Assembly: GCF_017306585.1 (NCBI RefSeq)
Contig: NZ_JAFKIC010000112.1
Location: 1-64,000 of the forward strand
Direction: 5' to 3'
DNA: 64,000 nt
Source: Mesorhizobium sp.
Lineage (GTDB): Bacteria; Pseudomonadota; Alphaproteobacteria; Rhizobiales; Rhizobiaceae
A program made the translations under genes and the position numbers. Positions 1-64,000 of this stretch are shown here, in pieces. The stretch's first letter is position 1. The number at the start of each line of letters is the position of its first letter. The notes beneath the pieces are model-generated. The model was not told where the DNA came from. It searched no databases and worked only from the letters and a program-made list of their open reading frames with translations.

Positions 1-2
1 AT

Positions 3-1922
3 GCGTGCGACATCGTGCTGGTGACAGGCGACGCTTATGTCGACCATCCGAGCTTCGGCATGGCGATCATCGGGCGTCTGCTCGAAGCCCAGGGCTTCAG
101 GGTCGGCATCATCTCACAGCCCGATTGGCATTCGGCCGAGCCATTCACGGCCCTGGGCAAGCCAAAGCTGTTCTTCGGGGTCACCGGCGGCAACATGGAC
201 TCGATGGTCAACCGCTATACGGCGGACCGGAGATTGCGCCACGACGATGCCTACACACCCGGCGGCGAAGGCGGCAAGCGGCCCGACCGCTGCACCATCG
301 TTTATGCCCAGCGCTGCCGCGAAGCCTTCAAGGACGTGCCGATCGTTCTCGGCGGCATCGAGGCTTCGCTGCGCCGGATCGCGCATTTCGATTACTGGTC
401 CGAGAAAGTGCGCCGCTCGATCCTGGCGGACGCGAAAGCGGATCTGCTGCTCTATGGCAACGCCGAGCGGGCCGTTGTCGAAGTCGCGCATCGGCTCGCG
501 GCAGGTGATGCGCCGCGCGATCTCGATGATGTTCGCGGCGTCGCGCTGTTTCGCCGCGTGCCGGACAACTACACCGAACTGCACGCCGACGATCTCGATT
601 CCGCCGATGAAGGCGCGAGCCGCCAGTCCGGAGCGACGGTGATCCGGCTGCCGTCCTGCGAGCAGGTCGAGCAGGATAAAGAGGCCTATGCGCGCGCCTC
701 GCGCGTACTTCATCGCGAGGCCAATCCCGGCAACGCACGCGCGCTTGTGCAGCGTCATGGCGACCGCGATCTCTGGCTCAATCCGCCGCCGATCCCGCTG
801 ACATCAGACGAAATGGATTCCGTCTACGACCTGCCTTACGCCCGCGCGCCGCATCCGTCGTACGGCGATGCCAAGATTCCCGCATGGGACATGATCAAGT
901 TCTCAGTGACGATCATGCGCGGCTGCTTCGGTGGCTGCACCTTCTGCTCCATTACCGAGCACGAAGGCCGCATCATCCAGAACCGTTCCGAGCGCTCGAT
1001 CCTGCAGGAGATCGAACTGATCCGCGACAAGACGCCGGGCTTCACCGGCGTGATTTCCGATATCGGCGGCCCGACCGCCAACATGTACAGGATGGCGTGC
1101 AAGGACCCGAAGGTGGAAGCTGCCTGCCGTCTGCCCTCCTGCGTTTTCCCCGACATCTGCCCGAACCTGAACACCTCGCATGACGAGTTGATCAGCTTGT
1201 ATCGCAAGGTGCGCGAGACCAAGGGCATCAAGAAGGTGATGGTCGCCTCCGGCGTGCGCTATGATCTTGCGGTGAAAAGTCCTGAATACGTCAAGGAACT
1301 CGTCACGCATCATGTCGGCGGCTATCTCAAGATCGCGCCCGAGCACACCGAGCGCGGGCCGCTCGACAAGATGATGAAGCCCGGCATCGGCACCTATGAC
1401 AAGTTCAAGGAGATGTTCGACGCGGCCGCCAAGGAAGCCGGCAAGAAATACTATCTCATCCCGTATTTCATCGCCGCCCATCCCGGCACGACCGACGAGG
1501 ACATGCTGCATCTGGCGCTATGGCTGAAGAAGAACCGCTACCGCGCCGACCAGGTGCAGACCTTCCTGCCCTCGCCCATGGCCACCGCCACCGCCATGTA
1601 CCACACCGGCGTCAACACGCTGAAGGCGGTGCGGCGCGGCGCCACCGACAAGGTCGAGACCATTCGCGGCGGCCGCCAGCGCCGGCTGCACAAGGCTTTT
1701 TTGCGCTACCATGACCCCGACAACTGGCCGCTGCTGCGCGAGGCGCTGAAGGAGATGGGCCGCGCCGATTTGATCGGCCCCCGCCCCGAACAGCTCATCC
1801 CGGCCCACCAGCCGCCCGGCACCGGCAAGGCAGCGGGGACCAAGCGGCCCATGCGGCCGATCGGCAAAGGGCAGAGCTTCACCACCAAGGGCGTGCCGTT
1901 TCCAAAGAAATTGAACCGCTAA
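3..1922 (+). CDS. ygiQ: YgiQ-family radical SAM protein (5' end outside window)
   Basis: Radical SAM protein of the YgiQ family; the biochemical role of the family is not settled. The reading frame is open to the left edge and the residues before the first possible GTG (position 15) already fit the family ([18 protein letters not shown]), so the gene starts upstream. The 4Fe-4S cysteines lie in [11 protein letters not shown] (Cys codons at 924, 936 and 945, CxxxCxxC). The C-terminal third holds the family segment [18 protein letters not shown] and a basic, proline-rich tail. A diverged copy of nt 1722-1813 recurs downstream at 3187-3280, beyond the Rieske gene. Family call is confident; function is not inferred further. 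Confidence 0.93.
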
Positions 1923-2071
1923 CGGGCTATGGACGCCTTCGAAGAGGCCGCCGCGGAACGGCAGCTTCCCGCAAGCCCAGCCCTAACCCGCCATACCGGA
2001 AACGGCCCCGGGCTCTCGTGCGCCCGCGCCGAGCCGGAGCACTATGCGGCGGACAAGGACGCCACGGGCGA

Positions 2072-3133
2072 TCACAGCCCCAGTGCGGTCGCGACCCGTT
2101 CCTGGAAATACTGGACGCCCCGCTCATGCCGCCCCGAGAGCGGGCCGGAGCTATAGGCCCCCGCGGCATAGTTGCGATGCGTATCGGCGCAGATGGTGTA
2201 GTCCTCGCGCACCACGGCCAGGGTGCCTTGCACGGATTTCGCCCTGTTCTCGGCTGCTTCCGCGGAGGTGTCGGCAAAGAAGAAATGGTAGTGCTGGTCC
2301 GTGTGATGCGGTGAGGTCGGGTTGATCCGGCTGACGTTCATGCCGCCATCGAAAAGCGACAGCGTCCAGTTCGGCCACATCCAGAGCCATTTGCCGCGAT
2401 AGAACAGACCGTCTTTCGGCGGCGCGGTCATACGGACATAACCGGGGTGGGCGGTGGTCTGGAAAGCTTCGAAGTCGATGGCGGCGTAGAACGAGGGATG
2501 CGTGCCGGGGATGTGGTAGCCTTCGACGAAATTGTCGGTGTAGATCTTCCAGTTCGCCGCGAAGCTGACAGTGGCCTGATCGGTGGCGGCATAGGTCTCC
2601 AACGGCTCGTCCGCCAGTTCGGCAGGCAGGGAGCCGAGTTGATCGAGAAGACTTTCCTTCGGGTCGAGTGATGCGAAGAGCAGCCCGCGCCATTCGGACA
2701 ACTGCACCGTCTCCAGCGGCCAGTCCTCGGGAATGATCGCGGGATCCTTGCCATACCATGGGGCCTGCACCAGCCGTCCGGTGTCGGCAAAGGACCATTT
2801 GTGATAGGGACAAACGATCAGCCCGCATTTGCCCTCGCCGTCGGCCAGAAGTTTCGCCCCCCGGTGGCGGCAGACATTCTTGAATCCGCGCAAGGTCCCG
2901 TCCCGGCCCCGGATGGCGAAGACCGGCGTGCCGGCGATGTCGATGGCAAGGTATCGACCTGACGTCGCGACCGAGGCGACAGGCCCCATGAACTGCCAGG
3001 TGCGCGCGAAGATCTCGCGCCGTTCCTGCTGCCAGACATCATCGCGGACATAAAGCGACGGGTCCAGGTTCAGGTATTGCACGGGCGCGGTGTCGAGTGG
3101 CGGGTGGTCGCGTAGCAAGGCATCTGGCGTCAT
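2072..3133 (-). CDS. Rieske [2Fe-2S] aromatic-ring-hydroxylating oxygenase, alpha subunit
   Basis: A 353-residue oxygenase large subunit. The Rieske centre is CRH at residues 88-90 and CPYH at 108-111 (C-x-H...C-x2-H). The catalytic mononuclear-iron ligands are in DNFVEGYHIPGTHP (Asp200, His207, His212). Start chosen at the ATG at 3133 because GGAGG lies just upstream and the product begins MTPDALLRDH; a longer reading frame to 3184 has no such support. No ferredoxin or reductase gene is adjacent, so electron partners must be encoded elsewhere. Substrate cannot be told from sequence; related proteins act on aromatic or quaternary-amine compounds. The gene sits alone between ygiQ and a duplicated ygiQ 3' fragment, which suggests it arrived as a single-gene insertion. 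Confidence 0.88.
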   Translation of the reverse strand: MTPDALLRDHPPLDTAPVQYLNLDPSLYVRDDVWQQERREIFARTWQFMGPVASVATSGRYLAIDIAGTPVFAIRGRDGTLRGFKNVCRHRGAKLLADGEGKCGLIVCPYHKWSFADTGRLVQAPWYGKDPAIIPEDWPLETVQLSEWRGLLFASLDPKESLLDQLGSLPAELADEPLETYAATDQATVSFAANWKIYTDNFVEGYHIPGTHPSFYAAIDFEAFQTTAHPGYVRMTAPPKDGLFYRGKWLWMWPNWTLSLFDGGMNVSRINPTSPHHTDQHYHFFFADTSAEAAENRAKSVQGTLAVVREDYTICADTHRNYAAGAYSSGPLSGRHERGVQYFQERVATALGL

Positions 3134-3184
3134 AGGCTGGCCTCCATTTGCGGCGATCCTGTCGCAAGCGGGCCGACACCGCAA

Positions 3185-3290
3185 GGGAATTGGCTCTGCC
3201 GCGCACAGCCCTGAAGGAGATCGGCCGCGCCGACCGGATCAGCCCCGGCCCTGAACAGCTGATCCCCGCCCACCAGCCGCTTGTGAAGAA
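3185..3290 (+). pseudogene. Duplicated fragment of the ygiQ 3' region
   Basis: Translation gives ELALPRTALKEIGRADRIS followed by [12 protein letters not shown], closely matching the YgiQ segment encoded at nt 1717-1812 (same order, no internal gaps, roughly two thirds of residues identical). The fragment has no radical SAM domain and its downstream residues do not match the YgiQ tail. It lies on the same strand as ygiQ, separated from it by the Rieske gene, so the two copies are diverged direct repeats flanking about 1.4 kb. Read as a remnant, not an expressed gene. The rest of the 3134-3486 gap shows nothing else recognisable. Confidence 0.75.
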
Positions 3291-3486
3291 GTGTGGTGGA
3301 GGCGGGGTGTGCCTCTGTAGCGCACTCGCCAGCGTAGTTGACCTGCCGAGTGGCGGTTCGAGGCAGAGATCCGGCTTCGCCGGCAGCTTTGCTCCGCATC
3401 CCGGTCATTGCAGGATTTGAAACTCTCGCTCGATAACGGACATCGCAAGGTGCATCGGCCGGAAGGCTGAGTTAATCTATGCATGA

Positions 3487-4596
3487 ATGATGGTGAGGAC
3501 CAAGGGCGTGCAGATCGAGGATTTTGTTGGTCGCTGGATTGCCGGGAACGACCGGCACACAACTGCAACCATCGAAATCAACATTGTCGACGGCGACCTC
3601 GTCGTGAGCGCCATTAAACGTTCCAGCGGCGAACTGGCAAAGATCCAAGGCTTGAGTTACGGCAATGATGAAGTCCGTTTCGCTGCCCATTGGTCGTCCG
3701 GCCAAATCACCGCGTATCGGCTGCTATTGTCGGATGGGCAGTTGGTCGTCCATTCTACGTTTTCCGACACCAAGTATTTCACGAGGGATGTGAACTCCGA
3801 CGGAACGCACAAGTGGCGCAGCGGCATACTGCACATAGCGCCCGGCAGTTCGGCGGGTGGTTCACTTCGCCAAGCGTTGCGCACGAGCGGGCGTACCGAC
3901 GATGTGATCAGTTTTCGCGACGATCTCAGCTGCGGCCCGATTGATTCCCAGGAGTCTTCGGCACGAGCGCGCTGGTGGGCATCGATGTACGACGAGTATG
4001 ATGATGATTTCGAAGGTTTCTGGAAGCAAATCATGTCGACCTCGGACCGCCTCATCGTCTGGGTCGGACGCCATAGTGCCCAGGAGCATGCTTTCTTCCT
4101 GGCCTTGGTGGATCGCCTCGGTGACCGCCCCTATGACATCATCGACGTCACCGGGCTGCAAATGCCGTTGACGCGGCCCGACGGCAAGCCGCGATTGTCG
4201 AACCCCAAACAGGCCGTTTCGCTTATGAGCGAAACGGAGCTCGCCTTGTTGTTCGGCACGGAACGCGCGATGACGAGCCAGGAACGGGAAGATGCCGCGC
4301 GCCATTGGCGGAATTTGAAATCCGAAAACGCACCGTTCCGTATCGTCAAAGATTCCGGGCTCGTCTCGGCGTCTGCGGATGTCTTCGATGAGCTCCTACT
4401 CGAGCGGGCTAGCAAGGATTGGCGCAAGGTTGCACGGGTCATCGCCGAGACCATGGGACACAATATGGAGCCGTATATCCAGGTCGGCGACTTGATGTTG
4501 CTGACCCGTATCGTGGCCCTTGTCGATCAGGGGAAACTCATGGCCCACGGTGACCCCTGGATGATGCGAAAGTGCGAAGTACGGCTCCCTGATTAG
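3487..4596 (+). CDS. DUF1835/DUF3658-type protein with an extra N-terminal domain
   Basis: A 369-residue protein. From about residue 115 (HIAPGSSAGGSLRQAL) to 250 it resembles the DUF1835 family, and the C-terminal part (from about 270, to the end HGDPWMMRKCEVRLPD) resembles DUF3658; both are domains of unknown function usually found together. Residues 1-105 form a separate beta-rich segment (EDFVGRWIAGNDRHTTATIE) that I do not recognise. No signal peptide or membrane segment. Codon use is a little less GC-rich than ygiQ. ATG at 3487 is used; the adjacent ATG at 3490 is equally possible and no clear ribosome site separates them. It stands between the ygiQ scar and rsmB, convergent with the latter. 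Confidence 0.7.
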   Translation: MMVRTKGVQIEDFVGRWIAGNDRHTTATIEINIVDGDLVVSAIKRSSGELAKIQGLSYGNDEVRFAAHWSSGQITAYRLLLSDGQLVVHSTFSDTKYFTRDVNSDGTHKWRSGILHIAPGSSAGGSLRQALRTSGRTDDVISFRDDLSCGPIDSQESSARARWWASMYDEYDDDFEGFWKQIMSTSDRLIVWVGRHSAQEHAFFLALVDRLGDRPYDIIDVTGLQMPLTRPDGKPRLSNPKQAVSLMSETELALLFGTERAMTSQEREDAARHWRNLKSENAPFRIVKDSGLVSASADVFDELLLERASKDWRKVARVIAETMGHNMEPYIQVGDLMLLTRIVALVDQGKLMAHGDPWMMRKCEVRLPD

Positions 4597-4646
4597 CAAA
4601 TACGCGTCTGCTTCTCTGAAGAGTCTCCGTAGGCCAGTCAGTCTGC

Positions 4647-5984
4647 TTACGGCCCATTCGGGCCATTCGCGGCCTCGCCTGGAGGCGAAGCCTCCCTTTG
4701 CATCACCGCCGCGAAGAAACCGTCCGTGCCATTGCGCGCCGGCGTCAGCGACAGGTGATCGCCATGCGCCGAGGCCGCCAGCCCCGGCGCGGCCTCCTCC
4801 AGCGGCACGACCCGAAAAGCGGGATGCGCCGCCAGGAACGCCGCCACCTGCTCCTCGTTCTCCTCCAGCAGCAGCGAGCATGTCGCGTAGACCAGCCGCC
4901 CGCCCGGTTTCACCAGGCGCGCGGCACTGGCCAGGATGCGGGCCTGCAGCGCCACGAGATTGTCCAGACCCTCTTCCTCCCGCGCCCGCCAGCGGGCATC
5001 GGGGTTGCGCCGCCAGGTGCCGGTGCCGCTGCAGGGCGCGTCGACCAGCACGCGGTCGAAGCCGGCCTTGTGGCGCTTGATCCACTTGTCCGTCTCGCTG
5101 GCCAGCAGCCTTGTCTCGATATTGTGCAGCCCTGCCCGCCGGAAACGCTCGGCGCTGCGCTTCAGGCGGCCCTCCATGACGTCGCAGGCGATGACATGGC
5201 CCTTGTTGTTCATCTGTGCGGCGATCGCCAATGTCTTGCCGCCGGCCCCGGCGCAGAAATCCACCACGCGCTCGCCCGGCCGGGCATCGACCAGCAGGGC
5301 GACAAGCTGCGAGCCCTCATCCTGAATCTCGGCCTCGCCGCTCTTCAGCATCGGCAGCCGCGCCAGCGAAACACGCTCGTCGAGGCGAATGCCGTGAGGC
5401 GCGATGGCCGAGGCCTGCGCCGCAAGGCCGAGATCGCGCAACGCGCCAAGCATGGCCTCCCGCATCGCCTTGATCGGATTGACGCGCAGGTCGAGCGGCG
5501 CCGGCGTCAGCAGCGCGGCCATCTCGCCCGCGAAGGCGCTCCCGAAACGCCGCCGCAGCGGACCGGCCGCCCAGGCCGGGCATTCCAGGCGCACCTCCTC
5601 CGGCATCCCTGCATGATCGATCGCGCCGCCCTGCAGCTTGACCAGCAGCGCGTGCTCCTGAGCCGTGAGCGCTGAGGGCGCGAACTTCGAGCCGTCGAAC
5701 AGCAGCTTGACCTGATCCGGCGTCCGGCCCTCCTTCAGCGCCAGCCAGGCCAGCAGCCGGTTGCGCGCCACATCCTCGCGCCCATGCCGCAAGAGCCACC
5801 AGCCAAGCCGAGCATGGTGCTGCAAAAGCGCATAAAGCAGCTCCAGGATCTGCCCGCGATCCCCCTCCCCAATCCCCCGCCGCGCCCGAAACCACGCCGA
5901 GACGACAGCATCCGCCGGCCGCGCGACGCTGTCGACTTCATGCATGAGTTCGAGGGTTGATTGCAGGCGGGCGGGGAGATTCAC
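4647..5984 (-). CDS. rsmB: RsmB-type 16S rRNA m5C methyltransferase (RsmB/NOP family)
   Basis: SAM-dependent RNA (cytosine-5)-methyltransferase, 445 residues. An N-terminal NusB-like helical region (1-130) precedes the methyltransferase fold. The SAM-binding loop VDFCAGAGGK is at 241-250. The two catalytic cysteines are in DAPCSGTG (motif IV, about 315-322) and ATCS (motif VI, 367-370). In E. coli RsmB methylates C967 of 16S rRNA; the same target is inferred, though other family members act on other RNAs. The start is GTG at 5984; no strong ribosome site is visible, and the ATG encoding MHEVDSV is a possible alternative. It is convergent with the DUF1835 gene and is the last typical housekeeping gene before the AT-richer retron island. 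Confidence 0.9.
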   Translation of the reverse strand: MNLPARLQSTLELMHEVDSVARPADAVVSAWFRARRGIGEGDRGQILELLYALLQHHARLGWWLLRHGREDVARNRLLAWLALKEGRTPDQVKLLFDGSKFAPSALTAQEHALLVKLQGGAIDHAGMPEEVRLECPAWAAGPLRRRFGSAFAGEMAALLTPAPLDLRVNPIKAMREAMLGALRDLGLAAQASAIAPHGIRLDERVSLARLPMLKSGEAEIQDEGSQLVALLVDARPGERVVDFCAGAGGKTLAIAAQMNNKGHVIACDVMEGRLKRSAERFRRAGLHNIETRLLASETDKWIKRHKAGFDRVLVDAPCSGTGTWRRNPDARWRAREEEGLDNLVALQARILASAARLVKPGGRLVYATCSLLLEENEEQVAAFLAAHPAFRVVPLEEAAPGLAASAHGDHLSLTPARNGTDGFFAAVMQREASPPGEAANGPNGP

Positions 5985-6351
5985 GGGATGGCGATCGAGG
6001 TTGGGAAAGAGGCTGGTATAGGGGATGGAGGTGGGGTTGGCTATTGGGGGGGCATCGAGGGCTTGGTCAGTCTGGATTGGGGGCCGAGATCGGCATATCG
6101 AGTCTTGGCCGTATCAGGCAGATACCTGCGGTTCCGATTCCGACCCCATCTCGGCCGTCAGGCAGTTTCTGCAGGTTCATAGAAGCTGACTTACAAATTT
6201 TGCTCAACAAATAACAGACCAGCCGGTGCCGAAGACAATGGCATCGCCAACATCCATCGCTAATTTTGACGTAACCGCACAGGTCGACTATTATCAAATG
6301 GTCAGAATGAACACCTCCTAGACCGAGCGAAAGCCAAACTTTAACCACCTG
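5985..6351. other. Intergenic gap and left edge of the AT-richer island
   Basis: No convincing gene. Reading frames of up to 93 residues occur on both strands, but none has a ribosome site or recognisable domain. The first half is G-rich on the + strand (runs such as GGGGGGG near 6050). Base composition shifts to AT-richer from about 6180 and stays so to about 10250, so this gap probably contains the left boundary of the acquired retron island. No tRNA gene or clear attachment repeat was found here. Confidence 0.5.
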
Positions 6352-7518
6352 CTACAGAAGGTCGTTTAGCCAGAAATTGTCGTCGAGAGAGCCCTGCCAT
6401 TTCTCTCGAGCTAGAACGGCCTCAAGTCTGGCGAGCAAAGGTCCTGCGACCTCGGGCTGTACAGAATTCATATGCCTTAGCAGTCCGTGAATGTGCCGAA
6501 CCATACCCCACAGCGATGCGAAGTGTCTTTCTGTCGCGTGTGCTGCCAGCCCAAACTTCTCAATTCCCCGTACATGGTCTGCGGCCCGGTCGCGTGTTTC
6601 GCGCAGAAGTCTAACACCCGTGTCGTCAACGAGCAGTCCAAGTACGACCTTTCGTGCCCCAGGAGGTGCGATAGTCGTTTTCCGTTCATGAACGTCGTGC
6701 CCGAACGAGTTTATGATACGTGAGATAATGGCAACGTAGGTTTCGGCCGTTTTGTGACTCAGGCTTCTGCCGGATGAAAAAATGAGATCGTCAGAGTAGC
6801 GCGTGTAGGTTAGCCCCTTCTCAGCGCCAAATTCTGTGAGTTTTCTGTCCATCTCGAAACTCACGAGGTTCGCCAACATAGGACTGGTTGGAGCACCTTG
6901 TGGCAAGTAGCCCATCTGACTGTGACCGTATTTTGCAATGCCCACAGTCCGACGCGCCGCCGCGAACCGTCTGTCTCTCAATGGAAGGTCGATCCTTACC
7001 CGCGTACAAATGCGGGCAAGTTCGAATGCTACAATTGGCTGATACCCCATCTGCCGGAAGGCGAAGAAAACTCGCCGTTCGGTGATGCTTTCAAAGAAAT
7101 CGTGAATATCTACTTTGATCAGCCAGGATGCCCCAACATGCAAGTTGGCGCATTTTAGCGGCGAGGACTTTCGAGCATATGCGTGACTTGCCACATGTGG
7201 CGTGATATTTGCGAGAATTTCCTTGGAAATCCAGCGTTGTAGGGCCATTAGCTCAGGCTGCGGCGCTGCGATTAGTCTGCCGCCGCCGGACCGCTTCCTG
7301 ATTGTGAACGTCCGATACGCATCCGTCTCCCTTGCGACGATACTTCTCAGGTACAAATAGTCTGACCTCGTCAGGGCAGCTAAGTGCCTGAGCGACAGTA
7401 TACCCGGTAGCCGGTTAGCTTCAACTGCGAGAAGCTGATCTAATGCCCGATCCACAATTACTGGGTCGAGCTCTTTCGGCGCGAGCTTTCGATATAAGTG
7501 GGGTGGGATAGAAGTCAT
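6352..7518 (-). CDS. Retron-type reverse transcriptase
   Basis: A 388-residue reverse transcriptase. Catalytic motifs run in order: VDIHDFFESI (motif A, Asp137), LPQGAPTSPMLANL (205-218), the active site YSDDLIF with Asp243 and Asp244 (YSDD, not YADD), then VVLGLLVDD near 291-299, in the place of the retron VTG motif. CANLHV upstream of motif A resembles the retron NAxxH segment. There is no maturase or endonuclease domain, so a group II intron is unlikely. The family reverse-transcribes a structured RNA encoded just upstream into branched msDNA, which fits the hairpin-rich gap 7519-7700 directly 5' of the start codon. Start ATG at 7518 has no obvious Shine-Dalgarno. Base composition is AT-richer than flanking genes, consistent with transfer. 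The RT call is secure; retron subtype is inferred. Confidence 0.9.
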   Translation of the reverse strand: MTSIPPHLYRKLAPKELDPVIVDRALDQLLAVEANRLPGILSLRHLAALTRSDYLYLRSIVARETDAYRTFTIRKRSGGGRLIAAPQPELMALQRWISKEILANITPHVASHAYARKSSPLKCANLHVGASWLIKVDIHDFFESITERRVFFAFRQMGYQPIVAFELARICTRVRIDLPLRDRRFAAARRTVGIAKYGHSQMGYLPQGAPTSPMLANLVSFEMDRKLTEFGAEKGLTYTRYSDDLIFSSGRSLSHKTAETYVAIISRIINSFGHDVHERKTTIAPPGARKVVLGLLVDDTGVRLLRETRDRAADHVRGIEKFGLAAHATERHFASLWGMVRHIHGLLRHMNSVQPEVAGPLLARLEAVLAREKWQGSLDDNFWLNDLL

Positions 7519-7700
7519 TTACTTTGGCTCGCCGCCGCGAGGCGATGGTGGAGTGAACGCTTTAGGCTCCGTGAAGAACTGAGTTCACTCCACCACCGGC
7601 GCGACTGGCGTTGGCTTCTCCTAAGCAAGGTGCGACGCACCCGCCACGTCGGAAACCCGACACGGAACACTTCTGAGTAGAAGTAACGCTAAAATGCTAC
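7519..7700 (-). ncRNA. Candidate retron msr-msd non-coding RNA
   Basis: This gap between the effector stop codon and the RT start is packed with inverted repeats when read on the minus strand. Order 5' to 3': a small stem CTTCT/AGAAG (7670-7683); a 9-bp stem with two G-U pairs and a 4-nt loop (7644-7665, core GTCGG/CCGAC); a stem GGTGC/GCACC (7629-7641); then a long hairpin with a perfect 13-bp stem TGGTGGAGTGAAC/GTTCACTCCACCA (7583-7595 and 7546-7558) and a 24-nt tip. That hairpin extends through CGCG/CGCG and CGCC/GGCG blocks. Short terminal complementarity TTACTT (7681-7686) with AAGTAA (7519-7524) could be the a1/a2 pair; an AGC with a possible branching G lies near 7688-7692. Several small stems, one long stem and an adjacent RT are the usual msr-msd layout. 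Exact ends are inferred. Confidence 0.7.
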
Positions 7701-8896
7701 CGTCCCACCCTCAACTGCTTAGGATAATAGGGTGATGGTGGCAATGGCAATTCTTTTTGTTTGGGCGGCGACGATCCAAGGCTTCTGGCATGGCGCAGTT
7801 CGGCCAGACCAGTGTCGGTAATGTGCAGGCTATTTGGACTAATGAGCCCCCAGCGCCGACACAGGTCTATCAAATGCGACACGTCTTGTTCGGTTAGCCC
7901 GGAAGCTGCTGCGATCTCGCCGACGGTTCGCTTTCGACTTGTGATGGCGGCTAAGACCAAAACCGTTTCGCCAATCATCTCGCCAGCAAATTTGCGCCAC
8001 GAGCCTGTCGATAGCGTTTTCTGTCCCATAGCGAGCAGAGCCTGTTGGATACGAAATTCGCGCCGAGGTCTGCCAAACAATAAGAGAATATCAGAAGGTA
8101 CAGCCTTTCCCTCGAAGAAGGAGTGCCACTGAGGGATTTGCTTCCATAAGACAGCGGGCAGGTTATTTGGCGCTGTATGTGTGAATGCCAGCAGAGCACC
8201 CGTTTCGCGGAAGCCAAAGGGAGCCCCCTTTTCGTTATGTGGCGTACATAGAGATCGTATCTCTGCAAGTTCGTCGGACGTCCAATGCTGACTTGTGAAA
8301 GTCGGACAGCTTTGGACGACGTGGACATTCTGGTTGCCGAACGTGAACTTCAGTACTTCCCGAGCGCGGGGCGTAGCGGCGAACACGGCAACATGAAACT
8401 TTACAAGCCCATATGACTTCCAACTCTTCATGGTCTTGCTAGCCATAAAGCTTCGATGAAAGTCTAGAATGCGCTTTCCCGAGCCGCTGAAATCATCGAC
8501 GTACAAGACCGTGCGGCATCTCGCAGCTCTCATATTCTTGAGGCTAGGTGCCGCTACAAATGGCCCATCGTTGCCATTTTGGCGACGCAATGCACCTAGG
8601 ACGTTGGCGACGATGCCCTCGCTGCCGGGGAAGGACCCAGAGTTGAGCAAGCGGGGAGAGGCATTTTTGTCCGGCCCAAAATAGTTTTGACCGGCAGCCA
8701 TTTCTCGTACTGGAACGAGCGCGATAGGTTTTTGTGCTTTTTTGGGAAGACGAGATATCAGTCGGACTAGCCCATTTCGGAATTGATCTTGCCCAACGAA
8801 CTCGACTGCGTCCAGCAACCGTTTTGCGGCGACCTGCTGCTCAGGGACAAAATTGCTGAGCCAGTTTCGTCCACGCGGGGTCTCCGATGCCTCCAT
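7697..8896 (-). CDS. PRTase-like / winged-helix protein, candidate retron effector
   Basis: A 399-residue protein whose central motif TVLYVDDFSGSGKRI (about 130-143) has the shape of the PRPP-binding loop of type I phosphoribosyltransferases. About 320-360 (KRTVGEIAAASGLTEQDVSH) is a helix-turn-helix, probably a winged helix, followed by a basic proline-rich tail. As I recall, PRTase-like plus winged-helix proteins are the effectors of one published retron class (type III), which fits its place directly upstream of the candidate msr-msd RNA and RT on the same strand. ATG 8896 is favoured (AAGG shortly upstream); in-frame GTG 8899 and TTG 8908 also exist. A TATAAT-like hexamer on the minus strand lies just upstream (about 8909-8914). 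Toxic or NAD/nucleotide-targeting activity would be speculation. Confidence 0.75.
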   Translation of the reverse strand: MEASETPRGRNWLSNFVPEQQVAAKRLLDAVEFVGQDQFRNGLVRLISRLPKKAQKPIALVPVREMAAGQNYFGPDKNASPRLLNSGSFPGSEGIVANVLGALRRQNGNDGPFVAAPSLKNMRAARCRTVLYVDDFSGSGKRILDFHRSFMASKTMKSWKSYGLVKFHVAVFAATPRAREVLKFTFGNQNVHVVQSCPTFTSQHWTSDELAEIRSLCTPHNEKGAPFGFRETGALLAFTHTAPNNLPAVLWKQIPQWHSFFEGKAVPSDILLLFGRPRREFRIQQALLAMGQKTLSTGSWRKFAGEMIGETVLVLAAITSRKRTVGEIAAASGLTEQDVSHLIDLCRRWGLISPNSLHITDTGLAELRHARSLGSSPPKQKELPLPPSPYYPKQLRVGR

Positions 8897-8908
8897 CACC
8901 TTATCCAA

Positions 8909-9469
8909 TTATAATCTGACTTAGCACATCTGACCGATGGCGTACTGAAGCTAAACACGGTGGGAGTCATTGTTCAAGGAACCGCAAATCGTTTGTTAGT
9001 CAACGCGGTTTGGGCCTGCAGTGCCCGATGCGCCGGAACAGCATGATCAATGTCAGCGATCGCGTTCTCAACACATTTCATGATGAGTGCTTGATCGCTA
9101 ATATGGCCTCGGCATAACTGAAGTCGGGGCTCGACGGGGGGCAGTTAGCTCGCTCGAGGCGGGCAAGAGTTGCCGCCCCCGGTGTCCAGCGCTGCGGAGC
9201 TTCCAGTGTCCGCTTCGTCTGCGTTCCCGCTGAAGGCGGCCAGTCCGCTTTCCACCCCTCATCGGCTATCATGGGATTCGGCAGCAACGACAGTTTTCGG
9301 GACAGAGCGCAGTCGGCCCGATCGTCCGCGAATGCCGCTTGGCCGCTACCCGCCTCGTAGCGGACGTTAGCCCCTCGCTCTGGCACGTAAGCTCCTGTCC
9401 CAAAGTTAGCGCTCGAAACAGCATTCAATACCGCAACGGGGGCTACGATCCGAACTGCATTCAGGATGG
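8909..9469. other. 560-bp gap inside the retron island
   Basis: No gene is supported. A 131-residue minus-strand frame (9078-9473) has no ribosome site, no recognisable domain and an internal composition change. From about 9120 to 9370 the sequence is more GC-rich than the flanking retron and HEPN genes and looks like decayed remnant DNA rather than promoter sequence. The right end of the gap would hold any terminator of the HEPN-like gene; none is obvious. Confidence 0.35.
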
Positions 9470-9973
9470 TCAAAGCGGGTTCACCCGCTCAACGCGATAT
9501 CTCTTCTGGAACTCACTGAGCACCATTTCGAGCGTTGCCTCAAAAGCACTCTGATCGAACATCATCGATTTCTTCGCCTCATGCAGGTATCGCCAGTCGG
9601 TGAAGGCATCTTGGTGCTGATACAGAATGTCACGAATGCTGTAGTCGATGTAGAAAAAACTGGGATGATGCGGGACTACTGACCTTTTGAACTCCGCGTC
9701 GAGTTTTTCTTGGCTTTCAGGCTTTAAGCGATCAAACAGCTCTATCAGGTTGTGCGATTTAGCGACTTTTGGATCATCGTGATCGAAGACGAACCACGCT
9801 TTGAGTGCCAACTCCATCGAAAGCGCCAAAAGCAGCGGTTCAACACCGACGTGTTCGCGCTCGGTCGGGTCTGCAGGCTTTCTGAAATCTGGACCTGGAA
9901 AGGTCTGAGTTTTCCGAAGAATCGCCTTTGCGGCTTCCCCGATCTTGATAGCTGTCGATAGGCGCGCACTCAT
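9470..9973 (-). CDS. HEPN-like helical protein
   Basis: A soluble, helix-rich protein of about 167 residues. Segments LLLALSMELALKAWFVFDHDDP and KSHNLIELFDRL resemble HEPN-family proteins, whose members include RNases in toxin-antitoxin and defence systems. The C-terminal half contains DWRYLHEAKKS. A canonical RxxxxH RNase motif is not clear, so nuclease activity is not claimed. ATG 9973 (MSARLSTAIKIG) is chosen by protein shape; a TTG at 10033 in the same frame would add 20 residues, and neither has a good ribosome site. It shares the AT-richer composition of the retron genes and follows them on the same strand upstream, so it may be accessory island content. Moderate confidence as a gene, lower for the family. 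Confidence 0.6.
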   Translation of the reverse strand: MSARLSTAIKIGEAAKAILRKTQTFPGPDFRKPADPTEREHVGVEPLLLALSMELALKAWFVFDHDDPKVAKSHNLIELFDRLKPESQEKLDAEFKRSVVPHHPSFFYIDYSIRDILYQHQDAFTDWRYLHEAKKSMMFDQSAFEATLEMVLSEFQKRYRVERVNPL

Positions 9974-10263
9974 TGGAGGTCCATTGATGTAAATTAGCTC
10001 CGGAGCTTGATTTGAGATATTGCAAGAACTCAATCGCTTAGTCTAGGACGCACGGAACTACAATCTAAAGACAGTTTGGTATTAAGCTTACCGGCGGAAT
10101 ACTATCTTCCCGCCTCTTTGGGGCGCGAGTGCTTTCTGGTTGCAATCCTTGTTCTCTGAGCAAAGGTCTCTAGAGGTGCGGGGCATCTGTGGGGTTGCCC
10201 GGCCAGGTCAGTCTGCCATCAGGAACTCCGGGAAGATGGATGAACAACCGAAACGAGGCGCAA

Positions 10264-10551
10264 ATCCCCCTCACCTCCCCGGCGCAGCACTCAACTCACT
10301 GCGCCGCCACGCCGCCGGCGAGATTCCCACTGACCGCTTGAACTCCCGCCCGAAGTGATAGACGTCGCAGAAGCCGCAGGCTTCGGCCACTTCGGCCAGC
10401 GGCTGGTCGCCTTGCACCAGCAGGGACTGCGCCTGCATCAGGCGCTCGCACATCAGCCATTGGTGCGGCCTGCTGCGCAGATGTTTCTGGGACAGGCGGC
10501 GCAGTTGCGAGGGGCCGAGGCCGGTCACTCGGTCAGGTCAGGCGCGGTCCA
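10264..10551 (-). pseudogene. Duplicated 3' fragment of the AraC regulator gene
   Basis: These 288 bp match 16552-16840, the 3' end of the intact araC gene, with about 16 differences (roughly 94% identity). The fragment encodes the two-helix AraC DNA-binding domain (GPSQLRRLSQKHLRSRPHQ through SVGISPAAWRRSEL) but has no ligand-binding domain. Its upstream end is frameshifted by one base relative to the intact copy (GGTCACTCGG against GGTCACCTCGG). Both copies are on the minus strand, so they are direct repeats flanking the Crp/Fnr regulator and the LIV operon. Short expressed HTH fragments are possible but a non-functional remnant is more likely. Confidence 0.88.
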
Positions 10552-10591
10552 GTCCGCCGTTGGGCCGTCCGATGCATCAACATCGAACGCG

Positions 10592-11317
10592 TCAGAAAAC
10601 AGGGATCGGGGCGAGGTCCGTCGATTGGTATTGAGCCAGCCTCCGCAGACCCGCAAGGTCGGTCAGATCGATCAGGCGCGCGTTGCTGGTGACGAGATGT
10701 TCGGCACGCAGCTGTTGCATGACGCGATTGAGATGGGGCACGCTCAGGCCCAGCGCATCGGCCATGATTTCCTGCGAAAACGGCAGGTTGAAGCTCGCCT
10801 CGCCGGCCAGTCCAACCGCGAGGAGGCGCGCGTGGGTATCGAGCAGCAGCTGCGCCAGCCTTTCAATTGGCGTGCGCCGGCCCAGATTGACGATGTGTTC
10901 CGCGTAGGTCGCTGCCTCCTCGGCGGCGAGCCAGCTTAACACCAGGCCGAATTTCGGCTGCTCGTAGCAGAGACGAACATATGACGCGAATGGGCAGACA
11001 GCGTATGTCAGTTCGCTCACGGCGACGACGGCATAGCCGGACCGATCGAAAAAGCTGACGGGCAGCCCGACGACGTCGCCCGGCAGGATGAGCTTCAGGA
11101 TCTGCCTCTTGCCGCTGCGAAGCAGCCTGTAGCGGATCGCATAGCCGGCCTTGACGAAGCACAGGCTTCGGAACTCCGAGCCGTGAACGATGAGTTCCTC
11201 GCGCTTCTTGACGGAAAGATCGCGCTCGAAGATAGCCGCAAGGCTTTCGATCTCGGCCGCCTTCAGCCCCATCACACGTGTCAGGCGGGTCACGATCGGG
11301 TGGCCGGTCAGCGGCAT
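10592..11317 (-). CDS. Crp/Fnr-family transcriptional regulator
   Basis: A 241-residue regulator: an N-terminal cyclic-nucleotide-binding-like beta-roll (about 20-130, with LILPGDVVGLPVSFF) and a C-terminal winged helix (about 150-225) with recognition region EIMADALGLSVPHLNRVMQQL. The FNR iron-sulphur cysteine pattern is absent and the recognition helix has neither the FNR ExxSR nor the CRP RExxGR residues, so effector and site are unknown. It is divergent from the LIV operon, with a 225-bp shared upstream region holding a 9-bp-arm inverted repeat and an FNR-box-like element. It probably controls that operon and perhaps itself (inference). Start is ATG 11317. Confidence 0.85.
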   Translation of the reverse strand: MPLTGHPIVTRLTRVMGLKAAEIESLAAIFERDLSVKKREELIVHGSEFRSLCFVKAGYAIRYRLLRSGKRQILKLILPGDVVGLPVSFFDRSGYAVVAVSELTYAVCPFASYVRLCYEQPKFGLVLSWLAAEEAATYAEHIVNLGRRTPIERLAQLLLDTHARLLAVGLAGEASFNLPFSQEIMADALGLSVPHLNRVMQQLRAEHLVTSNARLIDLTDLAGLRRLAQYQSTDLAPIPVF

Positions 11318-11345
11318 GCCAGTTTTCCAGGCGTCATGGTGGCGA

Positions 11346-11400
11346 AACTTTCGTACGCTTATTAATCTGGATCAATCAATAGGATCATCAAACGAAAGTT
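11346..11400. promoter_or_regulatory. Inverted repeat enclosing an FNR-box-like element
   Basis: AACTTTCGT (11346-11354) and its exact reverse complement ACGAAAGTT (11392-11400) flank an AT-rich core. Inside the core, TTAAT-CTGG-ATCAA (11362-11375) matches the FNR/Anr consensus TTGAT-N4-ATCAA at nine of ten positions. The site is 30-85 bp upstream of the Crp/Fnr start codon and about 140-200 bp upstream of the LIV binding-protein gene. The match to an FNR box is seen in sequence; which regulator binds is inference, since the neighbouring Crp/Fnr protein lacks FNR-type recognition residues. Confidence 0.5.
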
Positions 11401-11542
11401 GTATTGACGATCCCGCTCCCGCCGCCGCGAATGCCCCCTGTGGGCAGGCCGCGTCTTTCGCCGCCTTGCCTGGGAAGAGTTCGCAATCTGGGAACAACGA
11501 CGAGAGCCATCGGATGGCTCCGAGGGCGAGGAGGAGCAATCT

Positions 11543-12892
11543 ATGCCGCTGGACGATAAAGACACCGCCAACATATCCCGCCGCACCGTATTGCATGCCG
11601 GCGCCGCCGTTCTTGGCGGCGCGTTTCTGCCTGGTTTCAGCGTGGCGGCTTTCGCCGACGACAAGCCGGCGATCGGCACCTGGCCGGCCGGGTCGGCTGG
11701 CGACACCGTCTATATCGGCGCCGCGGTGCCGCTCACGGGCGCCTATGCGCTGCAGGGCGCCGACGAGCTCAAGGGCTGGCAGCTTGCCGTCGAGCATATC
11801 AACAACGGCCACGATTTGATGAAGGCCATGGCGCCGAAGGTCGACAAGGGGCTGCTCGGCAAGAAGGTGGAGCTGTTGTCCGCCGACAGCGCGGCCAAGC
11901 CAAATCAGGCCGTCGAGGTGGAGCAGAACTACATCAACCAGAACAAGATCATCCTGATGACCGGTTCGACGTCGTCGGCGGTCGCCGTCGCGCTGAACAA
12001 ATTCGCCCAGCGCGAGAAGGTTCTCTATGTCGCGGGCATTTCCGGCTCGAACGACACGACCGGCAAGGATTGCGTCCGCTACGGCTTCCGCCAGAACCTC
12101 TTCGGCCAGACCTCGGCCGCCGCGATCGGCCCGGTGCTCCTCAAGCAGTTCGGCAAGAACAAGAAGGCGGCGTTCATGACGCCGGACTACACTTACGGCC
12201 ACACCGTCACCAAGTCGGTGAACGACTACCTGACCTCGGAGGGCGGCTGGGAGATGGTGACCAACCAGATATCCCCCCTCGGCACCCAGGACTTCAGCCA
12301 GTATCTCACCAACATCGCCAATTCCGGCGCCGAGTTCCTCATCAACGTCAACTGGGGCCGCGACGCGGTGCTGTCGTCGCAGCAGGCCAAGCAGTTCGGC
12401 CTCCTGCCCAACATGAAGCTCGTCATCCCCTACCAGATTCCGTTCCTGGCCAAGGAAGTCGGCCCGGAGATCACCGAGGGTGTTTTCGCCGCCACCGATT
12501 TCTGGTGGACGCAGGAGGACCAGTATCCGCTGGCCAAGCAGTTCGTCGAGGCTTTCCAGGCCAAGTTCGGCTACCGGCCGGAATGGGGGGCCGAGAACAG
12601 CTATGTCAGCTTCGCCCACTGGGCCCGCATGGTTTCGGAAGCAGGCAGCTTCTATCCGCCTGACATCATCAAGCAGTACGAGAAGGGCGAGACCATTCCC
12701 TCGCTTCTGGGCGATGTCCACTACCGGCCCGAAGACCACCAGTGCATCCGTCCCGTCGTCATCGTGCGCGGCAAGGCCAAGAAGGACATGAAGAACGACG
12801 AGGACTTCTGGGAGGTGCTCGAAGTCGTCCCCGGCGAAGGCCTGATGCAGAAGCCGGATGCGTTCGGTTGCCAGCTCGGCGACTACCTCTGA
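11543..12892 (+). CDS. LIV-type ABC transporter periplasmic binding protein
   Basis: A 449-residue type 1 periplasmic binding protein of the branched-chain amino acid/amide/urea family. It has a twin-arginine-like export signal (NISRRTVLHAGAAVLGGAFL), so Tat secretion is likely. Mature sequence begins near DDKPAIGTWPAG and contains VYIGAAVPLTGAYALQGADE, the usual first strand and ligand loop. ATG 11543 is preceded by GAGGAG (from 11530). It is the first gene of the operon with the permease, fused permease-ATPase and broken livF downstream. The substrate cannot be assigned: this family carries amino acids, amides, urea and aromatic acids. Confidence 0.88.
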   Translation: MPLDDKDTANISRRTVLHAGAAVLGGAFLPGFSVAAFADDKPAIGTWPAGSAGDTVYIGAAVPLTGAYALQGADELKGWQLAVEHINNGHDLMKAMAPKVDKGLLGKKVELLSADSAAKPNQAVEVEQNYINQNKIILMTGSTSSAVAVALNKFAQREKVLYVAGISGSNDTTGKDCVRYGFRQNLFGQTSAAAIGPVLLKQFGKNKKAAFMTPDYTYGHTVTKSVNDYLTSEGGWEMVTNQISPLGTQDFSQYLTNIANSGAEFLINVNWGRDAVLSSQQAKQFGLLPNMKLVIPYQIPFLAKEVGPEITEGVFAATDFWWTQEDQYPLAKQFVEAFQAKFGYRPEWGAENSYVSFAHWARMVSEAGSFYPPDIIKQYEKGETIPSLLGDVHYRPEDHQCIRPVVIVRGKAKKDMKNDEDFWEVLEVVPGEGLMQKPDAFGCQLGDYL

Positions 12893-12903
12893 TCGCCACC
12901 CGC

Positions 12904-12932
12904 GCCTTCTCCGTCGCAAGGGCGGAGAAGGC
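12904..12932 (+). terminator. Stem-loop between binding-protein and permease genes
   Basis: A perfect 10-bp stem GCCTTCTCCG/CGGAGAAGGC with a 9-nt loop starts 11 bp after the binding-protein stop codon. There is no U-tract, so it is more likely an mRNA-stabilising or attenuating hairpin than a full terminator; such hairpins commonly keep binding-protein levels above permease levels. It resembles the palindromic repeats common between rhizobial genes. A second small stem GCCGC/GCGGC follows at 12951-12963. Confidence 0.55.
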
Positions 12933-13079
12933 TTGTCCCGTGACTGGAAAGCCGCTTCGCGGCAGAGTGCGCCCGCCATCCGCCGATGGTGATCGGCTAT
13001 CGAAAGCGCGCCGGTTTGCTGTCATGATGACGGCGACGGGCACCCCTGGATTCACATCAATCTCAAAGCGGGCGGCAGC

Positions 13080-13955
13080 GTGATAAACTGGGCCAACTTC
13101 ATTTCGCAATGTTTCAACGGACTGGTGCTCGGCGCGCTGCTGGCGCTGATCTCATCGGGCCTGACGATCATCTATGGCACGCTGGGCGTGCTCAACCTGG
13201 CGCATGGGGCGATGTTCATGCTCGGCGGCTATGCCGGCTGGCTCGCCTATAGCTACACCGGTTCCTACCTCGCCGCCGTCGTCGCCGGCTCGCTGTTCGT
13301 CATGGTGGTCGGCGTGGTCATGGAGCGGCTGATCATCCGCCATTTCTACACGCGGCCGCAGGAGGACCAGCTTCTCGTCACCTTCGGCCTCGTTATCGTT
13401 TTCGTCGAGGCTGTGCGCTTTTTCTTCGGCAGCATGTCGCAGACCTTGCCGCCGCCGGCGCCGCTGGTGGGCATCACCAATCTGGGCTTCATGATCTATC
13501 CCACCTACCGGCTGGCATTGCTCGGCATCGTCGCCGTCGCGCTGCTGGTTCTCTACTTCGTTCTCTACCGCACCCGCATCGGCATGATCGTGCGCGCCGG
13601 CATCGAGGATTCGGGGATGGTCGATTCGCTCGGCATCGACGTCTACAGGATCTTCATGCTGGTGTTCGGCATCGGAGCCATGGCGGCGGGCTTTGCCGGC
13701 GTCGTCAACGCGCCGGTGGTATCGATTGCTCCCGATGTCGGCGAAGCGATCCTGGTGCAGACTTTCGTGGTCGTCGTCATCGGCGGCGTCGGCTCTTTCC
13801 CCGGGGCCATTATCGGCGGCCTCATCGCCGGCGAGATCATATCGATCACCTCGATGTTCAATCCGGGCTACTCCTACATCATGCTGTTCGTGGCCATGAC
13901 GCTGGTGCTGGTGATCCGTCCGCACGGGCTGCTTGGCCAGGCCGGTCGTGAATAG
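13080..13955 (+). CDS. LIV-type ABC transporter permease (LivH family)
   Basis: A 291-residue inner-membrane permease with about eight hydrophobic segments. Family marks are GLTIIYGTLGVLNLAHGAM near the N-terminus, RAGIEDSGMVDSLGIDV (the cytoplasmic loop that contacts the ATPase, about 165-182) and GGVGSFPGAIIGGLIAGEI near the C-terminus. The start is GTG at 13080 (MINWANFISQCFNGLVLGA); no better in-frame start fits the family N-terminus. It follows the binding-protein gene by 187 bp containing stem-loops and is followed 10 bp later by the fused permease-ATPase gene. Confidence 0.9.
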   Translation: MINWANFISQCFNGLVLGALLALISSGLTIIYGTLGVLNLAHGAMFMLGGYAGWLAYSYTGSYLAAVVAGSLFVMVVGVVMERLIIRHFYTRPQEDQLLVTFGLVIVFVEAVRFFFGSMSQTLPPPAPLVGITNLGFMIYPTYRLALLGIVAVALLVLYFVLYRTRIGMIVRAGIEDSGMVDSLGIDVYRIFMLVFGIGAMAAGFAGVVNAPVVSIAPDVGEAILVQTFVVVVIGGVGSFPGAIIGGLIAGEIISITSMFNPGYSYIMLFVAMTLVLVIRPHGLLGQAGRE

Positions 13956-13965
13956 GGCGTCCTTC

Positions 13966-15801
13966 ATGCGGATCACACGCCCCTACCTGATCGAGCTGAT
14001 CACCGCCCTGGCGCTGATACTCGCGCCATTCGTTCTTCCCCATCTCGGCTTTTCGCCCAGCACCATCAACCGCATCCTGATCTGGGGCCTGTTCGGGCTC
14101 GGCTTCGATATACTGTTCGGCTACACCGGACTGCTGTCGTTCGGCCAGTCGGCCTTCTACGGCACGGGCGGCATGTTCGCCGCCTACCTGCTCACCGAGG
14201 CCGGCTTCGACCACGTCATGGTCGCCATCATACTCGGCGCGGTGGTGGCCGGCGTGGTTGGTTACTTCATCGGCCTGATAGCGCTGCGGCGCACCGGCAT
14301 CTATTTCGCCATGATCACGGTGGCGATCGCCGAGGTTTTCTTCTTCGTCGAGTTCAACCCGCTGTCGGCATTCACCGGCGGAGAGAACGGGCTGCCGGGC
14401 GTGCCGACGCCGACCTTTAATCTCGGCTTCACCGTGCTGAAGTTCAACACCGACTGGTCGATGTATGGCTTCCTGGCGTTCTGGTATTTCGTCGGCATCG
14501 TGATTGCGCTGCGCATCGTGCGCTCGCCGGTCGGAGCGATCCTGTCGGCGATCCGTGACAATCCGCGGCGCGCGGAGGCACTCGGCCACAACATCCACGG
14601 CTACAAGCTGACGGCCTTCGTGGTGGCCGCGATCTATGCCGGTTTTGCCGGCGGCCTGCTCGGCGTCATGCAGGGCTTCATGCCGCCGGACGCCTTCATG
14701 TTCGACACATCAGGCCAGCTTGTCATGCAGACGGCCATCGGCGGCGCCGGCACATTGTTCGGACCGTTGCTTGGCGCGACGGTCTGGCTCTATCTCAGCG
14801 ACTTCTTCCAGAACACCTTGCATCTGGGAGCGACGTGGAAGCTGGTGCTCGGCATCGTCTTCGTGCTGCTGGTCTGCTTCCTGCGGCGCGGCATTGTCGG
14901 CGCGATGGTCGACCTCTACGCACTGGCGGCCGGCGGCGGGAACGAGGAGCCAGCCGGCGCCTCGGCCGGGAGCCCGCCCTTCGACCCCGCTGCCATAGAA
15001 CCGATGCCGCCGCGCCGGCGTGGCGATGCGCCGGCATCCGGACCGATCCTGCGGGCGCAAGGCCTCAGCAAGCGCTATGGCGGCATCGTGGCCAACAGCG
15101 ACATCGACTTCACGGTCGATCATGGCGAGATACGCGGCATCATAGGGCCGAACGGCGCCGGCAAGAGCACCTTCTTCAAGATGCTGACCTGCGAGGTCGC
15201 TCCGACCTCCGGGCAGATCACGTTCGAAGGCCGCGACATCACCGGCATGGACGTATCCGCTGTGTGCCAGCTCGGACTGACCAAGAGCTACCAGATCAAC
15301 CAGCTGTTCGACCGGCTGACGGTCCGGCGCAACCTGACGATCGCGGCGCTCGGCGAAACACGCGGCCGCTTCCGGCTCGACCTGTTCAAGAACCTGCATG
15401 GCGTGCCGGGCCTCGACGAACAGGTCGAGCGGACGGCGGCGCTGGTCAACCTCACCGCGCGTCTCGACCGGCCGGTTTCGGAGCTGCCCTATGGCGAAAA
15501 GCGCCGGCTGGAAATAGGTCTGGCGCTGGCGACGTCGCCAAGCCTGCTTTTGCTCGACGAGCCGCTGGCCGGCATGAGCCCGCGCGAACGCGTCGAGACC
15601 GTGGCGCTGCTCAAGTCGATCGCGCGCGGACGCACGATGATCATCATCGACCACGACATGGATTCGCTGTTCGAGCTGGTCGGGAAAGTGACGGTGCTGC
15701 AGGAAGGCCGGGTGCTGGTCGAAGGCATGCCCGCTGAGATCAGGACCAACGCCAAGGTGCAGGAAGCCTATCTCGGTGGCGTGCACGGAGAGATGGCATG
15801 A
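13966..15801 (+). CDS. Fused LIV-type permease (LivM) and ATPase (LivG)
   Basis: A 611-residue fusion. Residues 1 to about 310 are a LivM permease (hydrophobic segments, the loop RDNPRRAEALGHNIHGYKL and the GGAGTLFGPLLGA segment). A proline/alanine linker (about 325-360) leads to a LivG ATPase: Walker A GPNGAGKS, signature LPYGEKRRLEIGLAL (ordinary LSGG replaced by LPYG, usual for LivG), Walker B LLLLDEPLAGMS and the H-loop IIIDHDMD. ATG 13966 is chosen; an upstream TTG at 13933 overlaps the previous gene. It overlaps livF by four bases. The same fusion occurs in the second LIV operon of this window. Confidence 0.9.
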   Translation: MRITRPYLIELITALALILAPFVLPHLGFSPSTINRILIWGLFGLGFDILFGYTGLLSFGQSAFYGTGGMFAAYLLTEAGFDHVMVAIILGAVVAGVVGYFIGLIALRRTGIYFAMITVAIAEVFFFVEFNPLSAFTGGENGLPGVPTPTFNLGFTVLKFNTDWSMYGFLAFWYFVGIVIALRIVRSPVGAILSAIRDNPRRAEALGHNIHGYKLTAFVVAAIYAGFAGGLLGVMQGFMPPDAFMFDTSGQLVMQTAIGGAGTLFGPLLGATVWLYLSDFFQNTLHLGATWKLVLGIVFVLLVCFLRRGIVGAMVDLYALAAGGGNEEPAGASAGSPPFDPAAIEPMPPRRRGDAPASGPILRAQGLSKRYGGIVANSDIDFTVDHGEIRGIIGPNGAGKSTFFKMLTCEVAPTSGQITFEGRDITGMDVSAVCQLGLTKSYQINQLFDRLTVRRNLTIAALGETRGRFRLDLFKNLHGVPGLDEQVERTAALVNLTARLDRPVSELPYGEKRRLEIGLALATSPSLLLLDEPLAGMSPRERVETVALLKSIARGRTMIIIDHDMDSLFELVGKVTVLQEGRVLVEGMPAEIRTNAKVQEAYLGGVHGEMA

Positions 15802-16496
15802 GCCTGCTCGAGGTCAGCGGACTGAACAGTTACTACGGCGACAGCCACATCCTCTTCGACGTCGGGCTGAAGGTCGAACAGAACGAGGTGGTGGCGCTGC
15901 TTGGCCGCAACGGCGCCGGCAAGTCGACGACGCTGAAGAGCCTGATGGGCGTGGTGACGCCGCGCACCGGTTCGGTCAAGCTCGATGGCGTCGAGCTGGC
16001 GGGCCGCAAGGCGCACGGCATCGCCCGCCAGGGCATGCAGCTGGTGCATGAGAACCGGCGCATCTTCGGCAGCCTGAACGTCGAGGAAAACATCATCCTG
16101 GCTGGTTTGACCGCCGCCCACCGTTGGCCGCTGGAGCGCATCTATACGATGTTCCCGCGCCTGAAGGAGCGGCGCACCAGCCGCGGCACGGATCTGTCGG
16201 GCGGCGAGTAGCAGATGCTGGCCATAGCCCGCGCCTTGGTGCGCGACCCGAAGATCATCCTTCTCGACGAGCCCTTCGAAGGGCTTGCGCCCGTGATTGT
16301 GCACGACCTCGTCCGCGCCTGCCGCGAATTGGCGCAGGAAGGGCAGACGATCGTGCTGGTGGAGCAGAACCTCGCCGCGACGTTGGCGCTCGCCAGCCGC
16401 GTCTATATCATCAACAACGGTCACATCGTTTACGAGGGATTGGCTGCCGAGCTGAAAGCGCAGCCGGGACTGCTGCAACAATATCTCGGCGTATGA
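15798..16496 (+). pseudogene. LivF-type ABC ATPase interrupted by an in-frame amber codon
   Basis: A 232-codon LivF ATPase frame: Walker A GRNGAGKS, then DLSGGE followed by TAG at 16209-16211, then QMLAIARAL in the same frame, Walker B IILLDEPFEGLAP and the normal end QQYLGV. The family sequence is LSGGEQQMLAIARAL, so the TAG replaces one Gln codon (CAG to TAG, one base). The stop removes Walker B, so an unsuppressed product would be inactive. All other parts look intact and undecayed. Explanations are a recent nonsense mutation, amber suppression or a sequencing error. If real, the transporter needs another LivF, such as the one at 49533-50225. Confidence 0.85.
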
Positions 16497-16558
16497 GCCC
16501 GGTGCTTCACGGGTAGCCGCTGGCTTGATGCGGTCGAACAGCCCCAAAACCGCCCCCC

Positions 16559-17410
16559 TCACCCCCTCGGCGCGGCGCTCAACTCACTGCGCCGCCACGC
16601 CGCCGGCGAAATCCCCACTGACCGCTTGAACTCGCGGCCGAAGTGGTAGACGTCGCAGAAGCCGCAGGCTTCGGCAACTTCGGCCAGCGGCTGATCGCCC
16701 TGCACCAGCAAGGACTGCGCCTGCATCAGGCGCTCGCGCATCAGCCATTGGTGCGGGCTGGTGCGCAGATGTTTCTGGAACAGGCGGCGCAGTTGCGAGG
16801 GGCCGAGGCGGGTCACCTCGGTCAGATCAGGCGCGGTCCAGGCGAAGCCGGGCTCGGCGCGCATGGCGTCGAGTGCGGCGGCGAGCGGGGCGGGCAGGTC
16901 CTCGTGGCTGGCGCCGCCGACGGCGCGGTCGACCATCAGCAGGAATTCGGCGACCAGCTGGTTGAGCCTGAGATCAAGCCCGGCGTCGCGCCGCCGCAGC
17001 GCCGAGAACAGCCGCTCGAACCAGGGCGCGGGGCTCGCCGCCTCGGTGAACAAGGTGCGCGAGGCGCCCTCGCCGAACAGCTTGCGGCGCAGCACCCCCG
17101 GGTCCGGCCCGTCGAGGCGGAACCACAGCAGCGTCCAGGGGTCGGCGGGATCGGCGCAATGCACATGCGGCGCCTCGTTGGCCATCCACACCAGCTGGTT
17201 GGCGCGCACGTCCAGCCGCTGCCCCAGCATCTCGACATGGCCCCTGCCCGACACGCAGTAGAGTATGTCCTGGCCGGGGTGGAAGGCCCGTTCTATGCGG
17301 TAGTCGCGCGCCGCCGCCACCTTGCCGGCGCGCACCACGCTGAAGGCCGTGCGTGTCCAGCCGGGCGCCGGCACATAGTGGAAACTCTCGAAAACCGCGC
17401 TCTTTTCCAT
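16559..17410 (-). CDS. AraC-family transcriptional regulator
   Basis: A 283-residue regulator: N-terminal cupin-like arabinose-binding domain (about 15-150, with AFHPGQDILYCVSGRGHVEML) and C-terminal double helix-turn-helix (about 195-280, VTRLGPSQLRRLFQKHL and LAEVAEACGFCDVYHFGREFKR). ATG 17410 (MEKSAVFESF) is preferred over an upstream GTG at 17461 because it fits the family N-terminus. It is divergent from the PhyH-family gene and next to the ribose-type operon, which it probably activates. The last 250 bp plus the bases just after the stop codon are duplicated at 10264-10551. The upstream gap contains ACAAAA/TTTTGT (17425-17430 and 17449-17454), a weak operator candidate. Confidence 0.88.
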   Translation of the reverse strand: MEKSAVFESFHYVPAPGWTRTAFSVVRAGKVAAARDYRIERAFHPGQDILYCVSGRGHVEMLGQRLDVRANQLVWMANEAPHVHCADPADPWTLLWFRLDGPDPGVLRRKLFGEGASRTLFTEAASPAPWFERLFSALRRRDAGLDLRLNQLVAEFLLMVDRAVGGASHEDLPAPLAAALDAMRAEPGFAWTAPDLTEVTRLGPSQLRRLFQKHLRTSPHQWLMRERLMQAQSLLVQGDQPLAEVAEACGFCDVYHFGREFKRSVGISPAAWRRSELSAAPRG

Positions 17411-17589
17411 GATGCGCGTTTTATACAAAACAAGCGCCTTGCTGTCCATTTTGTTCGCCACGGGGCGCCGCTATGGTCGCTTTCATGAGGTCGGGGATTT
17501 CGGCACGCCGCCGCGAGAATCCCCGGATTTTCAGGGTTTTCCGGGCGCTCGGCGCCGTCGGCGGCCCGATGGTTCAGGGAGGCAGAACG

Positions 17590-18354
17590 ATGCTGGCGAT
17601 GACGAGGAAAGAGGCCGAGGACTACGCCCGGGACGGCTATATTATCCGCCGGGGGCTGCTCGACGTGGCGGAGGTCGAGAATTTCCGCGACCATGCCCGC
17701 GCCCAGCTCGAGGCGGAAAACAAGTCCGGCGCCGTGATGGCCAAGGGCGACAAGGAGGGCAAGACCACCCTTCTCAAGATGTGGACCAAGGCCGAGGACG
17801 ACAAATACGGCCTGCTCGCTCGCGACGAGCGCATGGTCGACCTGGCGCAGGACGCCGTCGGCAAGCCGATCTATCTCTACAGCCACAAGATGACGATGAA
17901 GCAGCCCAATGAGGGCGGCGCCTGGGAATGGCACCAGGATTTCGGCTACTGGTACAATTACGGCTGCCTGGCGCCGGAAATGATGAGCATCTATGTCGCG
18001 CTCGACAAGGCGACGCGCGAGAATGGCTGCCTGCAGGTGCTGAAGGGCACGCACAAGCTCGGCCGTCTCAACCACATCCGGGAGAACGACCAGACCAACG
18101 TCGAGCAGGAGCACCTCGAAGCCGCGCTCAAGCGCTACGAGCACATCTATGTCGAGATGGAAGCCGGCGACGCGCTGATCTTCGACGGCAACCTCCTGCA
18201 TCGTTCCGACGCCAACCGTTCCGACACCTATCGCTGGGGCTATATCTGCTCCTACAACGCGGTCGAAAACGCGCCGTTCAAGAAGGTTCGCGAATACGGA
18301 AATTTCGACGAGCTGCGCAAGGTGCCGGCCGGCTCGTTCCGCAAGGCGTCCTGA
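17590..18354 (+). CDS. Phytanoyl-CoA dioxygenase (PhyH) family protein
   Basis: A 254-residue Fe(II)/2-oxoglutarate-dependent oxygenase-like protein. The metal ligands are HQD in WEWHQDFGYWYN and the distal His in DGNLLHRSDANRSD; RWGY and SYN follow as in 2-oxoglutarate-binding family members. ATG 17590 is chosen because AGGGAGG lies 8-14 bases upstream; an open frame back to 17473 lacks support. It is divergent from the AraC regulator and 212 bp upstream of the ribose-type permease, so it is probably in the same regulon. Substrate unknown; bacterial PhyH proteins hydroxylate diverse small molecules. Confidence 0.82.
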   Translation: MLAMTRKEAEDYARDGYIIRRGLLDVAEVENFRDHARAQLEAENKSGAVMAKGDKEGKTTLLKMWTKAEDDKYGLLARDERMVDLAQDAVGKPIYLYSHKMTMKQPNEGGAWEWHQDFGYWYNYGCLAPEMMSIYVALDKATRENGCLQVLKGTHKLGRLNHIRENDQTNVEQEHLEAALKRYEHIYVEMEAGDALIFDGNLLHRSDANRSDTYRWGYICSYNAVENAPFKKVREYGNFDELRKVPAGSFRKAS

Positions 18355-18566
18355 CGCCAAGACCGGCACGGGCGACGACGCCCATGCCCCGGCCACGGAC
18401 TTCGGGAAAGATCGTGGCCACACAGGGAGATAGACACCGATCCTGAATCAGTTCGGGAACGGTTTTGTGAGACATCGGCCCGCGCCTGAGCTCGGCCAGG
18501 CCGATGGAACGGAGGAAGTGACCGCGCCGGTGAGGACCGGCCGGTCACGCTGAGGGAGGATACTGT

Positions 18567-19589
18567 ATGGCCCAGGCGGTCAGGACCGGCGCGCGCGCGC
18601 CAGCCACGGACCGATTCACGCTGGCACGGCTGTTGCGGGCGCGGGAAGCAGGCGTGTTCATCGCCCTTCTCGTCATGTGCCTGTTCCTGTCCTTCGCCAC
18701 CGATGGATTCCTGACATCGCTGAACCTGCTCAATGTCGGACGCCAGGTCTCCCTGCTCGGGATCATGGCTGTCGGCATGACGTTCGTGTTGATCGCCGGC
18801 GAAGTCGACCTGTCGGTCGGCTCGACCTACGCATTCTCGGGCCTCGCCACCGGCATGCTGATCATCGCCGGCTGGGCGCTGCTGCCGGCCATCGGCGTCG
18901 GCCTGCTCACCGGCGTCGCCATCGGCCTGGTCAACGGCGTGCTCTCCACCTATGGCCGCCTGCCTTCGCTCATCGCCACGCTCGGCATGCTGTCCATCGT
19001 GCGCGGCGCCGCACTCATCCTCACCAACGGCCAGCCCGTCACCGTCAATGCCCGCAACGGCGCCCTGCCCGACGTGCTGCAGAGCTTCGGCTTCATGGGC
19101 CAGGGCTATCTGTTCAGCATCATTCCGATGCAGCTCGTCTTCTTCGTCATCGTCGCCATCCTTGCCTGGCTGGTGCTGTCCTTCTCCAATTTCGGCTTCC
19201 GCGTCTATGCCGTCGGCGGCAGCGCCAAGGCCGCGCGCGTTTCCGGCATTTCCGTCAACCGGGTCAAGATCGCGGCTTTCGTGCTGATGGGCGTGCTCGC
19301 CGCTTTCGCAGGCATTTTGGGCCTCGCCTTCCTGCCATCCAGCCACGCCGGCCGCACCGGGCTCGGGCTGGAACTCGACGTCATCGCCGCCACCATCGTC
19401 GGCGGCGCCTCGCTGTCAGGCGGCGAAGGCACCATCCTCGGCACCATCCTTGGCGTGCTCATCATCGGCGTCATGCGCAACGGCCTGGTGCTGATGGGCG
19501 TCTCGCCCTTCGTGCAGGAACTGATGATCGGCCTCGTCATCATCGTCGCCGTCGGCATCGACAAATGGAGCACGCGCCGCACCGCCTGA
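18567..19589 (+). CDS. Ribose-type (CUT2) ABC transporter permease
   Basis: A 340-residue polytopic membrane permease of the RbsC family with about ten hydrophobic segments. Family segments include GMTFVLIAGEVDLSVGS, NGVLSTYGRLPSLIATLGM, AARVSGISVNRVKIAAF and GLGLELDVIAATIVGGASLSGGEGT. ATG 18567 follows GAGGGAGG (from 18551). It is the first transporter gene of the operon, here upstream of the binding protein and ATPase, an order opposite to the classical rbsDACB arrangement. The downstream ribokinase and RbsD genes point to a pentose or pentose-containing ligand. Confidence 0.9.
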   Translation: MAQAVRTGARAPATDRFTLARLLRAREAGVFIALLVMCLFLSFATDGFLTSLNLLNVGRQVSLLGIMAVGMTFVLIAGEVDLSVGSTYAFSGLATGMLIIAGWALLPAIGVGLLTGVAIGLVNGVLSTYGRLPSLIATLGMLSIVRGAALILTNGQPVTVNARNGALPDVLQSFGFMGQGYLFSIIPMQLVFFVIVAILAWLVLSFSNFGFRVYAVGGSAKAARVSGISVNRVKIAAFVLMGVLAAFAGILGLAFLPSSHAGRTGLGLELDVIAATIVGGASLSGGEGTILGTILGVLIIGVMRNGLVLMGVSPFVQELMIGLVIIVAVGIDKWSTRRTA

Positions 19590-19646
19590 ACAAATAAACA
19601 ACCAGCCTGATTCCAGACAACCAGAACCAAAAAGGGAGGACTATCC

Positions 19647-20618
19647 ATGAACATCAGACACGTCATTCTCGCGGCCGCGATCGGCCTGCTTCCGCTTTCC
19701 GCGCACGCCGAATCCAAGCTAGCCGATTTCCAGCTCGCGCCGCGCATCAAGGCCAAGATCGATGCCGGCCAGCCGCTCGACTTCTACGTCTCCTATCATG
19801 ACGTCTCGAACGAATTCGCGCCGTTCATGAAGGCCGGCGTCGAGCGCGCCGCCAAGGAAGACAAGGTCGGCGCCCAGTTCATCGGCCCGGTCGGCGCCGA
19901 TGCCGACGGCCAGATCTCGGAGATCGAGACGCTGATGGGCAAGATGGACGGCCTCGCCATCTCCTCGGTCTCGACCGACGCGCTGGCGCCCGTCATCGAC
20001 CGCGTGATCGCCGCCGGCATCCCGGTCGTCACCTTCAACACCGACAATCCCGAAAGCAAGCGCCTCGCCTTCGCCGGCCAGGATCTCGTGCAGTCGGGCC
20101 GCGAGGCCGGCAAGCTGATGTCGAAGGTCCTGGGCGGCAAGGGCAAGGTGATGATCACCACCATCGACGCCGCCGCGCAGTGGTCGCTCGACCGCGAAAA
20201 GGGCGCGCGCGAGGCGCTGAAGGCCGAGCCCGGCATCGAGGTGGTCAACACGCTCAACACCGGCACCGACCCGCAAAAAATCTATTCGGCGATCGAGAAC
20301 GCCATGCTGGCCAACCCCTCGATCACGGGCGTGCTGTCGCTCGAATGCTGCTCGACGCCCGCCGCCGGCACCTGGGTGGAGCGCAACAAGGCATCAGACA
20401 AGGTCAAGGTCGTCGGCTTCGACCTGCTCGACCAGACGGTCCAGCTCGTGCAGGACGGCAATGTCGACGCCACCATCGACCAGGCGCCGGAAAAGCAGGG
20501 CTTTGCCGCCGTCGACCTGCTGGTGAAGTTCCTGAAGGGCGAGCCGATCGACAATGTCGACACCGGCGTCGGCATCTACACCAAGGAAAACATCGCCGAA
20601 GTCGCCAAGAAGAAGTAA
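19647..20618 (+). CDS. Ribose-type ABC transporter periplasmic binding protein
   Basis: A 323-residue RbsB/LacI-like binding protein with a Sec signal peptide (MNIRHVILAAAIGLLPLSAHA, cleavage after AHA). Recognisable segments are DGLAISSVSTDALAPVIDRVIAAGIPVVTFNTD (ligand-facing hinge strand), SREAGKLMS-like helix near GREAGKLMSKVLGG, and VDATIDQAPEKQGFAAVDLLVKFL near the C-terminus. Ribosome site GGGAGGA stands upstream of ATG 19647. The pair of cysteines in LECCSTP is uncommon for the family. Substrate inferred only from its operon with ribokinase and RbsD homologues. Confidence 0.9.
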   Translation: MNIRHVILAAAIGLLPLSAHAESKLADFQLAPRIKAKIDAGQPLDFYVSYHDVSNEFAPFMKAGVERAAKEDKVGAQFIGPVGADADGQISEIETLMGKMDGLAISSVSTDALAPVIDRVIAAGIPVVTFNTDNPESKRLAFAGQDLVQSGREAGKLMSKVLGGKGKVMITTIDAAAQWSLDREKGAREALKAEPGIEVVNTLNTGTDPQKIYSAIENAMLANPSITGVLSLECCSTPAAGTWVERNKASDKVKVVGFDLLDQTVQLVQDGNVDATIDQAPEKQGFAAVDLLVKFLKGEPIDNVDTGVGIYTKENIAEVAKKK

Positions 20619-20633
20619 TCGACCACGAGGCAC

Positions 20634-20662
20634 GGCCGCCGGTCCGCATGGGCCCGGCGGCC
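20634..20662 (+). terminator. Stem-loop between binding-protein and ATPase genes
   Basis: A perfect GC stem GGCCGCCGG/CCGGCGGCC (20634-20642 and 20654-20662) with an 11-nt loop lies 16 bp after the binding-protein stop codon and 38 bp before the ATPase start. There is no U-tract. As in other transport operons it probably stabilises the upstream message or attenuates transcription so that binding protein exceeds ATPase (inference). Confidence 0.6.
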
Positions 20663-20700
20663 GCTTGCACGAAAGCAGCCAGCCCCACGCCAGCAGGTTC

Positions 20701-22218
<1,518 letters not shown>

Positions 22219-22230
22219 ACGAGGCGAGTG

Positions 22231-23189
22231 ATGAGTAAATCCGAGACCGCACCCAGAATAACCATCGTCGGCAGCTTCGCCGTCGGCCTGACCATCCGCG
22301 CGCCCAAACTGCCCTCTTCGGCGAGACGATGCTGGGCACCGATTTCGACATGGGCGCCGGCGGCAAGGGCTCGAACCAGGCCGTCGCCACCTCGCGTCTG
22401 GGCGCCCGCTCCTCGCTGGTCGCCCTCATCGGCAACGACAAGCTGGCCGGCATCGCCACCGACCTCTACGCTGCCGAAGGCGTCGATGCGAGCCTCGTCT
22501 CGACGCGCACCGAACGCGCCACCGGCGTCGGCTTCATCATCCTCAACGACAAGGGCGAGAATTTCATCGTCCTCGACATGGGCGCCAACGAGCTGATGGA
22601 CGCGGCGGTGGTCGACACGGCCGAACAACGCATCGCCGGCAGCGACGTGGTGATGACCGTGCTCGAAGTGCCGATCCCGGCCGCCGCCCGGGCCATGGAA
22701 CTCGGCCGCCGGCACGGCGCCCGCACCATCCTCAACCCCGCGCCGGCGCGCCAGCTGCCCGACGCCATCTTCAGCAATGTCGATTACCTCACGCCCAATG
22801 AGAGCGAGCTGCGCATCCTGCTCGGCCTGCCCGCCGACGATCCGCGCTCCTCGCGCGAACTGGCGGGCGAACTGCGCCGCCGGGGCGTGCGCAATGTGGT
22901 GGTGACGCTCGGCCGCAGCGGCGCGCTGATCCTCACCGACGAACTCGACATCATGGTGCCGGCCGTGCCGGTGGAGGTGGTGGACACGACCGGCGCCGGC
23001 GACGCCTTCAATTCCGGCTTCGCCGTGGCGCTGGCCGAAGGCCGCGACATTGTCGATGCCGTGCGCTTCGGCGTCGTCTGCGGCGCCATCGCCTGCACCA
23101 GGCTCGGCGTCATTCCCGGCCTGCCCGAACGGGCACAGGCCGACGCGCTGTTCGCGAAAGCCCTCGAGACAACTTGGTCCCAGACATAA
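22231..23189 (+). pseudogene. rbsK: Ribokinase-like PfkB kinase with a one-base frameshift
   Basis: Two overlapping frames together make one PfkB-family kinase. The first frame begins MSKSETAPRITIVGSFAVGL at 22231 and runs to KLP (22314). The kinase then continues one frame away with FGETMLGTDFDMGAGGKGSN. One base appears missing near 22312-22315 (CTGCC-CTCTTCGGC). The C-terminal part is intact, with substrate-loop NPAPARQLPD and the catalytic anion-hole motif DTTGAGDAFNSG. A start at the in-frame ATG 22329 would lack the first beta strands. It is either a recent pseudogene or a sequencing error. Ribokinase phosphorylates ribose to ribose-5-phosphate, matching rbsD downstream. Confidence 0.82.
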
Positions 23190-23225
23190 CAACTTGGTCG
23201 CAGACATAGCAGGGAAGGAAGAAAG

Positions 23226-23687
23226 ATGAACCGTAACCGGCTGCTCAATGCAGAACTGTCGCACGCCATCGCTTCGATGGGCCATGGCGACCTGATGATC
23301 GTCTGCGACGCGGGCTTTCCGATCCCGTCCAGCGCCTGGCGCATCGACCTCGCCATCTCGCCCGACGTGCCGGACCTTGAAACGGTGCTGGCACCGATCG
23401 CGGAGAACCTGATCGCCGAGCGCGTCGGCTATGCCGACACGCTGCCCGTGCACAATGCGCCGCTGCTGGAGAAACTGAAGCGGCTCTTCCCCGACGCCGA
23501 TTTCGAGACCGTCACGCATGAGGCGATCCTCGGCGAGATGGCGAAGAAGGCCAAGGTCATCGTGCGCACCGGCGCCTTCGACCCCTGGGGCAACATCCTG
23601 CTCTATTCCGGCGTCGACGTGCCGGCATGGTTCTCCAAGCCCGGCGTCGTCGCGCCCGATTACTACGCCAAGAAGTTGAAGGGCTGA
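23226..23687 (+). CDS. rbsD: D-ribose pyranase / RbsD-FucU family mutarotase
   Basis: A 153-residue cytosolic sugar mutarotase of the RbsD/FucU family that interconverts pyranose forms for kinase use. Family features are LLNAELSHAIASMGHGD at the start with the conserved catalytic His in GHGD, CDAGFPIP, and the C-terminal RTGAFDPWGNILLYSGV. ATG 23226 follows AGGAAG. A directly repeated AACTTGGTC-CAGACATA phrase occurs in the short gap before it (23173-23210). It is two bases from the PanB-like gene, so the pair is translated together. Confidence 0.9.
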   Translation: MNRNRLLNAELSHAIASMGHGDLMIVCDAGFPIPSSAWRIDLAISPDVPDLETVLAPIAENLIAERVGYADTLPVHNAPLLEKLKRLFPDADFETVTHEAILGEMAKKAKVIVRTGAFDPWGNILLYSGVDVPAWFSKPGVVAPDYYAKKLKG

Positions 23688-23688
23688 G

Positions 23689-24528
23689 ATGCCGCGCATC
23701 TTCGACTTCGGCGGCCGCGAGGTCGAGCGCACGGTAACGGTCGCCGGCCTGCGCGCGCTGAAAGGCAGCGGCCGGCACATGGCGCAGGTGACGGCCGAGA
23801 CCGCGGACGAGGCAGCGGCGGCTGAAGCCGCCGGCATCGAGATGGTGGTCTGCCGCGCCGCCAACGTGGCTGCTGTGCGCCAGGGCTCACGCCGCGTCTT
23901 CGTCACCGCCGCGCTCGGCTTCGCCGACGCGGTGACGCCGGACGAGGTGCTGCGCACCGCCTTTTCAGCCATCACCACGGGCGCCGACGCCGTCATCACC
24001 GGGCGCGGCCATGACACGGTGCGCATGCTCGCCAACGAGCAGATCCCGGTGATGGGTCACCTCGGCTTCGTGCCGCGCAAATCCACCTGGGTCGGCGGCA
24101 TCCGCGCCGTGGGCAAGACCGCCGACGAAGCGCTGGAGCTGTTCGACCGGTTTCGGCGGCTGGAGGATGCCGGCGCCTTCGCCGTCGAATGCGAGATCAT
24201 CGCCGCCGAGGTGATGGAAGAAATCAACCGCCGCACCGGACTGGTCACCGTCTCGCTCGGCTCCGGCCCGGCGGCGGACGTGATGTTCCTGTTCACCTCG
24301 GACATTTCGGGCGAAAGCGCGCGCCTGCCCCGCCACGCCCGCGCCTGGGGCGACCTCGCCAAACTCCACAAGGCAGTCCGCGACGCGCGTGTCGAGGCGC
24401 TGACGGGATTCCGCCAGGCGGTGGCTGGTGGGAGCTTTCCGACGGAGGCCGAGATGGCCGGCATCGCGCAAGCCGAACTAGAGGATTTTCGCGCGCGGCT
24501 TGCGGCGGATCTCATACGCAAATCCTAG
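23689..24528 (+). CDS. PanB-like protein (ketopantoate hydroxymethyltransferase family)
   Basis: A 279-residue TIM-barrel protein related to 3-methyl-2-oxobutanoate hydroxymethyltransferase. PanB-like segments are VMGHLGFVPRKSTWVGG (loop after the substrate strand) and LEDAGAFAVECEIIAAEVMEEI (metal and catalytic region, with the conserved Glu). It diverges from true PanB in the N-terminal half. Being the last gene of a ribose-type operon, two bases after rbsD, it is unlikely to be the pantothenate housekeeping enzyme; an aldol-type role in catabolism of the imported compound is inferred. Confident as a family member, not for substrate. Confidence 0.72.
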   Translation: MPRIFDFGGREVERTVTVAGLRALKGSGRHMAQVTAETADEAAAAEAAGIEMVVCRAANVAAVRQGSRRVFVTAALGFADAVTPDEVLRTAFSAITTGADAVITGRGHDTVRMLANEQIPVMGHLGFVPRKSTWVGGIRAVGKTADEALELFDRFRRLEDAGAFAVECEIIAAEVMEEINRRTGLVTVSLGSGPAADVMFLFTSDISGESARLPRHARAWGDLAKLHKAVRDARVEALTGFRQAVAGGSFPTEAEMAGIAQAELEDFRARLAADLIRKS

Positions 24529-24657
24529 AGATTGGCCGCAACCGGGAAACGGTGCCCGACAGCAAGCGCCTCATTCCTTCGCCCCCCTCTGTCCTGCCGA
24601 CGCCTGACGATTGGCCCCATCCGCACAGCTCTCCTGCGGAGCCCGCCTGCGCTCCAT

Positions 24658-25566
24658 CTAGGACATCAGCGGCATCGGCACCTTCAGCCCTTCGATCAGC
24701 GCGTCGCGAAACAGCGCGATGGGGCGGCTCAGGCGTCCGGCGGGTGGGCGGTGCAGCAGCCATGAGCGCACTTGCGGCTTGAAGTCCGGGCAGTCGATGA
24801 TCTCGACCGCATCCCGCCAGCGGCTGTCGGCGAAGGCGCCCGGCGTGACGATGCCGATGCCATGGCCGCGCGCCACCAGCGACATTCTGAGATCGACGCT
24901 GAGCGCCTCCACACCGACCTGGAACGGCAGCCTGGCCGCCTCCAGACTCTGCCTGATATAGGCGCGAAAACCGCAACCGTTTTCGTTCATCACCCAGGCG
25001 AAGCGGGACAGGTCGGCAAGGCTCGCCGGTTTCGGCACGCCAAGGCCTGGGGACGCCACCAGCAGCACCGGCTGCAGACCGAGATCGTCGCCAGCAAGCT
25101 CATCCGGCGGCGCGAGGCCTTCGGCGAGGCACACAGCCACCGCGTCGAGCTCGCTGCGCGCCACCTGTTCCACCAGCCTCGGCGACCAGCCCGAGGTGAC
25201 GCGCAACGTCAGTTGCGGAAACGTTTCGCGCAGGCTGTCGAAAGGCAGTGCAAGTGCTGCATCCGAGAGGTAGGGCATGACGCCGAGTCGGAACTCGCCC
25301 CTGACCTCCCCTCGCGGCGAGACGCCGGCCTTCAGATCCTCCAGCGAGCGCAGCACGCGCCGGCCATGCTCATAGGCCTCACGCCCCGAAGCCGTCGGCT
25401 TCAGCGGCTTGGACTGGCGGTCCAGAAGCGCCGTCGCCAGCCCGTCCTCGAGATTCTGGATGCGGCGCGTGACACCTGGCTGGGTCAGGTTGAGCCTTGC
25501 CGAGGCGCCGACGATCGAGCCGGTCTCGACCACGGCGATGAAGGCTTCGAGATCATGGATTTTCAT
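24658..25566 (-). CDS. LysR-family transcriptional regulator
   Basis: A 302-residue LysR regulator: N-terminal winged helix-turn-helix (MKIHDLEAFIAVVETGSIVG, then LNLTQPGVTRRIQNLEDGL), a linker helix, and a C-terminal substrate-binding domain from about 90 (GEFRLGVMPYLSDAALALPF). It is divergent from the MFS gene with only 97 bp between start codons, the classic LysR arrangement in which one site controls both genes. The 3' gap to the PanB-like gene is 129 bp and contains nothing notable. Confidence 0.92.
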   Translation of the reverse strand: MKIHDLEAFIAVVETGSIVGASARLNLTQPGVTRRIQNLEDGLATALLDRQSKPLKPTASGREAYEHGRRVLRSLEDLKAGVSPRGEVRGEFRLGVMPYLSDAALALPFDSLRETFPQLTLRVTSGWSPRLVEQVARSELDAVAVCLAEGLAPPDELAGDDLGLQPVLLVASPGLGVPKPASLADLSRFAWVMNENGCGFRAYIRQSLEAARLPFQVGVEALSVDLRMSLVARGHGIGIVTPGAFADSRWRDAVEIIDCPDFKPQVRSWLLHRPPAGRLSRPIALFRDALIEGLKVPMPLMS

Positions 25567-25663
25567 GCGTATCTCGCATAATCATTATTGAATAGATTTA
25601 ATTGTAGCATGATAAAACTTCGGCATAAAGTCCTCACACGATATGCAATTTATCGAGGACCTC
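25567..25663. promoter_or_regulatory. Divergent LysR/MFS promoter region
   Basis: The gap is strongly AT-rich relative to both genes (ATAATCATTATTGAATAGAT near 25578-25598), as expected for a shared promoter and LysR operator. Overlapping T-N11-A matches are possible but not unique, so no single operator is claimed. Confidence 0.5.
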
Positions 25664-26902
25664 ATGCTCGACACCACGGACCGCCGGGCGGCCGAGACCG
25701 CGAAGACGGAGACCCTGCCGGCGGCCACCATCACCGGCCCGCAGGCGCTGCTGTTTGCCGCCTCGGTCGGCGTCATCGTCACCAACCTGTTCGCGCCGCA
25801 GACACTGGTCGGCCTGATCGGACCATCGCTCGGCGCCGGTGCGGCAAGCGTCGGCCTTGTCGCCATGGCAACCCTGCTCGGCTATGCCGCCGGCCTGTTC
25901 TTCCTGGTGCCGATGGCCGACCTTGCCGAAAACCGCGCCTTGATCCTGCGCATGCTGCTGACAGCGGCCCTCGCCGCCGCCGTCGCCGCCTTCGCACCCA
26001 CCATCGCCGCGCTGCTGATCGTGCTCTTCATCCTTGGCGCCGCCTGTTCCGCGATCCAGATCCTGGTGCCGATCGCGGCCTCCATGGCGCCCCCCGGCGA
26101 GGCCGGCCGCGTCATTGGCGATGTGATGAGCGGACTGATGGTCGGTATCCTGCTGGCGCGGCCGCTGGCCAGCTTCATCGCCGATGCCTGGGGCTGGCGG
26201 GCCTTCTACGGCCTCAGCGCGGCGGCGCTTGTCCTGCTCGTCTGCGTGCTGGCCGCCACGATGCCGCGCCGGCGCCCGCCGGTGCAATCGTCCTATGGCG
26301 CGCTGATCGCCTCGCTGTTCGACCTGCTTCGCCGCGAGCCGGTGCTGCGCGGCCGCGCATTGACCGCCGCCCTGGTGATGGCGGCCTTCAGTCTGTTCTG
26401 GACCGCGGTGGCGCTGCGCCTGGCGCAGCCGCCCTTCGGCCTTGGCCAGCGCGGCATCGCGCTGTTCGCGCTGGTCGGCGCCGGCGGCGCTGTCGTCACG
26501 CCGCTTTTTGGCCGTGCCGGCGACCATGGCTGGACCCGGCCGGCGACGATCTTCTGTCATCTGGTGCTGATGGCGGCGCTGGCCCTCGCCGCCTGGGCCG
26601 GCTCCTTTCAGTCCGGAGCGTCATGGCAACCGCTCGTGCTGATGGGCGCTGGCGCCGTGCTGCTCGACATCGGCGTCACCGGCGACCAGACGCTCGGCCG
26701 CCGCGCCATCAACCTGCTGCGGCCTGAAGCACGCGGCCGCCTCAATGGCCTGTTCGTCGGCATCTTCTTCATCGGCGGCGCCATCGGCTCGCTGCTGGCC
26801 GGCATCGCCTGGGCCTGGGGCGGCTGGCCTGACGTCTGCGCCATCGGTGCCGGCTTCGGCCTCGCCGCACTCCTCGTCGACTGGATCGGCGGGCCGGAAT
26901 AA
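25664..26902 (+). CDS. Major facilitator superfamily transporter
   Basis: A 412-residue permease with 12 hydrophobic segments. ATG 25664 (MLDTTDRRAAETAK) is preferred over 25643 because GAGGA lies just upstream. The first half contains FLVPMADLAENRALILRMLL, the place of the MFS loop 2-3 signature in a non-canonical form; the second half contains GDQTLGRRAINLL. Resembles drug/metabolite exporters rather than sugar importers. Probably regulated by the divergent LysR protein; substrate unknown. Confidence 0.85.
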   Translation: MLDTTDRRAAETAKTETLPAATITGPQALLFAASVGVIVTNLFAPQTLVGLIGPSLGAGAASVGLVAMATLLGYAAGLFFLVPMADLAENRALILRMLLTAALAAAVAAFAPTIAALLIVLFILGAACSAIQILVPIAASMAPPGEAGRVIGDVMSGLMVGILLARPLASFIADAWGWRAFYGLSAAALVLLVCVLAATMPRRRPPVQSSYGALIASLFDLLRREPVLRGRALTAALVMAAFSLFWTAVALRLAQPPFGLGQRGIALFALVGAGGAVVTPLFGRAGDHGWTRPATIFCHLVLMAALALAAWAGSFQSGASWQPLVLMGAGAVLLDIGVTGDQTLGRRAINLLRPEARGRLNGLFVGIFFIGGAIGSLLAGIAWAWGGWPDVCAIGAGFGLAALLVDWIGGPE

Positions 26903-26909
26903 CGCCACC

Positions 26910-29495
26910 TCAGGGGAACACGTTCACCTTGCTGACGCTCACCTGGGCCGATCCCTGGTTGTTGTGGCGGTAGAAGAAGTCGTAGATGCCAGGCAACCCG
27001 ACCACGGCATCGTTGACATAGACATAGAGCTCGCCCGACGTCTTGGGCTTGATTTCGGCGGCGAGCTTCATGTTCGCGCATTGGCCGGGGATCACCGGCT
27101 CGACGGCATTGAGGACATATTCGTCATTGCCGAACCGGCCGACGCGCGCGATCGGCTTGAAGTAAGGCTCCGCCCACCAGCGCTTCATCAGCGTCGCCAG
27201 ATAATGGGCCACACTGCTCTCCTGGACGCCACGCGTATCCGCGCACAGGGCGCCGTCCTTCCAGGCGTCGGTGATCGAAATCTCGACCTTGTAGCGGACG
27301 CCCTGCTGCAGCCAGTTGCCGGTGTCGCCGCACATATCGGCGGTGTTGAGGACGTAGGGCGTTCCCGTCAGCCTTTCGGCACCGGTCGGATTTGTCGAGG
27401 CGGGTTCGGCACAGAAGGCCCCCATCGAATCCGCGACCTCGAACGTGGTCTTGTTGGCACCGAACAGCAGAAGAGCCGCCGACAGGGCCAGGAACACCGC
27501 CGGCAGCACATATTCCCGCAAATGTTCATAGACCGAGTTTGCGAAGCTGTTGGTCCGGATGGCGCGGGCAATGCGCAAGGATACGGGCGTTGGCGGCACG
27601 CCCGTGCGCGGCCCGCGCCGGCTGACCACCACAAAGGTGGCGAGGCAGCCGATGAAGCCTATGGCAAAGAGGCCGGCCGCATAGTTCTTGGCCAGCCCGA
27701 GCGCCAGGGCGCCGAAGCCGAGCACGACCGCCCCGATCAGCCAGGTGCGCCGATGCGCGTCGGACCGGTTGGATTGCAGCACCGCCGCCGTGCGGTCGAT
27801 CGCGACGTTCCAGGCCGATCGCGCCCGGTCGTTGATGCGCGTGCGCAACAGCCCGTTGACCCACAGCAGAACGCCCAGGATGAGCCCCAGCCCCGCCGCC
27901 AGGATCGAATGCTTGGCCATGGCGTCCACCCACGGCGCGGCAATGCCCGGCAGGAACCCGCTGACCAGGCCGATCACCGGCCCGACAAGGCCAGCGGCGG
28001 ACTGATCGAACCGGCCGGTGACGTCGAGCGTGACATAGCCGGCCAGCAGCGGAAACGCCAGCAGCAGCACGGCGATCGACAACAGGGCGTAATAAAGTCC
28101 CCTGCGCCACCACACCGTGTCGCGCATCAGCCGCATGAGTTCCAGGCGGCCGGCGGCATGCTGCGTACGGCTGCCGGCGCCATCGTCCTGAAGCAGGGCC
28201 AGCGCTTCGCGGAATTTCTTGTCCATGCCGGCCAGATTGCGTTTGCGCCCGGCCGGAAGCGGCAATTTGTCGGTGACGGCGGCCTTGCGCATCGTCATCC
28301 TGTCTTCGTCGGGCAGGCCCGTGAACGGCACCCGGGCGCCGAGCGGCGACAGCACCTCGATATGCTCCGGCAACGCGATCGGCGCGTAATCGTCGTTTCC
28401 CTTCGCCATGCGCATGATGACGCTGGCATCGACCAGTGGCGTCACGCCCTTGCCCATCAACTGCTTGGCGTCACGCGGATGGTAGCGATAGAAGACGCCG
28501 AGACCGGAACGGGAATCGTAGATGCGGCCGGCTTCGGATGCATAGTCCCAGTAGTCGGCGACCAGATCCTTCTTGAATTGCAGCCCCTGCTCGGCGGCCT
28601 CGCCGATCATCCAGCACAGCGGAATATGAGCGAGCCTGTCGTCGGGATAGCCGCCGCCGACATTGGCATGGCAGCCGGCGAACCAGACTTGCAGCAGGCG
28701 CGGATCGGCCACGTCGGCCCTTTCCAGGATAGCCGCATCCAGGACCGGGGCAGGCTCATTCCACGGGATCGGGAAGAATGTGCGCCGCTCGTCGTCGATG
28801 CTGAAGGCCTGCCGGGCACAGTCTATTCCATCGAGAAGGTCCCGCTTCTCGAATGTCATCGGCCAGACCCATTTGTTCACCGCCTTGGTCAATTCGTCGA
28901 CCGGCAGGCCGTAGGCGGCGACCGTATCCCACACACCGACGAAGGCGACGCGGATCTCCTTGGCCGAGCGAGGATCGGGCACACGCGGCTTCACCTGGCT
29001 GTAGGCACGGCTTCCGGTGATTTCATTCCACAAGTCGACCGCCCGGTCGCGCACGAAGCGGGCGAACACCACCCAGGGCAGTTTCGACCCGAAGGCCTTC
29101 GGCCGGTATGCCCGATAGGCGGCAAGCGCGTTGCGGTCGAGTTCTTCTTCCGACTTGAAGTCGACCAGCCCTTCCCTGGCGATCATGCCGACCAGCACGC
29201 GGATGGTGAAGGCGCCGCGGCTGAAGCCGAAAGCGAATATCCGGTCACCTTCCTTGTAGTTGAGGCAAAGGAACTTGTAGAGCGCGAGCACCCGCCGCTT
29301 GACGCCGAAGCCGAGCGCCAGGCCGATGATCTCGAAGGGTTTGAACTGCGATGTGCCGACGCCGTCGCTGAACACGGCGATCTGGTCACCGCCGGTCAGG
29401 TCAAGCGCCTGGTAGAGCCGCCACACATTGGTCTTGAATGCCTTGGCGGCGCTGTTGCCGGTGCCGTCGGCGAAGACGACGATATTCCTGCCCAT
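26910..29495 (-). CDS. DUF2235-domain membrane protein
   Basis: An 861-residue protein. Residues 1 to about 330 form a DUF2235 alpha/beta-hydrolase-like domain: MGRNIVVFADGTGNSAAK at the start, SDGVGTSQ, and the nucleophile elbow FGFSRGAF (G-x-S-x-G). About 455-680 contain several hydrophobic segments, predicted to be membrane helices, and the last 150 residues look extracytoplasmic, with four or more cysteines. DUF2235 occurs in some type VI secretion phospholipase effectors, but none of the secretion genes is nearby and the membrane region argues against secretion. The ribosome site GGGGGAGG precedes ATG 29495. It is convergent with the MFS gene, seven bases away. Confidence 0.85.
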   Translation of the reverse strand: MGRNIVVFADGTGNSAAKAFKTNVWRLYQALDLTGGDQIAVFSDGVGTSQFKPFEIIGLALGFGVKRRVLALYKFLCLNYKEGDRIFAFGFSRGAFTIRVLVGMIAREGLVDFKSEEELDRNALAAYRAYRPKAFGSKLPWVVFARFVRDRAVDLWNEITGSRAYSQVKPRVPDPRSAKEIRVAFVGVWDTVAAYGLPVDELTKAVNKWVWPMTFEKRDLLDGIDCARQAFSIDDERRTFFPIPWNEPAPVLDAAILERADVADPRLLQVWFAGCHANVGGGYPDDRLAHIPLCWMIGEAAEQGLQFKKDLVADYWDYASEAGRIYDSRSGLGVFYRYHPRDAKQLMGKGVTPLVDASVIMRMAKGNDDYAPIALPEHIEVLSPLGARVPFTGLPDEDRMTMRKAAVTDKLPLPAGRKRNLAGMDKKFREALALLQDDGAGSRTQHAAGRLELMRLMRDTVWWRRGLYYALLSIAVLLLAFPLLAGYVTLDVTGRFDQSAAGLVGPVIGLVSGFLPGIAAPWVDAMAKHSILAAGLGLILGVLLWVNGLLRTRINDRARSAWNVAIDRTAAVLQSNRSDAHRRTWLIGAVVLGFGALALGLAKNYAAGLFAIGFIGCLATFVVVSRRGPRTGVPPTPVSLRIARAIRTNSFANSVYEHLREYVLPAVFLALSAALLLFGANKTTFEVADSMGAFCAEPASTNPTGAERLTGTPYVLNTADMCGDTGNWLQQGVRYKVEISITDAWKDGALCADTRGVQESSVAHYLATLMKRWWAEPYFKPIARVGRFGNDEYVLNAVEPVIPGQCANMKLAAEIKPKTSGELYVYVNDAVVGLPGIYDFFYRHNNQGSAQVSVSKVNVFP

Positions 29496-29827
29496 ATCCT
29501 CCCCCTCTCAATGCTGCTCGTCGCGTGTCACTCCTGCCAGTTCATCATCCGCTCGCGCGACGGCCCGCCGCTTCTGCTTGCCGCATCTGGACCAGCAGCT
29601 TGCCTGCAATTTGTCCGATTTTCACACGAACCCCCAGTTCGTCGGCGTCACTATCCAACAACCGGAAAGGGCGCGCAAGTTGGCGGCGCAGTAAAATCGC
29701 GGCTTGACTTATGCCCGGGCAAATTCCCCGGGAATAAGATCCTGCGGGATGCTTTGCGCACTGCTTTCCGGCGCGGACGGGCGGCTGCATCCCGAAGCAA
29801 CCAGCCCCGGCCGGAGGGATTGTGCCC
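29496..29827. other. 332-bp gap with an imperfect palindrome
   Basis: No gene seen. CTTATGCCCGGG (29708-29719) and CCCGGGAATAAG (29727-29738) form an imperfect inverted repeat (one mismatch, 7-nt loop). It could terminate the autotransporter transcript (minus strand) or act as an operator for the DUF2235 gene. The region nearer 29500-29690 probably holds the DUF2235 promoter; no clear -35/-10 pair was identified. Confidence 0.4.
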
Positions 29828-32800
29828 TCAGAACCGCGTCGAGAAGCTTGCCTTGAAGGCATTTTCCATCGCGCCCGAGGCGAACTGGCCGTCATAGGTG
29901 AAGCCGAGCCGGCTTGCCCCGCCGATGGCGAGATCGACGCCGGCCTGCAGCGCCAGCGCATCCCTGGCGATCGGCACGCCTGTCACGGTGAAGTCGTTGC
30001 CGCCCGCGAACGACAGCTGCGCCGCCGGCAGGTCGGCGAAGGCATGCCGCCAACCGAGCGAGGCCCGCGCTTCCAGCGCCGAGCCGCCGAGCGTGAACGC
30101 CTGCGACACCCGGGCGCCCAATGTGGTGAAGGTGGCGTCGTTGCGGAAGCCGCCGGAAGACAGCGCCGCAGCGCCGCCATCCTCGCCGAAACCATCGGTC
30201 GAGAGATGGACATAGGCCAGCCCCGCGAACGGCTCGATCTTCATGGCGCCGACATCGAAGGCGCGCGACGCCTCGCCGAACACCTGCACGGTGCTCGCGC
30301 CATAGCTCGCCTTCAGCCGCTCGCTGAAGCCGGGAAAGGCCGGGTCGCGCGTGGTGTCGATGTCGTGATGGCTGTAGCCGGCGCCGAACTTCAGTTGCAC
30401 CGTGTCGATCATGCCGCCGCCATAGGCTGCCAGATGCACGCTCGTCACCTTTGCCGAGGAGGCGCGGGCGTCGACATCGAGCGAAGTGACGCTGATGCCG
30501 CCGAGGAAGCCGAGCGTCCAGCCATCTGCTATGGTCGCGTCCGCGCCCGCGAAGAAGGCGCCGGTGCTGGCAACGACATCGGCGGCATTGCCGTCGCTGT
30601 CCAGCGAACGGACAAGGCCCGCGCCTTGCATCCAGAAGCCTCTCGCCCCGGGATAGGCGATCGCCGCGCCGGTGCGGCCCAGCGCTGCGTCGCGAAGCAG
30701 CCGGCTTTCATCGACAAGCAGGCCGGCCGTCGCGGCATGCACCTCGCCCGAAAGCTGGTCGAAGGCGTAGCGCGCGCCGTCGGCCGAGAGCGGCGCGATG
30801 GCGTTGTAGACCGGATTGCCGGCGCCGAGCCCCTCGATGCCGCCGGCCGCCGCCTTCTGGTTCGGCGTCTGCGCGACGGACGAGAAGTCGACGGCGTTGC
30901 GCGTTAGCGTCAGCACGACATTGTTGCCATCGTCGCCGGTATAGCTGACATCGGGCGTCAGGAAGGCGTAGGTGTGGGTGATGCTGGCGAACTGGCCGGT
31001 CACGGCGCCGGCGCCCTGATTGTCGATGATGGTGTAGGTCTGGCTCGGCTGCCAGCCGGTTCCGGTCAGTTCATGCAGGGCGAGCGTGCCGCCACTGACA
31101 TCGACCGTGCCGGTCACCACCACCTTGTCGGCGCTGGTCGGATTGATCTCGACATCGAGCGTGCCGGCGAGCCTGTAATTGCCGTTGATGGTCTGCGTGC
31201 CGATCGAGGCGCCGGGGCCATGATGACCGCCGGCCTGGATCGTTACCGTGCCGCCGGCCAGCGTGCCGATCGTTCCGGTGCCGCCGAGCGTGGCGCCGCT
31301 CGCCACCACCACATCGGCCGAGCCCAGCGAGCCGTCTATCTGCAGCAAGCCCGCATTGACCGTGGTCGTGCCGAGATAGGTGTTGGCATCAGACAGGATA
31401 AGCTTGCCGGTGCCGTCCTTGGTGAAGCCGCCCTTGGCCAGCGCCCCGCCATCCGAGATGATCCCCGAAATCGTCTCGTCGAGATTGAGCGCGCCGGTCT
31501 TCAGCGTATGCGCGCCGAGCGCGATGTCGCCGGCGCCGGAGACGGAGCCCAGCGACACGCAATTGCACGCACCCGCCGCGTCGAAGGTCGAGATGTCGAG
31601 CTTGCCGCCGCTCTGGTTGATGACTTTGGCGGACGTCGAGGCATTGTCGCCCCGGAAAGCGGTGGTGCCGCCGCTCTCATTGGTGATGACCGCGCTGCCG
31701 GCGCTGCTGCCGGCCAGGAACACGGTCTTGCCATTGCCGTTGTTGGTGATGGCCGCCGTGCCCGCGCTCGACTGGTTGTCGAGCACGACCGAACCGTTCT
31801 GCGTCGAGATCGCCAGGCTGCCGGCGCTGACCGGGCCGGCGAAGCGCAGGCTGGGCTTCAGCGTTGCCGCCGGCGCGCCCGTCACCGAAACCCCTCCGGT
31901 GCCGAGCGCGCCGTTGGCCGCCGCAACGAGCTCGCCCTCCTTGATCGTCGTGCCGCCCTGGTAGGAATTGGCCGCGCCCAGTGTCAGCGTGCCGTCGCCG
32001 AGCTTGACGATGCTGCCGGTGCCGGAAATGCCGACATTGATGATGGCGTTGTTGACACTGGCGCCCGGATCGGCGGCGACGATGATTTCGGTGGCCGCCG
32101 AATTCGTCACCAGCGCGCCGCCCGCGCCCGCCGACAGCGTGTAGGTCCAGTTTGTCGGGTGCGACACGAAGCGCAGGCCCGTGAAGGTCTGCGAACCGAC
32201 CACGCTGACCGTTCCGGGCGTGCCGGCGAACACCGCTTTCTGGCTCGCCCAGGCGGCGTTGATGTTGCCGGCGGCGTTCGTCCAGTTGGTGTTGGAGCTG
32301 TTCCACGTGCCGTTGCCGCCGCTCCCGTCGGCGACGCCGCTGGGGCTCATATTGGCGCCATCCCAGTACTGTTCTCCGGCACCCGTCGCCACCAGAAGGT
32401 TGACCACGCCGCTTCCCGCCTGGATCGACCAGTCGCCCGGGTTGAAGGTCGCCGGAACGCTGCCGATAACGAGGCCATTGTTGGTCAGGGTGCCACCATA
32501 GTTGGCGATGCGGTAGGTTCCGTAGGTGAAGCTGCCCGCATCGCTCACCGAGAGCTTGCCGTCCAGCGTCAGCGCGCCGGTGACGTCGAACAGCGGCGTG
32601 GTGTTGGCCGCGCCCAGCGAGACGTTGAGATTGGAGGTGTCGTTCAGCGTCAGCGAGCTCAGCGTCAGCGTTTGCCCGGCGACGCCTTGGAGTGTACCGC
32701 CATTGGCGATCGTGGTGGCGCCGACCAAACCGGTACCGCCGAGCGTTCCGCCCGAATTGACCTGGAAGGTGCTTGGCGTCATCGTGCCGTTGACGAGCAG

Positions 32801-35239
32801 CTTGCCGGCATTGACGTTGGTGGTTCCGGAGAAGCCGCTGGTGATGCTGGTGAGGGTCAGCGTGCCCGAACCCTGCTTGGTGAAGGTGCCGGTGCCCTCC
32901 ATTCGGCCCTGATAGGTCGTGTCGGCCGTCGCGCCCGCGGTCAGGGTGCCGGTCCGGATTTCGAGCCTGCCATAGCCTGAGAGGTCGCCGACGGTCTGGT
33001 TGAACCCATTGAGGTCAAGGATACCGCCACTGCCGATGATCGCGCCCGTCGTCACCAGACGGTCGTTGCCGCCCAGGATCAGGCTGCCGATGGTCAGCTT
33101 CGTGCCGCCCGTATAGGTCTGCACGCTGTTCAGCGTCAGCGCGCTGGCGCTGTTGCCGCCCGACTTGTCGAAACTGCCCTCTCCCGAGATGACGCCGGAA
33201 TATGATGTCGTGCCGCTGGAATAGAACACCAGCCTGGTGTGGTTGATGTAGTCGCCGGTCAACGTTCCGTTGCCTTGGAAACTGCCCAGGGTGAGCTGCC
33301 CGCTATTGATTGTCGTGCCGCCGGTATAGGTGTTGGTGCCGGTCAATGTGATGTTGCTGGTGCTGTCGATGATCACTCGCCCGCTGCCGCCGATCGCGCC
33401 GGCATAGCCAAGGCCCATGTCCGCCGAACGGTTGAAGATCAGCGTGCCATTGTTGTTCACGACCCCATCGCGGATACTGCCTGTCGTGCCGCCATTGCCG
33501 AGTTGCAGGACAGCCCCGGGGCTGATGTTGGTGACTGCGGAATAAGCGTTTTCGCTGGTGAAGATGGTGGTGCCGGCAAGGATGTTGACACTGGCGGGAC
33601 CCGCCAGGGCGCCGAAGCCGGCGATGTTCGGCGCGAAGACGTAGTTGCTGGAGGTGTGATTGAAATTGATCGCCTGCGGTCCCGTGGCGGTACCGGAGAA
33701 TATCACCTGTGCCGCTTCGAGCGTTCCCGGAGCCGCTGCCGGACTGCCGGCGGCCGCGCCGATGTTGAGCGTGCCGGCAGAGCCCGCAATCGCGCCGATG
33801 CCGACGCCGCCGGTACCGCCATTGACCCTGACGACGCCGCCGTCGGCGATCGTGAGCACACCATAGCCGGAAGAGCCGACAGTCAGGCCTTGTAGAGCGT
33901 TGGACGGTGAGCCGAGCGTGTTGCTGATCGTCCACAGCGAGCCCACCCCGGTCACCGTCACGGTATCGGCCGTCGCGGTGGTGGCGTCGCCGGCGCTGGA
34001 GATCGCCGTATAGCCGGTATTGAGCTTGCCGCCACCGGAGACGGTCACGGTGGCGGTCGAATTGGCGGCATTGCCGAGATAGAGCCGGTAGGGCGTGGTG
34101 AAGCTTGAGCCGGCGCCATCGATGGTGATCGCCGCCTTGGAACCGGCCGTGTTGGCGATACGGGCATCGCCGGAGAGATAGCTGCTGGCGGTGGAATCGA
34201 TCAGCACCGTGCCGCCGGCAAGCACATTGAGTTCCGACGTCTGGCTGGTCGAGCCCATGGCCAGCGGCACGTTGTTGTAAACGCCGGTCAGCTTCCACTG
34301 CGAGCCGACGCCGGTGACGGTTACCTTGCCGTTGACGATGTTGCCGGGAGGCGTGCTCAGGATCGAATTGGCCGTGCTGGTCACTTGCCCGCCGCCCGAG
34401 ATGAGCAGGGTGCCGGTGCCGACGCCGCCCACGGACAGGTTTTCGGTCATCCACTTGGCGTTGCCCGAAACCGTCGCCGTGCCGACACCCGAGGCGTTGC
34501 CGCCGACATAGCTGAGCTTGGTGGTGGCGGTGGCATTGTCTAGCAGCTGGAAATCGCCCTTGCCGGTAACGCCTATGATGAACTGGGCGATGCCGGCATT
34601 TGTCAGGGAGAAGTCGCTGCCGCTGCCGGTGACAATCAGCTGGCCGTCGGCGAGCGCCGAGCTCTCGCCGATCATGACATTGCCGCTGGACGACAGCTTG
34701 CCGCCTGCCTCGACCCGGACCCGGCCTACGGCGCCGGCATCGGCCGAGATCGACAGGGAGGAGTTCGTCCATTGCGAGCCGGCGCCGGTGATGGTGACCG
34801 TGCCCGAGGACGACGGATTGTTGGCCACGCGCGAACGGTTGGAGGTCACCTTGCCGCCGGCCGAAATGGTGAGCACGCCGGTGCCATAGTCGCCGACAGT
34901 GAGGTAGCTGGCGCTGACCCCCAGAGTACCGGCGCCGGTGACGACAAGCGCTCCGTTCGTGCCGGCCAGGCTGCCGATGGTGATGGTGTTGGCGAGCGCC
35001 CCGGCCGTGCTGATGGTGGCGGTGTTGACGCCGGCGGTGTTGATGGTGAGATCGTCGGCGGATGTCGGCACCGAGGACGGCGTCCAGTTGCTCGCGCTTA
35101 ACCAGTTGTTCGAGGAACCGTTCCACGTCAGAGAGGCGCCCAGCGCCAGGGTTGAGCTGGAAACGAAGAGCGCCGCCAGGCCCGCGGTCAGCGCGTGCGA
35201 TACGCGGCCCCTGGAGTGACGAGGCGTTCCATTGTCCAT
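29828..35239 (-). CDS. Large autotransporter (type Va) with PATR-type repeats
   Basis: A 1,803-residue outer-membrane autotransporter. Start ATG 35239 (MDNGTPRHSRGRVSHALTAG) is chosen because GGGGAA lies upstream and a Sec signal follows (hydrophobic stretch ending TLALGASL). The passenger is a long beta-helix rich in Gly/Thr/Ser/Asn with many degenerate repeats of the type GTLTL..NTY.GGTTI..G.L (for example GTGKLILSDANTYLGTTTVN and GDGTLTLGAANSYQGGTTIK), plus four cysteines at most. The last 270 residues are an autotransporter beta-barrel (GFWMQGAGLVRSLDSDGNAA onward) ending in Phe (FKASFSTRF). Family proteins act in adhesion, aggregation or host contact; the ligand is unknown. The promoter region carries three phased GGACA elements. 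Confidence 0.93.
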   Translation of the reverse strand: MDNGTPRHSRGRVSHALTAGLAALFVSSSTLALGASLTWNGSSNNWLSASNWTPSSVPTSADDLTINTAGVNTATISTAGALANTITIGSLAGTNGALVVTGAGTLGVSASYLTVGDYGTGVLTISAGGKVTSNRSRVANNPSSSGTVTITGAGSQWTNSSLSISADAGAVGRVRVEAGGKLSSSGNVMIGESSALADGQLIVTGSGSDFSLTNAGIAQFIIGVTGKGDFQLLDNATATTKLSYVGGNASGVGTATVSGNAKWMTENLSVGGVGTGTLLISGGGQVTSTANSILSTPPGNIVNGKVTVTGVGSQWKLTGVYNNVPLAMGSTSQTSELNVLAGGTVLIDSTASSYLSGDARIANTAGSKAAITIDGAGSSFTTPYRLYLGNAANSTATVTVSGGGKLNTGYTAISSAGDATTATADTVTVTGVGSLWTISNTLGSPSNALQGLTVGSSGYGVLTIADGGVVRVNGGTGGVGIGAIAGSAGTLNIGAAAGSPAAAPGTLEAAQVIFSGTATGPQAINFNHTSSNYVFAPNIAGFGALAGPASVNILAGTTIFTSENAYSAVTNISPGAVLQLGNGGTTGSIRDGVVNNNGTLIFNRSADMGLGYAGAIGGSGRVIIDSTSNITLTGTNTYTGGTTINSGQLTLGSFQGNGTLTGDYINHTRLVFYSSGTTSYSGVISGEGSFDKSGGNSASALTLNSVQTYTGGTKLTIGSLILGGNDRLVTTGAIIGSGGILDLNGFNQTVGDLSGYGRLEIRTGTLTAGATADTTYQGRMEGTGTFTKQGSGTLTLTSITSGFSGTTNVNAGKLLVNGTMTPSTFQVNSGGTLGGTGLVGATTIANGGTLQGVAGQTLTLSSLTLNDTSNLNVSLGAANTTPLFDVTGALTLDGKLSVSDAGSFTYGTYRIANYGGTLTNNGLVIGSVPATFNPGDWSIQAGSGVVNLLVATGAGEQYWDGANMSPSGVADGSGGNGTWNSSNTNWTNAAGNINAAWASQKAVFAGTPGTVSVVGSQTFTGLRFVSHPTNWTYTLSAGAGGALVTNSAATEIIVAADPGASVNNAIINVGISGTGSIVKLGDGTLTLGAANSYQGGTTIKEGELVAAANGALGTGGVSVTGAPAATLKPSLRFAGPVSAGSLAISTQNGSVVLDNQSSAGTAAITNNGNGKTVFLAGSSAGSAVITNESGGTTAFRGDNASTSAKVINQSGGKLDISTFDAAGACNCVSLGSVSGAGDIALGAHTLKTGALNLDETISGIISDGGALAKGGFTKDGTGKLILSDANTYLGTTTVNAGLLQIDGSLGSADVVVASGATLGGTGTIGTLAGGTVTIQAGGHHGPGASIGTQTINGNYRLAGTLDVEINPTSADKVVVTGTVDVSGGTLALHELTGTGWQPSQTYTIIDNQGAGAVTGQFASITHTYAFLTPDVSYTGDDGNNVVLTLTRNAVDFSSVAQTPNQKAAAGGIEGLGAGNPVYNAIAPLSADGARYAFDQLSGEVHAATAGLLVDESRLLRDAALGRTGAAIAYPGARGFWMQGAGLVRSLDSDGNAADVVASTGAFFAGADATIADGWTLGFLGGISVTSLDVDARASSAKVTSVHLAAYGGGMIDTVQLKFGAGYSHHDIDTTRDPAFPGFSERLKASYGASTVQVFGEASRAFDVGAMKIEPFAGLAYVHLSTDGFGEDGGAAALSSGGFRNDATFTTLGARVSQAFTLGGSALEARASLGWRHAFADLPAAQLSFAGGNDFTVTGVPIARDALALQAGVDLAIGGASRLGFTYDGQFASGAMENAFKASFSTRF

Positions 35240-35370
35240 GCCGTTCCCCTGCCCTGCCGCGACATCCGCGCGGCCATCCGCTCGAACCGCAAGGATTTCC
35301 CCTGGGCGCGCCGGTCGGCGGCCCTTGCAAAAAGCTAGAGAGGCGCATGTCCGGTCGATACCGGCAGTTA

Positions 35371-35396
35371 GGGACAGATGCGGACAATTCGGGACA
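35371..35396. promoter_or_regulatory. Three GGACA hexamers at exact 10-bp spacing
   Basis: GGGACA (35371), CGGACA (35381) and GGGACA (35391) are tandem direct repeats one helical turn apart; CCGGCA at 35361 may be a decayed fourth unit. They lie about 130 bp upstream of the autotransporter start and 160 bp upstream of the DUF2270 start, in the shared divergent region. Such phasing is typical of OmpR-type response-regulator sites, but no regulator gene is adjacent, so the binding protein is inference. Confidence 0.5.
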
Positions 35397-35548
35397 TGGA
35401 GCGGCCCGAAGACACCCTGAGCCACAATGCGGACCGCTCGATCCGTGCGACCGGCCTGCGGATTGGTTCGGACTGCGAATCAGCAGGCGCCGTGACGGTC
35501 GCGAAACAAGATCGCCTTCAGCGCGTTTTATCGGGTTGGGAGGACGCC

Positions 35549-36241
35549 ATGAACGATGCGCCGGCAACCCCCGTCGGCAGAGCGCTTTCGTCAAGCGAGC
35601 TGGTTACCGTCATGTCGCATTTCCATCGCGCCGAGATTGCCCGCATGGCCGGCTGGCGCGATCGCATCGACCGCACCAGCAACTGGGCCATCACCGTCGT
35701 CGCCGCCATGCTGTCGGTTTCGCTGTCGACGGCCAGCGCTCACCATGGCGTGCTCCTGTTCGCCATGCTGCTGGTCCTGCTGCTGCTGTGGATCGAGGCG
35801 CGGCGCTATCGTTTCTTCGATGTCTACCGCGCACGCGTGCGCCAGTTCGAGCGCCACTATTTCGCGCAGATTTTTTCCCCGCAGCCGGACTTCGCGTCGG
35901 ACTGGCTGCTGGTCGTCGGCGAGAGCCTGCGCGCGCCAAAATTCCTGGTTTCGCAACGCGTCGCGCTGGCCCGCCGTTTGCGCCGCAACTACATCCACCT
36001 GATGCTGATCCTGCTGCTCGCCTGGATCCTGAAGCTGTCGACACCGAGCCTGCTTGATCAACATGCGCCGGTCGGATTCGTCGGTACGCTGCGCGAGGCC
36101 GTCGCCGCCGCCGCTTTGGGCCCGGTTCCCGGCGGGGCGATCGTCGCGCTGGTGACTGTTCTCTATGCCGGCCTGCTTGCCGCCGCCTTCCTGATGTCCG
36201 GTGACGATGGCGAACTGTCCTTCGGCGACGTCCATGTCTGA
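35549..36241 (+). CDS. DUF2270 family membrane protein
   Basis: A 230-residue protein of unknown function. ATG 35549 (MNDAPATPVGRALSSSELVT) is chosen because GGGAGG lies a few bases upstream; the frame is open to 35378 but the extra residues look non-coding. Four hydrophobic segments: two near 45-80 (around a TASAHHG loop), one near 150-165 and one near 200-220. The conserved core MSHFHRAEIARMAGWRDRIDR and WIEARRYRFFDVYRARVR fits DUF2270. It is 107 bp upstream of the antiporter and may share its transcript; a role with the antiporter is only suggested by position. Confidence 0.8.
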   Translation: MNDAPATPVGRALSSSELVTVMSHFHRAEIARMAGWRDRIDRTSNWAITVVAAMLSVSLSTASAHHGVLLFAMLLVLLLLWIEARRYRFFDVYRARVRQFERHYFAQIFSPQPDFASDWLLVVGESLRAPKFLVSQRVALARRLRRNYIHLMLILLLAWILKLSTPSLLDQHAPVGFVGTLREAVAAAALGPVPGGAIVALVTVLYAGLLAAAFLMSGDDGELSFGDVHV

Positions 36242-36348
36242 TGTCAGAGCGCGGCATCTGGCATCAACATCCGGCAACGGCAGCCTGCAACGCAAACGCC
36301 GGCCGCGCGTTGTGATGGTCAGTCCGCCGCTGCACTTTGAGGGAACCC

Positions 36349-38682
36349 ATGAACCGGCAACGGGCAACGAGGTCATACAGCGTTGCGGCAATCCTGATTC
36401 TGTCTGTTTTCCTGCTCGCGCCGGCCGGCCTCGCCCTCGCCGCGCAACCGGCCGGCCATGCCTCGGGCATGGGCGGCTCGGCTGAAGGGCTGTTCGTCGC
36501 CGAGATCGTGCTTCTGCTCCTGGTCGGACGCGGCCTGGGCGAGGTTTTCCAGCGCTACGGCCAGCCGGCCATCATGGGCCAGCTCATCGGCGGCATCCTG
36601 CTCGGCCCCTCGCTGTTCGGCCTGATATGGCCTGAAGCCCAGCACCTGATCTTCTCCACCGACCCGGCGCAGAAGAGCATGATCGACGCCGTCTCGCAGC
36701 TCGGCATCCTGCTGCTTCTGCTGCTGACCGGCATGGAGACGGATCTGCGCCTCGTGCGCCGCGTCGGAGCCGCCTGCTTCTCGATCTCGATCACCGGTGT
36801 CGTGGTGCCCTTCGTCCTCGGCTTCGTGCTGGCGCAGGCCCTGCCCGCTTCGCTGCTGCCCGACCCGAGCCAGCGCATCGTCGCCGGGCTGTTCCTCGGC
36901 ACGGCGCTGTCGATCTCCTCGGTCAAGATCGTCGCCATGGTGGTGCGCGAGATGAATTTCATGCGCCGCAACCTCGGCCAGATCATCATCTCGTCGGCCA
37001 TCATCGAGGATACGATCGGCTGGCTGATCATCGCCGTCACCTTCGGCATCGCCACCAATGGCAGCCTGCAGGTGCTGCCGCTCATCCTCACCGTGGCCGA
37101 GGTGGCGCTGTTCATGGTGTTCTCCTTCACCATCGGCCGCCGCCTCGTCTTCACGCTGATCCGCTGGAGCAATGATTCCTTCCGCAGCGAATATGCCGTC
37201 ATCACGGTCATCCTGATCATCATGGGCGTGATGGCGCTGATCACCAACCTGATCGGCGTCCACACCGTGCTTGGCGCCTTCGTCGCCGGCATACTGGTCG
37301 GGGAATCGCCGATCCTGTCCGACCATATAGAGAGCCAGCTGCGCGGCATCATCACGGCGCTGTTCATGCCCGTGTTCTTCGGCATGGCGGGCCTCTCCGC
37401 CGATCTTACCGTGCTTGCCGACCCGAAGCTGGCGCTGCTGACGCTGGCGCTGGTGGCGATCGCCAGCGTGGGCAAGTTCGGCGGCGCGTTTCTCGGCGGC
37501 CGCTTCGCCGGCATGTCGCTGAAGGAGGCCACCGCCGTCGGCAGCGCCATGAACGCGCGCGGCTCGACCGAGGTCATCGTCGCCTCGATCGGCCTGTCGA
37601 TGAACATCCTGTCGCACAACCTGTTCACGATGATCGTCACCATGGCCGTCATCACCACGCTCGCCATGCCGCCCATGCTGCGCTGGGCGCTCGGTCGCCT
37701 GCCGGTCGACAATGCGGAGAAGCAGCGCGTCGACCGTGAAATTCTCGACGAGCGCGGCTTCGTTTCCAAGCTGGAACGCCTGCTGCTGGTCGTCGACGAC
37801 AGCCCGGCCGGGAAGTTCACGGCCTATCTTGCCGGGCTGGTCGGCGGTGGCGGCGGCATGCCCACCACGCTGTTGCATCTCAGGGACGGCAAGCTTGCCG
37901 GGCCGGGCGGCGACAAAGGTCCGGAGCGAACGTCAAGGGAGGTCAGGAAGGGCGCCGCCAGAAGCGCCAGGGCCGTCAGCAAGGCCGAGGACACGCTGGT
38001 CGACAAGGTCCATCTCACCGCCCGCACCGAGCTTGTGGCGAGCGCCGAAACCATCGCCGCAGAGGCGCGCAAGGGTTATGGGCTTCTGCTGACCGGGCTG
38101 GAGAACGCACTGACCGACAAAGGCGCCTTCAGCCCCACCCTGAACGAGATCAGCAGCGGCTTCGATGGCCCGCTGTGCCTGGTGCTGAACGGCGCCAAAT
38201 CGGCGGGAAAGATGCCGGTGCTGCGCGCCGGCGCCACCATCCTCATTCCGGTCAACGGCACCGAGGTCGCGCGCCGCGCCGCCGACTTCGCGCTGGCGCT
38301 GGCGCGGCCGCACCGGGCTCGCGTCAAGGTTCTCTATGTCTCGCAAGGCAGGCAAGGGAGCCGGCCTGGCTCGGTCTCGCATCGCCGCGAGGAGGCCGTG
38401 TTGAAGGACATAGCCGATATCGCCGACCGCTACGGCGTTTCCATCGAAACCGCGATCCGAACCCGCGCCACGCCGGACAGGGCGATCGCCAGGGAGGTGA
38501 CGAAAGGTGCTGCAATGGTGGTGATGGGCGTCACCCAGCGGCCGGGCGAAGAGCTGTTCTTCGGCGATACGGCGACAGCCGTGCTGGCGGTCGTCGCCTG
38601 CCCGGTCGTGCTGCTCGCCAGCGAGCGCGTCAGGCGCGCTGGAGCCGACACCGAAGAGACGGCAACAGAGATCGGTGCCTGA
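36349..38682 (+). CDS. Kef-type (CPA2) cation/proton antiporter with USP-like tail
   Basis: A 777-residue inner-membrane antiporter. A signal-like hydrophobic start (from ATG 36349, MNRQRATRSYS, preceded by GAGGGA) is followed by the Na+/H+ exchanger domain (about 45-430; QPAIMGQLIGGILLGPSLFG, LLLLTGMETDLRLVRR, HTVLGAFVAGILVGESPILS). After a charged linker the last 160 residues resemble a universal stress protein domain, ending with the nucleotide loop GVTQRPGEELFFGDTATAVL. It likely exchanges K+ or Na+ for protons. No KefF/KefG or TrkA-N domain is seen. Confidence 0.88.
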   Translation: MNRQRATRSYSVAAILILSVFLLAPAGLALAAQPAGHASGMGGSAEGLFVAEIVLLLLVGRGLGEVFQRYGQPAIMGQLIGGILLGPSLFGLIWPEAQHLIFSTDPAQKSMIDAVSQLGILLLLLLTGMETDLRLVRRVGAACFSISITGVVVPFVLGFVLAQALPASLLPDPSQRIVAGLFLGTALSISSVKIVAMVVREMNFMRRNLGQIIISSAIIEDTIGWLIIAVTFGIATNGSLQVLPLILTVAEVALFMVFSFTIGRRLVFTLIRWSNDSFRSEYAVITVILIIMGVMALITNLIGVHTVLGAFVAGILVGESPILSDHIESQLRGIITALFMPVFFGMAGLSADLTVLADPKLALLTLALVAIASVGKFGGAFLGGRFAGMSLKEATAVGSAMNARGSTEVIVASIGLSMNILSHNLFTMIVTMAVITTLAMPPMLRWALGRLPVDNAEKQRVDREILDERGFVSKLERLLLVVDDSPAGKFTAYLAGLVGGGGGMPTTLLHLRDGKLAGPGGDKGPERTSREVRKGAARSARAVSKAEDTLVDKVHLTARTELVASAETIAAEARKGYGLLLTGLENALTDKGAFSPTLNEISSGFDGPLCLVLNGAKSAGKMPVLRAGATILIPVNGTEVARRAADFALALARPHRARVKVLYVSQGRQGSRPGSVSHRREEAVLKDIADIADRYGVSIETAIRTRATPDRAIAREVTKGAAMVVMGVTQRPGEELFFGDTATAVLAVVACPVVLLASERVRRAGADTEETATEIGA

Positions 38683-38696
38683 TCCAACGGGGGCCT

Positions 38697-38800
38697 AGAG
38701 CAATTCCAGGAAAAGTGTGAAACGGTTTTCCGTCCGGAATTGCGTAAAAACAAAGAGTTAGAGCGGTTCGGCGATTCCATCAAACGCTGAACCGCTCTAG
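38697..38800. repeat. Rhizobial intergenic palindromic element
   Basis: Two inverted repeats in tandem: GCAATTCC/GGAATTGC (38700-38707 and 38736-38743) and TAGAGCGGTTC/GAACCGCTCTA (38759-38769 and 38789-38799). I recognise this type of element as recurrent between rhizobial genes. The second stem can act as a bidirectional hairpin for the antiporter and for the small gene on the other strand, and its right arm provides that gene's TAG stop codon. Confidence 0.7.
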
Positions 38801-38940
38801 ATGCCGAAGAACTGCCGCCCGATCATGTAGCCTAACGCCACCACGACGAGCGGGAAAAGCGCCGGCGCGACCTTGCTCAAAAAGGAGCTCTGCTGTTCTT
38901 TCGCCGGCGTATAGCGTGCATTGCCGAGATTTTTGGTCAT
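38797..38940 (-). CDS. 47-residue single-span membrane protein
   Basis: A short gene: MTKNLGNARYTPAKEQQ, then SSFLSKVAPALF and a single hydrophobic span PLVVVALGYMIG, ending RQFFGI. Upstream, GAGGTAGGA precedes ATG 38940. The polar N-terminus and one C-terminal span suggest an inner-membrane peptide. The stop codon lies inside the palindromic repeat. I do not know a named family. Translation is well supported by start, ribosome site and composition; function is unknown. Confidence 0.65.
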   Translation of the reverse strand: MTKNLGNARYTPAKEQQSSFLSKVAPALFPLVVVALGYMIGRQFFGI

Positions 38941-39315
38941 TCCTACCTCTTGGCCGACCCCCGGGTCGACCATTTAATTAGTTATCGCTTATTAACAGCA
39001 TGGCCGAATTAACGGTTCGCAAAGAAATTCGATCGAATAGGCGACCATCGCGGTACGTTGCGGTTAACCGGCTACCCGGAAAATCACCGCACCCAAGGAA
39101 CCGAATGACCCGTCCCGGGGTTGTGGCGGTCGGGATACTATTCTTGTTCACCGAACCTGAGACAATACGGCCAGCTCGCGGGGTGCGAGGTCGTGCGGCC
39201 ATAGGAAAGCAATAAGGCCGATCTCCTGACGTCGTGAGAACCGGCAGGCGAAAGCCGATCCAGAACGCGAACCAACGGCTCCTAGTTCAAGAGACGCCAT
39301 CTTTCACGAGACGCC
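38941..39315. other. 375-bp gap upstream of the HWE kinase
   Basis: AT-rich stretch at 38970-39010 is the likely promoter of the 47-residue gene (minus strand). A 71-residue plus-strand frame (39000-39215) has no ribosome site or homology and is not called. GGAAC-N17-GGTT at 39097-39122 is one mismatch from the alphaproteobacterial stress-sigma (EcfG) promoter GGAAC-N16/17-CGTT; it could drive the HWE kinase gene but is weak evidence. Confidence 0.35.
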
Positions 39316-41208
39316 ATGCCGGAAACCAGCACCAAGACCTTGACCGATCGCGACCTCGCCTTCCTGTCGGGCGGTGGGGAGCTTGGCTGCCTGATCGCGG
39401 CCTTCGACTGGTCCGCCACGTCGATCGGGCCGATCAGCGGCTGGCCGCAGAGCCTGAAGACGGCGACCTCGCTGATCCTGCGCTCCAGGGTGCCGATCGT
39501 CATGCTGTGGGGCGAGGACGGCGTCATGATCTACAATGACGGTTATTCCGAATTCGCCGGCGGCCGCCATCCGAGATTGCTCGGCTCCAAGGTTCGCGAA
39601 GGCTGGCCGGAAGTGGCCGACTTCAACGACAACATCATGAAAGTCTGTCTGGGCAAGGGCGAAACGCTTGCCTATCGCGAGCAGGTGCTGACGCTCAACC
39701 GCACCGGCAAGCCCGAACAGGTCTGGCTCGATCTCGACTACTCGCCGGTGCTCGACGAAAGCGGTCAACCGGCCGGCGTCATCGCCATCGTCATCGAGAC
39801 CACCGACAAGGTTGCCGCCGAGCGCTGGCGCGCCAGCGAACGCGACCGCCAGCGCCAGATGTTCGAACAGGCGCCCGGCTTCATGGCCATGCTGTCGGGG
39901 CCGAACCACGTGTTCGAACTGACCAATGCCGCCTACATGCAGTTGGTCGGGCACCGCGACGTGATCGGCCTGCCCGTACGCCAGGCCCTGCCCGAAATCG
40001 AAGGCCAGGGATATTTCGAACTGCTCGACCGCGTCTTCACATCGGGAGAGGCCTTTATCGGCCACGCGCTGAAGGCCGAATTGCAACGCACGCCGGGCGC
40101 CCCGGTCGAGGATCGCTTCATCGACCTCGCCTACCAGCCGGTGCGCAACCCCGGCGGCGAGGTGATCGGTATCTTTGTCCAGGGCGTCGACGTCACCGAC
40201 CGTCTGGTCGCCGAACAGGCGCTGCGCCAGAGCGAGCGCCGGCTGCAGCTGTCGCAGAATGCCGCCGGCATCGCGGCGCTGGAGCTCGACATCGCAAGCG
40301 GCATCGTCGTCGGCTCCGAGGGGTTCTGGGATCTGTGGGGCCTGTCGCCCCGCGACAGCGTGCACATCAGCGTTCTGGAAGACATCGTCGTGGCGGAAGA
40401 CAAGGACGTGCGCTCCAACAGCGAGACGCGCAGGCAGGGCACCGCGGTACCCGCCGTCGAATACCGCATCCGCCGCGCCGACACCGGCGAGCTGCGCTGG
40501 CTGTCGCGACATATCGATTTCGTCTACGACGAGACCGGCAAGCCGGTCCAGATGTTCGGCGTCATGCAGGACGTCACCGACCGCCGCGAGGCGCAGGCGC
40601 GGCAGGAACTGCTGACCCACGAACTCGAGCACCGCATAAAGAACATATTGGCGATGGTCTCCGCCATCGCCTCGCAGACCTTGCGCAACAGCACCGACAT
40701 CGCCGCGGCGAGCGCCACCTTCACCGAACGCCTGCGGGCGCTCGCCAACGCGCACGACATCTTGAACAAGACGCGCTGGACCAGCGCCTCGATCCGCGAA
40801 GTGGTCGACAACACCATCGCGACCTTTCCGGTCGAGCGCATAAAGGTCTCGGGACCGGCGCTGCCCATCAATCCCAAAATGGCGTTGACCCTGGCGCTTG
40901 CCGTCAACGAACTCGCAACGAACGCGTTGAAGTACGGCGCGCTGTCGACGCCGGATGGCAAGGTGACAATCGACTGGTCGCTGCGGCCTTCGGTCGAGCG
41001 GCCCGGCGAGGCGCGGCTCGTCTGGACCTGGCGCGAACGCGGCGGCCCGCCGGTGACGGCTCCCAGCCGGCGCGGCTTCGGCCGCTTCCTGATCGAGCGC
41101 GTGCTGGGCACGGATTTCGGCGGGTCTGTCGAGATCGACTACAATCCCGACGGCGTCGAATGCGTGTTGAACGCACCGGCACCCCAGTTGCCGACAGCGT
41201 CTTACTGA
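39316..41208 (+). CDS. HWE-family sensor histidine kinase with three PAS domains
   Basis: A 630-residue soluble kinase without membrane segments. Three PAS-like domains occupy about 30-165, 180-300 and 310-425. The dimerisation helix carries the phospho-acceptor in HELEHRIKNILAMV (His439). The HWE-type ATPase domain has the N-box LAVNELATNALKYGAL (Asn531) and the WRE of VWTWRERGGPPV (about 570-580). ATG 39316. HWE kinases are often light, redox or stress sensors; no LOV cysteine motif or chromophore site is obvious. The receiver gene 16 bp downstream is its probable partner. Confidence 0.92.
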   Translation: MPETSTKTLTDRDLAFLSGGGELGCLIAAFDWSATSIGPISGWPQSLKTATSLILRSRVPIVMLWGEDGVMIYNDGYSEFAGGRHPRLLGSKVREGWPEVADFNDNIMKVCLGKGETLAYREQVLTLNRTGKPEQVWLDLDYSPVLDESGQPAGVIAIVIETTDKVAAERWRASERDRQRQMFEQAPGFMAMLSGPNHVFELTNAAYMQLVGHRDVIGLPVRQALPEIEGQGYFELLDRVFTSGEAFIGHALKAELQRTPGAPVEDRFIDLAYQPVRNPGGEVIGIFVQGVDVTDRLVAEQALRQSERRLQLSQNAAGIAALELDIASGIVVGSEGFWDLWGLSPRDSVHISVLEDIVVAEDKDVRSNSETRRQGTAVPAVEYRIRRADTGELRWLSRHIDFVYDETGKPVQMFGVMQDVTDRREAQARQELLTHELEHRIKNILAMVSAIASQTLRNSTDIAAASATFTERLRALANAHDILNKTRWTSASIREVVDNTIATFPVERIKVSGPALPINPKMALTLALAVNELATNALKYGALSTPDGKVTIDWSLRPSVERPGEARLVWTWRERGGPPVTAPSRRGFGRFLIERVLGTDFGGSVEIDYNPDGVECVLNAPAPQLPTASY

Positions 41209-41224
41209 CTACATAGAGCGTGTC

Positions 41225-41593
41225 ATGAGTACTCAGCCTCCCGTCACAGTCCTCGTCGTCGAAGACGAGGCATTTCTGTTGTACGCAATCGCCGATGATC
41301 TGCGTGAGGCGGGGTTCGGCGTGCTGGAGGCCAGCAACGCCGACCAGGCTATCCACCTGCTGGAGACCCACAAGGACATCGCGATCCTGTTCACCGATAT
41401 CGACATGCCCGGCTCCATGGACGGGCTGCGCCTGTCGGCGGCCGTGCGCGACCGCTGGCCGCCGGTCAAGATCATCATCACCTCGGGCAAGCAGCAGCCG
41501 GCCCGGGATGCGATGCCGAACGGCGGCGTCTTCCTGCCCAAGCCCTACGCCCCGGCAGCCGTGGCCGCCACCATTCACGGCCTGCTGGGCTGA
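41225..41593 (+). CDS. Single-domain response regulator
   Basis: A 122-residue receiver domain without an output domain. Acidic pocket VVEDE at the N-terminus, phospho-acceptor Asp in FTDIDMPGSMDGL, the Thr/Ser position in IITSG and the conserved Lys in LPKPYAP. It lies 16 bp after the HWE kinase gene and is probably co-transcribed as its partner; output would be by protein interaction or phosphotransfer. Confidence 0.92.
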   Translation: MSTQPPVTVLVVEDEAFLLYAIADDLREAGFGVLEASNADQAIHLLETHKDIAILFTDIDMPGSMDGLRLSAAVRDRWPPVKIIITSGKQQPARDAMPNGGVFLPKPYAPAAVAATIHGLLG

Positions 41594-41609
41594 ACTGCGG
41601 TCATCTGCG

Positions 41610-42491
41610 TCACTTGTCGCTGTTCTCGAAGGCGCCGATGCCTTGCGCGATCAGGTTGGTGGCCATGACCAGCGAAATGATCGCGGCCGAATTGAACACC
41701 ACCACCCACCATTTGCCGCCGGTGAGAAAACCGTAGCCGTCGGCGATCGCCAGTCCCCAGTCGGCCGAGGGCGGCTGGATGCCAAGGCCGAGGAAGCTCA
41801 AGGTCGCGATCGAGAAGAAGGCGTAGCCGAGCCTTGTGATCAGCTCGATCAGGATCGTCTCGCGCACATTGGGCAGGATCTCCAGGAACATGATCGCCAG
41901 CCGTCCCTCGCCCGCCAGCCTTGCGGCGCTGACATAGTCGCGCTCGCGCTGCTCGCGCGCCGCCGTGCGCACGGTGCGCGCCACCAGCGGCGCGTAGGCG
42001 AGCGCGATCACCGCGATGACGGTGAGGTTGGACGGGCCGACCGCCACCAGCGCCATCGTCACCAGCACGATGAAGGGCAGCGACATGACGGCGTCGAGTA
42101 GCCGCGCGCCGACCGCGTCGACCACGCCACCAAACGTGCCGAGCACAAGGCCGATGACGCTGCCGGCTGTGACGCCGGCCAGCGTCGCCAGCGGCGCCAC
42201 CAGCAGGATGTCACGCGAGCCGACGACGATGCGCGAAAGCACGTCGCGGCCGAGCTGGTCGGTGCCGAACCAGTGCACCGCGTCGGGCGGCGTCATCATG
42301 GAGAGGAAGTCCTCCGCATAGGGGTCGAACGGCACGAATTGCGAGCCGAACACCGCGCAGGCGATCCAGAACAGCAGCACCGCCGAACCGATCACGGTCG
42401 ATGGCGCGAGGTCAGGCAGGAAGCCGCGCAACCTGCCGGCCAGGGAGAGCCTGATGTCGCCGCGCATGGGAGATTGCGCCAGATCGGTCAT
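41610..42491 (-). CDS. Peptide/opine-type ABC transporter permease (DppC family)
   Basis: A 293-residue inner-membrane permease with the family N-terminal segment GTDQLGRDVLSRIVVGSRDI and the ATPase-contact loop EQRERDYVSAARLAGEGRLAIM, six hydrophobic spans. Starts at ATG 42491, overlapping the end of the DppB-like gene by four bases. Longer upstream frames are shadows of the DppB gene. Last gene of the monooxygenase/DUF427/binding-protein/permease operon, convergent with the receiver gene. Confidence 0.92.
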   Translation of the reverse strand: MTDLAQSPMRGDIRLSLAGRLRGFLPDLAPSTVIGSAVLLFWIACAVFGSQFVPFDPYAEDFLSMMTPPDAVHWFGTDQLGRDVLSRIVVGSRDILLVAPLATLAGVTAGSVIGLVLGTFGGVVDAVGARLLDAVMSLPFIVLVTMALVAVGPSNLTVIAVIALAYAPLVARTVRTAAREQRERDYVSAARLAGEGRLAIMFLEILPNVRETILIELITRLGYAFFSIATLSFLGLGIQPPSADWGLAIADGYGFLTGGKWWVVVFNSAAIISLVMATNLIAQGIGAFENSDK

Positions 42492-43462
42492 GGCGCGCTC
42501 CGCCGCCGCTGGCGCGGGTCGAGCAGCGCTTGCAGGAGGTCGCCGATCGCCGCGGTCGAGACGAAGATGGTGGCCATTACCAGCACGCCGGCCTCCAGCA
42601 TCGGAAAGTCGCGCGCCTTGGCCGCACTCAGCACCAGATTGCCGAGGCCCTGTATGCCGAACAGCGCCTCGATGACCACCAGCCCGCCGAGCAGGAAGCC
42701 GCTTTGCGTGGCGATGACGGCGACCGTCGGCACCAGCGCGTTGCGCAGCACATGCTTGAACAGCACCTGCGCCGGGCTCAGCCCCTTCAGGATCGCGGTG
42801 CGCGTATAATCGGCCGCGCGCGCTTCGATCACCCCGGCCCGCGTCATGCGAGCGACATAGCCGATGAGATTCAGCACCAGCGGCAGCGCCGGCAGGATGA
42901 GATAGTAGCTGGTCGTCCAGAACCCGGCCGCCTGCGGCGCCGCGCCCGTGATCGGAAACCAGGCCAGCCAGAGGCCGAACACCATCAGCAGCAAGAGGCC
43001 GGAGACGAAATCCGGCACGATCGAGAGCGAAACGCCGGTGAGCACGATCAGCCGGTCGAAGAGGCTGCCGGCGCGCAGGCCCGCGACGACGCCGGCGCCG
43101 ATGCCGATCGGCACCAGGAACAACAGGACGACGCCAGCAAGGGCGGCGGAATTCCTGATGCTCTCCAGCACGAAAGGCGCCACCGGCGCACGCATCGACA
43201 GCGAGTCGCCGAAGTCGCCCGTGATCGCCTTGCCGAACCAGTGCCAGTACTGCACGAGAACAGGCTGGTCGGTGCCGAGCTTGCGGTTCAATTCGGCCAC
43301 CGCCTGCGCGTCGGCGAACGGCCCGAGCATGACGCGGCCGACATCGCCGGGCAGTACCTGCCCGGCGAGAAAGACCAGCGCGCTGACCAGCCACAGCGTA
43401 AGCAGCAGCGAGCTCGCTCGAACCACCAGGGGCCGGACAATCGCTATCCCCGCGATGCTCAC
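42488..43462 (-). CDS. Peptide/opine-type ABC transporter permease (DppB family)
   Basis: A 324-residue permease with the DppB family N-terminus (VVRASSLLLTLWLVSALVFL), LNRKLGTDQPVLVQYWHW (periplasmic segment) and the loop ARAADYTRTAILKGLSPAQV that contacts the ATPase. Six hydrophobic spans. ATG 43462 overlaps the binding-protein gene by four bases, indicating translational coupling. Partner of DppC above; the ATPase is encoded divergently at 47494. Confidence 0.92.
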   Translation of the reverse strand: MSIAGIAIVRPLVVRASSLLLTLWLVSALVFLAGQVLPGDVGRVMLGPFADAQAVAELNRKLGTDQPVLVQYWHWFGKAITGDFGDSLSMRAPVAPFVLESIRNSAALAGVVLLFLVPIGIGAGVVAGLRAGSLFDRLIVLTGVSLSIVPDFVSGLLLLMVFGLWLAWFPITGAAPQAAGFWTTSYYLILPALPLVLNLIGYVARMTRAGVIEARAADYTRTAILKGLSPAQVLFKHVLRNALVPTVAVIATQSGFLLGGLVVIEALFGIQGLGNLVLSAAKARDFPMLEAGVLVMATIFVSTAAIGDLLQALLDPRQRRRSAP

Positions 43463-45114
43463 ACGAACGACACCTTGTCGAGCAGCAAATGCGAGATCGC
43501 GGTGAAGCGCACGCCTTCGACCTTCGACGAAACGATGCGGCTGTACTGCGAGAAATAGCCGATGATCAGCGGCGTCTCGTCGAGCAGCAGCGTCTGGATC
43601 TTGCCGGCCGCCACACGCTGTGCCTGCAGGTCTCGCGCCTTGCCGTAGTCGATCAGCAGCGCGTCATAGTCCGGATTGTTGAAATGCGCCGCGTTCCAGG
43701 CGCCCGAACTCTTCAGCGTCGCGTTGAGGAAGATGTCGGGCGTGCCCCGATGGCCGAAATCGGTGATGCCGAGGTTGGAATCGAGCCATGGCGAGGAGCC
43801 GAAGGTCGCCGAGCCGTAATAGGCATCCTGCGGCAATACGTTGAGCTTGATGTCGATGCCAGCCTTCTTGGCGAAGTTCTGGATCAGCACGGCATAATCG
43901 GGAATGTCGTAGGCCCGCTCGGTGGTCAGCGTCACCTGGAAACCGTTCGGCACGCCGGCCTCGCCGAGCAGCCGCTTGGCCTCCTCGATATCCTGTTTGC
44001 GCTGCGGCACCGACGGGTCGGCCGACGGAAAGATCGGCGCGAACGGCGTATCGTTGCCGACGATGGCGCGGCCCTTGAGCAGGCCTTTCACCACCGCCTC
44101 GCGGTCGATGGTCAGCGCCAGCGCGCGGCGGATGCGCTTGTCGGTGAACGGCGCCTGGTCGGTTCTCAGATGCACCTGGTCGTGCGAGCTCGCCTGCACG
44201 CTGAGCAGCTTGAAGTTGGGATTGCCCTCGATCGCCAGTTCCAGGCGCGTGGTGCTGGGGATGACGTCGAGCTGGCCCGCCTGCAGCGCCAGCACCTGCG
44301 CCTGCTCGTCGTCGAAGAACTTGATCTCGACGCGGTCGGGCAGCGCCTTGTCGCCCCAGTACTCCTCATTGCGCACGAAGCTCGCGCCCTGCTTGGGACG
44401 GAAGGATTCGAACTTGAACGGGCCGGTGCCGATGAAATTCTTTTCGAAATCGCCGGCATAGTCGGCCGGCAGGATGACGGCGTTGAACACGTCGGACGAG
44501 ACATAGAACGGGAAATTGCTGTTGGGCTGGTCGAGGTCGAAGGCGACCGTCTCGTCGTCAACCAGCTTGGCGCCGCCCTTCGATAGGATGCCCTTGTAGG
44601 CCGACAGCGCGCCGGAGCCGGTGCTCGGATCGACAAGCCGCTCGAAGGTCGCGACCACATCCTTGGCGGTGACCGCGCGGCCGTCGTGGAATTTCACGCC
44701 GGGCCTCAGCTTGAAGGTCCAGCGGCTGGCCGTCTCGTCAGCCTCCCACGATAAGGCAAGCTTCGGCTGCAGCCCATCCTTGGGATCGTCGAGGATGAGA
44801 TATTCGCCGACCTGGCTGATCACGCCGATGCTGGCCGGATCGGTGACCGTCACCGGGTCGATCGCCTTGGTCGGCTGGCCGAGGCCGACGCGCACCGTGC
44901 CGCCGCCGGCACCGGCGGCGCGAGCAGTCCCCGGCGTGAACAGCCCTTGCGAGGCGGCAAAGCCGGTGAGGCCGAGGAGCGCGGCGTATTTCAGGAGATC
45001 GCGGCGCTTGAGGAAGCCCTGCGCATATTCATCGACGGCGACATTCCAGATGTCGCGGGACGGATTGCGGGGGGACTGGCCGCGCACGAGATCGATGTCG
45101 GAACGTTTCGTCAT
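43459..45114 (-). CDS. Peptide/opine-type ABC transporter binding protein
   Basis: A 551-residue extracellular solute-binding protein, family 5 (DppA/OppA). The N-terminus has a cytosolic-looking stretch and then KRRDLLKYAALLGLTGFAAS, a likely Tat signal. Family segments include WTFKLRPGVKFHDGRAVTAKDV and FTDKRIRRALALTIDREAVV. It follows the DUF427 gene by 48 bp. Together with a monooxygenase it could scavenge small organic N or S compounds rather than peptides (inference). Confidence 0.9.
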   Translation of the reverse strand: MTKRSDIDLVRGQSPRNPSRDIWNVAVDEYAQGFLKRRDLLKYAALLGLTGFAASQGLFTPGTARAAGAGGGTVRVGLGQPTKAIDPVTVTDPASIGVISQVGEYLILDDPKDGLQPKLALSWEADETASRWTFKLRPGVKFHDGRAVTAKDVVATFERLVDPSTGSGALSAYKGILSKGGAKLVDDETVAFDLDQPNSNFPFYVSSDVFNAVILPADYAGDFEKNFIGTGPFKFESFRPKQGASFVRNEEYWGDKALPDRVEIKFFDDEQAQVLALQAGQLDVIPSTTRLELAIEGNPNFKLLSVQASSHDQVHLRTDQAPFTDKRIRRALALTIDREAVVKGLLKGRAIVGNDTPFAPIFPSADPSVPQRKQDIEEAKRLLGEAGVPNGFQVTLTTERAYDIPDYAVLIQNFAKKAGIDIKLNVLPQDAYYGSATFGSSPWLDSNLGITDFGHRGTPDIFLNATLKSSGAWNAAHFNNPDYDALLIDYGKARDLQAQRVAAGKIQTLLLDETPLIIGYFSQYSRIVSSKVEGVRFTAISHLLLDKVSFV

Positions 45115-45162
45115 TGTCTGTCTCTCATGAAATGGGATTGGTGGAATGTGAGCGGGCCGCCG

Positions 45163-45936
45163 TCAGGCCGGTTGGCCGTCGAGGTGGATGCGGTCGACCG
45201 CTTGCGGATAGAAGGCGATCAGGCCCTTGATCTTGGCCACTTCGTCGATCGGCTCGCGGTAGCTCCAGGCGATATCGGGGCGGATCGAACCGTCCTTCAG
45301 GATGCCGGACCAGTAGGAGGCGATGCCCTTGTAGGGACATCGCGTCGTGGAAACCGAGGCCGCCAGCCGGTCGAACCGGATATCCTCGGCGGGCAGGTAG
45401 AAACGCGTCGGCAGATGGGTTTCGAACAGCAGCACCGGGCGGTGGCTGTCGGCGATGATCTCGCCATCGAACCAGACCTGCACGTGGCTGGCGCTTTGCA
45501 GCACATCGATGCGCGCATAGGGATCGCGGGCGTGGACGAAGACCTCCTCTTCCTCTTCGAACCATTGGTCGACCGCCTTCCAGGTGAAGGCGATGCGGCC
45601 GGCGAGCGGCGCGAGGTTTTCATCCGGCGGCGCCGTGAACGACCAGGCCGCGTTGGCGGCGCGCCTGTCGCCGCTGTCGATATCCCAATAGGCGGTCTCG
45701 CCGCCCACCGGATGCGGCTCGCGATGCGCGGACGGCTTCAGTACCGATGGATCGACCGAGGACGGCGGGAAGAAATAGATCGGCAGGAAATGGTTGGAGC
45801 GCAGCACCAGCACATTGCGGCTGTCGGCGATGGTGCGGCCGCCGGACTTGACGCGGATGCGCTTGGGACTGTGGAGCACGTTGACGAGGCGTGGAGCGGT
45901 GGCTTCGCGGGGCTGAAGGTTGGGCGCTGCGGTCAT
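45163..45936 (-). CDS. Protein with two DUF427 domains
   Basis: A 257-residue cytosolic protein with tandem DUF427 modules: first about 25-125 (KRIRVKSGGRTIADSRNVLV...ETAYWD) and second about 145-245 (RIDVLQSASHVQVWFDGEIIADS...CPYKGIASYWS). DUF427 is of unknown function. ATG 45936 has GAGGA upstream; the frame is open to 46005. It lies 10 bp after the LLM monooxygenase gene and 48 bp before the binding-protein gene, so it is an operon member. Confidence 0.85.
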   Translation of the reverse strand: MTAAPNLQPREATAPRLVNVLHSPKRIRVKSGGRTIADSRNVLVLRSNHFLPIYFFPPSSVDPSVLKPSAHREPHPVGGETAYWDIDSGDRRAANAAWSFTAPPDENLAPLAGRIAFTWKAVDQWFEEEEEVFVHARDPYARIDVLQSASHVQVWFDGEIIADSHRPVLLFETHLPTRFYLPAEDIRFDRLAASVSTTRCPYKGIASYWSGILKDGSIRPDIAWSYREPIDEVAKIKGLIAFYPQAVDRIHLDGQPA

Positions 45937-45946
45937 GGTCGGGTCC

Positions 45947-47299
45947 TCAGGATACGGCGCGCTGATTGGCGCGTTGCTCGGCGAAACGGTTGGCGGGGCG
46001 GGCAAGGCCGAAGCGGTCGCGCAGTGTGCCCGGGGCGTATTCGGTCGGCACGACGCCGCGCCGCTGCAGTTCCGGCACCACCTGTTCGGCGAAATTCACC
46101 CAATCCTCGGGCAGCAGCGGGAACATCAGGTTGAAGCCGTCGCAGGCGCCGGAAACGAACCAGTCCTCGAGCTGGTCGGCGATCTGCCGGGGCGTGCCGG
46201 CGACCGTCGGCACCGAGCCGCTGTTGGCGAGCTTGCGGGCGATCTCGCGCAAGGTGAGGTTCTCCCGCGACCATTGCTTGACGCGATTGAGCGAGGTGCG
46301 CCCGCCATTGAACGTGCTCTCGTCCGGCAGCGGCGGCAGCGGCCCGTCGGGCGGATAGACGGAAAGGTCGATGCCGCTCCAGCTCGACAACAGGTCGATG
46401 CCGACCTGGTCGGGCAGCAGCGTCTGCAGATACTCCTGCCGTGCTCGGCCCTCGGCTTCCGAAGCCGCCACGATCGGCAGGATGCCGGGCAGGATCTTGA
46501 AGCTTTCCGGCCGCCTGCCGTGGCGCGCGAGCCGCTCGTTGATATCCTGCCGGTACTTGATGCCGTCTTCCCTGGTGCTGAAGATGGCGAAATGCACGTC
46601 GGCCTGCGCGGCGGCGAAATTCTTGCCGTCCTCGGACGATCCGGCCTGGACGATCAGCGGATGACCCTGCGGCGGCCGCGACACGTTGAGCGGCCCGCGC
46701 ACCTTGAAATGTTTGCCCTTGTGGTCGATCGGATGGACCTTGTCGGGATCGGCGAAAAAGCCCGTTTCCTTGTCGATGAGGAGCGCCTCATCCTCCCAGC
46801 TGTCCCACAGCGCCTTGACGATATCGAGGAACTCGCCGGCCCGCTCATAGCGGAAGGCGTGCTCGATATTGCCGTCGCGGCCGAAATTGCGCGCCTCCTC
46901 GTCCATGGCGGAGGTGACGACGTTCCACGACGCCCTGCCCTTGCTGATATGGTCGAGCGAGGCGAACAGCCGCGCCACATTGTAGGGCTCGCTGTAGGAA
47001 CTCGACGCCGTGGTGATCAGGCCGATATGTTTGGTCACGCCCGCCAGCGCCGAAAGCAGCGTCAGCGGCTCGAGGCGCGCATTGGCGTAGTGGGCGACGC
47101 CGCTTTTCACCGAATCCCAGATCGACACGTGGTCGGCGACGAAGATGGTGTCGATGCGCGCGCGCTCGGCCGCCTGCACCAGCTCGCGGTAATAGTCGAA
47201 ATCGAGCACTTCGCGGCCCGGCGCACGAGGATGGCGCCAGGCCATGCGGTGGTCGCCCTGCGGATTGAAGAAGAACGCGCTCAGGATCAGGTGCGACAT
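45947..47299 (-). CDS. LLM-class flavin-dependent monooxygenase (NtaA/SnaA/DszA type)
   Basis: A 450-residue bacterial luciferase-like monooxygenase. The start MSHLILSAFFFNPQGDHRMAW and the segment TASSSYSEPYNVARLFASLDHISKGRASWNVVTS are typical of the NtaA/SnaA/DszA group, which uses reduced flavin from a separate reductase to cleave aminopolycarboxylates, sulfones and similar compounds. ATG 47299 is preceded by GGGAG. First gene of the operon and divergent from the ATPase gene. No flavin reductase gene is seen in the window. Substrate unknown; the adjoining transporter is the probable importer. Confidence 0.9.
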   Translation of the reverse strand: MSHLILSAFFFNPQGDHRMAWRHPRAPGREVLDFDYYRELVQAAERARIDTIFVADHVSIWDSVKSGVAHYANARLEPLTLLSALAGVTKHIGLITTASSSYSEPYNVARLFASLDHISKGRASWNVVTSAMDEEARNFGRDGNIEHAFRYERAGEFLDIVKALWDSWEDEALLIDKETGFFADPDKVHPIDHKGKHFKVRGPLNVSRPPQGHPLIVQAGSSEDGKNFAAAQADVHFAIFSTREDGIKYRQDINERLARHGRRPESFKILPGILPIVAASEAEGRARQEYLQTLLPDQVGIDLLSSWSGIDLSVYPPDGPLPPLPDESTFNGGRTSLNRVKQWSRENLTLREIARKLANSGSVPTVAGTPRQIADQLEDWFVSGACDGFNLMFPLLPEDWVNFAEQVVPELQRRGVVPTEYAPGTLRDRFGLARPANRFAEQRANQRAVS

Positions 47300-47493
47300 C
47301 TCGATCTCCCTTTTTCGGTGCGGAAAACCGCCGGCGCGACGGCGTGTGGCCGGCGCCTGAAAATCTTCCTGTCCTTGAAAGTTAGATTGCGCTCAGACTT
47401 AATTCGAGTAATTTTATAGAGATTGTTCTAATTGAAAGCGGAAGCGATTTCCCAAGATCGCGCCGCACGCAGAAAGTGGTTTCCGGTCCTTCC

Positions 47494-49323
47494 ATGTCCT
47501 CCTCTTCGCCCATCCCTTCCCCGGTCCTAAACGTCGAGAACCTCACGGTTTCCTACAGGGGCGCCGGGCGCATCCATCGCGCGGTCGATGACATTTCGCT
47601 CCGCATCGGCCAGGGCGAAGCCCTTGGACTGGTTGGTGAATCCGGTTCCGGCAAGAGCTCCGTGGCGCTGGCGGTGCTGCGCTATCTGCCCAGGCACGCC
47701 CGTGTCGAAGCCTCGCAGCTGGCCTTCGAGAACCGCGAGATCCGCGACCTCTCGGCCGACCAGTTGCGCCGGCTGCGCGGCGACCGCATCGCCGCCGTCT
47801 ACCAGCATCCGGGCTCGGCGCTGAACCCGAGCATGACCATCGGCGGCCAGATCACCGAGACGCTGCTGCGCCATCGCCCCATGCATCATGACGAGGCGCG
47901 GGCGCGAGCCGCGCAACTGCTCGGCCGCGTGCGCGTCGCCAATCCCGAGCGCGTGCTGCGGCTCTATCCGCACGAACTGTCGGGCGGCATGCAGCAGCGC
48001 GCCAACATCGCGATCGCCATCGCGCTCGACCCGGCGCTGCTGGTGATGGACGAGCCGACGACAGCGCTCGACGCCAGCGTCCAGTCCGAGATCATCGCCA
48101 TCCTCGATGATCTCAGGCGCGAGCACCGCACCTCGATTCTTCTGATCAGCCACGACATCAACCTGATCCGCCGCTCCTGCGACCGCGTGTCGGTGATGCA
48201 GTCCGGCTCGATCGTAGAAACCGGCGTGGCTGCTGAAGTGTTCGACAACCCGCGCCACGGCTATACCAGGGCATTGGTTGCGGCGATCCCGACGCTTCAC
48301 CGCACCAAGCGCGACGGCCGACTGGCCGAGGATGCCAGCCCCGTCGATCTCGCCGCCGACGCGCCGGTCACGGCCGCAGGAGATAGCGCTTCCCCCGCGC
48401 GGCAGCGCGAGATTGCCGTCTCCTGCCGAGGCATAAGACAATCCTTCGGCGGCCAGCCGGTGCTGCACGGCATAGACCTCGACATCGCCGCCGGCGAAAC
48501 CTTCGGGCTGATCGGCGAGTCCGGTTCCGGCAAGTCGACCCTGGCGCGCATCGTCACCGGCCTGCAGCCGCCGACGGCGGGCAGCGTCGACCTGTTCGGC
48601 AGGACGGTGGCGCCGCTGGTCGAACGGCGCCAGCCAGGCGAACGGCGCGACGTGCAGATGGTGTTCCAGTCGCCCGACCGCACCTTGAACCCGCGCCAGC
48701 GCATCGGCCGCATCCTTGGCAGGCCGCTGCGGCGGCTGGCCGGCCTGCCCCGCCGCGCCGTGCCGCAGCGCATCAGTGACCTCCTGGCCTCGGTGCGCCT
48801 CGCGCGCACCACAGCGCGGCAGAAGCCCGGCACGCTGTCGGGCGGCCAGCGCCAGCGCACGGCGGTCGCCCGCGCCTTCGCCGGCCTGCCGAGGCTGGTG
48901 GTGCTGGACGAACCGACCTCTGCGCTCGACGTGTCGGTGCAGGCAACCGTGCTGAACCTGCTCAACGACCTGCAGAGAAGGCAGGACACCGCCTATCTCT
49001 TCATCAGCCATGACCTCAGGGTCGTGCGCTACATGGCCGACCGCATCGGCGTGCTCTATCGCGGCCGGCTGGTCGAGACCGGCTCATCGGACCAGATTTT
49101 CGCCGGCCCCAACCACCCCTACACGCAAATGCTGCTGGAAGCGTCCTCGCATGACGGACCGGCCGCGACGGTCGCGGAGGCGTCGCCCGCCATCGAAGCC
49201 GGTGCATCCGGCTGCGCCTTCGCCGGTCGCTGTCCGCTGGCCGACGACGCCTGCCGCACGGCCGAGCCCGTGGCCCGCGAGGTGGCACTAGGGCATTTCA
49301 TCGCCTGCTGGAAACGCGCCTGA
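47494..49323 (+). CDS. Peptide/opine-type ABC ATPase, DppD-DppF fusion
   Basis: A 609-residue protein with two complete NBDs: Walker A GESGSGKSS and GESGSGKST; signatures LSGGMQQRANIAIAIAL and LSGGQRQRTAVARAF; Walker B LLVMDEPTTALD and LVVLDEPTSALD. The end has the oligopeptide-transporter cysteine cluster region (GCAFAGRCPLADDAC). ATG 47494 is chosen; the frame extends 18 bases upstream. It is divergent from the monooxygenase operon and supplies both ATPases of that transporter. The 194-bp divergent gap is AT-rich at 47385-47440, where both promoters should lie. Confidence 0.92.
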   Translation: MSSSSPIPSPVLNVENLTVSYRGAGRIHRAVDDISLRIGQGEALGLVGESGSGKSSVALAVLRYLPRHARVEASQLAFENREIRDLSADQLRRLRGDRIAAVYQHPGSALNPSMTIGGQITETLLRHRPMHHDEARARAAQLLGRVRVANPERVLRLYPHELSGGMQQRANIAIAIALDPALLVMDEPTTALDASVQSEIIAILDDLRREHRTSILLISHDINLIRRSCDRVSVMQSGSIVETGVAAEVFDNPRHGYTRALVAAIPTLHRTKRDGRLAEDASPVDLAADAPVTAAGDSASPARQREIAVSCRGIRQSFGGQPVLHGIDLDIAAGETFGLIGESGSGKSTLARIVTGLQPPTAGSVDLFGRTVAPLVERRQPGERRDVQMVFQSPDRTLNPRQRIGRILGRPLRRLAGLPRRAVPQRISDLLASVRLARTTARQKPGTLSGGQRQRTAVARAFAGLPRLVVLDEPTSALDVSVQATVLNLLNDLQRRQDTAYLFISHDLRVVRYMADRIGVLYRGRLVETGSSDQIFAGPNHPYTQMLLEASSHDGPAATVAEASPAIEAGASGCAFAGRCPLADDACRTAEPVAREVALGHFIACWKRA

Positions 49324-49348
49324 GCGATCCGTCTGCTGTGGTTTTTTT

Positions 49349-49505
49349 CGAAGAGGACCCCCACCCTTAATCCCTCCCCACAAGGGGGAGGGAGACTTGG
49401 TAGGCGCTGATCTCCGCAAGTTGCCTAGGCTCCATGCCAAACGGGTGGCATGCGGCAGCGTTCCCTCCCCCTTGTGGGGAGGGTTAGGGTGGGGGTCCTT
49501 CTTCG
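49349..49505. repeat. Long intergenic inverted repeat
   Basis: Left arm 49349-49393 and right arm 49462-49505 are near-complete reverse complements (cores CCCTCCCCACAAGGGGGAGGG and its match, outer ends CGAAGAGGACCCCC and GGGGGTCCTTCTTCG) separated by 68 bp. Placed between two convergent genes, it probably ends both transcripts and belongs to a rhizobial repeat family. A run of seven T at 49342 precedes the left arm. Confidence 0.7.
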
Positions 49506-49532
49506 TAAAAACTCCTTTTGAGAGTATCTACG

Positions 49533-50225
49533 CTACCCGCCGAGATAGAGCCGGTGCAGTTCGTCCGGCGACTTCAAGAGCTTCAGGCAGTCGCCGTCAT
49601 GGACGACGCGGCCGCGCCGCATGACATAGGCGCGGTTGCCGATCGACAGCGCCAGTGCCGCGAATTGCTCGACCAGCAGCACCGCCAGACCGTTGTCGGC
49701 GAGCTTGCGCACCGCGCTCATCAACCGCGTGACGATCACCGGGGCCAGCCCCGCCGACATCTCGTCGATCAGTAGCACCTTGGGCCGCGTCAGCAGGGCG
49801 CGCGCGATCACCAGCATCTGCTGCTCACCGCCCGACAGCAGGCTCGCCTTCACATGGCGCCGCTGCACCAGTTCGGGAAACAGCGCATAGGCCTCGTCGA
49901 GATCGGACCCCGCATGCAGGCTGACCCGAAGGTTCTCCTCGGTGGTGAGCTGACGGAACACGGTGCGCCCCTGCTCGACATGGGCAAGGCCTTCGCGCGA
50001 CCGCACGCCCGGCCGGGCCTTCTGTATCTCGCGGCCGTCGATTTCGATGGTGCCGCCGGCGACCGGGATGATGCCCGACAGGCCTTCGAGCAGCGTCGTC
50101 TTGCCGGCGCCATTGGCGCCGAGCACGACGCTGATGGCGCCGCTTTCGACCGCTATGTCGAGCGACGACACCACAGGCAATTCCGAGCGGTTGATCGACA
50201 GGTTGGAAACGACGAGCCTGCTCAT
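49533..50225 (-). CDS. LIV-type ABC transporter ATPase (LivF family)
   Basis: A 230-residue ATPase with Walker A GANGAGKT, signature LSGGEQQMLVIARAL (the Gln codon that is mutated in the other livF is present here), Walker B VLLIDEMSAGLAP and H-loop LLVEQF. Walker B has Met instead of Pro after the catalytic Glu. Start ATG 50225 overlaps the upstream fused gene by four bases. Last gene of the amidohydrolase-LIV operon. It could in principle replace the broken LivF at 15798. Confidence 0.9.
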   Translation of the reverse strand: MSRLVVSNLSINRSELPVVSSLDIAVESGAISVVLGANGAGKTTLLEGLSGIIPVAGGTIEIDGREIQKARPGVRSREGLAHVEQGRTVFRQLTTEENLRVSLHAGSDLDEAYALFPELVQRRHVKASLLSGGEQQMLVIARALLTRPKVLLIDEMSAGLAPVIVTRLMSAVRKLADNGLAVLLVEQFAALALSIGNRAYVMRRGRVVHDGDCLKLLKSPDELHRLYLGG

Positions 50226-51940
50226 GCCGCCACGCTCTCTTCCTCGCTGCCGAGATAGGCCTTCTTCACCGCGCCCTGCTCCAGCACCCTGGCCGGCGGG
50301 CCGGACGCAATGACACGGCCGAAATCGAGCACGGTCACCTCGGAGCAGACCGCCCGCACCAGGTCCATGTCATGCTCGACCAAAAGCACTGCCGAGCCGA
50401 ACAGCCTTGGTATTTCGGCGATGCGTTGCCCCAGCCGCACGCTCTCCTCATGCGACTGGCCTGCCGCCGGCTCGTCGAGCAGCACCACGGCAGGCCGCGC
50501 GGCGACGACGCCGGCGACATCGAGCAGGCGCCTGGTGCCGGCATCGACCGAGACCACCAGCGTGTCGGGATCGGGACAGTCGAGCCAACCCAGGATCGCT
50601 CTGGTCTCTGCTGCCGACAGGCCCTTCGCGGCCAGCGCGAGATAGCCGCCGACGGTGAGTTCCGGTGCGATGCGGTTGGTCTGCCAGCTGCGGCGCACGC
50701 CGGCACGGGCGCGCAGATGCGCCGGCATGGCCTCAAGCGGCGTGCCGGCCAGTCTGATGCTGCCCTCATAGCTCGAAAGGAAGCCGGCGACGGCGTCGAT
50801 GAAGGTCGACTTGCCCGCGCCGTTCGGCCCGATCAGCCCGGCCACCGTGCCGGCGGCAACGGTGAGGCTCACATTGTCGAGCGCCACGACGCTGCCATAG
50901 CGCACGGTGAGTTTGTCGATGGCCAGCGCCGGTCCGGCCGGACGCTCGATCGGCGCCGGCAGGTCGCTTGCCGGCGCCGAGGCGCCAGCCCTTGTCCGCG
51001 CCGGCAGCAGCTTGCGCAATTGCCGGCGGAAGGTTTCGCTCATCGTCTCGCCCGTCGACAACGCCTGCGTGGCGCCGATGGCGAACAGCACATTGCCGAT
51101 ATCCTGCGGCAAATCGAGCCGGCGCAGGATTTCCGGGAACATCACCACCAAGAGCCCGCCGATGATGGCGCCCTCGGCGAAATGCGCGCCGGTCATGACC
51201 GCCACCGCGTAAAGCGACAGCGACTGCATCATGCTGAAGTTCTCCGAGACCAGCGTGCCGAGATAGCCGGCGAGCAGCCCGCCGGAAATGCCGGCGACGA
51301 AGGCCGAGATGGCGAAGGCCGACAGCTTGGCGGTGGCGATGCTGACGCCATGCGCGGCCGCCGCGCGTTCGGAGTGCCGCACCGCCAGCCAGGAGGCACC
51401 GAGCCGCGAGCGGCTGAGGATTTCGAGTATCACCGCGATTGCCGCGTAGAAGAGGAGCACGAAGACGAAATAGCCCTCGTCGCTGTCGAACAGTTCCGGC
51501 CGCGGCACCTGCAGGAAATCGGTCTGGCCGGGATAGGTCATGGTCGCCAGGATCGTGTCGAAGGCCGTGGCGAAGGACAGTGTGACAATGGCAAGGTTGA
51601 TGCCGCGCAGCCTGAGCGCAGGCAGGCCGATGGCGATGCCGAGTGGCACCGCCGCCAGCCCGCCGATGAGGATCCAGACCGGCAGTCCGCCCGGCGCTTC
51701 GGCAAGGTTGAGATAGCCGACGGTCCAGGCGCCGACGCCGGCGAATGACATCTGGCAGAGCGCGATCATGCCCGTGCGCCCGGCGACGAGGCCGAGGCTT
51801 TGCAGCGCCACGCCGGTGATCAGCACCGAGGTGGCCAGGAACACCCAGTAGGATGGCAGGAGCCCGAGCCAGGCGACGGCGCCGGCCACAAGCGCCACGG
51901 CGATGATGGTCAGCGAGGCCTTCAGATTAGCGCGCTTCAT
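50222..51940 (-). CDS. Fused LIV-type permease (LivM) and ATPase (LivG)
   Basis: A 572-residue fusion. LivM occupies 1 to about 290 (MKRANLKASLTIIAVALVAG, RHSERAAAAHGVSIATAKLS, AEGAIIGGLLVVMFPEIL). LivG follows from about 335: Walker A GPNGAGKS, signature region VDAGTRRLLDVAGVVA (degenerate LSGG), Walker B VVLLDEPAAGQS and LLVEHDMD. ATG 51940 follows GGGAGG. Overlaps livH by 14 bp. Fusion order matches the first LIV operon, but the sequences are clearly diverged. Confidence 0.9.
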   Translation of the reverse strand: MKRANLKASLTIIAVALVAGAVAWLGLLPSYWVFLATSVLITGVALQSLGLVAGRTGMIALCQMSFAGVGAWTVGYLNLAEAPGGLPVWILIGGLAAVPLGIAIGLPALRLRGINLAIVTLSFATAFDTILATMTYPGQTDFLQVPRPELFDSDEGYFVFVLLFYAAIAVILEILSRSRLGASWLAVRHSERAAAAHGVSIATAKLSAFAISAFVAGISGGLLAGYLGTLVSENFSMMQSLSLYAVAVMTGAHFAEGAIIGGLLVVMFPEILRRLDLPQDIGNVLFAIGATQALSTGETMSETFRRQLRKLLPARTRAGASAPASDLPAPIERPAGPALAIDKLTVRYGSVVALDNVSLTVAAGTVAGLIGPNGAGKSTFIDAVAGFLSSYEGSIRLAGTPLEAMPAHLRARAGVRRSWQTNRIAPELTVGGYLALAAKGLSAAETRAILGWLDCPDPDTLVVSVDAGTRRLLDVAGVVAARPAVVLLDEPAAGQSHEESVRLGQRIAEIPRLFGSAVLLVEHDMDLVRAVCSEVTVLDFGRVIASGPPARVLEQGAVKKAYLGSEEESVAA

Positions 51941-52796
51941 CCCAACGGGCCTCCCGCTGCGACCACAGGAGAACGGCAAGCACGACCAGGAACGGGATGG
52001 CGCTGCGGTACTGGCTGACGCTGTCGATGGAACTCGCCATGCCTTCGACAAGGCCAAGCACGATGCCGCCGGCAAGCGTGCGCCAGAAGGAGCGGAACAG
52101 GCCGACTAGGGCCGCCGCCAGCGCCGGCACGACAAGCAGGCTGAGCGTCATGAAATTGGGCGAGCGCTGCGGCGCGATGATCATCAGCGCGAAGGTCGTG
52201 AAGGCGCCGGTCATGCCCCAGACCAGCAGCGACAGAAGCTGCACCCTGATGCCGAGCAGTTCGGCCGCCATCGGCCGGTCGGCCAGCGCGCGCAGGTTGA
52301 GCCCGACCTTGGTTCTGTTGAGGAACAGGTCGGCCAGGATGGTGAACAGTGCCGCCAGCCCGATGGTCAGCACCGAGGCGATCGTCACCTCGACGCCGGC
52401 CATGCGGAAGGCGGAGCCAGGGAACAGTTCCGGCATGTTGTGCGGATGCTGGCCGCCGGTCAGCCGCAGCCCGATGGCGATGACGCCGACCAGAAGCGCC
52501 ACGGTGACCGCCGCCTTGGTCGAGGCGCTGGCCTCGCCGAACCAGCGCGTCATGATATAGCCGATGGCAACGCCCACCAAAGTGCCGGCCGCGATGCCCG
52601 CCGCGACCGAGGGCCAGATCGGATATCCGGCCTCGTAAAGCGCGATCAGCACGAAGGTACCGGCCGTGCCGATCGCGGCCCCGGTGAAATTGACCACGGC
52701 GACCAGCCGGTAGGTGAAGACGGCGCAGACGCCGAGCAAGGCATAGGTGCCTCCGGCGGTCAGCCCCGCCACGGCTGAAGTAAGCAATGCGTTCAT
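51927..52796 (-). CDS. LIV-type ABC transporter permease (LivH family)
   Basis: A 289-residue inner-membrane permease with LivH features: AGLTAGGTYALLGVCAVFTYRLVAVVNF near the start and the loop LRALADRPMAAELLGIRVQLL. Start ATG 52796 (MNALLTSAVAGL); a 6-codon upstream extension to 52814 is unsupported. Co-transcribed with the binding protein upstream and the fused gene downstream (14-bp overlap). Confidence 0.9.
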   Translation of the reverse strand: MNALLTSAVAGLTAGGTYALLGVCAVFTYRLVAVVNFTGAAIGTAGTFVLIALYEAGYPIWPSVAAGIAAGTLVGVAIGYIMTRWFGEASASTKAAVTVALLVGVIAIGLRLTGGQHPHNMPELFPGSAFRMAGVEVTIASVLTIGLAALFTILADLFLNRTKVGLNLRALADRPMAAELLGIRVQLLSLLVWGMTGAFTTFALMIIAPQRSPNFMTLSLLVVPALAAALVGLFRSFWRTLAGGIVLGLVEGMASSIDSVSQYRSAIPFLVVLAVLLWSQREARWDEAR

Positions 52797-52878
52797 GTGG
52801 TTTCCAGTTGGCACAAATGGCAGTCTTCGAGCCGGCCGTTGCCGAGGCCGGCGCCGCCCCTCATTGTCCTGCCGGATA

Positions 52879-52902
52879 TTTCTCTCCGTGAACGGGGAGA
52901 AA
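52879..52902 (-). terminator. Stem-loop between binding-protein and LivH genes
   Basis: TTTCTCTCCG (52879-52888) and CGGGGAGAAA (52893-52902) form a 10-bp stem with one mismatch and a 4-nt loop. It belongs to the CTCCCCGTGAACGGGGAG class of rhizobial repeats and, as in the other transport operons of this window, sits just after the binding-protein gene, consistent with message stabilisation or attenuation. Confidence 0.55.
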
Positions 52903-52944
52903 GCGGCCGAACGTGGAGGGGCGGCGCCGACGCCCGGGAGGACC

Positions 52945-54129
52945 TCACTTGGCCTGCGGCAGCACCACCCAGTCCGGCGTCTCGACCGTCCAGGCGCCCT
53001 TTTCCAGCTTCATCACCTTGGTCGCCTGCATCGGCGAATGGGTCTTGGCCTTGCCGAAGACGTAAGCGCTGCCGGCGAGCGGATTGGTGATCGGCTGCAT
53101 GTCATGCAGCGCCTTGGTCACGCTTTCGCGCGTCACCTCGCCATCGATCGAAGCCACCACTTTCAGGAACAGCTGGGCGGCGAGATAGCCGCCCTGCGAG
53201 AAGGCGGTCAGCGGCCGGCCGGCCTTCTGCATGTCGGCCACCCATTGCGCGTTGGCGGCCGAACTCTTCTCGGTGAAGGGCTCCCATTCGGTGCCGACAT
53301 AGATCGGTTGCTTGGTGTCGGCCAGCGCCGAGGCGACCTGCTCGGTGTAGCCCGGCGCCAGGAACAGCCAGTTGATGCTCGTGATCTTCTGGGCATCGAC
53401 CGTCTTGATCAACTGCACCACCTGCGGCTCGACCTGGTTGGTCAGCACCGCGTCGCAGCCGGCGTCGCGGGCCTTGATGACATAGGGCGTGAGGTCGCCC
53501 TGGAAGGGCAGCGTCAGGTCGATGAGGTGGATCTTCTTGCCAGAGATCTTCTCCCAGTTCTCGATCGCCTTCTTGTAGGCCTCCTGCGTGCCGCCGATGA
53601 TGATGAAGAAGGCGCACAGCTTCTCGCTCTTCAGCTGGTTGGTGGCGTAGTAGGCCATCGCCGTCGACAGCGTGTAGGGTCCGACATTGACCGGCGCCAC
53701 ATTGGGCGAGGAGAAGCAGGCGGCATCGACGCCGAGGCCCTGCACCGACAGGATTTTCTTGCGGCTGTAGGTGGCGGAATTGACCGCGCAGTCGAGCAGG
53801 CTGCCCGAGCCGACCAGCGCCACCGCCTCCTTGTTGTCGATCAGGTCGCGCGCGGCCTGTGCCGCGACCGCCGGGTCCGCCTTGTCGTCGGCGATCGTGT
53901 AGTCGATCTTGCAGCCATTGATGCCGCCGGCGGCGTTGACGGCGTCGAAGGCCGCCTTGGTCGCCTTCGGCACCTCGCTGAAATCGGCCGGACCGGTGAT
54001 GGTCGAGACCGCGCCGACCTTGATGGTTCCGTCCTTGCAGGTCGGGCCGGCGGCGGACGCCGTGCCGGCCATCGCGGCAATACCGATGCCGGCCAAGGCC
54101 GCCGTAAGCAGGCTGGATTTCCATTGCAT
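52945..54129 (-). CDS. LIV-type ABC transporter periplasmic binding protein
   Basis: A 394-residue periplasmic binding protein with a Sec signal (MQWKSSLLTAALAGIGIAAM, cleavage after ASA). Mature start AAGPTCKDGTIKVGAVSTITGPAD is typical of the family. ATG 54129 is favoured because GGGGAG lies upstream; the GTG at 54138 is a weaker alternative. Four or more cysteines in the mature part suggest disulfides. It is 38 bp after the CobW gene in the same operon; the ligand is probably the substrate of the amidohydrolase (inference). Confidence 0.9.
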   Translation of the reverse strand: MQWKSSLLTAALAGIGIAAMAGTASAAGPTCKDGTIKVGAVSTITGPADFSEVPKATKAAFDAVNAAGGINGCKIDYTIADDKADPAVAAQAARDLIDNKEAVALVGSGSLLDCAVNSATYSRKKILSVQGLGVDAACFSSPNVAPVNVGPYTLSTAMAYYATNQLKSEKLCAFFIIIGGTQEAYKKAIENWEKISGKKIHLIDLTLPFQGDLTPYVIKARDAGCDAVLTNQVEPQVVQLIKTVDAQKITSINWLFLAPGYTEQVASALADTKQPIYVGTEWEPFTEKSSAANAQWVADMQKAGRPLTAFSQGGYLAAQLFLKVVASIDGEVTRESVTKALHDMQPITNPLAGSAYVFGKAKTHSPMQATKVMKLEKGAWTVETPDWVVLPQAK

Positions 54130-54167
54130 ATCAGTCACTCCCCTGTTTTTCCTGATTCATTTTCTGA

Positions 54168-55298
54168 TCATGCCGCGGCGCGCGACGGCGTGCCGGTGCC
54201 CACGGCGACGGTGCTTGTGGCGTCGATGGCGGCGAATTTCTTCAGCGTGCGCGCGATCGTCTCCCTGTCGATATCGCGCACGATGAACACCAGCCGCGTG
54301 CGCCGATCGGCCGACGGCCAGGCATCGAGCCGCACCGGCGGATGGAAGACGTGCTGCACGCCATGCAGCACCAGCGGCCGCTCCGGCTCGTCGGTGACAT
54401 GCACCAGGCCTTTCAGCCGCAACAGGTCCTCGCCCTTCAGCGCCGCGACATAGTCGAGCCAGCGCGCGAAGGCGGACCATTCCACCGGCTTGTCGATGAC
54501 GAAGCTGTAGGACTGGATGCCGTGATGGTGCTGGCCGTGATGCTCGCGGGGGCCATGGTGATGGCCGGCCCCAGGATGATGGTCAGAATGATCGTGCGCG
54601 CAATCCGGCCCGCATTCGTGAGCCGAGATGTCGAGCCACGCCGCCATCTCCCGCGCATCGCCCGCCATGGCGGAATGCGTGACATCCATGATGTCGAAAT
54701 CCGCCTCGCCATTCCTCGCCAGGCTTTGCCGCGCCGCCGGCGCCAGCGTCGCCAGCCGGTGCCGCAATTCGCTGAGGGCTTCGTCCGAAACCAGATCGGT
54801 CTTGGTCACCAGCAGCCGGTCGGCGACAGCCACCTGCTTGGCGGCTTCGGCATGGCGGTCGAGCGTGGCGGGACCATTGACCGCGTCGACCGTGGTCACG
54901 ACCCCGGCGACAAGATAGCGGCCGGCGAGATCAGGCTCGGCCATCAGCGTGTGCAGGATCGGCGCGGGATCGGCGAGCCCGGTCGTCTCGATGACGACAT
55001 GGGTCAGCCCGGGCAGTTCGCCGGCGCGGCTGCGCAGGTCGAGCGCCTTCAGCGTCGCCACCAGGTCGCCGCGCACGGTGCAGCAGACGCAGCCATTGTC
55101 GAGCAGCGTGAACTGTTCCTCGCTGGCCTCGATCAACAGATGGTCGAGCCCGATGGCGCCGAACTCGTTGATGATGACGGCGGCCCCGGCGAGCGAAGGC
55201 CGCTTCAGCAGGCGGTTGAGCACCGTGGTCTTGCCCGAGCCAAGGAAGCCGGTGAGGATCGTGACCGGGATGGGGCTAAGAGGATCAGCTCCGCTCAT
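54168..55298 (-). CDS. CobW/COG0523-family GTPase, putative metallochaperone
   Basis: A 376-residue G3E-family GTPase. Walker A GFLGSGKTT near residue 16, the metal-binding CxCC in LLDNGCVCCTVRGDL (about 67-81), ETTGLADPAP, and base-recognition TKTD near 165. A histidine-rich loop (about 213-245, HECGPDCAHDHSDHH then HHHGPREHHGQHHHG) precedes the C-terminal CobW_C domain. Such proteins insert zinc or other metals into client enzymes. It overlaps the amidohydrolase gene by 14 bp, so that enzyme is the likely client (inference). Start ATG 55298. Confidence 0.9.
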   Translation of the reverse strand: MSGADPLSPIPVTILTGFLGSGKTTVLNRLLKRPSLAGAAVIINEFGAIGLDHLLIEASEEQFTLLDNGCVCCTVRGDLVATLKALDLRSRAGELPGLTHVVIETTGLADPAPILHTLMAEPDLAGRYLVAGVVTTVDAVNGPATLDRHAEAAKQVAVADRLLVTKTDLVSDEALSELRHRLATLAPAARQSLARNGEADFDIMDVTHSAMAGDAREMAAWLDISAHECGPDCAHDHSDHHPGAGHHHGPREHHGQHHHGIQSYSFVIDKPVEWSAFARWLDYVAALKGEDLLRLKGLVHVTDEPERPLVLHGVQHVFHPPVRLDAWPSADRRTRLVFIVRDIDRETIARTLKKFAAIDATSTVAVGTGTPSRAAA

Positions 55299-56949
55299 AC
55301 ACCACCCTCCCCTCGAACCAGGTGGTCAGCACCTTGGTGTCCGCGATCTCGTCGGCGGGTGTTTCCAGCACGTTGCGGTCGAGTTTGATGAAGTCGGCCG
55401 ACTTGCCGATCTCGATCGAGCCGACCGTGTCGGCGAGCCCTATGGCGCGGGCCGAGTTGATGGTGAAGATTTCGAGCGCGGTGGCGACGTCGATCGCCTG
55501 CTCCGGCCAGAGTGCTACGCCGGCGAACTCGCCGCTCGGGTTGCGCCGCGTCACCAGCCCTTCGATGCCATTCCACGGATCGGGATTGGGCATGACGGGC
55601 CAGTCGGAACCGCCGGCAAGCAGCGCGCCGGCGGCAAGCAAATCCTTGTTCGGCCAGAAGCGCAGTGCACGCGCCTCGCCCATCGTCTGCTTGTGGCCTT
55701 CGAGAAAGCTGGTCGGATACCACAGGAAAGGCGACAGATCGGCGGCGACGCCAAGCTCGGCGAAGCGGGCGACGTCATCGGGCGCGATGTAGCTGGCATG
55801 GGCGATGTGGTGGATCAGCTTCGTCGGCCCGTTGAAGGACCGCACGACATCGATGGCGTCGAGCGCCTGGCTGACGGCGGCGTCGCCCGCGCAGTGGATT
55901 TTCACCCCGAGCCCGAGCTTCTCGCATTTGCCCACCCAGCGGATCAGCTCCGGCACGGTGACGATGGTCGAGCCCCGAAAACAGCAGCCGAGGATCGCGT
56001 CGTCGACATAGGGCTCGTGGAAGGCGGCGGTGCGCGCGCCCGGCACGCCGTCGAGGAAGATCTTCACGAAATCCGGCCGCGCATGGGCGCCGCGATAGTT
56101 TTCGCGCAGCGCGATCAGCTCGTCGCCGGCAATGCCGGACATGAAGGACGGCTCGACCGCGGGCATAGCCGACACCGACCAGGCGGTGAGTTCGCCGCGA
56201 TCGTCGAGACCTTTCAGCGCCGCCAGGATCGGCTGCATGGCGGCGGCGTCGAGGAAGGCGGTAACGCCATAGGAATTGAGCGTGGCGATGGAACGCGCCA
56301 TCGCCGCCCGGTCCATCTCCTCGGTATAGTGGCCCGACCTGGCAATCGTGCTTTCGACGATGCCGGCGGCGGATTCGATCATCATGCCGGTCGGCGCACC
56401 GGTGGTGGGGTCGCGGCCGATCGAGCCCTTTTGCGGATCGGGCGTCGCGGCCGACACACCGGCAAGGCGCAAGGCTTCAGAATTGATCCACCTGTTGTGA
56501 TAGGTGTCGTCGCGCAGCATGACCGGCCGGCCCTGGCTTGCCTTGTCGAGCGCCGCCAGCGCGTCCAGCTTGTTGAGCCTGGGCAGGAGATCGCTGCCCC
56601 ACTGGCCGCCGATGATCCATGCCCCCTGCGGCGCCCCGGCCGCCGCCTCGGCGACCCGCGCGATCAGCGTCTCTAAGCTCGAGGTCGGCGAAAAGCGCAG
56701 CTCGAACAGCTCCGCCTGCCCGCCCATCATCAGATGCGCGTGCACGTCGACGATGCCCGGCATAAGCATGGCGCCGCCGAGATCGACGGTTTTCGTGGCC
56801 GAGCCTGTCAGGCTGGAGACCGCATCCGCCTCGCCCACCGCCACGATGCGCCCGCCTTTGACGGCCACCGACGAGGCCCATGGCCGCTTGCGATCCACCG
56901 TGTAGATCAGGCCGTTGGTCAGAACCAGGTCGGCACTTCTGTCGGGCAT
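55285..56949 (-). CDS. Amidohydrolase family protein (YtcJ-like)
   Basis: A 554-residue metal-dependent hydrolase: N-terminal beta-sandwich start (LVLTNGLIYTVDRKRPWASS), metal-binding HAH in PGIVDVHAHLMMGG (about 68-82), further ligands expected at KIHCAGD and LAGGSDWPVM, and a returning C-terminal strand ending TTWFEGRVVYERS. It fits the YtcJ/N-substituted formamide deformylase group; substrate unknown. First gene of the six-gene operon, 229 bp from the divergent IclR gene, with the CobW GTPase overlapping its 3' end. Confidence 0.88.
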   Translation of the reverse strand: MPDRSADLVLTNGLIYTVDRKRPWASSVAVKGGRIVAVGEADAVSSLTGSATKTVDLGGAMLMPGIVDVHAHLMMGGQAELFELRFSPTSSLETLIARVAEAAAGAPQGAWIIGGQWGSDLLPRLNKLDALAALDKASQGRPVMLRDDTYHNRWINSEALRLAGVSAATPDPQKGSIGRDPTTGAPTGMMIESAAGIVESTIARSGHYTEEMDRAAMARSIATLNSYGVTAFLDAAAMQPILAALKGLDDRGELTAWSVSAMPAVEPSFMSGIAGDELIALRENYRGAHARPDFVKIFLDGVPGARTAAFHEPYVDDAILGCCFRGSTIVTVPELIRWVGKCEKLGLGVKIHCAGDAAVSQALDAIDVVRSFNGPTKLIHHIAHASYIAPDDVARFAELGVAADLSPFLWYPTSFLEGHKQTMGEARALRFWPNKDLLAAGALLAGGSDWPVMPNPDPWNGIEGLVTRRNPSGEFAGVALWPEQAIDVATALEIFTINSARAIGLADTVGSIEIGKSADFIKLDRNVLETPADEIADTKVLTTWFEGRVVYERS

Positions 56950-57072
56950 TTTCTCGCTCTCCTCACCGCCGGTTGCGTGCCGAAGGGCAGCCCGGCCATT
57001 TCAGGCATTGCGTGCGGCGACCGCCCAGGCGCTGCCGCGAACCGTTATGCCCTTGTTTTTTACGTTCCCATC

Positions 57073-57093
57073 TCGGTTCATCATATGAACCGA
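57073..57093. promoter_or_regulatory. 21-bp palindrome, candidate IclR operator
   Basis: TCGGTTCAT (57073-57081) and ATGAACCGA (57085-57093) are exact reverse complements around CAT. The palindrome lies between the divergent amidohydrolase and IclR start codons, 124 bp and 86 bp away, next to an AT-rich stretch (TTTTGTATGTTATAG at 57095-57109). IclR-family dimers bind such palindromes; its place makes it the likely operator for both transcripts. Binding is inference. Confidence 0.65.
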
Positions 57094-57178
57094 TGTTTTG
57101 TATGTTATAGCCAGACTGCAAGCCTCACGGCCCACTGTCAAGTTAATTCACACGCTAAGTATTTTTTGGGAGTCCGCG

Positions 57179-57955
57179 ATGACCACGGTCGGCAAGGCGA
57201 TTTCGCTGCTGGAGCTTTTCACGCTGAAGGAGCCGGAAATCGGCCTCTCCGACATCGCCCGCAAGTCCGGCCTCGACAAGGCCACCGCCCCGCGCCTGCT
57301 GGTGGCGCTGTCCGAGCACCGGCTGATCGAGCAGGAGCCGCTGAGCCGCCGCTACCGGCTCGGCGCCGGCCTGTCGCGGCTTGCCCGCATGCGCGACGCG
57401 CATCTGCCCTTCGTGCGGCTGGCCGCGCCAATCGCGCGTGAGCTGGCGCAGGAGACCGGCGAGACCGTGCATCTGTCGGAGTTCAGCGCCGGCGCGCTGC
57501 TCACCGTTCATGTCGAGCTTTCAGCCCGGGCCAACCGCGTCAGCGTCGATGTCGGCCAGATCCTGCCGCTGCACGGCACGGCGTCTGGCATCGCCTTCCT
57601 CGCCTTCTCGCGCCCGGAAAGCGTGGAGGCGCATTTCGGCAAGCCGCTGACCGCCTTCACCGCCCACACCATGACCAGCCGCGAAACGGTGATGCAGGCC
57701 GTGCGGCTGGCGGCCTCGCGCGGCTATTCGCGCAGCGCACAGGGCTATGAGGAAGGCGTGCATTCGGTCGCCGCCGCCATTCTGGGCTCGGACGGTTTTC
57801 CCGTCGGCACACTGGCTGTCGCCTCGCCGCTGTCGCGCATCGACGACGAGACCGCCGCGCGCCAGGGACTGACCGCGCGCGAGGCCGGGCGCAGGATTTC
57901 AGCCGAACTGACCGGCGAACAATGGCACGCGTCGGTGCCGTTGCGGCCAAGATAA
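57179..57955 (+). CDS. IclR-family transcriptional regulator
   Basis: A 258-residue regulator: winged helix (about 1-65; GLSDIARKSGLDKATAPRLL) and an effector-binding domain from about 80 (VRLAAPIARELAQETGETVHLSEF, GTASGIAFLAFS). ATG 57179 follows GGGAG; a longer frame to 57098 is unsupported. It is divergent from the amidohydrolase/LIV operon and its upstream region holds a 21-bp palindrome, so it probably represses that operon and itself until substrate is present. Confidence 0.92.
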   Translation: MTTVGKAISLLELFTLKEPEIGLSDIARKSGLDKATAPRLLVALSEHRLIEQEPLSRRYRLGAGLSRLARMRDAHLPFVRLAAPIARELAQETGETVHLSEFSAGALLTVHVELSARANRVSVDVGQILPLHGTASGIAFLAFSRPESVEAHFGKPLTAFTAHTMTSRETVMQAVRLAASRGYSRSAQGYEEGVHSVAAAILGSDGFPVGTLAVASPLSRIDDETAARQGLTAREAGRRISAELTGEQWHASVPLRPR

Positions 57956-58079
57956 TTATCATGTTAACTTCTTGACCATTGCGTCGAGGTGCCACCGCGC
58001 GCCACAATGCCGGGACTGGACGGACACGAGCCACAATTCCCGCTTCAAGACGGGAAGGCCGTTTGGAGGAGGAAACGAG

Positions 58080-59033
58080 ATGCACGCTGCCGCCCACCAT
58101 GTCAGCATCGCCGACGGCGAGGCCTTCCTGTCGACCTCGCGCCTCTTGTTCGGCCCGATCACCCAGCGCTTTTCGCGCGGCGCGGTGCCGTCCATCCCGC
58201 AACTGGTCTCGGTCAATCTCGGCGCCTGCCGGCTCTCCGAGATCAAGGCCAATTCGCATCTGGTGGTCAACGACCGGCTGTTCTGGCGCAGCTTCGACCC
58301 CGACGCGATCAAGATCCTGATGCAGCTTTCCGGCCGCAGCCGCTTCGAGCAGCAGCAGATCGCCGTCGACCTCGGCCCGCAATCGTCCGTTATCTACGAC
58401 CCGGTGCGCAGCTATTCCCTGCAGAACCTGAGCGATGTCGACCAGTTGATCCTGCAGGTGCCGCGCTCCACATTCGGCGACGACACGCTCGCCCGCCTGT
58501 CGGCGCCCTTGCCGCTTCCCGGCCATGACGACAGCCTGACCCACATCGTGTCGGGCCTGATGCAGATGGCGATCGGCGAGGCGCACCGGCTGGACGAGGC
58601 GAGCAGCCGGCGCGTCGGCGAAAGCCTGATCCAGCTGGTCAACGGCCTGATCCAAGCCAAGCCGATGGCGCCCGAATTCCGCCGCTCGCCGTTGGAGGCG
58701 CTGCGCGAGCGCATCGTCGCCTATATCGACGCCAACCTTGCCCGCAGCAGCCTGTCGGCCGAGGACATAGCCCGCCACATGGGCTGCTCGCGGCGCTACC
58801 TCCACCGCGCCTTCGAGGGTGAAGGCGCCACGCTGGAACGCTTCGTCTGGGACCGCCGCCTGGAGCGCAGCAAGGAGGAACTGCTATCCCCCGCCCGCGC
58901 CTCGGCCTCCATCTCCGAAATCGCCTTCGCCTGCGGCTTCAACTCCAGCGCCCATTTTTCCCGCGCCTTCAAGAGCAAGTACGATGTCGGGCCGAGGGAA
59001 CTGCGCGAGCGGTTGCGGGCTGTGGTGCATTAG
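58080..59033 (+). CDS. AraC-family transcriptional regulator
   Basis: A 317-residue regulator with an AraC_binding_2-like N-terminal domain (about 20-190, FDPDAIKILMQLSGRSRFEQ) and a C-terminal double helix-turn-helix (about 215-312, SAEDIARHMGCSRRYLHRAF and ISEIAFACGFNSSAHFSRAF). Start ATG 58080 (MHAAAHHVSIADGEAF), preceded by GGAGGA. It is 124 bp from the IclR gene and 35 bp from the convergent DOPA-dioxygenase-like gene; regulon not evident. Confidence 0.9.
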   Translation: MHAAAHHVSIADGEAFLSTSRLLFGPITQRFSRGAVPSIPQLVSVNLGACRLSEIKANSHLVVNDRLFWRSFDPDAIKILMQLSGRSRFEQQQIAVDLGPQSSVIYDPVRSYSLQNLSDVDQLILQVPRSTFGDDTLARLSAPLPLPGHDDSLTHIVSGLMQMAIGEAHRLDEASSRRVGESLIQLVNGLIQAKPMAPEFRRSPLEALRERIVAYIDANLARSSLSAEDIARHMGCSRRYLHRAFEGEGATLERFVWDRRLERSKEELLSPARASASISEIAFACGFNSSAHFSRAFKSKYDVGPRELRERLRAVVH

Positions 59034-59068
59034 GCCCAAGCAAGAGCAGGGCCCCGCGCCGGATACCG

Positions 59069-59476
59069 TTACACCGGCAGCGTCGGCTCGGTGTTAACCT
59101 CCAGCGCTTCTTCGGCCTCATCATCGTCCGGGAGCGTGTCGCCGTGCACATCGAGCGGCCGGCCGATCCAGACAGGGTCGACCAGATGGTCGCGCCTGGG
59201 ATTGCTGGTGTTGGGATGGATGAGGATGCTGAGCCCTTTATGATTCAGCATCAGCCACGGGACGAACGAGCCGAAAATCTCTTTGGCGAAGGAGACCTGG
59301 TACATCGCCTGGTCATGCGGGCCGACCTTGCGGTCGTGCCAGTTGCCGAGCCGCACGCGAAAACGCTCGCCGATGCGAAGCCGCAGCCACTCGGCATGCT
59401 GCCGCTCGGCCTGCCCGTCGAAATAGATATGGGCATGATAGCTGGCGATCTCGCCAAGCGGCCTGACGTCGTTCAT
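59069..59476 (-). CDS. DOPA 4,5-dioxygenase-like protein
   Basis: A 135-residue cytosolic protein of the DOPA 4,5-dioxygenase family: [32 protein letters not shown] and [17 protein letters not shown] carry the conserved histidines. In fungi and plants the family opens catechol rings; bacterial members are common and poorly studied. ATG 59476 has AAGGAA upstream. The acidic tail ([10 protein letters not shown]) is variable. Confidence 0.8.
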
Positions 59477-59562
59477 TGCGATGTTCCTTCCAAGGGTCCG
59501 TTCGACAGTTCTAGCCGAGATGCCCGCGCTTTGTCTTCAACCGGCGCGGCACCCTTGCGGGC

Positions 59563-59766
59563 GGGGGACAATCGCGTAGCTTAGCGCTGCCCCCGCTCCG
59601 TCTCGGCTTCGCCGAGCCACCTCTCCCCCATTTCATGGGGGCGAGGAAACGCCAATCATCGAGATCGCCACCTTGCCAAGCTTGGGTTCCTCGCCCCCGC
59701 AAAGCGGGGGAGAGGTGGCCGCGCAGCGGACGGAGCGGGGGCAGCGCTAACTCTGCGCGATTGCCC
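59563..59766. repeat. Long intergenic inverted repeat
   Basis: Left arm 59563-59648 and right arm 59687-59766 are imperfect reverse complements (for example GCCACCTCTCCCCC with GGGGGAGAGGTGGC, TTAGCGCTGCCCCCGCTCCG with CGGAGCGGGGGCAGCGCTAA). They enclose 38 bp. It belongs to a family of rhizobial intergenic repeats and could form a very long hairpin. The remaining gap (59477-60081) shows no gene; the frames in it are repeat-derived. Confidence 0.75.
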
Positions 59767-60081
59767 AACCCTGACAACGCAGCCAGCCAATTCCGCTGCC
59801 GCTCTCGGCAATGTGTATGGCCGACATCTCGGTCTTCCCCTATCAACGACGCAGCTTTTCCAAGGCCCCGGACAGCCCCGTCCGGGGAAGAAACGTATCC
59901 GACGCGTTAACTGGGAGGGGTTGGGGGGTAGACAGGCATTGCGGCCGCCATTGATCCGCGAGCAGCGGAGGCGATGGTCATTGGTGCCTGGGGACGCGAG
60001 CGCGAGGCGCGCAAGGCGAGCGGCGGCGTCCATCATCCACAATCCGGCAATCAACACCGACCACTGAGCGGGGCTGGTCAC

Positions 60082-60573
60082 ATGTCGTTTGTTGTATTCG
60101 TTCTCATCTTCGCATTCATCGCCTGGCAGAGGCTGGGCCGGAGCCGGCGCGCGCGAAAATTCGTCCAGCCGGAGGCAGCCCGCCCGCAACCGCCCACTCC
60201 GCAACCATCAGCCACGCAACGCTCGGCCACTCAACCCTGGGCATTGTCAGGCGATGCCGGGGCCGAGGACATCGCCGCCGATGTCGCCGGGCTGGTCTCG
60301 ACCTTCCTCGGCCAGAACAGCCGCGACCTGATCGAGCAGGCCGTCAGCCTCGCCGTCAACGAATCCAGAGAATCCAGGGCCGGCCGCAGGCTAGCCGTGG
60401 CGATGGAGCCGATCGAGAAGGCGATTATGGCGAAGAAGACGGCCGTGCCGCCGCGCGAAAAGCGGCGGGCGAAATATCTGCTCGACGGCGACGGCGGCTA
60501 CCGGCAGCGCACCGATCGCACCGCCCGGCTGCAGCAACAATTCGGCGGCAAGGGTCTCTGCTCGCCGCGCTAA
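60082..60573 (+). CDS. Membrane-anchored protein of unknown function
   Basis: A 163-residue protein with a short N-terminal membrane anchor (MSFVVFVLIFAFIAWQ), then a Pro/Gln/Ser-rich linker (about 30-55) and a helical region (DIAADVAGLVSTFLGQNSRD) with a basic C-terminal tail (PPREKRRAKYLLDGDG). No family recognised. It lies 58 bp upstream of the SPFH-like gene and probably belongs to the same transcript. ATG 60082 is chosen because it starts the hydrophobic segment. Confidence 0.6.
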   Translation: MSFVVFVLIFAFIAWQRLGRSRRARKFVQPEAARPQPPTPQPSATQRSATQPWALSGDAGAEDIAADVAGLVSTFLGQNSRDLIEQAVSLAVNESRESRAGRRLAVAMEPIEKAIMAKKTAVPPREKRRAKYLLDGDGGYRQRTDRTARLQQQFGGKGLCSPR

Positions 60574-60631
60574 CGCATTTCCACATCAACAGGCACCGGG
60601 CGCGCGCCCATAGCAACCGAGGAGTGAAAAC

Positions 60632-61465
60632 ATGGCAATCACCAGACAGGTCATCACGTCGCTGCAGCGCGACGGCACGGACGCGCTCGGCACCAGGACC
60701 GTGGCGATGAAGATCGTCGACGAGAGCATCGTCTCGGGCTCGCTGCTGACGGTGGAAAGCAACCATTTCTGCATCCTGAAGTCGCGCGGCGCCGTGCTCA
60801 ACGTCTACGAGACCGGCCAGTACGCGCTGCAGACGCCGGACAAGCCGCTGGTCGGCTCGGTCGTGCAGGGCTTCTTCGGCGGCTCCTCGCCCTGGGTCTA
60901 CGAGGTCATCTACATCAACCGCTCGAAGCTGCTCGTACGCAACGAGGGCGTCGCCACATCGGCCGAAATGGCGGAGATGTCCTATGTCGTCGACTACTAC
61001 ATCCACATCGACAGCAAGGAAGAGGCGCTCGATCTCATCACCCACATGCCGTTCGCGGGCGCGGTGATCGACACCAAGGAGATCGCCGACTATGCCGGGC
61101 CGGCGATCGAGCAGGCGATCAACCAGATCATCCAGGTCACCAAGATGGAAAACGTCAACGAACGCATCAGCGACGTGCGCGAGGCGGTGAAGGCTCACCT
61201 CACCGATTTCCTCAAGGTTTACGGCATCATGCTGAACGACCTGAAAGTGCTGATCATGCCGCGCGACGAGCGCATGCGCGAACTGATCTCGCTTCAGGCG
61301 ATCGGCCTTACCCCGATCGAGGCGGTGCGCTATTACCTGGCGCTGCGCATGGCCGACAAGGGCCTGGTCTCCGCTCCCAACGCGGCGGCCGGCGTTCCCT
61401 TCTTCATCGGCGGCCAGCCGACCGGCTTCTATCCCTTGGGCGATGAAGTGGGCGCCACCAGATGA
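60632..61465 (+). CDS. SPFH/band-7-like protein
   Basis: A 277-residue protein with SPFH-like features: an initial beta-rich half (ILKSRGAVLNVYETGQYALQ, then SSPWVYEVIYINRSKLLVRN) and a helical half (VNERISDVREAVKAHLTDFL). No N-terminal membrane helix, unlike flotillins. Ribosome site GAGGAG upstream of ATG 60632. The ATGA overlap with the next gene (61462) shows the two are translated together and likely act as a complex. Similar proteins act in membrane organisation or stress; no further function claimed. Confidence 0.7.
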   Translation: MAITRQVITSLQRDGTDALGTRTVAMKIVDESIVSGSLLTVESNHFCILKSRGAVLNVYETGQYALQTPDKPLVGSVVQGFFGGSSPWVYEVIYINRSKLLVRNEGVATSAEMAEMSYVVDYYIHIDSKEEALDLITHMPFAGAVIDTKEIADYAGPAIEQAINQIIQVTKMENVNERISDVREAVKAHLTDFLKVYGIMLNDLKVLIMPRDERMRELISLQAIGLTPIEAVRYYLALRMADKGLVSAPNAAAGVPFFIGGQPTGFYPLGDEVGATR

Positions 61466-61998
61466 GCCGCTTCTACGAGGCCGGGCCGCTCGCCAGGGTC
61501 GGGATCAACCTGTTCTACGGCTATGGCTATAATTTCTACCGCCAGGAGAACCAGCTGCGGGCCGACGACCAGCGCGTGCGCCAGATGGCGTGCTCGCTGC
61601 TCGGCCGGGCGCGGACCGGCCTCGACGAGGCCGAGGCGAGCTACCGCCGCGAGAACATCGCCCCGCCCACCCGCGCCAACCCTTTCCCGGACGCCGCGAT
61701 CGTCGCCAACGCCCAGGCGCTCGAACGCCTGGGCCGCGAGGTCGGCGCGCTGGAAGGCCAGATCCGCCACCAGCCGGTGCCGGAAAACGACCGCATGGCC
61801 CAGCGGTATCGGCAGGAAGCCGCCACCCTCGCCGCTTTGGCGGAGAAGGACGCGGTGCTGGTCGGCCAGGCGGAGCTTCTGCGCTCGATGCTGGAAGGCG
61901 TGGCGGCGGATACAATCCTTGCGGGCAAACGCGAGATCGAAGAGGGAGTTGTGGCGATCACGGCGACGTTGCGGGAGCGGCAGACGTTCTTGCTGTGA
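61462..61998 (+). CDS. Hypothetical alpha-helical protein, partner of SPFH-like gene
   Basis: A 178-residue protein, mostly helical after residue 30 and likely a coiled coil (QALERLGREVGALEGQIRHQ; LLRSMLEGVAADTILAGKRE). The N-terminus has aromatic-rich NLFYGYGYNFYRQEN. Overlaps the SPFH-like gene by four bases. A copy of its last 110 bases recurs at 63843-63969, beyond greA/ocd. No named family; an interaction with the SPFH-like protein is inferred from coupling. Confidence 0.65.
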   Translation: MSRFYEAGPLARVGINLFYGYGYNFYRQENQLRADDQRVRQMACSLLGRARTGLDEAEASYRRENIAPPTRANPFPDAAIVANAQALERLGREVGALEGQIRHQPVPENDRMAQRYRQEAATLAALAEKDAVLVGQAELLRSMLEGVAADTILAGKREIEEGVVAITATLRERQTFLL

Positions 61999-62058
61999 GG
62001 GACCGGCGAACGGACCGCGGAAATTGCAGCTGCCGGATGATCAGCGCGCAATGCCCGT

Positions 62059-62541
62059 CTAGGAAATGGATAGAATCTCAAGCTCGCGCGGGCCCAGCTG
62101 GACAATGTCGCCAACGCTTTTGCCGATGAGCACGATGGCAACCGGTGAGCCATGCGAGATGGAAGCCTGGGACGGATTGGCCTCATCCTCGCCGACGATG
62201 CGGAAGGTCTGGGTGCGGCCATCATCCCGCGCGAAGGTGACGGTGTGTCCGAAGGCGATCGCCTCATTGGACGCCGGCGCCGGCATGAGCTGCGCCGTAC
62301 GGACGCGCTCGGCATAATAGGTGACATCCCGAACCGGAACCGCCGACTGCCGTCGCCTCTCATTGACATCTTCCAGCACGCTGGCAGCGTCCAGAGCCTG
62401 CCGGGCGCGCGCCAGTTCATCCCTCAGCATCTCGAGACCCGTCTCGGTGACGAGGTTGATGCGATCGGAGATGGGGCGAGCCGGCAGGATGGTTTCCGAT
62501 GCCGCCTCCGCACTTTCCTCCTTGGCAAAGGCTACGCTCAA
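62059..62541 (-). CDS. GreA/GreB-family transcription factor
   Basis: A 160-residue protein. The N-terminal coiled coil (about 25-75, VTETGLEMLRDELARARQAL, then VNERRRQSAVPVRD) is followed by the FKBP-like C-terminal domain (about 85-155, FGHTVTFARDDGRTQTFRIV and SPVAIVLIGKSVGDIVQL). The start is TTG at 62541: GGGAG stands ten bases upstream and MSVAFAKEESAEA fits rhizobial relatives. GreA proteins rescue backtracked RNA polymerase. It is the cargo, with the ornithine-cyclodeaminase gene, between the copies of the 61.5-kb gene 3' end. Confidence 0.82.
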   Translation of the reverse strand: MSVAFAKEESAEAASETILPARPISDRINLVTETGLEMLRDELARARQALDAASVLEDVNERRRQSAVPVRDVTYYAERVRTAQLMPAPASNEAIAFGHTVTFARDDGRTQTFRIVGEDEANPSQASISHGSPVAIVLIGKSVGDIVQLGPRELEILSIS

Positions 62542-62777
62542 TGGATGGAAACTCCCTGTCGAATGGTGTTGGTCAGGGGATAACCCATGGGCGACGATAA
62601 AGCTTCAACAAATTCGGCGGCTGGCTTCGGCGCCACAGGGGCCCACGGCGCCCGCTCCCTTGCCTTCCCCCAGGGAAACAGACGGTCCTCTTTCGGCAAT
62701 GGCTGCGCCATCTCAGAAGAACTGATAACAAAGTCTGCCGCGATGTCCGGGGCGCGATCGACCTGACCTGAGATCAA
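62538..62777 (-). CDS. Possible 79-residue ORF overlapping greA start
   Basis: A minus-strand frame whose TGA stop overlaps the greA-like TTG start (TTGA). Composition is protein-like in MAQPLPKEDRLFPWGKARER and after, but no family is recognised and there is no good ribosome site for its first ATG. The 4-base coupling with greA is its main support; it may be noise. The rest of the 293-bp gap to the ocd gene shows nothing else. Confidence 0.25.
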   Translation of the reverse strand: MISGQVDRAPDIAADFVISSSEMAQPLPKEDRLFPWGKARERAPWAPVAPKPAAEFVEALSSPMGYPLTNTIRQGVSIH

Positions 62778-62834
62778 GGTGCGGTTCGGCTCTCATGCGC
62801 GGCGGCCGTTTGACGATCCACTGGAAATGACTTG

Positions 62835-63827
62835 ATGCACGATCGACCCCCTGTTGCTGAAAGATCGGTTTCTGAAACATTGGCCACCGAAACCCTGCCC
62901 TATCTGACATCGACGCTTCTCGACCGGCTGGAGATCTCCACGAAGGACATGGTCGACGAGATCGAGCGCCAGATATCGGGCCAGCGCCGGGGCGAAGTCT
63001 GGTGCGCGCCCAAGGCCGTGGTGCTGCCGGGCGACGACCGCTACATCATGGCGACGCTCGGCGTGTCTTCAGAGCCGCCGGTGCTCGCCACCAAGTCGCT
63101 GGTCGTCAACCCCGGCAATGCCCAGCGCGGCCTGCCGACGCTGAATTCGCTGATCACCCTGCTCGACGCCGAGACCGGCCTGCCGCTCGCCCTGGTCGAC
63201 GGCAACTGGGTGACGGAGAAGCGCACGGCGGCCTTGAGCGCCGTCGCCGCCCGGCGCATGGCGCGGCCCGACGCCTCCTCCCTCGCCTTCATCGGCTGCG
63301 GGGTGCAAGCGCGTGGACATTTAGAGGCCTTCGCCGACCTCTTCCCCTTGCGCGAAATCCGCGCCTACGGCCGGGGCGCCGCCAACCGCGACGCCCTATG
63401 CGACATGGCGCGAGCGCGCGGCCTCGAAGCGATCCCCTGCGAGGAGCCGAGGCAAGCGCTCGAAGGCGCCGACATGGTGGTGACATCGGTGACCCTGGTG
63501 CCCAGACCCACCCCCTTCCTCGACGCCACCTGGCTGAAACCAGGCAGCTTCGCCGTGATGACCGACCAGGCCCTGCCCTGGCTGCCCGAAACCATGACCC
63601 GCTTCGACCGCATCATCGTGGATGATCTGGAGCAGGAGAAAAACATGGCCAAGCCGATGATCGACCCCGCCATGGCCGCCGGCGATTTGACGGGGCTGGT
63701 ATGCGGGGATTTTGCGGGAAGGCAAAGCGCGCAGGAGACGACGGCGTTCGTGTTCCGGGGGCTGGCTGTGGGGGACTTGGCGGTGGCGGGGTTGGTGTAT
63801 GGGAGGACGAAGGGGGTTGGGGTGTAG
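62835..63827 (+). CDS. Ornithine cyclodeaminase / mu-crystallin family protein
   Basis: A 330-residue NAD(P)-dependent enzyme family member. N-terminal substrate-binding parts include KAVVLPGDDRYIMATLGVSS and VDGNWVTEKRTAALSAVAAR (the catalytic Lys/Arg region), followed by the Rossmann loop LAFIGCGVQARGHLEAF (about 155-171) and a C-terminal VCGDFAGRQSAQETTAFVFRG. Members include cyclodeaminases, ketimine reductases and alanine dehydrogenases; which activity applies is unknown. ATG 62835 is preferred over TTG 62832. Confidence 0.85.
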   Translation: MHDRPPVAERSVSETLATETLPYLTSTLLDRLEISTKDMVDEIERQISGQRRGEVWCAPKAVVLPGDDRYIMATLGVSSEPPVLATKSLVVNPGNAQRGLPTLNSLITLLDAETGLPLALVDGNWVTEKRTAALSAVAARRMARPDASSLAFIGCGVQARGHLEAFADLFPLREIRAYGRGAANRDALCDMARARGLEAIPCEEPRQALEGADMVVTSVTLVPRPTPFLDATWLKPGSFAVMTDQALPWLPETMTRFDRIIVDDLEQEKNMAKPMIDPAMAAGDLTGLVCGDFAGRQSAQETTAFVFRGLAVGDLAVAGLVYGRTKGVGV

Positions 63828-63842
63828 GCAAGGTCGGGAAGG

Positions 63843-63969
63843 GGGAACTGCTGCGCTCGATGCAGGAAGACGCCGTGATGCGATCCTGGCCGGCAAGCGC
63901 GAGATCGAGGCGGGGATTGGCGCGATCACGGCGGCGACGTTGCGGGAGAGGCAGACGTTTTTTGTGTGA
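63843..63969 (+). pseudogene. Duplicated 3' fragment of the 61.5-kb gene
   Basis: Translation gives DAILAGKREIEAGIGAIT then AATLRERQTFFV and a stop, matching the end of the gene at 61462-61998 (DTILAGKREIEEGVVAITAT, LRERQTFLL). The DNA copies align over about 115-125 bases, with a few substitutions and small indels that disturb the upstream frame. Both copies are in the same orientation and flank the greA/ocd segment (about 1.85 kb). A non-functional remnant; the last 31 bases of the window follow it. Confidence 0.8.
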
Positions 63970-64000
63970 GGAATTGCGGCTATACGCCTTCAGTTCGCCG

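What the first reader, a model, noticed from the sequence alone, without database searches (positions are those of the whole stretch)
1722..63969. Three modules flanked by direct repeats of a neighbouring gene's 3' end
At three unrelated places in 64 kb the same architecture recurs: an intact gene abuts a cargo segment by its 3' end, and a 3'-terminal fragment of that gene, in direct orientation, sits on the far edge of the cargo. The cases are ygiQ (cargo: Rieske oxygenase), araC (cargo: Crp/Fnr plus LIV operon) and the SPFH-partner gene (cargo: greA plus ocd). Repeats range from about 95 to 290 bp and differ in divergence, so the events are of different ages. This is what Campbell-type integration of circular DNA carrying a 3' gene fragment would give, or a mobile process targeting gene ends. 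No integrase or transposase gene is seen in any of the three. A recombinase-free gene-acquisition route that uses gene 3' ends would be of general interest.
Basis: partly seen in the sequence, partly recalled or inferred. Interest (0 to 1): 0.75.

Follow-up and report, generated by a model that had tools for sequence, protein, structure and literature searches.

The report
Insertions duplicating neighbouring gene 3' ends
In a soil bacterium (Mesorhizobium) foreign gene blocks sit between a whole gene and a broken second copy of that gene's tail; two of the three cases look like insertions that copied a piece of the local gene by general DNA repair and recombination, the third is an old shared remnant, and nothing shows a machine aimed at gene ends.

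Summary
The three repeat pairs are real: ygiQ 1731-1815/3196-3280 (84%), araC 16554-16841/10266-10552 (93%), SPFH-partner 61860-62000/63832-63971 (78-82%). They do not share one history. A (ygiQ/Rieske) and B (araC/crp-liv) are insertions: relatives show the empty site without cargo and fragment. The araC tails are clearly each other's closest kin; for ygiQ the evidence is weaker (70 bp, tree support 0.90). C differs: the fragment behind the ornithine cyclodeaminase gene (OCD) is shared by several species, including ones without the intact gene, and is not closest to the window's own gene. No tyrosine-integrase match lies on this contig. 5' fragments exist too (7 genes with 3' versus 6 with 5' fragments in 3.27 Mb), so aiming at gene 3' ends is not supported, although at these three loci all terminal fragments are 3'. 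Most telling is relative G080: its ygiQ/rsmB interval holds three stacked cargo blocks separated by two copies of one joint, rsmB-3'|ygiQ-3', with 2 bp overlap. Best reading: alleles of integrase-less hotspots stacked by one end-joining joint plus one homologous exchange. New member of a known kind.

The parts
15..1922 (+). intact ygiQ (radical SAM), left anchor of hotspot A
   Evidence: Pfam Radical_SAM_N, Radical_SAM, DUF3362; 85-87% to relatives L004-L022
1923..2003 (.). 80-bp filler, 85% like a stretch elsewhere in the own genome (C269:19284-19364)
2004..3210 (-). Rieske oxygenase cassette (ORF 2072-3184), 90-94% to copies at other loci in relatives
3211..3300 (+). decayed ygiQ 3' fragment (copy of 1746-1815, internal deletion, native end); exact right end by eye
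4647..5984 (-). rsmB/F methyltransferase, right (convergent) anchor of hotspot A
   Evidence: Pfam PF01189; convergent neighbour of ygiQ about 58 bp away in M. erdmanii
10266..10552 (-). decayed araC 3' fragment
10592..16496 (.). crp(-) plus liv operon(+) cargo; found, whole or in part, at other loci in 17 of 119 genomes searched
16559..17461 (-). intact araC-type regulator
   Evidence: Pfam HTH_18, AraC_binding
59974..61998 (+). SPFH operon; 61462-61998 is the partner gene whose tail is repeated
62059..62541 (-). greA-like gene
   Evidence: Pfam GreA_GreB
62832..63827 (+). OCD (ornithine cyclodeaminase/mu-crystallin)
63832..63971 (+). decayed partner 3' fragment, junction with OCD shared with G009, G029, G039

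Best explanation
A and B are insertions at integrase-less chromosomal hotspots. A piece of DNA carrying cargo and (inferred) the tail of the local flanking gene was joined to the chromosome by one end-joining joint and one homologous exchange. Either the piece first closed into a circle and entered by a single crossover, or one end recombined and the other was joined to a sister chromosome. The product is intact gene - cargo - joint - gene tail - native downstream DNA; the redundant tail then decays. Donor and recipient were (inferred) alleles of the same lineage. The same event class can stack whole hotspot alleles, as at ygiQ/rsmB in G080. C is a hotspot of the same sort, but its fragment is an old inherited remnant. 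3' tails prevail here (inference) because the clearest hotspot lies between convergent genes and because only events leaving one whole gene copy survive. Shown: repeats, empty sites, the araC tails' kinship, joints, no tyrosine integrase on the contig. Inferred: circle or linear intermediate, Ku, donor, order of events.
For: Empty sites: M. erdmanii (L213), G112 and G034 have ygiQ and rsmB convergent 48-58 bp apart; in G004, G026, G036, G080, G086, G089 and G108 ygiQ is followed at once by a weak match (74-76%) to window ~3286-3416, seen aligned for G004, G108, G089 and others. G037 has araC about 26 bp from the homologue of window 10151-9431. Tails: araC tails 93% to each other versus 85-87% for fragment against seven relatives; ygiQ FULL+FRAG sisters, support 0.90, long branch on FRAG (70 bp). 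G080: three cargo blocks, two copies of joint rsmB-3'|ygiQ-3' (763-bp unit, 91%), 2-bp overlap at the joint (by eye), near-whole rsmB at the far end. Joint of A shows no overlap against relatives' Rieske edge (by eye). Own genome has 4 Ku matches. Geometry: 7 of 7 3' fragments lie downstream and 5 of 6 5' fragments upstream of their gene. Precedent: in E. coli 56 of 60 clones gave the PCR product for a lacZ-end duplication, confirmed as 109-950 bp in 14 sequenced, ascribed to re-circularisation plus single crossover (PMC3240628, passages and section 12 read). Fewer than half (45%) of hotspots encode an integrase (PMC5635113, passages read).
Against: No genome was found with the assumed donor allele (ygiQ directly followed by Rieske, or araC by liv). 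In raw identity the intact ygiQ tail is nearer to some relatives (up to 90%) than to its fragment (87%), so A's local origin rests on a short tree. B has one clear empty site. In G120 the Rieske cassette lies beyond rsmB, inverted and beside an inverted rsmB piece, so local rearrangement is possible. The joint at 10552 has about 30 bp of unknown origin. The two G080 joints are copies of one joint although the cargo differs, so further recombination is needed. The Ku role is untested.
Confidence: 0.5

Rival explanations
1. Decayed integrase-type islands with attachment sites in gene 3' ends (like e14 in icd, recalled); the integrase was lost.
For: Architecture is that of such islands. 5' breakpoints of two araC tails (window 16841, G112 16844) lie within 3 bp of each other, and two ygiQ breakpoints (about 1746 and 1756) within about 10 bp. 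In the single-gene surveys terminal fragments are 3' only.
Against: No PF00589 match on C81 nor within the fetched hotspot stretches of G039, G065, G009, G050, G029, G084, G038; no recombinase among the 27 Pfam-scanned proteins save one IS66 transposase in G039 (not all ORFs were scanned). The araC tails are local kin. 5' fragments exist elsewhere. Repeat lengths vary.
Confidence: 0.13
2. Tandem duplication of a gene tail plus neighbour by end joining between sister chromosomes, then loss or allelic replacement of cargo in one copy.
For: Gives the same joints; G080's repeated unit looks like duplication followed by divergence.
Against: In A and B what follows the fragment is the empty-site sequence, without a second copy of the cargo, so a precise later loss would be needed.
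Confidence: 0.27
3. Unrelated remnants: fragments and cargo were gained independently and only look alike.
For: True for C: the fragment is shared with species lacking the intact gene. Deletion can also leave a tail (araC in G112).
Against: For A and B cargo and fragment are absent together (A: several relatives; B: one clear case, G037) and the araC tails are closest kin.
Confidence: 0.1

Closest known systems
Integrase-less HGT hotspots (Oliveira et al. 2017, PMC5635113; abstract and passages seen)
   Same: variable cargo between conserved flanking genes, mobility genes often not seen, recombination in flanks proposed
   Different: the model as I understand it exchanges cargo through the flanks; here a joint and a gene-tail duplicate remain
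Single-crossover insertion-duplication after re-circularisation (PMC3240628; passages and section 12 read)
   Same: partial duplication of a gene end (109-950 bp) beside foreign DNA
   Different: laboratory plasmid in E. coli; here natural, chromosomal and old
Homology-facilitated illegitimate recombination (same paper)
   Same: one homologous and one illegitimate end, joints with little or no homology in its 4 E. coli clones
   Different: usual product is a deletion, not a duplication
e14/icd-type islands in gene 3' ends (recalled)
   Same: intact gene, cargo, displaced 3' fragment
   Different: integrase and core site; neither found here

Membership tests
Integrase-type genomic island in gene 3' end | recombinase gene in or next to the element | tested here: not met
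   PF00589 over whole genomes: 10 matches in own genome, none on C81; other recombinase families not searched genome-wide
Integrase-type genomic island in gene 3' end | fixed attachment core at both ends, displaced copy native and gene tail element-borne | tested here: inconclusive
   araC tails are mutual closest kin, ygiQ tails sisters on a 70-bp tree only; two breakpoint near-coincidences remain
Integrase-less HGT hotspot | variable cargo between conserved flanks | tested here: met
   ygiQ-rsmB interval about 48, 49, 58, 275, 864, 1017, 2724, 3738, 5163 and 16814 bp in ten genomes that I chose; region C between 59070-59464 and ~69475 varies among relatives compared
Integrase-less HGT hotspot | raised homologous recombination in flanking core genes | not tested
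   no strain-level set of one species was available
Single-crossover (Campbell-type) insertion-duplication | direct repeat of the crossover gene around the cargo, absent together in relatives | tested here: met
   A and B; not met for C
Single-crossover (Campbell-type) insertion-duplication | joint between the two ends of the inserted piece | tested here: inconclusive
   clear in G080 (rsmB-3'|ygiQ-3'); in the window the joint is seen but not its donor
Single-crossover (Campbell-type) insertion-duplication | RecA dependence, Ku/LigD-made joint | not testable with these tools
   4 Ku matches in the genome show only that it is possible

The most novel reading that the evidence does not exclude
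Mesorhizobium chromosomes gain genes by a recombinase-free route: linear DNA of sister alleles is closed or joined by end joining and then stacked at hotspots through homology to the tail of the flanking gene, making tandem arrays of cargo blocks separated by fused gene tails (ygiQ/rsmB in G080), with each joint a datable scar.
Probability: 0.3. Interest if true: 0.65.

Novelty: new member of a known kind. Interest (0 to 1): 0.4.

Why it matters
How cargo enters the many hotspots that lack integrases is an open question. Gene-tail scars such as these, and above all the stacked ygiQ/rsmB array, record single events with both breakpoints visible, so the roles of end joining and homologous exchange could be counted over a genus rather than guessed.

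Tried and rejected
One common event class for all three cases: rejected because C's fragment is shared by descent. 3'-end targeting: not supported, since 5' fragments exist (small samples). Result against me: within the single-gene surveys (partner, araC, ygiQ) no 5'-only fragment was found; I ascribe this to locus geometry and shared descent, untested. Foreign circle bearing its own tail: unlikely for araC, open for ygiQ. Integrase remnant: none found on the contig. The near-coincidence of breakpoints (araC 16841/16844; ygiQ about 1746/1756) stays unexplained. Some alignment rows were useless because loci matching on the minus strand were sliced in the wrong orientation: L004, L007, L012, L015; L023, L027, L029; L064-L068. 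They are not used.

Literature: of seven paper runs that ran I saw listings only; no listed title or abstract start describes gene-tail scars at natural hotspots (one search gave no paper, 67 and 72 one paper each, not on the subject by title and abstract start). Searches failed on term format. PMC3784515 (merodiploids in pneumococcus): outline and abstract seen. The S. meliloti paper on end joining and uptake of foreign DNA (PMC6379672) is not held and was seen only as a reference in PMC10932983 (passages). One search used a DOI guessed from memory and returned an unrelated paper, unused.
Full report
OBSERVATION. The window is the first 64 kb of contig C81 (82,015 bp) of a 7.09-Mb genome. Named loci fetched include Mesorhizobium erdmanii, whose contig has the same length (42,405) as G050:C28, so the genus is taken to be Mesorhizobium. 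Whole-genome E-values of 3.9e-18, 4.1e-119 and 3.7e-25 exclude chance. In each case the intact gene faces the cargo with its 3' end.

CASE A, ygiQ / Rieske. In seven of the genomes listed (G004, G026, G036, G080, G086, G089, G108) the ygiQ end is followed at once by a weak match (74-76%) to window ~3286-3416; the alignment shows it for G004, G108, G089, G086 and G070 (4 of its 10 relative rows were sliced in the wrong orientation and are not used). In M. erdmanii ygiQ and rsmB are convergent neighbours about 58 bp apart. From the ygiQ-rsmB interval measures about 48, 49, 58, 275, 864, 1017, 2724 (window), 3738, 5163 and 16814 bp in ten genomes. These are 9 of the 10 genomes I chose for (in G139 the genes lie on different contigs) plus M. 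erdmanii. This is a hotspot. In the window the interval holds an 80-bp filler that resembles C269 of the own genome, a Rieske cassette (2004-3210) that is 90-94% identical to copies elsewhere in other species, and a ygiQ tail beginning at ~3211 with an internal deletion of about 107 bp followed by the native end. On a 70-bp tree tail and intact gene are sisters (FastTree support 0.90; branch lengths 0.18 and 0.04). By raw identity the tail is closest to the intact gene (87%, relatives at most 86%), but the intact gene is nearer to some relatives (up to 90%); so local origin is likely, not proved. The intact gene shows no step in identity along its length that would mark a foreign tail, apart from a drop in its last ~90 bp against a few relatives. 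In G120 the interval has about 275 bp and no tail copy was found; there a Rieske cassette lies about 1.2 kb beyond rsmB, inverted, beside an inverted rsmB piece, so local rearrangement may have supplied the cargo.

CASE B, araC / crp-liv. In G037 araC stands about 26 bp from the homologue of window 10151-9431, an empty site; this is the only clear empty site for B. The two window tails are 93% identical to each other; the fragment is 85-87% to G037, G084, G106, G112, G120, G138 and G139. The fragment has decayed (a 1-bp deletion among others). Among 146 genomes 20 others have a near-full araC; besides the window's, tails alone are seen in G112 (284 bp, fused to the rest of a gene homologous to window 23910 onward, so left by deletion) and G069 (154 bp, cause not examined), plus a weak 70% piece in G099.

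CASE C, SPFH partner / greA-OCD. The interval between 59070-59464 and ~69475 is a second hotspot; relatives carry glycosyl- and sulfotransferases (G065), YcaO, peroxidase and IS66 (G039) or a type III polyketide synthase and ABC genes (G009) there. The junction OCD-stop / partner tail is shared by the window, G009, G029 and G039, with remnants in G050 and (34 bp) G084, and not detected just behind OCD in G104, G106, G112 and G021. G029 and G084 have no intact partner gene. The window tail is 82% identical to the window's own partner but 87-88% to the genes of G009 and G069 and to a G039 fragment. So this fragment was not copied from the neighbouring gene when the cargo arrived. In 146 genus genomes, partial partner copies of about 75 bp or more were 10 3'-terminal, 3 in two parts, 3 internal and 0 5'-only (the many ~30-55-bp matches elsewhere were dropped). 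Several are related by descent, so this is not 10 events.

IS IT AIMED AT 3' ENDS? I scanned 1.83 Mb of this genus, window included (1361 genes of 450 bp or more), and 1.44 Mb around ygiQ in 80 named records (987 genes) for partial gene copies within 15 kb. One search gave 16 rows, one search gave 7. Counting direct copies by gene: 3' for 7 genes (the three given cases, G084 x3, L230) and 5' for 6 genes (G084 x3, L260, L261, L268). Dropped before this count: 2 internal direct genes, 3 inverted rows and the reciprocal pair L238. Without the three given cases the count is 4 versus 6. L230 and L268 (64-67% in part) may be decayed tandem paralogues. All seven 3' copies lie downstream and five of six 5' copies upstream of the intact gene, which is what insertion with flanking duplication must leave if one whole gene copy is to survive. 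At least one G084 case is a phage terminase gene. Gene calling was my own simple method. Against this stands that the three loci of the finding, surveyed over 146 genomes, show terminal fragments of the 3' kind only.

THE MOST TELLING RELATIVE. G080 has ygiQ, block X1 (~1 kb), joint, X2 (~2.4 kb), joint, X3 (~12 kb), then a near-whole rsmB. Each joint fuses an rsmB 3' half (homologous to window 4678-5136) to a ygiQ tail from window position 1756 onward; the two joint units (763 bp) are 91% identical, and X1 and X2 share only 52 bp at their rsmB edge. At the joint the parents overlap by 2 bp (TG, read by eye). So blocks bounded by ygiQ tail and rsmB tail, as one allele of the hotspot would be, are strung head to tail. 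Circularised or end-joined pieces entering by homology, or tandem duplication followed by cargo exchange, both give this. Among the 146 genomes only G000 and G080 show ygiQ tail copies.

MECHANISM. Best reading: one end-joining joint plus one homologous exchange. Precedent: in E. coli 56 of 60 such clones gave the duplication product (109-950 bp in 14 sequenced), ascribed to partial degradation, re-circularisation and single crossover (PMC3240628). The own genome has 4 Ku matches; end joining in a rhizobium is documented (PMC10932983, passages). Steps not shown: the donor allele, the intermediate, the enzymes.

VERDICT. Observation confirmed; interpretation partly supported. A and B are ordinary-kind hotspot insertions with an informative scar; C is a remnant.

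Noticed in passing
6352-8908 (-): Low-GC (about 53%) island with a retron type III-A: reverse transcriptase (PDLC02944, E 2.9e-155) and PRTase/winged-helix partner (PDLC02933, E 3.9e-98). The ncRNA was not sought.
   Followed up: partly
15798-16496 (+): livF of the inserted operon is split into two ORFs in one frame by a stop near 16211, so the cargo itself seems to be decaying.
   Followed up: no
L131 (G080:C1:4996001-5014000): Three stacked cargo blocks between ygiQ and rsmB with two copies of one rsmB-3'|ygiQ-3' joint.
   Followed up: yes
16841 (window) and G112:C1:2751980: Two araC tails in different species begin within 3 bp of each other; the ygiQ tails of the window and G080 begin within about 10 bp. 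Unexplained.
   Followed up: partly
L132:2933-4540: 535-aa ORF combining AAA kinase-like and adenylosuccinate synthetase domains, inside hotspot C to the right of the window.
   Followed up: no
29828-35425 (-): 1865-aa autotransporter with passenger repeats.
   Followed up: no
1-5984: ygiQ/rsmB lies within 17 kb of araC here, but in G112 ygiQ/rsmB and the araC tail are about 190 kb apart: a rearrangement, with the retron island between them in the window.
   Followed up: no
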